This document shows positions 1 to 29,042 of a stretch of 29,042 nt of DNA, piece by piece. The notes beneath the pieces are model-generated. The model was not told where the DNA came from. It did not search any database and saw only the letters and a list, made by a program, of their open reading frames with translations. A program made the position numbers and the translations under genes. Every line of letters begins with the position of its first letter. Position 1 is the stretch's first letter. The stretch lies in IMG/VR virus record IMGVR_UViG_3300009163_000013, positions 1 to 29,042 of that record. The stretch is one strand, 5' to 3'. Origin of the DNA: a virus.

Positions 1-123
1 ATAAAAATATTATGTGACTAAGAATCGCAGCAGCAACAAACTTGTTTGTGTATTCGTAATCATTCCATATTGCTACAGTCATTCCAATAGATAGAACAAA
101 TGTACTTAATGCTATCCATCTAC
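1..123. repeat. Terminal direct repeat, left copy (circular overlap)
   Basis: Bases 1-123 are identical to 28920-29042. The repeat lies inside a coding sequence that is intact only when the ends are joined, which favours an assembly overlap of a circular or circularly permuted molecule over a true packaged terminal repeat. The unique genome length is then 28,919 bp. Confidence 0.95.
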
Positions 124-127
124 TCAT
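1..127 (-). CDS. Small two-helix membrane protein, 5' part (gene crosses the circle join)
   Basis: The ATG at 127-125 opens a frame that runs off position 1 and continues, after joining to base 28919, to a TGA at 28882. The full product would be 54 residues. Residues about 4-21 (WIALSTFVLSIGMTVAIW) and 29-44 form two hydrophobic helices with a short polar turn (NDYEYTN) and a charged tail (NEYEKNADKG). The start overlaps the end of the sigma-like gene by 8 bases, and the end overlaps the next gene by 26 bases, so it looks like part of one continuous operon. Function is not recognised; two short helices would fit a holin-like or other small phage membrane protein, but nothing shows this directly. 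It is easily missed because the linear record cuts it. Confidence 0.6.
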   Translation of the reverse strand, partial: MSRWIALSTFVLSIGMTVAIWNDYEYTNKFVAAAILSHIIFL

Positions 128-656
128 AATGGTTTTTTTTCAATTCGTGTTTTAATCGTCTTAAATCTGATTTCATTTCTGTTATCATTGCGTGTGCCGT
201 AAACACAGATATATCAAAATGGTCTGCTATACTTCTAGTCGTGTTATATCCTTTGTCGTGGAATGTCTCAAAGAATATTAGTTTGATTCTGTCATCTACT
301 GTATTACGATATATTTCTATAACTGACTTCTGCTCCTGGTAGTTCAATTCAAATAGAATCTTATCTTTCAATTCATCTTCTGCTTCTTCAATAGGCATAT
401 TATTCTCTACACTATTGATTAACTCTATTTTGCTATTTGTATCTCTAAACAGTAACTCACATTTGATAAAATGAAATAGAAAGTCTTGTACGTTTCCGTA
501 TTTGAACTTTGATTCGTTTTTTAGACAATTTAGATAAGCATTTGATATAACTGTATCTGCTTCAATTCGTATTTTTATACGATTTAAAAGATACATCGTG
601 TACTTCTTCACATCAATGTAATGCAGTTGCAGATATCTATCCAGTAAGTCCTTCAT
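120..656 (-). CDS. Sigma-factor-like transcription regulator
   Basis: A 178-residue protein with the layout of a small sigma-70/ECF-like factor. Residues about 30-75 (ADTVISNAYLNCLKN through FHFIKCELLF) resemble a region-2-like helical part. Residues about 120-172 contain a region-4-like helix-turn-helix (YNTTRSIADHFDISVFTAHA followed by MITEMKSDLRRL), and the C-terminus is basic. It has no anti-sigma partner nearby. It is the last gene of the early block; its start overlaps the upstream gene by 20 bases and its end overlaps the next small gene by 8. This position, just ahead of the terminase and structural genes, suits a factor that turns on late transcription. The family call rests on layout and HTH pattern, not a search; it could be an unrelated HTH protein. 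Confidence 0.55.
   Translation of the reverse strand: MKDLLDRYLQLHYIDVKKYTMYLLNRIKIRIEADTVISNAYLNCLKNESKFKYGNVQDFLFHFIKCELLFRDTNSKIELINSVENNMPIEEAEDELKDKILFELNYQEQKSVIEIYRNTVDDRIKLIFFETFHDKGYNTTRSIADHFDISVFTAHAMITEMKSDLRRLKHELKKNHYE
124..154 (-). promoter_or_regulatory. Partial start element with AAAACACGAAT block at 127 gene
   Basis: On the minus strand AAAACACGAATTGAAAAAAA followed by ACCATTATGAG. It overlaps the coding end of the sigma-like gene and the start of the small membrane protein; here the ATG lies inside the element, so spacing is not conserved. Confidence 0.4.
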
Positions 657-843
657 ACCAAATAAAAAAGTCTTTAATAAATATCTTTCTTCTCACCATT
701 GAACAAAAACAATCTTTGCTCGTTATTCCGTTCACTCTTGCGTAAATCGCATCTAACTTCTTACAGGTTATCTTCGCAGTTTGAATAGTTGAATCAGCTA
801 TCTTGATTGATTCGATGTAGATTAGTTCATCTTGCTCAAACAT
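637..843 (-). CDS. Small conserved phage protein with CxC motif
   Basis: A 68-residue protein starting at the ATG 843-841 (MFEQDELIYIES). A longer frame upstream exists but lies within the preceding gene. It has three cysteines (ITCKKL, then CFC) and a basic/aromatic tail ending FFIWYEGLTG. It overlaps the preceding gene by 22 bases and the sigma-like gene by 20, so the three are likely translated in series. The sequence looks like small proteins I associate with Bacteroidota phages, but I can name no function. A metal-binding role for the cysteines is only a possibility. Confidence 0.55.
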   Translation of the reverse strand: MFEQDELIYIESIKIADSTIQTAKITCKKLDAIYARVNGITSKDCFCSMVRRKIFIKDFFIWYEGLTG

Positions 844-1070
844 AGTGATGTAATGTAAGTTAATAACGATGTGATACAAGCAAATGTGAAACTACCTGAG
901 TAGATTAAGCCACTCCAAAAGCCCATACATTTGAAACAACCTAATCCCGAATATATCCAGTCGGTTAAGAAGTGAATAGGCATATATTCAAAAGCCTTAT
1001 CTATTATAAATTGAATAGGCTCGAATTCTACAAACCACCAAGCAAAAGCAATAATTATTAAATACTCCAT
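822..1070 (-). CDS. Small membrane protein with CFKC motif
   Basis: An 82-residue protein read from the ATG at 1070-1068 (MEYLIIIAFAWWF). A 15-residue upstream extension is possible but lacks support. Hydrophobic segments lie at about residues 2-14 and 52-76, separated by an acidic, aromatic stretch. Between them is GLGCFKCMGFWSG; the CxxC-FW arrangement recalls small inner-membrane phage proteins of unknown role (DUF1360-like). It is embedded in the early operon, with the next gene starting inside its 3' end. No function is assigned. Confidence 0.55.
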   Translation of the reverse strand: MEYLIIIAFAWWFVEFEPIQFIIDKAFEYMPIHFLTDWIYSGLGCFKCMGFWSGLIYSGSFTFACITSLLTYITSLCLSKMN

Positions 1071-1101
1071 AGACGTTAATTTCGTCAAATATAACCTTAT
1101 A

Positions 1102-1245
1102 TTATAAATATGCAATTTTATTTATATAATTTAATTCTTTTTCATACGCCAAATAAGCATCATATTCATTTAAAAAATAACCTAAATATTTAACTTTACT
1201 ACCTATTTTAATCCCAGCTTTCCATTTATTATTAGCTTTGCTCAT
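1102..1245 (-). CDS. Orphan AP2-like DNA-binding domain, 47 residues
   Basis: The ATG at 1245-1243 overlaps the upstream stop (ATGA). The product NKWKAGIKIGSKVKYLGYF followed by LNEYDAYLAYEKEL has the spacing of an AP2-type domain: a tryptophan-led strand, a turn, the LGYF strand, then an A..AY helix. In phages this domain normally forms part of an HNH/AP2 homing endonuclease; here no nuclease part is next to it. It may be a remnant of such an enzyme or a stand-alone DNA-binding peptide. The stretch 1071-1101 downstream is short and non-coding. Confidence 0.45.
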   Translation of the reverse strand: MSKANNKWKAGIKIGSKVKYLGYFLNEYDAYLAYEKELNYINKIAYL

Positions 1246-1513
1246 TGTTTCTTAAATTTAGGGCTGCATCCAAACAATATAGTATTTTTAAATGCAGTTT
1301 TTATACCTGGTTTAATTTTGTACACCTTAATAGTATCTGCTACAATATCATCAACATATCTTCTTCAATCTCATAATCTAAGAACGGTATTTCTTTTTGA
1401 CCACGATCATTTATTGTGGCATTTTTTAATAGTTCATCAAACGATGCAGAAGGAGTTGCATTTGCGTACAACTCCCTATAACAATGCATTAGTGCTTTAT
1501 CTATGTTCTTCAT
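1242..1513 (-). pseudogene. Conserved small phage protein gene split by a -1 frameshift
   Basis: The ATG at 1513-1511 (MKNIDKALMHCYRELY) reads for 57 residues and stops at 1340 after DYEIEED-MLMIL. The -1 frame is open from just before this point and continues YVDDIVADTIKVYKIKPGIK to GCSPKFKKQ with a stop at 1242. Joined near 1355-1363 the product would be about 88 residues with a smooth reading (EIEED-YVDDIVADTIK). Loss of one T in a GATTATG-like sequence would explain the break. From memory, intact proteins of this kind in Bacteroidota phages end with a similar 'GCSPK' tail. The break may be a real mutation, a sequence error or programmed frameshifting; no classic slippery heptamer is evident. 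The 5' end overlaps the preceding gene by 17 bases and the 3' end couples to the AP2-like gene by ATGA. Confidence 0.55.
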
Positions 1514-1667
1514 ATTCCCAATAATAATCACAACTTATTTCTTCACCCTTAATAATTGGTGGCTCAAAGAAGTAGCTTTGTTGATAATCAGATACTGGTG
1601 CTGTGTACCTATAGCACGTTTCTTTAAATGGACAATCTTTGCCCGAACACATTGTTATATCTGCCAT
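1497..1667 (-). CDS. Cysteine-rich small protein, 56 residues
   Basis: Too short for ordinary gene finders but well supported. It reads MADITMCSGKDCPFKETCYR and then a tyrosine-rich part ending SCDYYWEYEEHR. Cysteines at about 7, 12, 18 and 46 give the pattern C-x4-C-x5-C...C, suggesting a small metal-binding knuckle. It starts in the frame overlap of the preceding small gene (13 bases) and overlaps the following gene by 17 bases, consistent with an operon. Similar short 'C..CP.K..CYR' proteins occur in Bacteroidota phages as I remember them; role unknown. Confidence 0.6.
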   Translation of the reverse strand: MADITMCSGKDCPFKETCYRYTAPVSDYQQSYFFEPPIIKGEEISCDYYWEYEEHR

Positions 1668-1789
1668 AATTTTAGCTTTACATATTGTTTAACAACTACC
1701 TTTAGTTCCTGGTGAAGCCTAGCCGGTACAGAAATCTGCAACGGCTTATATGGCTCACTTAGTTTTGGTCTTCCAACTTTCTTACTCAT
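1655..1789 (-). CDS. Small basic protein, possible DNA binder, 44 residues
   Basis: The ATG at 1789-1787 overlaps the TGA of the exonuclease gene (ATGA). It begins MSKKVGRPKLSEPYKPLQIS and continues VPARLHQELKVVVKQYVKLK. 'KVGRPK' is an AT-hook-like start, and 'ISVPARLHQELK' resembles the strand and first helix of a ribbon-helix-helix protein, though the domain is cut short. It may be a truncated Arc/MetJ-like regulator or a complete mini-protein. Confidence in function is low; the operon overlap supports that it is translated. Confidence 0.5.
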   Translation of the reverse strand: MSKKVGRPKLSEPYKPLQISVPARLHQELKVVVKQYVKLKLWQI

Positions 1790-2445
1790 TTGTACTTCTC
1801 ATTTAGTTCGATTAGCTTGTCATTAATTTGCTTGTTCAACTCCTCAGCATTCTCTCTAGCTATTGCAACCCATTCGGCAACAGTCTTGATAACTGGCTTT
1901 GCTTTTGTGCCTAGATTAATCTCTGAATCTTTAGTCAACATCTTATACCATAATGGCTTAATTTTGTTTTCCCATCGGTAAGATACAAAATACATCTGTT
2001 CTAATTTAGGATTGACTGTAAAGGCATGAAGTACCTGGTGAATGTTGTCTTGTGGAATCTCATCGTTGCAAATCGTTTCAGTATGCTTTTTTGAGCCTGG
2101 ACATTTAACCTCAACTTGTATTGTTTCATCTTCTGTAATTCCATCAGGTGAAATACCAAGTAAAGGAATGGCAGTATTTTGTAAGAATCCTACTTGCTTA
2201 AACTCGACAAATATTTCTTTCTCTAGTGCTGCGATTGCAAATGGCTCTAAATCTATACCTCTTTGCATATCTGAACTAATGTATCCATCTTGTGGCTCAT
2301 AATCTTCTAAACGTTGAGAAAGTATCTCATTAAGCAAAGTATCTGATTTGACAAATAAGCCTTTAGATAAAGTACCACCTATCTTACCATGCTTAAGTTC
2401 ATGCCATTCTTCTGATCGTTGTTCTATTTTGTCGTATACTATCAT
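1786..2445 (-). CDS. YqaJ / lambda-type exonuclease (recombination nuclease)
   Basis: A 219-residue nuclease of the YqaJ viral recombinase family (PD-(D/E)XK fold). The motifs are in order: QRSEEWHELKHGKIGG (9-24, the family's Arg-Ser-x-x-Trp start), RGIDLEPFA (62-70, with catalytic-type Glu67), ISPDGI (99-103, Asp101) and VEVKCP (111-116, Glu112 and Lys114). This enzyme digests the 5' strand of DNA ends to give 3' overhangs for single-strand annealing. No annealing protein of RecT or Erf type is recognisable, but the gene directly upstream (2442-2954) overlaps it by ATGA and may be a functional partner. The C-terminus is a charged helix (ENAEELNKQINDKLIELNEK). Confidence 0.85.
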   Translation of the reverse strand: MIVYDKIEQRSEEWHELKHGKIGGTLSKGLFVKSDTLLNEILSQRLEDYEPQDGYISSDMQRGIDLEPFAIAALEKEIFVEFKQVGFLQNTAIPLLGISPDGITEDETIQVEVKCPGSKKHTETICNDEIPQDNIHQVLHAFTVNPKLEQMYFVSYRWENKIKPLWYKMLTKDSEINLGTKAKPVIKTVAEWVAIARENAEELNKQINDKLIELNEKYK

Positions 2446-2954
2446 AATTTCCCTATTTGTTCTGTTGTTAATAAAAAATCTTCTTTTAATTTATCAATTG
2501 TAAATGTACCGTTTGCAATATTTTCTAATGCTCTTGTGAATTGTGCATCGTTAAGCTGTTTCTTTTCAATTTTAAACTGCGTTGGCTTAACTCTAATTCC
2601 ACCTGTAACCTTACCCATCATTTTGACAGTTTCATCAAACGACAATTCAATCTTCATTCCAATCCAGTTAGGAAGAAATCTACTTTCTGCTGATGTGCAT
2701 TTTTTTGATTCCTTAACTACTGCATTGATTGTCTTTCGATTGATAGAATTCACCATCATTGGCTTAATATCTTCTACAAATTCAATAAAGTAACCATCTG
2801 ACTTGTTACCTGATACATCTACTCCTTTGTCGTAGTATGCCTCTTTGATTGTTAATACACAATTGCCTTTCTCATTTACAATTGTTTCTACATCTATACC
2901 TGCTAGATGTGTTGATTTTCGATATTTCATCGAATCAATTTGTGTTTCTTTCAT
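2442..2954 (-). CDS. DNA-metabolism accessory protein, possibly OB-fold
   Basis: A 170-residue protein read from the ATG at 2954-2952 (MKETQIDSMKYRKSTHLAG); a TTG further upstream is less likely because it overlaps the -7 promoter element. The central part has a strand-rich pattern (CVLTIKEAYYDKG, DGYFIEFVEDIKPMMVNSIN) and ends in LPNWIGMKIELSF, then GGIRVKP. This 'W-(I/L)-G-(M/K)-K-(I/V)' ending is shared by small phage proteins found beside recombination or replication genes. Overlap with the exonuclease gene suggests a role with it, perhaps single-strand binding or annealing. That function is inferred from context only. Confidence 0.45.
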   Translation of the reverse strand: MKETQIDSMKYRKSTHLAGIDVETIVNEKGNCVLTIKEAYYDKGVDVSGNKSDGYFIEFVEDIKPMMVNSINRKTINAVVKESKKCTSAESRFLPNWIGMKIELSFDETVKMMGKVTGGIRVKPTQFKIEKKQLNDAQFTRALENIANGTFTIDKLKEDFLLTTEQIGKL

Positions 2955-2975
2955 GTTATTTATGTTTTGTTTAAG

Positions 2976-2983
2976 CAAAGATA
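2976..2983 (-). promoter_or_regulatory. -7-like promoter element upstream of 2954
   Basis: On the minus strand it reads TATCTTTG (TAnnTTTG form), 22 bases before the ATG at 2954. The -33 position holds TTT rather than TTG. The palindrome at 3016-3038 starts about 10 bases upstream of that position. Confidence 0.4.
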
Positions 2984-3015
2984 ATTAATTTATTCATTGA
3001 TAAAACTATAATGTG

Positions 3016-3038
3016 TTATTTATATTGATTCTAAATAA
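3016..3038. promoter_or_regulatory. 23-bp palindrome, copy 1 (operator-like)
   Basis: Arms TTATTTA and TAAATAA with core TATTGATTC. It lies between the stop of the 69-residue gene and the promoter of the DNA-metabolism/exonuclease genes. It differs from copy 2 at one position in the core (TATTG against TAATG). Confidence 0.6.
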
Positions 3039-3039
3039 A

Positions 3040-3249
3040 CTAATACATTTCAATTAGTTCAGCTTTAACTTGGTTCCAAAATTTAGAGTGTTTTCTGTCT
3101 AATATTATTACCTCATTAATTTCTTTTAATGCAAATTCTTTAGGTGATAAACTAAAGTGATGTTTTTCTTTTCTATCTATATACACTTGCAAACCCTCTA
3201 TGTTATATTTTTCATATAATTCCCTAGCTTTATCTTTTATGTCTTTCAT
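3040..3249 (-). CDS. Hypothetical protein, 69 residues
   Basis: A small charged protein (MKDIKDKARELYEKYNIEGL, later FWNQVKAELIEMY), with predicted helices at both ends. It follows the nuclease gene by 17 bases and its stop lies just before the palindrome at 3016-3038, so it is the last gene of this transcription sub-unit. I do not recognise it. Confidence 0.5.
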   Translation of the reverse strand: MKDIKDKARELYEKYNIEGLQVYIDRKEKHHFSLSPKEFALKEINEVIILDRKHSKFWNQVKAELIEMY

Positions 3250-3266
3250 AATATTCTTTTTAATTT

Positions 3267-3749
3267 CTATAGACTTGTAACCTTTTCAATGAATGAATCG
3301 TAAAACTCCAGGAACTCATCAAACGTTCTAGCAATAAAATAAACACCTCCTGCTTTCTCAATATCTTCTTTGTATCGTTGTTGTGATTCAGACATTCTAT
3401 CTTTACCATATTTCACTTCAATCTTAACTGATCTACCGTGAATGGTTGAACTAATATCGGCACTCCCTTTAGTTGATGTTGATGGTGTGTAAGTTCCTTT
3501 AACCAATGTCTTAAACGTTCCATTAAATTGCTCATGTTTTTTTGGCTCTCTATACACTCCCATTGTATTGATTCTTTCGGCTTGATAACCTGACAAGTTA
3601 ATAAAATCAACAATACATTTAGTAAGTGAGTTTGCATCTTTATCTGAATAGTTAGATTTTGGATAGCAATGTTCTGGAAGTGTTGGAAATTTTAATCGTA
3701 TTTGTGTTTTCTCTAATTCAACTAGTCGTGCTTTGTTCAATTTATTCAT
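3267..3749 (-). CDS. VRR-NUC-like endonuclease (possible Holliday junction resolvase)
   Basis: A 160-residue protein with a PD-(D/E)XK core in the VRR-NUC style. KGSADI (94-99, Asp98), VKIEVKYGKDRMSESQQ (108-124, Glu111, Lys113, Gln123) and a final helix-strand GGVYFIARTFDEF (134-146) appear in family order and spacing. Such phage enzymes cut branched DNA during replication, recombination or packaging. Its ATG overlaps the preceding stop (3746-3749). Gene order helicase - coiled-coil protein - nuclease - exonuclease fits a replication/recombination operon. The substrate is not visible from sequence. Confidence 0.7.
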   Translation of the reverse strand: MNKLNKARLVELEKTQIRLKFPTLPEHCYPKSNYSDKDANSLTKCIVDFINLSGYQAERINTMGVYREPKKHEQFNGTFKTLVKGTYTPSTSTKGSADISSTIHGRSVKIEVKYGKDRMSESQQRYKEDIEKAGGVYFIARTFDEFLEFYDSFIEKVTSL

Positions 3750-4099
3750 CTTCTATAGTCTTTTTTAAAGAAATCAAACTTATCTTTCATTGTTTTTATC
3801 TCTAATTCTTGACTTTTAATCGTTTCATTTTGCTTTATCATTTGTTCTTGAATGATTCTAAGCTGAAAAAAAGTCTTTTCTAACATTACTATTCGTAACT
3901 CGTTTGGCAAATCGTTTGCTTGTTCATTAATTAAGGCTCTCTCAGACTTAAAAACTATCTCATTAATATAATGTGTAGCTTTTCTAAATTCAATCTCTAA
4001 TGCGTTCTTAAAATCCATTCCTTTACTCTCGCAATACGTTAGTAATTCTTCTTTAATCTCAGGAAGTAACTTTTCTTTTAATGCTTTTACTGATTCCAT
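3746..4099 (-). CDS. Hypothetical coiled-coil protein
   Basis: A 117-residue, mostly helical protein. The N-terminal half is KALKEKLLPEIKEELLTYCE; the C-terminal half (about 72-112) is a regular charged coiled coil (EKTFFQLRIIQEQMIKQNET, then KSQELEIKTMKDKFDF). It lies between the helicase gene, overlapping it by 13 bases, and the nuclease gene, overlapping by 4. It may be a helper in replication, but no family is recognised. Confidence 0.5.
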   Translation of the reverse strand: MESVKALKEKLLPEIKEELLTYCESKGMDFKNALEIEFRKATHYINEIVFKSERALINEQANDLPNELRIVMLEKTFFQLRIIQEQMIKQNETIKSQELEIKTMKDKFDFFKKDYRR

Positions 4100-5496
4100 T
4101 TTTCTAATGTTTGAGGATTAATATTTATTTCTGATATTTTAAATCGTTTTACACCATTTGAAATGGCACTATCAAACTCATAGCTATAAAATTTGCAATA
4201 CTTCTTCAAATCTATTGTAACTGCGTTCTTTGTCTTAGCATTCCACTTTTTAGGTATTGAAGATTGATACAATTCATAGAAAGATGTGAAATCAACCCAT
4301 GCATCTTTATTAAGTGATGTAATGCATTCTAACAGTTCCTTACCTACTTCTGCTTCCATTCGTTTAAATGGTAAATTAATTGCATTGTATGACACTAAAC
4401 CATGTGTAAGATACTTCTTTAAACATTCAGTCATGTAACAGTCAAATCTTGCCCATTCTTTTAAATCCCAATCGTCAAACAAACGATGTTTAAATAAATC
4501 TTCAGGAGTGTAACTGGAACTAAAGAATGGAGATAATTCAACTTCAAATCTTCTAGCATCGTGTGAGCCACCTTTACCTTTCAATGTGTAATTAGTTGTA
4601 ATTACTACTTTTGGACTTTCATTCAACGGTAACTTAATAGTATCTTTACCTTTGTAGGTTATCTCTATTCCTTCTGTGATAACACTAAATAGATTCTCAA
4701 AGTCAAAATTCTTTTTAACATCATCAAATACTAATATTTGACAATCGGTAGAAATAGATTGATATGGAAACTGACTTTTAAAATCAAAGAATTTACCGTT
4801 TAAACTACCTACCTTCTTCATATTAGATAACGCATTCCAAAATAAACCTTTACCACTTCTTCCATTTGGATCTTCGCTTATTGCTTCATCATTTAATATA
4901 ATGGCTTTATTCTCTCTCATTCGATATGAATGCAGTAAGTATCCTATAATTGATTGAAAAGTATTGTAACGTTCAACTGATTCACCTGCTATTTTCCAAA
5001 TAAATGTTCTAAATTCTGATTGGTGATGGTCTGATGCAATGTAATTACGTTTAATCACCTGGTCTTCCCATATGTTTAAACCATAATCTGAGTATTTCTT
5101 TAGAATAGATTTGTCTTTTGTTACTTCTAACACCCCATTAAGGTAAAGAATGTATGCTATATCTTTGGAATCTTTTAATGTTTGTATCTCTAAAGAATCT
5201 ATCATTGACAAATACTGCCTTGTGAATATTGCAGCTTTACCTGTCATAAGATTGTAAGGAGTTTTGCCTAATTCGTTAGATATTATGTAATCTAAAACAA
5301 AATCTTTCACATCAAACTCATCATAAATCTTTAAGAATATATCCGTTTTACGAATGATATTAAAAGAACTATTCTTGTTTGGCTTATGCTTAAAGAAGTT
5401 TTCAGATTGTAGAAATTGTTTAAACTCAAAGTTATCTAAGTAAACAGTACCGTTTTGTGTTGTTGCCCAGAAGGGTCTTGAATTGTTATTGTTCAT
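4087..5496 (-). CDS. Replicative helicase, SF3 / D5-like ATPase
   Basis: A 469-residue protein with an SF3-type AAA+ ATPase core of the kind annotated DUF5906 or D5-like in phages. Walker A is EDPNGRSGKG (208-217), Walker B is ILVFDD (254-259), sensor-1 is VVITTN (297-302) and a following basic motif is DARRFEVEL (313-321). The first 190 residues lack a clear primase active site, so primase activity is doubtful. The protein probably unwinds DNA at the origin. It starts 390 bases after the repeat-rich non-coding region, which may be that origin, and has its own -7-like promoter and palindrome upstream. Confidence 0.8.
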   Translation of the reverse strand: MNNNNSRPFWATTQNGTVYLDNFEFKQFLQSENFFKHKPNKNSSFNIIRKTDIFLKIYDEFDVKDFVLDYIISNELGKTPYNLMTGKAAIFTRQYLSMIDSLEIQTLKDSKDIAYILYLNGVLEVTKDKSILKKYSDYGLNIWEDQVIKRNYIASDHHQSEFRTFIWKIAGESVERYNTFQSIIGYLLHSYRMRENKAIILNDEAISEDPNGRSGKGLFWNALSNMKKVGSLNGKFFDFKSQFPYQSISTDCQILVFDDVKKNFDFENLFSVITEGIEITYKGKDTIKLPLNESPKVVITTNYTLKGKGGSHDARRFEVELSPFFSSSYTPEDLFKHRLFDDWDLKEWARFDCYMTECLKKYLTHGLVSYNAINLPFKRMEAEVGKELLECITSLNKDAWVDFTSFYELYQSSIPKKWNAKTKNAVTIDLKKYCKFYSYEFDSAISNGVKRFKISEININPQTLEKWNQ

Positions 5497-5586
5497 TTGC
5501 TATTGGTTTTAATTATGGTTATTAAAAAAGAACGTAGCAGGAACCATAACCTCATTTAATCTTAATGCCTTAAGAACTACGTTTGT

Positions 5587-5594
5587 CAAAACTA
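5587..5594 (-). promoter_or_regulatory. -7-like promoter element for helicase gene
   Basis: On the minus strand this reads TAGTTTTG, matching the Bacteroidetes -7 form TAnnTTTG. There is no good TTG at the -33 position, so the promoter may need an activator. It is about 90 bases before the ATG. Confidence 0.35.
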
Positions 5595-5627
5595 ATTATA
5601 ATATTCTGATTTATTACTGCTCATTCT

Positions 5628-5650
5628 TTATTTATAATGATTCTAAATAA
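5628..5650. promoter_or_regulatory. 23-bp palindrome, copy 2 (operator-like)
   Basis: Arms TTATTTA and TAAATAA are perfect and the core TAATGATTC is almost symmetric. It lies 34 bases upstream of the -7-like element of the helicase gene. It is one of three near-identical copies (also 3016-3038 and 7838-7860). It resembles a Fur-type or other dimeric repressor site in size and symmetry; the binding protein is unknown. Confidence 0.6.
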
Positions 5651-5666
5651 CTAAAACTTTATCCTT

Positions 5667-5700
5667 GTTTTTCCTAACTTTTTCCTAACTTTTTCTGAGG
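5667..5700. repeat. TTTTTCCTAAC direct repeats, left cluster
   Basis: GTTTTTCCTAAC (5667-5678) and CTTTTTCCTAAC (5678-5689) lie in tandem, followed by CTTTTTCTGAGG (5689-5700). Bases 5679-5699 are mirrored as an inverted copy at 5832-5852 with one mismatch. Confidence 0.75.
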
Positions 5701-5830
5701 TGGGCTATACGTTTCAGACGTTTAGGAAGAACTTTTGGCTTTTTTTTGAAAAAAAAATAAAAGTACTTATTAAAAAAAAATCAATTTTTTGCTAAAACTT
5801 TTTACTAAATCGGTTTAGCATCAAGTAAAC

Positions 5831-5874
5831 ACTCAGAATAAGTTAGGAAAAACATTGTAAAAAGTAGGAAAAAG
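5831..5874. repeat. GTTAGGAAAAAC inverted repeats, right cluster
   Basis: GTTAGGAAAAAC (5842-5853) is the exact reverse complement of 5667-5678; GTAGGAAAAAG (5864-5874) is a near copy. CTCAGAA at 5832-5838 extends the inverted match with 5693-5699. The two clusters are about 130 bases apart. Confidence 0.75.
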
Positions 5875-5889
5875 TTTGCTTTTTTTTCA

Positions 5890-6150
5890 TCAAAACAGAT
5901 TTAAATGCATTTTTAGTCTTTCTAAAAAATCAACTGGCTCTTTTAATTTAATGCCATAAATACCATAACTTAAAAATTCCAAATCAAATTCCATCTTTAA
6001 ATACGAAATATCTTTTTCAAGTGTTGATTTGCAAAACTCTCTATCAATCATTTCAATAACTTGCAATCTTAATTCTTCTTGCTTAATTGTAATACCAGTA
6101 TTCAATACTTTTACAATAGCACTTATTCGTCTAAGTTGTGATTTATTCAT
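5890..6150 (-). CDS. Winged-helix DNA-binding protein (DeoR/WYL-N-like)
   Basis: An 86-residue protein starting at the ATG 6150-6148, which overlaps the TGA of the DnaA-like gene (ATGA) and has GGGGAG a few bases before it; a longer frame from 6207 is contained in that gene. RRISAIVKVLNTGITIKQEE begins a helix pair, KSTLEKDISYLKMEF is the likely recognition helix ('S-T-L-x-K-D-I-x-x-L') and SYGIYGIKLKE forms the wing. This layout matches the N-terminal winged helix of DeoR/WYL-type regulators. It faces the repeat-rich region 5497-5889 and could bind there as a regulator or replication factor. Confidence 0.55.
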   Translation of the reverse strand: MNKSQLRRISAIVKVLNTGITIKQEELRLQVIEMIDREFCKSTLEKDISYLKMEFDLEFLSYGIYGIKLKEPVDFLERLKMHLNLF

Positions 6151-6545
6151 AACATCTCCCCTATTAAAGCATCCATTTGTGCTAAACTTATTGCGTAATC
6201 TTGCCATACATCTGCTTTGTTTAACGGAAAAAATATTGGTGTTAATCTTTTCATTATCTCATTTGAAATAACTTGAAAATCCTCATAGTTTTTATTCTTT
6301 TCGTATTCCTTTTTGCCATGCAAAACAGTAGCATGATCTAAATGACCACTTATACCTTTAAAAAATGTGCCTATTTTAGTTAAACTCATTCCATTATCGT
6401 ACATCATTTTATATGCTGTTTGTCTTCCATAAACTACCTGACGATGTCTACCTATTTTTGTCAATCCTAATTCATTCAATGTACATTGTAAATCAATCTC
6501 ATCTATTAAATTCTCTCTGCTATTTACGTTGTATGTTTTGTTCAT
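6147..6545 (-). CDS. Phage protein with DnaA domain IV (origin-binding domain)
   Basis: A 132-residue protein with a clear DnaA C-terminal (domain IV) signature. A helix RHRQVVYGRQTAYKMMYDNG (33-52) is followed by MSLTKIGTFF (53-62) and LDHATVLHGKKEYE (69-82), matching the DnaA 'sl.eIG..fg.RDHtTVlha..ki' pattern; the usual Arg-Asp is Leu-Asp with a short insertion before it. The AAA+ ATPase domain is absent. It probably binds DnaA-box-like or phage-specific sites, either to start replication or to interfere with host DnaA. It lies next to the repeat region 5667-5874. It is coupled by ATGA overlaps to genes on both sides. Confidence 0.75.
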   Translation of the reverse strand: MNKTYNVNSRENLIDEIDLQCTLNELGLTKIGRHRQVVYGRQTAYKMMYDNGMSLTKIGTFFKGISGHLDHATVLHGKKEYEKNKNYEDFQVISNEIMKRLTPIFFPLNKADVWQDYAISLAQMDALIGEML

Positions 6546-6799
6546 GATTCTTGTATTTGTACCTGGTTTAATATTTCTCTTACTTTATTATTAATCAATA
6601 CCCATTGCTCACCTTGTTGTGGTGTTAATACATCGGTGCTAAATTCAACAAATCTCGCAACATATTTATAATAGTTTTCCGTTTTCATTTTCATTTCTCG
6701 CTTGTAATGGATAGAATTTGATAACTCATCCATCAGCTCTAATTGTTGCTGCTGACAGATAAGTATTCTCAATGTTATATCTAGATCGTTTTGTTTCAT
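6542..6799 (-). CDS. Hypothetical protein, 85 residues
   Basis: A helical, glutamine-rich protein (MKQNDLDITLRILICQQQQL ... TPQQGEQWVLINNKVREIL). It is coupled by ATGA overlaps to the genes before and after. I recognise no domain. Confidence 0.55.
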   Translation of the reverse strand: MKQNDLDITLRILICQQQQLELMDELSNSIHYKREMKMKTENYYKYVARFVEFSTDVLTPQQGEQWVLINNKVREILNQVQIQES

Positions 6800-7047
6800 A
6801 ATGCTTCTATTTCTTGTTTAACTTCTTGGTAATAAGCTATAGATTCTATAATTTCCCAATCTTCAATTGTTGAAATCAATGACAAATTAAGCATTATCTC
6901 ATCAACTGCAATCAATGCACATTGTTTTCCTGCTATCCATCTTCTATCGTTTTTGTATGTCTGAATAAATGCACAAGTAAGTTCATTATCATGTATTACT
7001 TTATTGCATTTAGAGTATATCTCCATTGCTTTTTTATTTGCCGTCAT
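6796..7047 (-). CDS. Hypothetical conserved phage protein, 83 residues
   Basis: A small, mainly helical protein with IAGKQCALIAVDEIM (39-53) and a closing acidic helix (YYQEVKQEIEAL). 'CALIAVDEIL'-type stretches occur in short Bacteroidota phage proteins of unknown role. It is part of the chain of ATGA-coupled genes 7745 to 5890. Confidence 0.55.
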   Translation of the reverse strand: MTANKKAMEIYSKCNKVIHDNELTCAFIQTYKNDRRWIAGKQCALIAVDEIMLNLSLISTIEDWEIIESIAYYQEVKQEIEAL

Positions 7048-7226
7048 TTCAATTGCTTTATTTGGTTAAAAATATGTTGAGCCTTTTGATTAAAATCTAA
7101 TCCTTTGCCTTCATCAACTGTAGATTGAATTCTAATCTTTGCCTTCGTTGAAGGAACGTAGGTATTAACTGCCTTCGTTGGTTTAACATTTCTATTCAAC
7201 CACGTTTGAAAATTTTCTACTCTCAT
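7044..7226 (-). CDS. Hypothetical protein, 60 residues
   Basis: A short basic protein (MRVENFQTWLNRNVKPTKAV ... FNQKAQHIFNQIKQLK). Its ATG overlaps the previous stop and its stop overlaps the next ATG. No domain is recognised; the coupling is the main support. Confidence 0.5.
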   Translation of the reverse strand: MRVENFQTWLNRNVKPTKAVNTYVPSTKAKIRIQSTVDEGKGLDFNQKAQHIFNQIKQLK

Positions 7227-7375
7227 TTCTTTAGTTTTTTAAGTTCATTTTGGATTAACATTCTTTCGTATTCTTCTCTTTCAGCAGCATCAAATTCATT
7301 GTTTCTATTGTACTTTTTTATTCTGAAATCTGATAAGTATAACTGGTGTTCTAATTCTTTGATTCTGTCGTTCAT
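7223..7375 (-). CDS. Hypothetical coiled-coil mini-protein, 50 residues
   Basis: It begins MNDRIKELEHQLYLSDFRIK and ends MLIQNELKKLKK. Charged heptad-like spacing suggests a short coiled coil. The ATG at 7375-7373 overlaps the preceding TGA and its own TGA at 7223 overlaps the next ATG, so it fills what would otherwise look like a gap in the operon. Confidence 0.55.
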   Translation of the reverse strand: MNDRIKELEHQLYLSDFRIKKYNRNNEFDAAEREEYERMLIQNELKKLKK

Positions 7376-7512
7376 CTTGTTTGTTGTTTAATTGTAAAAT
7401 AATAATTTTCTGCAACATCTATAGCTAATGTAATTTGATTAGCTGAATCCCAATCGCCTTCTTGAATGTAATAGGCTTTGATTTCTTCTAGTTCTTTGAT
7501 TGTATCATTCAT
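7372..7512 (-). CDS. Hypothetical mini-protein, 46 residues
   Basis: It reads MNDTIKELEEIKAYYIQEGD and then WDSANQITLAIDVAENYYFT. The ATG at 7512-7510 overlaps the stop of the 78-residue gene and the TGA at 7372 overlaps the next ATG. Its start (MND-IKELE) resembles the next gene's start, which hints at a local duplication. Function unknown. Confidence 0.55.
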   Translation of the reverse strand: MNDTIKELEEIKAYYIQEGDWDSANQITLAIDVAENYYFTIKQQTR

Positions 7513-7745
7513 AACTCAAATGCTTTAATCTCGTTAATAACTCTAAAATAACTAGCCATAATTCTCTTTGTAACAACCATTTGAAACTCGATTACTAAAT
7601 CTGATTTTGGCTTGAATCCATTAGGTGCAGCAATTTCTACATTATACCTGCACATTGAATCGTATTTTTGATTTGATTGTTCTGCTAAATCTAATAAGTC
7701 GATTGCTTGATTAGTTAGCTTTGAAAGTTGTTTAATGTTTTTCAT
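7509..7745 (-). CDS. Hypothetical protein, first gene of the early operon
   Basis: A 78-residue helical protein (MKNIKQLSKLTNQAIDLLDL ... KRIMASYFRVINEIKAFEL). It is the first gene after the best promoter in the window (7776-7805), with a leader of about 25 bases ending in AAAACAAAACAAA, the A-rich type of leader common in Bacteroidota. No family recognised. Its position suggests high, immediate-early expression. Confidence 0.6.
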   Translation of the reverse strand: MKNIKQLSKLTNQAIDLLDLAEQSNQKYDSMCRYNVEIAAPNGFKPKSDLVIEFQMVVTKRIMASYFRVINEIKAFEL

Positions 7746-7775
7746 TTTGTTTTGTTTTTAGTTAATTGATATATG

Positions 7776-7805
7776 CAAATTTACATACAATGTTTAGAAC
7801 TACAA
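7776..7805 (-). promoter_or_regulatory. Early promoter, Bacteroidetes consensus
   Basis: On the minus strand TTG (7805-7803), a 19-base spacer, then TAAATTTG (7783-7776). This is a full match to the primary-sigma promoter TTG-N19-TAnnTTTG. Transcription would start near 7770 and run into the 78-residue gene at 7745. The palindrome 7838-7860 begins 33 bases upstream. Confidence 0.7.
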
Positions 7806-7837
7806 TACTTTTCAACAAAATAATAACAAATTAATGC

Positions 7838-7860
7838 TAATTTATATTCATTCTAAATAA
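7838..7860. promoter_or_regulatory. 23-bp palindrome, copy 3 (operator-like)
   Basis: Same sequence type as 3016-3038 and 5628-5650, with one change in the left arm (TAATTTA) and core TATTCATTC; the right arm TAAATAA is intact. It sits upstream of the early promoter. Confidence 0.6.
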
Positions 7861-7882
7861 GAGTAAAGGTAATTCTTGACAA

Positions 7883-7920
7883 AACTTTACAAAATGTCAG
7901 CTTATAACTTTACAAAATGT
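7883..7920. repeat. 15-base direct repeat AACTTTACAAAATGT
   Basis: Exact copies at 7883-7897 and 7906-7920, 23 bases apart, upstream of the early promoter and palindrome. It may be a binding site for a regulator, spaced about two helical turns. Confidence 0.6.
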
Positions 7921-7985
7921 TATTTATAACGTTTATTTCAGATAAATATTTTCTACTATAGATGGATTTAATACTGCTAAAAGTA

Positions 7986-8062
7986 TACTATACGGCACTT
8001 TTAAGTGTTTTTCCCTTCCATTAAGTGTTTTTCTCCTTCACAAGTGTACTATACTGCACTTT
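7986..8062. repeat. Nested repeats TACTATACnGCACTTT and TTAAGTGTTTTTC
   Basis: TACTATACGGCACTTT (7986-8001) and TACTATACTGCACTTT (8047-8062) flank two tandem 20-base units beginning TTAAGTGTTTTTC (8001-8020 and 8021-8040). CACTT/AAGTG form a small palindrome at 7996-8007. The cluster is immediately downstream of the late terminator. Confidence 0.65.
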
Positions 8063-8068
8063 AGGCAC

Positions 8069-8096
8069 AAAAAAAAGGAGGCTATTACACCTCCTT
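8069..8096 (-). terminator. Intrinsic terminator after metallophosphoesterase gene
   Basis: On the minus strand AAGGAGG - TGTAATAG loop - CCTCCTT, followed by a run of T (8076-8069). It lies about 50 bases after the gene's stop and closes the late transcription unit. Confidence 0.85.
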
Positions 8097-8144
8097 AATC
8101 AATCCAAACCTAAACAAAACAAAAATTTTAACTCTGCAAATATA

Positions 8145-9209
8145 TTAAAATAAATATTCATTTAACGATTTTCTATCATCAAAATAATTATAATGTATAA
8201 ATCCGCTTTTACCTTTTTGAAAATTAGTAGCAACCCAATTAGATGAAATACTGAATGCAGGATAATTTAAATAGCTAAATAAATCTGAAGTTGAATTATC
8301 AAATAAATATTGATGTGAATCTCCTTTTTCAAATATTATCTCATATCCTTTGTTTAATAAATCATTTGCGTTTAAATAACCTATTATCTTTTTTTCTTGG
8401 TTAGGATCTAATTTCGGTTTAAAACCAAACTTCATATTATGAGTATCTTTTCCGTGAGTAGTTACAAAACATCTTTTACCTATCAACTCATAATCAATAA
8501 ATTTCTTTTGTATAATTATTTCAACATTATTATAAGCTGCTGCACAGTAATGTTTAACAGCTGAAGCAAGAAAATAAGACATATCTCCAGAATGATTATC
8601 ATTAGTTATTATTCTTATTTTAACTTGTTTATAATTTACAGCAGTTGAATGTATTAATGTTAAATAAAATTCAAATCCTAAATCAAAACATTCTTGGTTT
8701 GACATATTTTGAGGCAATCCGTGACCTCCTCTTGTAGTTTGACCATCTTGACCATCAAAGAAATCACCTAAATCTAATATCTCTAATACATCGCTTTTAC
8801 GATTTTCTAAAGTGAATTGAATCATTGTGTTTAAACGTTCTAAAACTATCTCTTTATTCCATTTCAAATCATATAACGATCTTCCTTTATCACTTGCATC
8901 CATTCCTATGTGAGTATCTGTAAAAACAAGTTTATCAAATAAGCATAATGGAATAATAAAGTTAGGTGTAAATTCTAATTTTTTAACCTTGCTAAAAATT
9001 TTAGTAAAATCTACTTTATCAATTACTTGTTCAACTTCTGTTTTAAAATTCGGATTCTTAAAAAATAAACTTGCTTTGTCAGTCTTAAGCCAACCGTGTT
9101 TTACATCTTCATCGTTTACATCTGCTTCATCTGTAGCATTCTTGATTCCTCTATATTGTTTAATTATTTCTAGTTCATCTGGCTTCAATCTTATTCTATT
9201 ATTCGACAT
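8145..9209 (-). CDS. Calcineurin-like metallophosphoesterase
   Basis: A 354-residue protein with the metallophosphoesterase metal-binding set. FTDTHIG (96-102, Asp98 and His100), LDLGDFFDG (145-153, Asp149), NDNHSGD (203-209, Asn205 and His206), VTTHGKD (249-255, His252) and GDSHQ (296-300, His299) occur in family order. These enzymes cut phosphodiesters; phage members are usually thought to act on DNA or nucleotides, as with SbcD. The first 85 residues are an extra charged domain. The gene stands alone between two terminators, at the end of the late block rather than with the replication genes, so a late role is possible. Confidence 0.75.
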   Translation of the reverse strand: MSNNRIRLKPDELEIIKQYRGIKNATDEADVNDEDVKHGWLKTDKASLFFKNPNFKTEVEQVIDKVDFTKIFSKVKKLEFTPNFIIPLCLFDKLVFTDTHIGMDASDKGRSLYDLKWNKEIVLERLNTMIQFTLENRKSDVLEILDLGDFFDGQDGQTTRGGHGLPQNMSNQECFDLGFEFYLTLIHSTAVNYKQVKIRIITNDNHSGDMSYFLASAVKHYCAAAYNNVEIIIQKKFIDYELIGKRCFVTTHGKDTHNMKFGFKPKLDPNQEKKIIGYLNANDLLNKGYEIIFEKGDSHQYLFDNSTSDLFSYLNYPAFSISSNWVATNFQKGKSGFIHYNYFDDRKSLNEYLF

Positions 9210-9273
9210 TGTTATGTGTTTTAGGTAAATATTTTGTCTAGTTTTTTACGAAATTAACGTGACATTTTGTAAT

Positions 9274-9295
9274 AAAAAAACCTTCGTTATGAAGG
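9274..9295 (-). terminator. Intrinsic terminator after endolysin gene
   Basis: On the minus strand CCTTC - ATAAC loop - GAAGG followed by seven T (9280-9274). The stem begins 8 bases after the endolysin stop and separates it from the metallophosphoesterase gene. Confidence 0.75.
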
Positions 9296-9303
9296 CTTTA
9301 GCA

Positions 9304-9903
9304 TTATTTAATATTATTGATTTCTTGCAAGGTGCTTTTTGAATTCAATTCAATACCGTGATTTTTAAAGAATGAAATAATCTCACTTAAATAACTGTTT
9401 CCTGCTCTTGCTCCAGTAGAATAGATTTTTATGAATTGGTCTAATTGACCTGTAAAGATAAAACGGTAACCCGGTACATAAGGTGACATCTGATAAGTCT
9501 TAATATTCTTTGCAATTTCACTTGAATAATAAGGCTTGATGTTCACTTGTTTATTCATTGGATATGTTTTCGACCTACCTTCAATAATTTTAGTAAAGTA
9601 ATCTATTTGTCTACCTATTCCAATCTCTAAACTAGCAAGTCTCACGTTTGCACCTGAATCAGTATTACCGATATTACCAGGATTGTTTGTTCTATAACTT
9701 CTAGTTCCTACTTTGAATCCTTCATGGTCAGTCATTACTATTAAAAGCAACTTCAATCCTTTAGATAGATTCATCTTTTCAATCGCAGGAATGTACTCTT
9801 TTAAAATCTCATCGTTAAATGAAATCTTTGCATTATTAATAATCGGCTTGTCAGGAAAATGTGAGCCGTTAATGGTCACTCCTTTGTACTTTTCAATATC
9901 CAT
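9304..9903 (-). CDS. Endolysin, lysozyme-like
   Basis: A 199-residue protein starting at the ATG 9903-9901 (MDIEKYKGVTING); an 11-codon extension from a TTG would overlap the spanin gene and is rejected. The core MTDHEGF (57-63) followed by SYRTNNPGNIGN (69-80) has the layout of lysozyme-like hydrolases, with Glu61 as the likely catalytic acid. Later are an aromatic-rich stretch (PYYSSEIAKNIKTYQMSPYV) and a C-terminal helical part. No signal peptide is seen, so export would depend on a holin. It lies 7 bases after the spanin candidate. The exact bond cleaved cannot be told. Confidence 0.6.
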   Translation of the reverse strand: MDIEKYKGVTINGSHFPDKPIINNAKISFNDEILKEYIPAIEKMNLSKGLKLLLIVMTDHEGFKVGTRSYRTNNPGNIGNTDSGANVRLASLEIGIGRQIDYFTKIIEGRSKTYPMNKQVNIKPYYSSEIAKNIKTYQMSPYVPGYRFIFTGQLDQFIKIYSTGARAGNSYLSEIISFFKNHGIELNSKSTLQEINNIK

Positions 9904-9910
9904 ATTTGTT

Positions 9911-10354
9911 CTATTTAAATTTAAACAAAAGTACAATTAATAAGATAAGAAATGCAATTACACCAAGAAATCTAAAGTTAAAAGCAAAACCTTTTCTTTT
10001 ATCGTTTTTAATCGTTTTAATGGCTTCTTTATACTTGTACTTTGTATTGTACTTAATTAGCTTTAAAGTGTCTCTAATCGTTTTATATTGGTATCTTATT
10101 TCATATCGTGTTAATGGTGCTTGTAGTTCTGGACATTTAACCGAAACTTCACGATAGATAATTGAATCTTTACCATCCTTACCTTTTATAATTGTGTTTA
10201 CAGTAACCACCGTAGTGTCGCATATTATTTTACCACCTTTCTCAATGAATTTTCTTTGATGAAATTTTGCTGAACAAGAAATCATAAAGAATAAATAGAT
10301 TGATAGCAAAAACATAAATACTAAAGTTGCTAAATGTGTGTAGTTAATTTTCAT
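9911..10354 (-). CDS. Candidate one-gene spanin (u-spanin)
   Basis: A 147-residue protein with an N-terminal hydrophobic segment (8-26) ending in FMISC, where Cys27 would be a lipidated residue in a relaxed lipobox, and a C-terminal membrane helix (LGVIAFLILLIVLLFKFK, about 130-147). The middle is hydrophilic with strand-like and coiled parts (IYREVSVKCPELQ, KYKYKEAIKTIKNDKRKG). Outer-membrane lipoprotein plus inner-membrane anchor in one chain is the design of T1-type unimolecular spanins, which fuse the two membranes at lysis. Direct proximity to the endolysin and two small membrane proteins supports this. The lipobox is not perfect, so it could instead be a two-helix membrane protein. Confidence 0.55.
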   Translation of the reverse strand: MKINYTHLATLVFMFLLSIYLFFMISCSAKFHQRKFIEKGGKIICDTTVVTVNTIIKGKDGKDSIIYREVSVKCPELQAPLTRYEIRYQYKTIRDTLKLIKYNTKYKYKEAIKTIKNDKRKGFAFNFRFLGVIAFLILLIVLLFKFK

Positions 10355-10461
10355 TTTTATATGTATTAGAATATAATGTATAGATAATTCGTTTTTTTAT
10401 ACTTGATAACGTATAATATATTAGCTAAAATGTACATAATTTGTGAAAAATGTATAATATA
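10355..10461. repeat. 17-base direct repeat GTATAATATATTAGCTA
   Basis: Exact copies at 10411-10427 and 10452-10468, 41 bases apart; the second includes the stop of the holin-like gene. On the minus strand each copy is next to TACATTTT or TACGTTAT. It fills the only sizeable gap in the lysis cassette and may be a regulatory element for the spanin and endolysin genes. Confidence 0.55.
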
Positions 10462-10683
10462 TTAGCTATATATCTTTTTGCTAAACGCATCCGATATCTT
10501 ACTACCTACTGCAACCGATAAGAAACCGAAGAATACTTCACTATTATAGCCATGCACAAAGAAATCTATTAAGCCAACAAGCACACAGATAGAAAATGAA
10601 GTAAACATTGTAAGCGAAGTTCTTGACCATTTACCGTCTTTCTTTAAAGTGTCACGAAATAACTCTTTTATTTTTTCTTTCAT
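10462..10683 (-). CDS. Holin-like membrane protein
   Basis: A 73-residue protein read from the ATG 10683-10681 (MKEKIKELFRDTLKKDGKWS); a TTG five codons upstream is less likely. Two hydrophobic segments follow, SLTMFTSFSICVLVGLIDFF and SEVFFGFLSVAVGS, then a short basic tail (KISDAFSKKIYS). Size, two helices and charged ends suit a class II holin, and it lies in the lysis region. It overlaps the preceding gene by 32 bases. Function is inferred from topology and context. Confidence 0.55.
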   Translation of the reverse strand: MKEKIKELFRDTLKKDGKWSRTSLTMFTSFSICVLVGLIDFFVHGYNSEVFFGFLSVAVGSKISDAFSKKIYS

Positions 10684-10882
10684 TTGGAAGTATAGCAACT
10701 AATTTCTCTTTTATTAATATCTCACTTCGATGTGTAGATGCTTGTTTTATTTCTTGCCTATCGTTTAAGCACTGGAATAGTCGTTCTTCTACGGATGACA
10801 ATCTACTGTTCATCCAAATTAAAGCAATAACGGTCATTCCTAAAGCTCCGTGTTTTTTTATGGTTTCTAAAATCTCAAGCAT
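10652..10882 (-). CDS. Small single-helix membrane protein, lysis region
   Basis: A 76-residue protein. The membrane segment HGALGMTVIALIWM lies at about 11-24, followed by a charged helix (NSRLSSVEERLFQCLNDRQE) that could form a coiled coil. It begins 9 bases after the connector gene and overlaps the holin-like gene. It could be a holin partner or antiholin, or a generic phage membrane protein; the sequence does not decide. Confidence 0.5.
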   Translation of the reverse strand: MLEILETIKKHGALGMTVIALIWMNSRLSSVEERLFQCLNDRQEIKQASTHRSEILIKEKLVAILPNERKNKRVIS

Positions 10883-10891
10883 TGTGGTTTA

Positions 10892-11401
10892 TTATAAAAA
10901 AAGTATTGAATCGTTAAATCCTTGTGTTTGTTGTACTGCAGGTCTGATGTCTGAATCTCTATTTAACTGTGAAATGAAGTTAGCAAACAAGTCTCTATTC
11001 GTGTCAAGATACTTCCATAATCTTGATTCGTAGAAACTAGCTTTTTGTGCGTAATGGTCTTGAACAAAGTTTACTTCACTTTGATTTACGTTGTTTGAAT
11101 AGTCACCGTTCTGCGTTTGTATTCCTTTATTCTTTAATTGGTAAGATAAACCGAAAGCTGCATCTTCTGCACTTCGCCAAGCTATCGCAGGTTGAATGTA
11201 AGTAACTAATTCTTCTTCGTCAACTGTTAACGTTTGTGCATTATATGCAGTCAAGATATAAGTATAGAAATAAGTACCAAGAATAGGCATTATTCTCATA
11301 TCAGACTGAGTCTTAATAAAAGGCACAATATTGTTAACGTCAATATTCGCAGTTATTGGTGTTTGCGTTTTTAAATAATTTTCTGTAACAAAGTAAATCA
11401 T
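10892..11401 (-). CDS. Head-tail connector (adaptor-like) protein
   Basis: A 169-residue protein that directly follows the portal gene, with ATG overlapping the portal's TGA. Its beginning MIYFVTENYLKTQTPITANI and the helical DMRIMPILGTYFYTYILTAY match the style of the Bacteroidota phage connector family (DUF6712-like as I recall it). Such proteins sit on the portal ring and join it to the tail. Residues 65-110 are acidic helical; the C-terminus is extended. Family membership is from memory and context. Confidence 0.55.
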   Translation of the reverse strand: MIYFVTENYLKTQTPITANIDVNNIVPFIKTQSDMRIMPILGTYFYTYILTAYNAQTLTVDEEELVTYIQPAIAWRSAEDAAFGLSYQLKNKGIQTQNGDYSNNVNQSEVNFVQDHYAQKASFYESRLWKYLDTNRDLFANFISQLNRDSDIRPAVQQTQGFNDSILFL

Positions 11402-12723
11402 AGTGCAGGAGTTGAAGAAGTTGAATCTTTAGCTACATCACCACCATCTACTGGAGGCAAACTAGCAAGTTTACGAATTTCATTTTGTGTCATTGAATCA
11501 AGGACTTTGTTAGCTACTAAAGGAGACATAGCATTCAATGCATCTGAAGTAGCAGAAGAAGAAACGTCTAGTTCAACAATCGTTTCATTAACAATCTGAA
11601 AGTTATTGATTACTAACTTCGCATTGATGTTGCAGATAGCTAAAATCTCGTTAAATATTTCTTCTACTGAATTACGCAATGGAATAATACTGTTCTTTTC
11701 AAATATTACATAAGACTGTTTGATGTCGCTGCCACTTCCTAGTTTACCACTTACACGAATACCCATTAGTATAGGGTCTATTATATGTGCCTGACAAATC
11801 TTTGAATCTATGCTTTCAGTTGTAACCTGGAACAGATTGTCATTTGAATTTGTAGGTATTGCTTCAATCGTTGGAAGTGATTCCTTATTATTAGCGAAGA
11901 ATGCGATAGCTTTTCCTGCATTTGTAGCCCCTTTGGCCCTGTCTATTGTAGTTTTTATGTTCTGCTTTTCTTCTTCGTTCTGTGGTTTCTTTGGAAACAT
12001 CATAGCAAACGATGGAAAAATAGAATTTTGTATGTTAGATTTCTGAAGATATGACATTTCGCCATCTAAAAACGCCCAATTCATACAAGAAGAATACTGT
12101 GGTAATGTGTAAACGTCTTGCCCTACTGAATAATCTTCATAACAGTATAGGAATTCACGTTCTTTGGTGTTGAATTTATAAGGACAAATGGTCTGAATAT
12201 TTATCTGTGTAATCCAATCATCACAAATGTAGTACAAATCACCTATTGCATTCTTTCTTACTTTGTCTGCCGCTATATGCTTACAGAAAATAAGTGTGCC
12301 AGTTTGATTAAATCGCAAATGAAAGTAAACTCTACCGTGTATGATTTTTTCTTTAGTAACTGCAGGAAGTATCTTTCTTAGATTCATTCGCTTTTCAAAA
12401 GCATAGATGTCTACTTTCTCCATTGGTGAAGTAGTTTGAGGATATTGCAATTCATAACCACCACCTACTGTAGCATTTGTTTTAAAGTCGACTACTGCAC
12501 CGTGAAGTGGCGAAGTATAGTACATTTGATTTAATAGCTGAGGATAAAGATTGTCGTTTCCAAATCTAACGAAATTACCTACGTTTAGCCTAGCATTAAC
12601 ATAAGGTAGAGACAAGTCTCCTCTTCCTACTTTCAAGAATGGTGTAGAAAATGCTTGATATCCTCCTACTTCTTCTACTTCTACGGATTTGTTTGCTCCG
12701 AATTCAAAACCTAAAATCTTCAT
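11398..12723 (-). CDS. Portal protein
   Basis: A 441-residue protein with portal-type features. An N-terminal part (to about residue 60) is followed by NLYPQLLNQMYYTSPLHGAV (58-77), then an alpha/beta body and a late stem/crown section (SGKLGSGSDIKQSYVIFEKN, then PLRNSVEEIFNEILAICNIN) as in many Bacteroidota phage portals; the tail is Ser/Thr-rich (DVAKDSTSSTPAL). It forms the ring through which DNA enters the capsid. It starts on the TAATG of the preceding gene. In the direction of transcription it comes after the capsid and tail genes, which is unusual. Confidence 0.75.
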   Translation of the reverse strand: MKILGFEFGANKSVEVEEVGGYQAFSTPFLKVGRGDLSLPYVNARLNVGNFVRFGNDNLYPQLLNQMYYTSPLHGAVVDFKTNATVGGGYELQYPQTTSPMEKVDIYAFEKRMNLRKILPAVTKEKIIHGRVYFHLRFNQTGTLIFCKHIAADKVRKNAIGDLYYICDDWITQINIQTICPYKFNTKEREFLYCYEDYSVGQDVYTLPQYSSCMNWAFLDGEMSYLQKSNIQNSIFPSFAMMFPKKPQNEEEKQNIKTTIDRAKGATNAGKAIAFFANNKESLPTIEAIPTNSNDNLFQVTTESIDSKICQAHIIDPILMGIRVSGKLGSGSDIKQSYVIFEKNSIIPLRNSVEEIFNEILAICNINAKLVINNFQIVNETIVELDVSSSATSDALNAMSPLVANKVLDSMTQNEIRKLASLPPVDGGDVAKDSTSSTPAL

Positions 12724-13079
12724 TAATCGTATATTGTGTTTGTTACTACTCCTGCTACTACCATTCTGCCTTCTTCTACTACATTTAGATGGCTATAATA
12801 ATTTATAGCTTGGTCTACAATGACAATAGGATTTGCAGATTCGTAAACAGTATATGTATATTGCCCAATTACAAAGGTGGCATCTACACCTTCTTCTAAT
12901 TGGAATAAATTGTACCTTTCTATGTAAGCTGAAGTATCTGTACCCATCCATTGAAAGCCTTGTGAATCTTTGTTAAATTCATTTTGGAAAACAAATAGAT
13001 AGTATGGATTCGTAATAGTCGAAGTCTCAGTTAAAGTGAGTACAAAAGTATTTACAGAATCTTTTTCAAAGTATATCAT
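12723..13079 (-). CDS. Neck or tail structural protein (unassigned)
   Basis: A 118-residue, strand-rich protein. VNTFVLTLTETSTITNPYYL (9-28) followed by FVFQNEFNKDSQGFQW matches a small structural protein that commonly sits near the portal and tail tube genes in Bacteroidota phages. The gene follows a terminator and carries the ACCATTATAA start element exactly 3 bases before its ATG. It likely has its own initiation signal. Precise place in the virion is unknown. Confidence 0.5.
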   Translation of the reverse strand: MIYFEKDSVNTFVLTLTETSTITNPYYLFVFQNEFNKDSQGFQWMGTDTSAYIERYNLFQLEEGVDATFVIGQYTYTVYESANPIVIVDQAINYYSHLNVVEEGRMVVAGVVTNTIYD

Positions 13080-13095
13080 ATATTATAATGGTTAT
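13080..13095 (-). promoter_or_regulatory. Start element ACCATTATAA, copy at 13079 gene
   Basis: On the minus strand ACCATTATAATATATG: the element, three bases, then the ATG. It follows the tail-tube terminator, so new transcription or strong initiation is needed here. Confidence 0.55.
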
Positions 13096-13117
13096 TAATT
13101 ACGATTTGTTATAAAAC

Positions 13118-13145
13118 AAAAAACCCCCACTAATAAAGTGAGGGT
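13118..13145 (-). terminator. Intrinsic terminator after tail tube gene
   Basis: On the minus strand ACCCTCAC - TTTATTA loop - GTGGGGGT followed by T6 (13123-13118); eight pairs with one G-U. It begins about 18 bases after the gene stop. Confidence 0.85.
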
Positions 13146-13163
13146 AGGGATAGCAAAGTTTAC

Positions 13164-13676
13164 TTAAACTAGTAAACCTGCAATGATAGTAGGGTCAATT
13201 TCGTATGCTAAAGTTTCATTTTCAGCGACCATCGTAATGGAATATTTACTACCGTCAGCCTTCGCAGTTCCACTTCCTTCAGCAACAGCCGTTACTTGTG
13301 CAGTTGGAAAATACCAATACTTACCGTTAGCATCTAAAACGATTACTGCAAGATCTCTTTGTCCTTCTCCTAAGATTTTGATTGAACGAGATTTCGCTGC
13401 TTCACGTCTGTGAAACATTAGTGTAATAGTTGCAGTTACAAAAGATGAGCCATTGATTAAATCATTAGCTTGGTCTTCTGTGTACATTCCTGTGTTACGT
13501 TTGAACTCAAAAGGAATGAATGGTGCAGATGTAGTCATCGCAGTTACTTCCCAGTTAGCATCGTCTACAGTTACTGAAGTTACTTCGCCTTGGTCGTTTA
13601 TGAATACTGTTTGGATACCACCGATATTATTGTCGCATCCTTTAGTTATTGTCGTTATTGTGTTACAAATTGGCAT
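13164..13676 (-). CDS. Major tail tube protein
   Basis: A 170-residue protein. The start MPICNTITTITKGCDNNIGG is typical of Bacteroidota siphophage tail tube proteins ('GCDNN.GGI' followed by a strand). A central EFKRNTGMYTEDQANDLING and ATITLMFHRREAAKSRSIKI fit a tail-tube beta sandwich with a long loop. A C-terminal strand block (KYSITMVAENETLAYEIDPT) follows. It polymerises around the tape measure protein. A strong terminator follows, suiting an abundant, separately bounded message. Confidence 0.7.
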   Translation of the reverse strand: MPICNTITTITKGCDNNIGGIQTVFINDQGEVTSVTVDDANWEVTAMTTSAPFIPFEFKRNTGMYTEDQANDLINGSSFVTATITLMFHRREAAKSRSIKILGEGQRDLAVIVLDANGKYWYFPTAQVTAVAEGSGTAKADGSKYSITMVAENETLAYEIDPTIIAGLLV

Positions 13677-13689
13677 AATTTTTTATGTA

Positions 13690-13702
13690 TTAAAAAAGGG
13701 GT
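13690..13702. repeat. 13-base direct repeat flanking HNH gene, copy 1
   Basis: TTAAAAAAGGGGT, identical to 14051-14063. It ends immediately next to the HNH gene's stop codon. Confidence 0.65.
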
Positions 13703-14002
13703 TTATTTTTTCCAATCTTTGTTTATATAAGTTTTTAATCTATGACAATTGGCACATAAAGTTTGAAGATTTGATGTTTCGTTATTTTTGTTATTACCAT
13801 CTATATGGTCAACATCTAATTGACATATATGTAATGGAATAAACCCACAACTTGAACATTTACTTTCTAAAGATAATCTATATCTTCTTTTTTTAAATGT
13901 TCTTCTCTCCATACTGCTCCACTTACATTTTCTACTACAAAATCTTTTATTTGATTTTAATATAAATGTATTGTCACAATTTTTATACTCACAAACTTGC
14001 AT
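13703..14002 (-). CDS. HNH homing-type endonuclease
   Basis: A 99-residue free-standing nuclease. Zinc-knuckle cysteines appear at 4, 9, 22 and 26 (CEYKNC, then FCSRKC) and at 49/52. The HNH core is LDVDHIDGNNKNNETSNLQT (62-81) followed by LCANCHRL, with Asp65-His66, the NNETSNLQ asparagines and C83/C86-His87. It lies between the capsid and tail tube genes, a frequent home for homing endonucleases, and is flanked by identical 13-base repeats. It probably cuts DNA lacking the insertion and spreads by repair. An HNH protein helping terminase is less likely because it lies far from the terminase genes. Confidence 0.8.
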   Translation of the reverse strand: MQVCEYKNCDNTFILKSNKRFCSRKCKWSSMERRTFKKRRYRLSLESKCSSCGFIPLHICQLDVDHIDGNNKNNETSNLQTLCANCHRLKTYINKDWKK

Positions 14003-14050
14003 TAGACATCAACTTTTAATAAGTAAATATACAAATAATAATTGATATTT

Positions 14051-14063
14051 TTAAAAAAGGGGT
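14051..14063. repeat. 13-base direct repeat flanking HNH gene, copy 2
   Basis: TTAAAAAAGGGGT, identical to 13690-13702. This copy doubles as the T-run side and stem base of the capsid-gene terminator. Confidence 0.65.
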
Positions 14064-14085
14064 AGCTTTTTTATTTAACTACCCC
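14053..14085 (-). terminator. Intrinsic terminator after major capsid gene
   Basis: On the minus strand GGGGTAG - 13-base loop - CTACCCC followed by T6 (14058-14053). It lies about 27 bases after the capsid gene stop. Confidence 0.8.
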
Positions 14086-14111
14086 ACCCCTCTCTAGTTA
14101 GTAATTAGTTC

Positions 14112-15029
14112 TTAAGAATAAAGAACGATTTCTGTTGGATTAGTATACCAGAATCCTACCTTCAAGTTAGCACGAGTTCTCAAATATGGCTCAGCAACTG
14201 TATCATTCAAGTTAACTGCTCTTAATGCTTTAGCATCAGCTTCAGAATCAAATGCATAAATCAAGTTGTTCTTCAAAGTAAGAACTGCAGTATCGTTAGG
14301 AAGACCTTCAGCAACTACCATCTTAATACCTAAGAAAGTCAAAGCAAGAGGAGTAGTAACATAAGTTTGAGTGTTACCTTGTGCAGCAGCTAATTCATAA
14401 GCAGTAGCAATGTTAGAAGAAACATAAAATCTTAAGTCAGCTTTCTTACGTTTAATAGTAGCAGGAGCAGCATTCAAAATCAAAGTTAATTGTGCAATAA
14501 CGTTTGTTGCATCAATAGATACATTAGCAACATCAACTACTGCAGCATCAGCTAATAATCTCTTAAGATATCCATCGCATAAAGAAAGTAATGCATCTAC
14601 AGAATCTGTGTCACCTTGCCATCTTAACAACTCAACATCTTCACCAATTTGCATCGACATAGTTTCCCAGTAGTAAGACATAAAACTAGCAACTTCAAAA
14701 CTTCCGTTAGAACCTGCAGCCATTTGCAAAGAAAGGAATGATTGCTCTAAGTCGAATTGACAGATTTGAGCCATAGCAGATAATGCACATACGTCAATAT
14801 CGATTGCATCTAATGAATCGGTAGGTGCAGAGAATGCACAAGTACTTGATTGTAGGATAGAGCCAAAAGCAACATTAGCTAATTTAGTAGCTGACTTGAT
14901 ACCAGGCAAAGTACGGTAGTTGTCTACAATATCTTCAGTAATATAAGCACGAGAATAAAACTCGTTAGGATTAGCACATAAAAGTGCGTTTGTTTCAATA
15001 TCTAAATTGAATTTTAAGTTTCTTGACAT
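14112..15029 (-). CDS. Major capsid protein
   Basis: A 305-residue protein directly after the protease-scaffold gene (4 bases apart) and followed by a strong terminator, as expected for the most abundant virion protein. The sequence has an N-terminal helix region, then FASILQ-type helices, a central acidic helix (QIGEDVELLRWQGDTDSVDA) and the strand NVSIDATNVIAQLTLILNAA. It ends TRANLKVGFWYTNPTEIVLY, like the final strand of HK97-fold capsid proteins. The start is preceded by an A-rich leader (GACTAAAAAAATG). The role is clear from context and fold-like features; no single motif proves it. Confidence 0.8.
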   Translation of the reverse strand: MSRNLKFNLDIETNALLCANPNEFYSRAYITEDIVDNYRTLPGIKSATKLANVAFGSILQSSTCAFSAPTDSLDAIDIDVCALSAMAQICQFDLEQSFLSLQMAAGSNGSFEVASFMSYYWETMSMQIGEDVELLRWQGDTDSVDALLSLCDGYLKRLLADAAVVDVANVSIDATNVIAQLTLILNAAPATIKRKKADLRFYVSSNIATAYELAAAQGNTQTYVTTPLALTFLGIKMVVAEGLPNDTAVLTLKNNLIYAFDSEADAKALRAVNLNDTVAEPYLRTRANLKVGFWYTNPTEIVLYS

Positions 15030-15033
15030 TTTT

Positions 15034-15984
15034 TTAGTCTTTATTAAATTGATTAAACTTCATTAATTTTTCGTGAGCAGTTAATTTTTGCTCGGTAACA
15101 TCCGTAATCGCTTCTTCTTCAAGCGTTGGAATCATTGCTTTTACTTCTGCAATAAGTTGAATTAGTTCGTTGTATTTTTCATCGATTGCAGGCATAACGA
15201 TTGCTAGGATAGCTTCAGCATCAGCAGTTGGGTCGACAGACATTTCTTCTTCTTCGACAACTACTTCTTCTTCTACTACTTCTTCAGCCATTACTACCTC
15301 TTCTTCAACTACTTCTTCAGCTACTACTTCAGTTGCAGGTGCATCTTTCACTTCAACAATTTCACCGTCTTTGACAACGTAGATTTTGCCTTCAATCAGA
15401 TGTTCTCCGTCAGGTAAATTCATACTATTATTTATTATTTGATTACTATTTAATTTCAATCCTAAGAATCCTTCAATAGAGAATCCTAACTGCTCACTTT
15501 CAACAAGTTTATTGTAATACTCTTTGTCAGTAATTTGAGCAGTCAACATCAAAGTTCCTTTAGGCACTTCAATACCGTAAGAACTATATGCTTTATCAGA
15601 TTTAGGATTCTCAACTATCCAACTTTCTAGAATGTATGCTGGTACTGTTTGCCCTGCGTCATGTTCTAAGTTGAAAAGATTTTTATTGTTTAGATTCTGC
15701 ATAAAATCAGAGTATATCGTTTCAATCTCTTGCTCAGAAAATTGAACGTAATATTCTCCTTCTTCATCGTTTCTATAAATATCCATTGGAATCATAGCAG
15801 GTGCTACAATTCTCATCTTTGGCTCATCAGCAAACTGCATTACTTTAGTATGACTATTAAAAGCCATACCTTTGACTAAGATAGCAGGTTTAGAAGTGAA
15901 GGCAACCTGTTCAATTCCTAGTACTTCACCATCAGAATATTCTTCGTCAATCGTAACTTTAAAAATAGGAATGTCATTCGCCAT
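15034..15984 (-). CDS. Prohead protease fused to scaffold (XkdF-like, S78_2)
   Basis: A 316-residue protein in two parts. Residues 1-180 are an XkdF-like serine protease: NLEHDAG (105-111, His108), ILESWIVE (118-125) and GFSIEGF (167-173, Ser169) are the family landmarks. Residues about 215-250 are a low-complexity run of Val and Glu (AEEVVEEEVV-type repeats), and the rest is a helical region (AIDEKYNELIQLIAEVKAMI) ending in KLMKFNQFNKD, suited to a scaffold core. The protease likely matures the prohead and removes its own scaffold. It carries the start element 3 bases before the ATG and is followed at once by the capsid gene. Confidence 0.8.
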   Translation of the reverse strand: MANDIPIFKVTIDEEYSDGEVLGIEQVAFTSKPAILVKGMAFNSHTKVMQFADEPKMRIVAPAMIPMDIYRNDEEGEYYVQFSEQEIETIYSDFMQNLNNKNLFNLEHDAGQTVPAYILESWIVENPKSDKAYSSYGIEVPKGTLMLTAQITDKEYYNKLVESEQLGFSIEGFLGLKLNSNQIINNSMNLPDGEHLIEGKIYVVKDGEIVEVKDAPATEVVAEEVVEEEVVMAEEVVEEEVVVEEEEMSVDPTADAEAILAIVMPAIDEKYNELIQLIAEVKAMIPTLEEEAITDVTEQKLTAHEKLMKFNQFNKD

Positions 15985-15997
15985 ACATTATAATGGC
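15985..15997 (-). promoter_or_regulatory. Start element GCCATTATAA, copy at 15984 gene
   Basis: On the minus strand GCCATTATAATGTATG: element, three bases, ATG. It lies in the short divergent region between the protease gene and the plus-strand chaperone genes. Confidence 0.5.
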
Positions 15998-16015
15998 ATA
16001 TACTTTTTTTTGTTA

Positions 16016-16031
16016 TATTTTTGTATATTTG
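16016..16031 (+). promoter_or_regulatory. -7-like elements for plus-strand chaperone genes
   Basis: TATTTTTG (16016-16023) and TATATTTG (16024-16031) both fit TAnnTTTG on the plus strand, 14-22 bases before the ATG at 16045. A TTG at the -33 position is lacking for both. One of them is the likely promoter of the only plus-strand unit. Confidence 0.4.
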
Positions 16032-16044
16032 TCAAAAAAACGTT

Positions 16045-16602
16045 ATGATAAAAATCGGAACTAAAAAGATTAACAATGAAGTTACTGAGTTGACTATTGA
16101 ACAGTTTGAGAAACTTAGTACAACTATTAACAATAAAGAACTTGACCAGTTTGAAAAGTGGGCAAAGATATTCATTGACTTAGGAGCAGATGAAGATGAA
16201 GTGTATGATTTAGACTTTGATAAGTTTACAGAAATTGTAAAGAAATTCTCTGACACTAAGAAAAAGCCTGACACAAAGTTTTTAAAATCAATCGAAGTAG
16301 ATGGATATACTTACCAATCTTATGAAGATGAGTTTAAATTGAATGTGCGTGATTTAAAAATGATTGAAAAGGCAGTATCTACAAGTCCTGAGAATTATGT
16401 TTCTAAAGTTTTGGCTATAATATTTAAGAGAACTGACTTAACTAAAGCAGAACACTATGGAGATTCACATCTTGCATTGAAATCAAAAATGTTTAAAGAA
16501 CAAAAAGCAAATATTGCTATACCTTTTATGGTGTATATTGGTCAAAAGTTAGGTACTACTGCTAAAAATATGCAAGTTGAAGCTGCCGAAATCGTGGAAT
16601 GA
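16045..16602 (+). CDS. Tail assembly chaperone-like protein 1
   Basis: A 185-residue protein read from the ATG at 16045 (MIKIGTKKINNEVTELTIEQ); the frame is open from a TTG at 16021 but that lies in the promoter. ELTIEQFEKL is followed by an acidic helix region (YDLDFDKFTEIVKKF), a strand pair (KSIEVDGYTYQSYEDEFKL) and a helical C-terminus. The same order is found in the next protein, so the two are paralogues. Adjacent overlapping genes sharing an N-terminal domain near the tape measure gene are typical of G/GT-type chaperones that guide tape measure protein during tail assembly. It is one of only two plus-strand genes. Assignment rests on pattern and context. Confidence 0.55.
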   Translation: MIKIGTKKINNEVTELTIEQFEKLSTTINNKELDQFEKWAKIFIDLGADEDEVYDLDFDKFTEIVKKFSDTKKKPDTKFLKSIEVDGYTYQSYEDEFKLNVRDLKMIEKAVSTSPENYVSKVLAIIFKRTDLTKAEHYGDSHLALKSKMFKEQKANIAIPFMVYIGQKLGTTAKNMQVEAAEIVE

Positions 16603-17311
16603 TATAACTGTTGAACAATTCATTGAATTAAGGTCATTAAATACTAGTGACTTTGATTCTTTGTTTAGTTATGAGATAGAATGTCTATCTATTTTAACTG
16701 ACATTGATGTAGATGAATTTGATGATTTAGATATTGACGAACTGGCAAAGATAGTTAAGCAGATTACATTTATAAAAAAGCAACCAACTAACATCTTTAA
16801 GAATAAAGTAAACAATTTTGTTTATATTGGATTAGATAATTTAAAGTTAGGCGAGTTCATAGATTTGGAATACTACTTCGCTAATGACTATGTTAAGCAT
16901 CTGACTTATATTAGTTCAGTTTTGTATCGTAAAACTAAAATAAGCGAATGGCAAGAATTGATTTATGAAGATTATTCGTTTGATATTGAAAAACGCAAAG
17001 AACAGTTTAACGAGTTACCTATTACATCAGTCTACGGAATCTGCTCCGAGTATATGAAGTATCGTGATAACTTCTTAAAAGTATATGAAAATCTATTTAA
17101 CCCAATCTTTGACGAAGATGAACTAGCAGAAGAACTAGACGAAGAAGATATTAAAGAACAGGAACAAGAAGATAAGATTAATAGATGGAGTTGGGAGCAT
17201 ACGTTGTATAATTTAGCAAACGAAGATGTGACTAAAATAAAAGACGTACTAGAACTGAATCTAGTATTCGCTTTTAATATGTTAGGAATGAAAAAAGAAT
17301 TAGAGATTTAA
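16577..17311 (+). CDS. Tail assembly chaperone-like protein 2, TTG start or frameshift product
   Basis: A 244-residue protein starting at TTG 16577 (M-KLPKSWNDITVEQFIEL), inside the 3' end of the preceding gene in the +1 frame; the frame is closed by a TAG at 16550, so the start must lie in 16553-16600. A full N-terminal domain like that of protein 1 (DITVEQFIEL, DLDIDELAKIVKQ) argues for independent TTG initiation coupled to the upstream stop. A +1 slip at the A5 run (16564-16568) is an alternative. The C-terminal part has an acidic run (EDELAEELDEEDIKEQEQED) and WSWEHTLYNLANEDVTKIKD, resembling the second part of chaperone pairs in these phages. Confidence 0.55.
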   Translation: MKLPKSWNDITVEQFIELRSLNTSDFDSLFSYEIECLSILTDIDVDEFDDLDIDELAKIVKQITFIKKQPTNIFKNKVNNFVYIGLDNLKLGEFIDLEYYFANDYVKHLTYISSVLYRKTKISEWQELIYEDYSFDIEKRKEQFNELPITSVYGICSEYMKYRDNFLKVYENLFNPIFDEDELAEELDEEDIKEQEQEDKINRWSWEHTLYNLANEDVTKIKDVLELNLVFAFNMLGMKKELEI

Positions 17312-17724
17312 GCTCTCACACTTGGATTAGGTAAACCTAAAGGGTCATCTATCCAATTAAACTCAACAAACATCTTAGGATTGTTTAGAATCCTAGCCAT
17401 TTCTAACAATGGATATACTTCAAATTGCCATCTTATAAAGTCTTGCTTAATCTCAGCAGTAATTGCTTGAACTTCTGAACTTGCTAACCACTTCTCAGTA
17501 ATATTTTGTGGAGTTATGTAAATCGTTCCTTCATCTTGAAAGAAATAATAGTACATAACGTTTACTGTGATTGTGATGTTATTAAAGTTATCTGATTGCA
17601 TAGCAGAAATACGCACACTATCGTACATTGTACCGTAGTCAATTAAACCTAGCTTTTTAATCTCTTGTTGCAAAGCTCTTGCTAGTTTATTTCTTGTTGC
17701 GTATTTTACTTTGTATGTCGGCAT
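17308..17724 (-). CDS. Tail completion / HK97 gp10-like protein (tentative)
   Basis: A 138-residue protein starting MPTYKVKYATRNKLARALQQ, with a basic N-terminal helix and a strand-rich centre (NITITVNVMYYYFFQDEGTI) like small head-tail or tail completion proteins of the gp10 type. It converges on the plus-strand chaperone gene; the TTAA at 17308-17311 supplies stop codons to both. Position between tail fibres and capsid genes fits a connector or completion role, but the family call is weak. Confidence 0.4.
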   Translation of the reverse strand: MPTYKVKYATRNKLARALQQEIKKLGLIDYGTMYDSVRISAMQSDNFNNITITVNVMYYYFFQDEGTIYITPQNITEKWLASSEVQAITAEIKQDFIRWQFEVYPLLEMARILNNPKMFVEFNWIDDPLGLPNPSVRA

Positions 17725-17733
17725 TCTGCTAAA

Positions 17734-17958
17734 TTACGCAATTTGTTTGTATTTTTCTAGTTCAACATTAACCCAAGCCAAAACGTCTGAATCCTCCCAG
17801 CTTTTTGTATAGGTAAATCCGTTCAAATTAGTTCCGTATTTTGCGTTTATTAATACGTCAACACTTGCGATTTTATCTTGTACGTTGTCATTTACCGAAG
17901 TTACAATAACGTTTGTTACGTCTATTGTAGATGTGAAATTTTCTAGTTTAATTGTCAT
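17734..17958 (-). CDS. Hypothetical phage protein, 74 residues
   Basis: A short acidic protein (MTIKLENFTSTIDVTNVIVT, later DSDVLAWVNVELEKYKQIA). Strands in the first half and a C-terminal helix suggest a small structural or assembly protein. It sits 6 bases after the lectin-like protein gene and 9 bases before the completion-like gene. Unrecognised. Confidence 0.5.
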   Translation of the reverse strand: MTIKLENFTSTIDVTNVIVTSVNDNVQDKIASVDVLINAKYGTNLNGFTYTKSWEDSDVLAWVNVELEKYKQIA

Positions 17959-17964
17959 AATATT

Positions 17965-18576
17965 TTAAGTTAAAATTGTTCCTGTTACTGTAAAATTTCG
18001 TACCGCTAAATTAGAAGATGTTTCCGCTTTGTCTTTAGGATTTATTGCTCCAGCCGTACTAACTCCCCATGAGTAAACAGACGGAGCACTTTTCCAAGAA
18101 TTTGATGTATGAGATGAGAATGTTTGTGTAAATGCTGTGAAAGGAGAATAACCAATTGGATTTGCAAGTTCTCTATTTAAAATATTATTCCACTCAGTAG
18201 TATTTGCCAACCTCCAACCCGTAGTGAAAGTTCCAATAGAAATAGCTAAGCAAGTATCAATTGCATTATTCCACCCTCCAGAAGTTGTGTTAGTAGCTGT
18301 TCTTTTGTAGCCTAAAACCGTTGACCCGTCATAAGTAGACCAATCAATTGCAATGTTATTAGTATAAGTTGTACCGCCTAATTCATCAGTAAATCTGTTT
18401 GTATTTCCGAATGGATTATTACTCGCCAAAACAGTAAATGAAGTCGCACGACCAGCCTCCAAGTCGCCATCGTCTCCAGTTCTATAAGACGTTGTTTGAC
18501 CCGTTTTCATTAACTTTAAACCAACAGATGCTGCTGCTGCAGTTACTACTGCTTTTATATATCTGTTATCACTCAT
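17965..18576 (-). CDS. Tail fibre / receptor-binding protein with DUF1566-like domain
   Basis: A 203-residue protein. After a short N-terminal helix (IKAVVTAAAASVGLKLMKTG), it has TTSYRTGDDGDLEAGRATSF, an IDWSTYDGS strand region and GWRLANTTEWNNIL (about 141-154), the 'W-R-L-(P/A)-x-x-x-E-(L/W)' signature of the DUF1566/Lcl_C family, which has a C-type-lectin-like fold. Such domains at fibre tips bind cell-surface ligands. It starts on the TAATG of the larger fibre gene, so the two are probably made together, perhaps as fibre shaft and tip. No reverse transcriptase is present to diversify it. Confidence 0.55.
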   Translation of the reverse strand: MSDNRYIKAVVTAAAASVGLKLMKTGQTTSYRTGDDGDLEAGRATSFTVLASNNPFGNTNRFTDELGGTTYTNNIAIDWSTYDGSTVLGYKRTATNTTSGGWNNAIDTCLAISIGTFTTGWRLANTTEWNNILNRELANPIGYSPFTAFTQTFSSHTSNSWKSAPSVYSWGVSTAGAINPKDKAETSSNLAVRNFTVTGTILT

Positions 18577-19616
18577 TATTTAGTTATATTTAGATTAACA
18601 ACCGAAAGAGTTGATGCAGTTACTGTTATCTTACTTCCTATTGCTATTGTGTTTCCTAACGTATAAGCTACTCCATCATCTTGAATAGTAATAGTTGGAG
18701 CATTCAACACGTTGCTAACAGATGTTATAACCATACTATAAGGTGCATAGAAATCAACTGTAAGTGCAGCGACAAGTTCTATCGTATATTGTATTTTTAC
18801 ATTTTTCCAAAGCGAAGTTGATGAATCGTATTCTAATTGATTGCCACCAGTTACCGATGTAATAGAAACGTTATGAAGTTCTTGAAGTTCAAAGCCATTT
18901 TGTACACGAACAAATATTTCACCGTTGCTTACATTTGCCCTCGTTACAATTCCAATAAATACTAAGTGTGCAGGAGCAGCAGGTTTGTTAATTAATCCGT
19001 AAATTAAGTTTCCATTTGTACCTAACCAAACTGGGTCTCCTGCAGTTGCTGAAGCAGTATTTAAACCTGCTAAAAGTCCTTCAGTAATTACATAACCTTT
19101 GCCATTTAAAGCTAAGTTTTGAATAATTAAACCCATTGTTTTAGACGATGTTGCTTCTGTAGCATTAGATGCCTTGGTCACAACCATATTAGTTCCGTCT
19201 GCACTACTAACATATACCGCTTGTCCTTTTGTCATTACCTCTCCTGCTTTTACTTCGTGTTGAAGTGTTGATGCAGTTGCTGCAATTACCCAAGACCTAT
19301 CTGCACTTAAATCATAAGTAACTCCGTTGATAGTTAGATTTCTAGTATTAGGAACTAAACCTGCTATTGAAGGAATAGATGGCTTATTGAGTATTTCAGC
19401 GACTCCACTTACTGCATTCCAATCTGAGTTAACTTGAGCCGAAGGAATACTAGGAAGATTACTTAAATCATTATAGTCTCCAGTAGTTGCAACAGTTGCT
19501 AAATCAGCACTATTTGCTTTAAATGCTAAAGCATCAAATACTGCGTTGCTTGTGATAGGATTTAAACTGCCATCTGTAACGGCATCTTCTATTGGTATAT
19601 TTATATTTATTGCCAT
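18576..19616 (-). CDS. Tail fibre protein
   Basis: A 346-residue protein with known fibre-type modules. They are DGSLNPITSNAVFDALAFKA (15-34), the spacer-like SDWNAVSGVAEILNKPSIPS, RNLTINGVTYDLSADRSWVI (about 93-112) and a beta-rich domain with GQAVYVSSADGTNMVVTKAS and later IFVRVQNGFELQELHNVSIT. These pieces occur in many combinations in phage fibres and point to a trimeric beta-structured fibre. It overlaps the preceding tail gene by 10 bases. It likely contacts the host surface with the smaller lectin-like protein. Confidence 0.65.
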   Translation of the reverse strand: MAININIPIEDAVTDGSLNPITSNAVFDALAFKANSADLATVATTGDYNDLSNLPSIPSAQVNSDWNAVSGVAEILNKPSIPSIAGLVPNTRNLTINGVTYDLSADRSWVIAATASTLQHEVKAGEVMTKGQAVYVSSADGTNMVVTKASNATEATSSKTMGLIIQNLALNGKGYVITEGLLAGLNTASATAGDPVWLGTNGNLIYGLINKPAAPAHLVFIGIVTRANVSNGEIFVRVQNGFELQELHNVSITSVTGGNQLEYDSSTSLWKNVKIQYTIELVAALTVDFYAPYSMVITSVSNVLNAPTITIQDDGVAYTLGNTIAIGSKITVTASTLSVVNLNITK

Positions 19617-20239
19617 ACTACATTAAATGTTTCGTCTTTTATACTTGGTATTGTTACACTTGTTGTTACTCCGTTTACTATAAAGTTATAAGTAGTATCA
19701 GGTAAAATCAATAAACCACCACTTGCAACTGTTGTTAAATATGTACCATCACTATTTGTTACAGTTGCATCTTCACAAACAATAGGAGGATTAGGAGAAA
19801 TTGGATTCATTGGAATAGCACAACTTCCATAACTTGCTACTTCAAATGTAATACTCATTACCCAACCTGCAACATAATCTAAATCAAGATTGTTTAATGG
19901 TGACATACTTGCACTTCCAACAACGTCTAATTCAATGTCGTTGTCATTTGTGTAATATACATACATATCTTTTAATATCAACTGACAATCAGAAATAATA
20001 TTATTAAGATTTGCACGATCAGCTTGTATTAAATCAACGCAATATATATCTACTGTGAATTGATTCGTGTTTAGATTCTCAGTATCACTTGTTGGTGTAA
20101 CAAATACAACTGGATACTTTTCATCTATTGTAGCGAAGTTAGGCATCTGCTCTCTGAATTCTCCTCCGTACTTTTTTATTTGTAGATGAGCATTGCAGAA
20201 TGCTTCTATTTTATTTAATAGTGATTTATAGCTTGTCAT
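19607..20239 (-). CDS. Tail terminator-like protein with C-terminal extension
   Basis: A 210-residue protein coupled to the tape measure gene by an ATGA overlap. Residues 1-140 (YKSLLNKIEAFCNAHLQIKK, FTVDIYCVDLIQADRANLNN, YVAGWVMSITFEVASYGSCA) look like the alpha/beta fold of tail terminator or completion proteins that act on a tail-tube ring. Residues about 145-210 are a separate strand-rich module (SDGTYLTTVASGGLLILPDT, then NFIVNGVTTSVTIPSIKDET) that recurs in other phage structural proteins, linked by a proline-rich joint (NPISPNPPIVC). The second module was probably gained by fusion. Confidence 0.5.
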   Translation of the reverse strand: MTSYKSLLNKIEAFCNAHLQIKKYGGEFREQMPNFATIDEKYPVVFVTPTSDTENLNTNQFTVDIYCVDLIQADRANLNNIISDCQLILKDMYVYYTNDNDIELDVVGSASMSPLNNLDLDYVAGWVMSITFEVASYGSCAIPMNPISPNPPIVCEDATVTNSDGTYLTTVASGGLLILPDTTYNFIVNGVTTSVTIPSIKDETFNVVWQ

Positions 20240-22353
20240 AGTACTGCTGATTGTTGTATTTTACTCATCTTGTTTTGCACAGAAGTAATATCAGATTCTA
20301 CTACTACTGCTTTAACTACCATTTGACCACCTTGTTGTTGTTGACCATTTGCTCCAAAAGTATTACCGTTGTTATTAGCACCGAATAGATTAACTGAAGG
20401 AGTAGCTGCTTGTGTAGAAGTATCACCTCCTCCACCTCCTACTGCTGGCGGTGCAGTTGTAGTTGGTGTTCCTTTACCACCATATTTAGCAGATGCAATC
20501 TTCATAATATTGGCTACTGAAGTAGCACCTGCAAAAGCTAAAGATGCAATACCAACAGGACTAGGTACTGGACCAATAGCTATAGGTGACTGTGCTAAAG
20601 AAGATGTGATTGCTTTAAATCCATCTATTGTAGCCATTCCTAAATTCATAGCTTTTTGAATATAGAACTGTCTTTTTGCTCTTGCCTCTTTTGACTTCTC
20701 ATCTTGTTTACCGTAGCTATTAGATACTGCAAACATTCCTTCAGCTAAAGAGTTTACACTCGCAGCATACTTAGAGGCAATATCTGCTTTTTCAGTTAAT
20801 TCTTTATAATGATTTGCTCTTTTAATCTCAGCATATTTAGCATCAATCTCAGCGAGTTTCTTTTCCGTTTGTTCTTTTATAAATATCTCTGCATCTGCAG
20901 TCATTCCTAATGCTTCTAGTTGTGATTCACCTGCAGAAACTAAATCAGCTACTTCTTTTTCTTTAGCAGTTTGATTCGCTGCTTCTTTCATTGCCCAAAG
21001 TAAATCCTGCTGCTCTAATTGTTTAGCTGCTATTGCTGCATTCTTTTCTTTTTCTTTTTCAGCTTCCTTTTGATTTATCTTATCTCTTGCATCACCTGCT
21101 AACAGACCATACATTTCAATTAGCTTTAACTTTTCTTCTTGTTCTTGTTTCGTTGTAGCAACCTTAGCTTGTGTATCTTCAATTAATCTATTGTAAGCAA
21201 TCTGAGATACTTTCAATTCTTTTTTAACTCCTTCATCCATTAACTGAATGTCCAAGTCTTGATACATTCTCGCTGCTGCTAATCTATCTGCTTGGTATTT
21301 CTTTTCTGCTTCAATTTTTTTAGCATTAATTTCTCGTTGTTTATCTGCATTAGATTTAGCATTTTTAGAATGCTCATCTGATTGTTTTTTAGCATCTTCC
21401 TTTTTACGATTAGCTTCAGTCTTATCAATCACCTCAATCTGATGCATAGAATCTTTGACTACTTCTCTTTGCTCGTTATATGATTTTCTTAAAGCTAAAA
21501 TCTCTTCTTCATCTAAATCACCACTCAATCTTGCAGCAATCATTTTCTGTTTAATTGCTTCTAGTCTTGCAGCTGCAGTTTTTAAAAGCCAGTACTGTTT
21601 TTGCTTTTCCATGTAAACAGTATTCTGACCATCAAGTTTAGCCATTTCAATCTCTCTATCGAAACCTGCTACTACTGCTGCACTCTTTTCTTCGTATGCT
21701 GCTGCAGTTTTCTCAGCTGCTGCTGCTTGTGCATCTGCTGCATCTTCTGCAGCGTTATTAGATAAGCCTAACCAATCGCATAAATCTTTAAATGCTTGAA
21801 CAACCATATCAATCGCATCACCAATCCAACCGAATACTTTACCTACTGCATTAAGAATTGGCTTTAAGATTCCAAGTTTATTCATTACTAAAGCAATGAC
21901 TGCGACAATGGCTACAATCGCAGCAACCAATAAAAAGATAGGATTTGCTAATAATGAAATACCAAACTGAATGAATGCTTTAGATAAACTACCGACAACT
22001 GAAACTAAACCTTTAATGCCATTACCAATCGTTGCAGGTGATATACTTCCTAATGTTTGTTGGAACATCTTCGCTTTTCCTGCAGCTTCTTCAAAGTCCA
22101 ATGACATCAAAGAATCTTTCATACTACCGAATGAATTGGAGACCTGCTCAAATTTACTGCCTGATGCGAATACTGCTACTTGTTCATTAGCATCTGCAAG
22201 TTGGTCTTTCAATTCACCTGCTCTCATAGCAAGTTCCTGCATCTGCTTAGGGTCTGTTGCATTAGCAAGTTCCCCTTTCAACTCACGAAGTTCTGATTTA
22301 ATAGCTGCTAAGCCATTTAATTTAATAGGAATCTCAATCGGTGATGCTGCCAT
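20236..22353 (-). CDS. Tail tape measure protein
   Basis: A 705-residue protein with tape measure features. The N-terminal part contains long helices (IKSELRELKGELANATDPKQ, later AMRAGELKDQLADANE). A strongly hydrophobic pair of segments follows at about 125-160 (AFIQFGISLLANPIFLLVAA, AIVAIVAVIALVMNKLG). Then come an amphipathic stretch (VFGWIGDAIDMVVQAFKDLC), a long Ala/Lys/Glu-rich coiled coil (about 200-515) and a Gly/Gln-rich C-terminus. The length would set tail length; at about 0.15 nm per residue, as for other siphophages, this suggests a tail near 100 nm, which is an estimate only. It carries the start element 3 bases before the ATG. Confidence 0.85.
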   Translation of the reverse strand: MAASPIEIPIKLNGLAAIKSELRELKGELANATDPKQMQELAMRAGELKDQLADANEQVAVFASGSKFEQVSNSFGSMKDSLMSLDFEEAAGKAKMFQQTLGSISPATIGNGIKGLVSVVGSLSKAFIQFGISLLANPIFLLVAAIVAIVAVIALVMNKLGILKPILNAVGKVFGWIGDAIDMVVQAFKDLCDWLGLSNNAAEDAADAQAAAAEKTAAAYEEKSAAVVAGFDREIEMAKLDGQNTVYMEKQKQYWLLKTAAARLEAIKQKMIAARLSGDLDEEEILALRKSYNEQREVVKDSMHQIEVIDKTEANRKKEDAKKQSDEHSKNAKSNADKQREINAKKIEAEKKYQADRLAAARMYQDLDIQLMDEGVKKELKVSQIAYNRLIEDTQAKVATTKQEQEEKLKLIEMYGLLAGDARDKINQKEAEKEKEKNAAIAAKQLEQQDLLWAMKEAANQTAKEKEVADLVSAGESQLEALGMTADAEIFIKEQTEKKLAEIDAKYAEIKRANHYKELTEKADIASKYAASVNSLAEGMFAVSNSYGKQDEKSKEARAKRQFYIQKAMNLGMATIDGFKAITSSLAQSPIAIGPVPSPVGIASLAFAGATSVANIMKIASAKYGGKGTPTTTAPPAVGGGGGDTSTQAATPSVNLFGANNNGNTFGANGQQQQGGQMVVKAVVVESDITSVQNKMSKIQQSAVL

Positions 22354-22388
22354 ATTATATAATGGTGATTATTGAAGTTGTGTTTTAA
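22354..22388 (-). promoter_or_regulatory. Start element at tape measure gene, with AAAACAC block
   Basis: On the minus strand TAAAACAC (22388-22381 region) precedes ACCATTATATAATATG, with the element exactly three bases from the ATG. It occupies most of the 40-base gap after the large tail protein gene. Confidence 0.5.
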
Positions 22389-22393
22389 ATGAT

Positions 22394-25333
22394 TTAGAAT
22401 GAGTTTAAGATTATCCAATTAGTACCATCACTTGCAACTGTATAACAAACTTTTGTGGCTAAAGTCAAAGTCAACGCACCGTCTATTGTTTCTGTTCCAC
22501 TGGCATCTAATGTGATTACTCCTATACCACTATTTTTAATCACATAAACCCTTCCTTCTTTTCCAACTGCAGTAGGTAGAACTACGTTAAATGAATTTGC
22601 AGTACAATCAACTAAATAATCAAAATCTGTAAATGTATAGTTTGCCGTTTTGCTTACATAAGGAAACGTAATTGAACATTTATGTATGAAGTTGTTTTTT
22701 ACTTGTTCTGTGTTTAGATTGTTATCTGCATACACTTGAACTTTTGTGCTACTATATTTAGTTTTGTATCCTTCAAATCCATATTCAGAATTAGTAGATG
22801 TCATTTTTCTATATGATTGTAGAAGATTACCACCGTCAGTAGATTCAATCAAATCAAATCCATTTGTCGAATGGTTACGATTGTCGTCAAATGTTAAATC
22901 AGCATTTGCGTAATTGTCATTTATAGTATTTATGTTATCGTTTCCTCTATATATTCCATCTTCACTTACAACAAATCCATCTCCTTCAATTATACATTTA
23001 ACGTTCGGCATTATTATGTTATTCTTGCCTTTAATATAAGCATCTGCACCTATTCCTACAGTATTGCTATTATCTGTTATTGTTTGATTTACTCCTGTAT
23101 AAACTGCACTAAATCCACCGTGTGGTTTAATTGGTTTCTTAGTTATAAATGGTGCAAAATCTATCTCACTATCTGTACTTAATAATTCAACTTTTGTCAG
23201 TTGCTTATTATTAGCATCGTAGTCGATAATCTTGTTAATTGACCACCAAGAATTATCTATTCTAATCTTGTCATTTAGCTTTAACTTCTGAATGTCATCT
23301 TCTTTCAAATTGAAGTAAGCTATCAACATCTTGCCAGTATTGATTTGACTTATTGTACGTCTCCAATATGAATTATAAAGGTTGTTATCTGTAGGTGTGT
23401 AGTCATCGTAGAACATAAAATCGCACAAAGCAAAGTTTATATCTAACGTAGGATTCAACGCATCGTCATAGTGATGCATCAAAGGGTATTCTAAGATTCC
23501 GTACAGACCTGCAGAACCTGAATCTATAATTGTATATTGACTGCATGACTTCATGCCACCATCGTATAAGATACGAAGATTAGTTTTAGGCGAACTACCC
23601 GCTACGATAGGAACATAAGCACCGAATGTTGTTTGACCAATCGGTGAAGGTGAGAAGATTAATTCTTTTGTGTCTATTCCTTTTACATACTCGTTGTCAA
23701 AGACATATTCGACTTGACCGTACACTTCTCTTGTAGTATCGTAGTAAGTTACATTAGGTGTATCCTTGTCTTGCTTGTATGTTAAGATAAGTTTTTTTGA
23801 TGCTAGTTCTGGCAAGAAGTTTAGAATCTGCTCTTTGTCTTTTGCTAGTTTGTATGTCCAATCTTTCTCAACTCCACTATCATAGAAATCGTCACGAGTT
23901 TTTAGTATTAAAGTATTTGCGTTATTATTGTCTATCTCAACATATAGATTAAACATCTGAAATATTGACTTGACAAAATCTTTCTGCTTAATTTTATCAG
24001 GCACAAACTGATTCATATTTAAAAGTGTGCCTACCGACAAAGTATTAGATGAAATATTAGCACTTAATTTTAAAGATGTGTAGTTGAGTTGAGGAGTCAT
24101 TATAGCATCTACTACTGCGGAATCTACCCAATGTAAAGAAGTGTTAGAGTTTTCAATTCTTAATCCTATCTCAAAAGTTAATTGCTCCCCTGCTAATACA
24201 TTGCTGACTGGAATAATATAACTATTGTTTAAACTTATTATCGTTGTTGTACCTGGTGCAAATGGTGCTGAATTTATACCATCAGTCATAATGTCATATG
24301 GTATAGAATAAGTGCTTATTGGATAAGCAGCGACTGCACTTCTGAATACTCTTATTTCTAAATAGTATCTTTGTTTCGGAAGTGATGTATATGAAAAGAA
24401 AGTATTTAATAAACGCAAATCTCCTGCAGTAGCATTCACAAGTTGAACATCTCCTACTATGTCAATTCCTACATTAACACATTCTGCTCCTGACAATGGA
24501 AAAGCACAAGTGTATACTCCAGTAGCAGGATTGAACAAAGATTGAGTATCTACTATTTCAGTAAATGAAGTTAACGGTTCTGTAAAACTTGCAGTATATG
24601 GTGTTTGAACTATACTTACAATGTCAGCCGCGTGTGTTGCCTCAACTGTATAGTTTGAATAATCAATAGTAACTAAATCACCGTTGTAAGGAATAAGTAG
24701 CTTATCAAATCCACACGCAGCCAAAGAAGACCAATCATAATTATATCCTGCATTCTGAAATATTCTATCGAAATAAACCTTCGCATAAATAGCAGGTCGA
24801 AAATCAGAAAGATTATACAAGTTGCCAGTCATCCACGTCAAGCCATATTTATAGCCATCCGTTACATCGTGAGTAAATGAAGAATAAATGTTAGCTGAAT
24901 TTATTGCGTGGTTTAAATCTGAATAGTCAATGTCTTTTAACTCTTTAGTATCTATGTCAGTAAAGAATGTTGATGCTTGGTCTTTAATTAATACCGAATA
25001 TTCAATGTCTTGCTCAAAGCTAGTATCCTTTTGAATCTTATTAACTGACAACAACTGCACAAAGGCATCTGCAAGAATCGGAATGCCATTTTGAACAACC
25101 GTACATTTAGTCAAAGCATTGATATCAAATGTACCTGCTACTATATTGACATCGTAGTAGTGATTTAATAGATCGTGGTTATTCTTGTTTCCTACAAGTG
25201 TGATAGTCTTTGAAAATGCTCCTGCTCTTTTGCTTACATCACGAATATCTGCTACACCAAAGTTTAAAGGAAAAGCAGTATCTTCTTTAACATCTAAATA
25301 ACCAGTTGCTAGTTGTATTCTTACGTTATACAT
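22394..25333 (-). CDS. Large tail protein (tail tip / baseplate, fibre-like C-terminus)
   Basis: A 979-residue structural protein. The N-terminus (GYLDVKEDTAFPLNFGVADI, then RDVSKRAGAFSKTITLVGNK) is a well-known start of Bacteroidota phage tail-tip proteins. A central region (SIFQMFNLYVEIDNNNANTL, LNDKIRIDNSWWSINKIIDY) looks like a hub domain. The C-terminal 75 residues (NYTFTDFDYLVDCTANSFNV, then VLPTAVGKEGRVYVIKNSGI, DASGTETIDGA) form a beta module common at the ends of phage fibres. It overlaps the end of the preceding tail gene by 8 bases. It is likely the main tail-tip component near the receptor-binding end. Confidence 0.65.
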   Translation of the reverse strand: MYNVRIQLATGYLDVKEDTAFPLNFGVADIRDVSKRAGAFSKTITLVGNKNNHDLLNHYYDVNIVAGTFDINALTKCTVVQNGIPILADAFVQLLSVNKIQKDTSFEQDIEYSVLIKDQASTFFTDIDTKELKDIDYSDLNHAINSANIYSSFTHDVTDGYKYGLTWMTGNLYNLSDFRPAIYAKVYFDRIFQNAGYNYDWSSLAACGFDKLLIPYNGDLVTIDYSNYTVEATHAADIVSIVQTPYTASFTEPLTSFTEIVDTQSLFNPATGVYTCAFPLSGAECVNVGIDIVGDVQLVNATAGDLRLLNTFFSYTSLPKQRYYLEIRVFRSAVAAYPISTYSIPYDIMTDGINSAPFAPGTTTIISLNNSYIIPVSNVLAGEQLTFEIGLRIENSNTSLHWVDSAVVDAIMTPQLNYTSLKLSANISSNTLSVGTLLNMNQFVPDKIKQKDFVKSIFQMFNLYVEIDNNNANTLILKTRDDFYDSGVEKDWTYKLAKDKEQILNFLPELASKKLILTYKQDKDTPNVTYYDTTREVYGQVEYVFDNEYVKGIDTKELIFSPSPIGQTTFGAYVPIVAGSSPKTNLRILYDGGMKSCSQYTIIDSGSAGLYGILEYPLMHHYDDALNPTLDINFALCDFMFYDDYTPTDNNLYNSYWRRTISQINTGKMLIAYFNLKEDDIQKLKLNDKIRIDNSWWSINKIIDYDANNKQLTKVELLSTDSEIDFAPFITKKPIKPHGGFSAVYTGVNQTITDNSNTVGIGADAYIKGKNNIIMPNVKCIIEGDGFVVSEDGIYRGNDNINTINDNYANADLTFDDNRNHSTNGFDLIESTDGGNLLQSYRKMTSTNSEYGFEGYKTKYSSTKVQVYADNNLNTEQVKNNFIHKCSITFPYVSKTANYTFTDFDYLVDCTANSFNVVLPTAVGKEGRVYVIKNSGIGVITLDASGTETIDGALTLTLATKVCYTVASDGTNWIILNSF

Positions 25334-26747
25334 TGACAGTATTTTGGTTTGCGTAGGTAACTGTTATTGACTTCTTGAATAGTTTCTTGTTTCTTTGATT
25401 GTTTACTTCAAACGAATTCTCATTTATTGTAACTGCTGCATAAATATTATTAGGCAATTTTATGTAAACTAATGGCGAAGTAATCAACTGCTCAAAGTAT
25501 ATCGACATTTCTTCTGTCATCCAGTTTGTATTCAAGTCTAAAGTTTTAGTAACGTTGGATGAATAGACATTTTGTCCAAATGATTCAGTAGCATAACCCC
25601 ATTCTAAACTTGCAACACTTCCTTCAATGTCTCTATTGAATGATTGCTTCTGCACATTGCCTTTTTCGTATGCTCTCAACTGAAAAGCAAAACTTCCATA
25701 ACTTCCCATCCTATCCAAGAACAACAACGAGTAATCTTCAATCAAACATCTGTGGTCTATGTTTACTCTGTACTTTTGTGAATTTCTTGTTCCTGCTGAA
25801 TTAGCATACCAAAAATCATAGTACTGCGTATTAGTCTCTATAAGATTACCTACACCACTTACTAAAGTCAAAGTACCAAAGTTATTTGTTCCTACTGGTA
25901 CACCCGATATATAAGAATTCGTGTTTACTACTTTGCTGAATATATTGCCTCCATCGTTCTCAAAGTAAACAAAGCCTGTGGTTACATTGTTATTACCAAA
26001 GTTGATTATCAAGTCTTGATTCAAAGTAGAATAGAATCCAAGTTGTGGCATATCAGTTAATAGATAATCATTCGTTGTAGTCAAGATATAGTTACCTGCT
26101 GACCAATTGATGAAATTTAAGAATGACATCGCACCGTTAAAGACTACCTTATTTAAGTCAGTTAATATATTTGGTGTAATAGTCTTTCTGTTATCTGAGT
26201 AGCTGACCGTTCCATCAATCGCAGCATCTGTCACTTGAGACCACAATGAGTTAACAGTAAAAGAAGTAGTGCCAACTATTGACAAAACGGTAAACAGTCC
26301 TTCTAAGTTTGGATTAGCTGCTCCACCATCTGCTTGATTAATTCTAACTTGGTCACCCACTACATACGAATGTGTTGCAGTTATTCTTACGTTGCCTGAG
26401 TTATTAGACAATGAAGAAGTATATGTAATTGAAGTAATATACTCCTCGCCTATCTTGACATCGTAGTTGTAAAATGAATTTATAGCAGGATAGGTAACAG
26501 TTCCGTATAACTCACTATCATAACTTACTTTTGTTTGAAGTAGTTTAGATATATCTATTCTACCATATCCAGTTCCATACTCTGGAAAGACTCGATACTC
26601 TGCTATCTTCGTTGCTCCACCTTGTGGATAGATGTCAAAGATATATTTGTAACCTAGTAGATTCTTGTTAGTGCCATCTACTATGAACTTAATCGGATTG
26701 TACGCAGGTGTAAAATCTTGTGGTGCTGCGATTGATGTTATTGCCAT
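25326..26747 (-). CDS. Tail structural protein, minor
   Basis: A 473-residue, strand-rich protein. It starts MAITSIAAPQDFTPAYNPIK and FIVDGTNKNLLGYKYIFDIY, a pattern I associate with structural proteins next to the tail-tip gene in Bacteroidota phages. The region SGNVRITATHSYVVGDQVRI followed by a short loop resembles an embedded Ig-like or gp5-like domain. The gene is 31 bases after terminase and carries the start element and AAAACAC block upstream. It is probably a distal tail or baseplate component; exact role is uncertain. Confidence 0.55.
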   Translation of the reverse strand: MAITSIAAPQDFTPAYNPIKFIVDGTNKNLLGYKYIFDIYPQGGATKIAEYRVFPEYGTGYGRIDISKLLQTKVSYDSELYGTVTYPAINSFYNYDVKIGEEYITSITYTSSLSNNSGNVRITATHSYVVGDQVRINQADGGAANPNLEGLFTVLSIVGTTSFTVNSLWSQVTDAAIDGTVSYSDNRKTITPNILTDLNKVVFNGAMSFLNFINWSAGNYILTTTNDYLLTDMPQLGFYSTLNQDLIINFGNNNVTTGFVYFENDGGNIFSKVVNTNSYISGVPVGTNNFGTLTLVSGVGNLIETNTQYYDFWYANSAGTRNSQKYRVNIDHRCLIEDYSLLFLDRMGSYGSFAFQLRAYEKGNVQKQSFNRDIEGSVASLEWGYATESFGQNVYSSNVTKTLDLNTNWMTEEMSIYFEQLITSPLVYIKLPNNIYAAVTINENSFEVNNQRNKKLFKKSITVTYANQNTVNV

Positions 26748-26781
26748 ATCTTATAATGGTTAATTTTTCATTCGTGTTTTA
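26748..26781 (-). promoter_or_regulatory. Start element with AAAACACGAAT block at 26747 gene
   Basis: On the minus strand AAAACACGAATGAAAAATTA leads into ACCATTATAAGATATG. The whole intergenic stretch closely matches 124-154, which lies at another gene start. The ATG is three bases from the element. Confidence 0.55.
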
Positions 26782-27930
26782 GAAACTAAAGTAACTATCG
26801 TCTGTGTAGTAATTATCTTTTATGAATCGACCTGCATACTGAATAGCATCCATCGCATCGTCAAACAATTTGATAGGCTCATCTGTAATACTGTCACCTA
26901 CCTTCTTCCATTTATAGTTCTCATATTCACGTTTTAGATTTGGATTGTCAAGACATATAACTCCGAACGTCTTCACGTTATCTATTCCTTTCTTCACTCC
27001 CTTCGTTGCGTTGTTTATGTTATATCCTGCGATTTGTATCTCTGCTATTATCTCAGGTCTTGAATGGTCACCTAAGATATCAGCATTCTTGTCCACTCCT
27101 ATCTCATTCATTCGTTCTATCAACATCGTAGTTGTTAGATAGCTTTCATAGATCACCGATTCAACGAAGATGTCTTTCTCATTCCAGTACACTTTCATTA
27201 ATGCAGTTGGATGGTTATATCCAAAGTCAAGTCCATAACAGAATGATTCAAACCTAGCTGGTCTTTCTTTAACGAATTGCCAGTTACTATAGATGTTCGT
27301 TTTGCTTGTTGTCTTCTCCCCTAACGCATAGATTTGATACAATGCTTCATCTGTTCGTTTAAGGTCTTCAATCTGTCGCTTGATTGAATCAGGAAGGAAT
27401 GGATTGTCTTTGTATGTAGATTTTATTAGTATGCTTTCGTCTTCTGGAAGTTCGTATAACCAACTTGAACTATCAGATGGATTATAATCGAATATCATTG
27501 TATTCTCAGTTCTCATATTCAACTGCTGAAAATCTTCAAACCATAACTCATTCGCTTCATTGCACCATCCGATATCTCTTTTTCTACCTCTTATCTTCTG
27601 TTCGTCATCTACTGAGAAGAATTCAACGATAGAGCCATTACCAAATCGATATATATTCTCACTCTTATTGTGGCTCGTCACCTCATAGATTTCTAAGTCT
27701 TTCATTATCTCAAAGAAGTCACGCATCACAGTTGCTCTTAAAGCAGGAAACGTCTTTCTAACTATTGATACTACCTTGTTAGGATTTTGTAAGCAGTAGA
27801 CAATTATAACCTGACAAAGTGAATAGGTCTTGCTTGACCGTGAGCCACCTTGATTGATTATAAACCTAGTAGCTGAATCAGATAAGGCAGTATAATTCTG
27901 CTCAAAGATTTTAGTTGCTTTGATTTCCAC
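26779..27930 (-). CDS. terL: Terminase large subunit
   Basis: A 383-residue packaging motor of the PBSX/Terminase_3 type. The ATPase has Walker A GGSRSSKT (28-35) and a Walker B-like IGWCNEANEL (about 122-131). The nuclease has its three acidic sites in GLDFGYNHPTA, ILGDHSRPEI and DDAMDAIQYA (about residues 233, 287 and 360). It translocates DNA into proheads and cuts it. The start is GTG at 27930-27928, 20 bases before the end of the small subunit gene; the sequence ACCATTGTAA lies directly upstream of it, a variant of the late start element. Its position with the small subunit at the front of the late block is usual. Confidence 0.85.
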   Translation of the reverse strand: MEIKATKIFEQNYTALSDSATRFIINQGGSRSSKTYSLCQVIIVYCLQNPNKVVSIVRKTFPALRATVMRDFFEIMKDLEIYEVTSHNKSENIYRFGNGSIVEFFSVDDEQKIRGRKRDIGWCNEANELWFEDFQQLNMRTENTMIFDYNPSDSSSWLYELPEDESILIKSTYKDNPFLPDSIKRQIEDLKRTDEALYQIYALGEKTTSKTNIYSNWQFVKERPARFESFCYGLDFGYNHPTALMKVYWNEKDIFVESVIYESYLTTTMLIERMNEIGVDKNADILGDHSRPEIIAEIQIAGYNINNATKGVKKGIDNVKTFGVICLDNPNLKREYENYKWKKVGDSITDEPIKLFDDAMDAIQYAGRFIKDNYYTDDSYFSF

Positions 27931-28327
27931 TTACAATGGTTACTTTGATTTCGTTTATCTTTTCACCTTGAGATGTCACATCCGTTTTTTCAGTTAATGA
28001 ATTTAATCGTTGTGTAATACTTGGATTGAATTGACCAACCATACCTCCTTCAATTTGGTCTTGACGAATGACTTTCTTTATATGTGAACAGATAGTACGA
28101 TATGCGTCATATGCTCCTTCAGGATTATCAAAGTAATGATTTATTGTGCTATAATTAACAAAGCAAAAGTTCTCAAATCCTTCCATTGTAAACGGTGGTG
28201 TATGAAACTCAGACTTTACTCCTGTTGCAGTTGCTTTCTGTATCTCTCTTGGCTTTATGCTTGTCTTATACTCTTGGAATAGTTCGTATAGTTTCTCAGG
28301 TGTTTCTATATACTTATGTTTTGCCAT
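27911..28327 (-). CDS. terS: Terminase small subunit (gp3-like packaging protein)
   Basis: A 138-residue protein starting MAKHKYIETPEKLYELFQEY. A helix-turn-helix region (MEGFENFCFVNYSTINHYFD, 49-68) is followed by AYDAYRTICSHIKKVIRQDQ and GGMVGQFNPSITQRLNSLTE, then KTDVTSQGEK; this 'FNP-I..RLN-L-EKTDV' ending is typical of the gp3-like small terminases. It recognises phage DNA and loads the large subunit. The C-terminal strand (INEIKVTIVSGNQ) overlaps the large subunit gene by 20 bases. Confidence 0.75.
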   Translation of the reverse strand: MAKHKYIETPEKLYELFQEYKTSIKPREIQKATATGVKSEFHTPPFTMEGFENFCFVNYSTINHYFDNPEGAYDAYRTICSHIKKVIRQDQIEGGMVGQFNPSITQRLNSLTEKTDVTSQGEKINEIKVTIVSGNQSN

Positions 28328-28340
28328 TATTCGTATTTTT

Positions 28341-28601
28341 CTAGTTTTCTAAATAACACATTTCGTGGTACACATTTTGTGTAACTTGATTGAATTCAAA
28401 TTCCTTCACATTTGAGTAAAAAACACAATAACAAGAATCAGTTGCTTTCAATAGTTTCTTGATTTTGCTCCATTGTTTAAAATGAAGGTCTTGATTGATT
28501 ACTGCGATATAGTACTTTCTATCCTTTGACACTTTGAATGTAGTTAAATGCTTGATAAAGTAGTTGAATTTGTCTGACATCCGATTTAATGAAGTGTGCA
28601 T
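28341..28601 (-). CDS. Hypothetical protein upstream of terminase, 86 residues
   Basis: A small basic protein; the start is either the first ATG (28601, MHTSLNRMSDKF) or the second (28580, MSDKFNYFIKHL). It has a strand-helix-strand pattern (KYYIAVINQDLHFKQWSKIK, then SCYCVFYSNVKEFEF). It is followed 13 bases later by the small terminase gene. I do not recognise it. The stretch 28602-28670 upstream is non-coding and AT-rich with no visible signal. Confidence 0.5.
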   Translation of the reverse strand: MHTSLNRMSDKFNYFIKHLTTFKVSKDRKYYIAVINQDLHFKQWSKIKKLLKATDSCYCVFYSNVKEFEFNQVTQNVYHEMCYLEN

Positions 28602-28670
28602 CTATCTCTATGTATATTCCTTTCTGTTGAAATATATATTCTTTAACGGATGCTATCATATAATCGAGAT

Positions 28671-28907
28671 TCACTTCTTTTTAGTTCGTGTTTTTTTCAC
28701 TACTGGAACTACTTCTTCTTCCGTCAATTCAAACGTTGGTTTAATTGTAGCTTGAATTTCAAAGATGTGACCTAATCCGTTTCTTGAATACCAATCGTAA
28801 TGCTTTGGTAGTATTTTATCTATTATTACATTTTGATTGCCTAAGACACTATTATACACAATAACAGTCTTGCCTTTATACTCATCCTTTATCTGCATTT
28901 TTCTCAT
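28671..28907 (-). CDS. Hypothetical protein with basic tail, 78 residues
   Basis: A strand-rich protein (DEYKGKTVIVYNSVLGNQNV, later GHIFEIQATIKPTFEL) ending in a lysine-rich tail (VVKKTRTKKK). The size, fold pattern and basic tail resemble small head-tail or DNA-associated phage proteins, but I cannot name a family. It overlaps the gene that crosses the circle join by 26 bases and so belongs to the same operon. Confidence 0.5.
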   Translation of the reverse strand: MRKMQIKDEYKGKTVIVYNSVLGNQNVIIDKILPKHYDWYSRNGLGHIFEIQATIKPTFELTEEEVVPVVKKTRTKKK

Positions 28908-29042
28908 ATTCGTTTATTAATAAAAATATTATGTGACTAAGAATCGCAGCAGCAACAAACTTGTTTGTGTATTCGTAATCATTCCATATTGCTACAGTCA
29001 TTCCAATAGATAGAACAAATGTACTTAATGCTATCCATCTAC
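28882..29042 (-). CDS. Small two-helix membrane protein, 3' part plus repeated terminal copy
   Basis: This is the remainder of the 54-residue gene that begins at 127. Bases 28920-29042 duplicate 1-123, so this copy lacks only the ATG and the following base; bases 28882-28919 encode the last 12 or so residues and the stop. It overlaps the start of the 78-residue gene (28907) in another frame by 26 bases, which suggests coupled translation. See the entry at 1-127 for the protein description. Confidence 0.6.
   Translation of the reverse strand, partial: RWIALSTFVLSIGMTVAIWNDYEYTNKFVAAAILSHIIFLLINEYEKNADKG
28920..29042. repeat. Terminal direct repeat, right copy (circular overlap)
   Basis: Exact second copy of 1-123. 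See left copy for interpretation. Confidence 0.95.

Follow-up and report, generated by a model that had tools for sequence, protein, structure and literature searches.

What is the sequence that recurs at a fixed distance ahead of ATG codons in this small freshwater phage, whose host probably belongs to the phylum Bacteroidota, and does it act in transcription or in translation? The window analysed is the whole stretch of 29,042 nucleotides. A preliminary description had placed four minus-strand copies with the same spacing at the ATG codons at 26747, 22353, 13079 and 15984, and offered two readings: a late promoter specific to the phage, from which nearly leaderless mRNA would be made, or a translation initiator independent of Shine-Dalgarno sites. 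All four copies were located as described. Judged from sequence comparisons and structural models, the element is probably a late promoter with its start at the ATG, most likely read by the predicted sigma factor encoded at 120-656 together with host RNA polymerase.

The bipartite element and its copies

The start-proximal sequences are ACCATTATAA-GAT-ATG at 26747, ACCATTATAT-AAT-ATG at 22353, ACCATTATAA-TAT-ATG at 13079 and GCCATTATAA-TGT-ATG at 15984. The CCATTATA portion had been described correctly, but the element was incomplete as an AAAC box at fixed spacing upstream had been missed. The full form is (A/T)AAC-N15-16-CCATTATA-N4-ATG, in which (A/T)AAC is the -35-like part and CCATTATA the downstream, -10-like half, with 15-16 nt between them when measured from AAC to CC. 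The -10-like box had previously been assigned to TATAA(T); the box is instead CCATTATA with its first C at -12. TATAAT was discarded for this role, the invariant core being CCATTATA and a TATAAT-directed start falling within the ORF.

Promoters in the window were scored with a weight matrix trained on relatives only. P26747 (26751-26783, minus strand; score 29.1), which is kept in orthologues, comprises the -35-like sequence TCTAAAACACGA (26783-26772), a 10-nt spacer and the core AACCATTATAA (26761-26751); transcription is predicted to begin at the A of ATG 26747. P22353 (22357-22389, minus strand; score 28.9), also present in orthologues, precedes ATG 22353 of a tape measure-like gene and consists of TTTAAAACACAA (22389-22378), a 10-nt spacer and the core CACCATTATAT (22367-22357). 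P13079 (13083-13115, minus strand; score 27.5) lies ahead of ATG 13079 of the gene before the portal gene, with TTTATAACAAAT (13115-13104) separated by 10 nt from AACCATTATAA (13093-13083). P15984 (15988-16019, minus strand; score 24.6), again retained in orthologues, stands before ATG 15984 of the head gene operon and combines AATATAACAAAA (16019-16008), a 9-nt spacer and the core TGCCATTATAA (15998-15988). The four genes had been considered uncoupled to any upstream gene, and this was borne out: three are separated from the preceding gene by 31, 40 and 84 nt, and the fourth starts divergently from its neighbour. Five matches in the window scored >20 and every one is ahead of late-type genes. 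The element precedes structural and packaging genes and not early genes, and it is from this gene content that we infer late timing of promoter use.

A probable fifth late promoter, P127 (124-156, minus strand; score 21.7), lies within the 3'-terminal part of gene 120-656 and is composed of ATTAAAACACGA (156-145), a 10-nt spacer and the core AACCATTATGA (134-124). Small genes, terS and terL follow downstream across the circular junction. The copy reported earlier at 127 is probably a real promoter with its upstream box present, but the ATG with which it had been paired precedes the predicted start point. The site is kept in near relatives, yet coding sequence overlaps it, which could explain its conservation; in the equivalent L067 site, AAACACGAACTCAATTAAATCTATTATCAATTATG, a stop codon falls within the spacer. 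The sequence ACCATTGTAA before the terminase GTG (27931-27940, minus strand), formerly listed as a variant, is not an element but a coding coincidence: it has no -35 box and drifts freely, becoming ACTATTGTAA, ACTATCGTAA, ACGATTGTAA and others in near relatives. A fifth CCATTATA-N4-ATG at ~4904 was rejected as a chance match within a gene, being without an upstream box and followed by an ORF of 4 codons.

Conservation and the distinction between promoter and translation signal

When examined against composition, as had been proposed, the placed element was far above chance. CCATTATA-N4-ATG occurs five times in the window compared to a mean of 0.02 and a maximum of 1 in 300 shuffles; the isolated 10-mer, searched with up to one mismatch, was only weakly enriched (15 versus 7.2). 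A weight-matrix scan of 4.07 Mb on both strands yielded 102 distinct matches compared to 5 in shuffled DNA; of the 102, 83 are followed 3-6 nt later by an ATG, and 10 belong to the 127 type. Among the near relatives, 73 distinct CCATTATA contexts were compared: an ATG at +12, an AACA box and an ORF of 40 or more codons occur together in 53, and none of the three is present in 16 of the remaining 20. The bipartite element is conserved among many IMG/VR relatives at orthologues of the four unrelated genes, even where protein identity has fallen to ~35%, and is missing where the orthologue directly follows another gene. A single generic pattern for all clades ('G generic') was not above shuffled DNA (73 versus 104), so clade-specific promoter variants were needed and were defined from alignment of orthologues. 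The genome is A+T-rich and the sequences compared are related, and the likeness of the four sites might on these grounds be functionless, a product of recent duplication or of compositional bias. That explanation is scarcely credible, as chance expectation is greatly exceeded and the pattern of retention and loss at unrelated genes speaks against it.

Several independent lines of sequence comparison support the element as a promoter and not a translation signal. In relatives, the late promoter also precedes a structured non-coding RNA that has no ATG. The -35/-10 spacing is constant in other clades while the distance to the ATG shifts from 4 to ~17 nt. Moreover, P13079 is preserved in most relatives behind the terminator-like GGGGGTTTTTTG, and in the window an intrinsic terminator (13123-13145, minus strand) with a 9-bp stem, a T run and a fold z-score of -3.7 is directly upstream of it. 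The proposal that CCATTATA before AUG recruits ribosomes independently of Shine-Dalgarno sites on mRNA made from elsewhere would accommodate the fixed ATG spacing within the window, and Bacteroidota, having no Shine-Dalgarno sites, indeed depend on upstream bases (PMC6847099). It is nevertheless very unlikely in view of the RNA without a start codon, the conserved spacing to an AAAC box 30 nt upstream and the variable ATG distance. Furthermore, the Kozak-like A context of Bacteroidota at -3, -6, -12 and -13 is missing from the element genes, in which A occupies these positions in 25, 0, 0 and 75% of cases, respectively, versus 68, 59, 79 and 65% for other phage genes.

The structured RNA was not found within the window. 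Its 20 distinct copies, which like the promoter copies are related sequences and not independent events, comprise 13 under a host-type TAHHTTTG promoter and seven under the late promoter. Helix 1 in the 13 TAHHTTTG-driven copies starts 3-6 nt (mostly 4-5 nt) past the promoter, the same distance at which mapped starts in F. johnsoniae follow TAHHTTTG (PMC6847099). In the seven late-promoter copies, helix 1 starts 11-13 nt after the first C. Superimposing the host-type and late promoters on the same RNA puts the late start 12 nt downstream of the first C, which in the element genes is where the ATG lies. If the start point is the A of the ATG, the late mRNAs of the four clear cases in the window should be leaderless or nearly so; a leader of exactly zero is what we infer. 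A collection scan with the RNA start pattern retrieved mostly chance coding matches.

A predicted sigma factor as candidate reader

The early promoters had been assigned a TAnnTTTG form, and both the early operon, with its start at 7745, and the sigma operon bear this out. The former carries TTG-N19-TAAATTTG at 7776-7805 (minus strand). The latter has TTG-N19-TATATTTG at 1086-1115 (minus strand), a position ahead of the operon given that the real start of its first gene is near 1067 and not at 1115. Among 58 distinct loci, 44 have TAHHTTTG at the corresponding position before the sigma operon. A conserved host-type -7 element, TATATTTG, is located at 16024-16031 (plus strand) before the divergent gene at 16054.

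Gene 120-656 (minus strand) encodes a 178-amino acid predicted phage sigma factor, an assignment based on AlphaFold, Foldseek and weak PHROG sigma matches (best 0.013). The AlphaFold model (pLDDT 79) has a sigma2-like region at residues 2-71 and a sigma4-like helix-turn-helix region at residues 93-177, joined by a low-confidence linker (74-91). The top Foldseek matches were sigma factors, mostly ECF, with a TMt of 0.71 to E. coli sigmaE region 4; E-values were only ~0.01, and the whole-chain TM was low (0.25-0.36), a consequence of the loose placement of the two domains. A second family member that was modelled likewise was two-domain and sigma-like by structure search. Pfam sigma models did not match any of 25 family members up to an E-value of 0.1, and a PDB sequence search with the sigma profile returned nothing. 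Relatives of the sigma factor were not detected by tblastn among 50,697 phage records, and in the best cultured matches, Bacteroides phage BU3-1 and Parabacteroides phage PM21P1, none of the genes around the terminase is annotated as a sigma factor. Terminase relatives were absent from 84,980 species genomes, in which no prophage was seen. The domain composition, which includes sigma2, sigma4 and a linker without sigma3 or region 1.1 and a size within ~160-200 amino acids, is that of ECF (group IV) factors. ECF promoters typically contain an AAC-bearing -35 element about 16 nt from the -10 element, and here (A/T)AAC is 15-16 nt from the core. The protein is classed as ECF-like with no named ECF group because curated sigma2/sigma4 models fail to match it.

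The -10 variant changes with sigma identity: CCATTATA at 89-97%, CTATTATA near 50%, ACAATATA near 40% and GCAATATAA near 37%. This tracking could reflect shared descent without contact. Taken with the models and with the host-type promoter of the sigma operon, the sequences suggest that the 120-656 product probably is the reader of the late promoter. Another reader is conceivable, either an alternative (ECF) sigma factor of the host or the host primary holoenzyme assisted by a phage activator, with the 120-656 protein as a sigma-like activator, as has been suggested for RinA/ArpU-type regulators. The divergence of the protein, its lack of a Pfam sigma match and a C-terminal helix-turn-helix as its best sequence signal would fit such a role. 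This arrangement is rather improbable, however, as the model includes both sigma2-like and sigma4-like domains and its structure matches are full sigma factors, the promoter variant follows the clade of the phage protein, which is unexpected with a fixed host factor, and both late promoter boxes are unlike the host primary -33/-7 elements. With the phage sigma factor as reader, its gene would be transcribed earlier from the host-type promoter at 1115-1086, and the ECF-like two-domain product would combine with host RNA polymerase to read the phage-family late promoter, (A/T)AAC plus CCATTATA. Transcription would begin ~12 nt after the first C, and head, packaging and tail genes would then be activated.

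Known systems and implications

The closest precedents are phiEco32 gp36 and Salmonella phage 7-11 gp47. Like the protein predicted here, gp47 is a phage sigma factor that acts with host core polymerase on bipartite late promoters, which in phage 7-11 are GTAAtg-(16)-aCTA upstream of late genes (PMC8948821). In contrast, the boxes here are AAAC and CCATTATA, the start is predicted at the ATG, and the host, probably of the Bacteroidota, would use TAHHTTTG primary promoters. The gp36 protein, called an ECF sigma factor in the near-identical relative SU10, is similarly small and directs middle and late genes, but phiEco32 promoters consist of a single element, tAATGTATAtA, 6-8 nt before the start (PMC4281155). 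A fixed abutment to the ATG like that observed here is not described in the available part of that account (PMC4281155). The 120-656 protein gave no match with gp36 by tblastn in the phage collection.

The Bacteroidota primary promoter, TTTG/TAHHTTTG, is found here before the early and sigma operons and before most copies of the non-coding RNA in relatives, and is unlike the late element in sequence (PMC6847099). In F. johnsoniae, 87% of predicted transcripts from probable promoters have leaders >10 nt (PMC6847099), in contrast to the leaderless late mRNAs predicted for the phage. A -10 region that adjoins ORFs and yields leaderless mRNA also is reported in Deinococcus-Thermus, although there in cellular genes of another phylum and not, as here, in a phage late class (PMC12340547). 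No description of late transcription in Bacteroidota phages was found in the literature searched.

The analysis provides a concrete sigma candidate, its promoter and a start predicted within a nucleotide or two, and the structured RNA represents a promoter swap made by evolution. The element allows late operons to be annotated across many uncultured phage genomes, and the late promoters could become orthogonal parts for Bacteroidota. If the interpretation is true, leaderless translation, which is reported to be rare in Flavobacterium, would carry structural gene expression in a widespread family of freshwater phages.

The bipartite element and its genomic setting

The four copies of the element named in the preliminary description, which precede the minus strand start codons at 26747, 22353, 13079 and 15984, are present and exactly placed. 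The arrangement CCATTATA-N4-ATG occurs five times in the window compared to 0.02 expected; the fifth was rejected as an intragenic occurrence that lacks an upstream box and opens an ORF of 4 codons. Comparison with orthologues on IMG/VR contigs showed that the downstream half described initially is real, but that a second, upstream conserved box had been missed: the consensus is (A/T)AAC(A)..., 15-16 nt, CCATTATA, 4 nt, ATG. A weight matrix trained on the relatives only and then run on the window scored >20 at 26747 (29.1), 22353 (28.9), 13079 (27.5), 15984 (24.6) and 127 (21.7), the last a probable copy (124-156) inside the 3′ end of gene 120-656. All other scores were ≤13.7, several being the same sites re-hit at an offset, and the maximum in shuffled genomes averaged 13.4, with 22.0 the highest among 60. 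The proposed variant at the terminase gene was discarded as it is absent from these five sites and its sequence drifts freely among relatives.

Of the 73 distinct contexts of CCATTATA in near relatives, 53 combine the AACA box with an ORF and an ATG at +12; the remainder mostly are scattered within genes and possess none of these features. A matrix scan of all loci yielded 102 distinct matches compared to 5 in shuffled DNA, 83 located 3-6 nt before an ORF-opening ATG and 10 of the 127 type, although the copies are kindred sequences and the counts do not represent independent events. The element is absent where an orthologue directly adjoins an upstream gene.

A direct repeat of 123 bases at the two ends (1-123 and 28920-29042) indicates that the window is near-complete and allows it to be treated as circular; the record probably represents an entire genome of 28,919 bases (about 28.9 kb), either circular or circularly permuted. 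The minus strand bears the packaging genes terS (27911-28327) and terL (26779-27930), a tape-measure-like gene (20236-22353) among tail genes, head genes (14112-15984), the portal gene (11398-12723) and early-type genes in the stretch from about 9.2 to 1.1 kb; the designation "late" follows from this gene content. Two conserved plus strand genes (16054-17311) with weak mutual similarity (E 3e-5) lie within the structural block, preceded by a conserved host-type TATATTTG at 16024 back to back with the promoter at 15984. Two stretches of about 400 nt in the early region (7746-8144 and 5497-5889) are non-coding; the former contains TATATTTG at 8144, a terminator-like GGAGGTGTAATAGCCTCCTTTTTTTT around 8097-8070 and repeats, among them GTGCAGTATAGTACACTT and GTGCCGTATAGTATACTT.

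Promoter or translation signal

The element had been viewed either as a late promoter or as a translation initiator. In other clades the spacing between the boxes is constant, whereas the distance to the ATG varies from 4 to about 17 nt (TCTAAACATTTGG...GCAATATAAGC-ATG versus ...GCAATATAAAGAAAAACATG), and in one clade the late promoter heads a short RNA without a start codon at the expected position. An intrinsic terminator (stem of 9 bp, 13145-13123, with a T run; fold z -3.7) immediately precedes gene 13079, an arrangement retained in most relatives, and this gene therefore needs a promoter. In Flavobacterium johnsoniae, A at -3, -6 and -12 favors initiation (PMC6847099). These bases occur in 68, 59 and 79% of the phage's other genes, but in 25, 0 and 0% of the four element genes, whose upstream bases by this measure are unsuited to translation initiation in Bacteroidota. 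Judged from sequence, the element is a promoter and not a translation signal.

Structured RNA in relatives and the predicted start point

Relatives encode a short RNA of roughly 90 nt in which the loop of a 5′ hairpin pairs with that of a second hairpin, followed by a terminator. Copies lie at L036:1835-1925, L059:1242-1332, L070:3856-3946, L102:18116-18206, L131:10467-10561 and L119:14949-15041, among other places, and the RNA was present in 7 of 10 contigs tested. Contig L123 (G010) carries two, on opposite strands (6726-6818 and 1794-1887). Strong covariation among 20 distinct copies supports the pairings, with both-side changes in 111 cells compared to 38 in shuffles and ≤32 in slid controls. 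The RNA had no Rfam match and was not found in the window.

The promoter ahead of the RNA differs between clades: it is of host type in some, and one has the late promoter. With the Bacteroidota primary promoter TAHHTTTG (13 copies), hairpin 1 starts 3-6 (mostly 4-5) nt downstream, the same distance at which mapped F. johnsoniae starts fall (PMC6847099). With the late promoter (7 copies), it starts 11-13 (mostly 12) nt past the first C of the -10-like core. If both forms begin at the same place, late transcription would start 12 nt past this C, which in the window mRNAs is the A of the ATG. Thus, the late mRNAs are predicted to be leaderless. In relatives of the L054-L078 type, the late promoter behind terL is kept while the downstream gene is replaced, implying that some phages have a leader of about 0 nt and others an A-rich one of about 7 nt.

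A candidate sigma factor and related systems

Gene 120-656 is conserved, is the last before the late block and specifies a 178 aa product for which AlphaFold predicts two helical domains joined by a floppy linker. Nearly all Foldseek matches in the PDB were sigma factors (SigH, sigmaE, SigL, AlgU, SigW), among them region 4 of sigmaE on -35 DNA (TMt 0.71), and a second family member gave the same structural picture. As the E-values were modest (about 0.01) and Pfam sigma models did not match the family, the product is termed ECF-like. A host-type promoter, TTG-N19-TATATTTG (1115-1086), precedes the operon of this gene, and TAHHTTTG occupies this position in 44 of 58 distinct loci. The -10 variant changes in step with the clade of the predicted sigma factor, and AAAC does not vary. 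On sequence and modeled structure, the 120-656 product is probably the reader of the late promoter.

We infer a Bacteroidota host because of the promoter type, the translation context and distant terminase relatives; a terminase search of 84,980 species genomes found no host genome. No description of late promoters of Bacteroidota phages was found in the literature searched, which covered few subscription journals. Phage-encoded sigma factors of this kind are known in phiEco32 (gp36) and 7-11 (gp47) (PMC4281155, PMC8948821), and the bipartite late promoters of 7-11, GTAAtg-(16)-aCTA, were demonstrated biochemically (PMC8948821). The scheme proposed here, a phage sigma factor with its own late promoters, would resemble these systems, but would differ in promoter sequence, in the inferred host phylum and in a start at the ATG.
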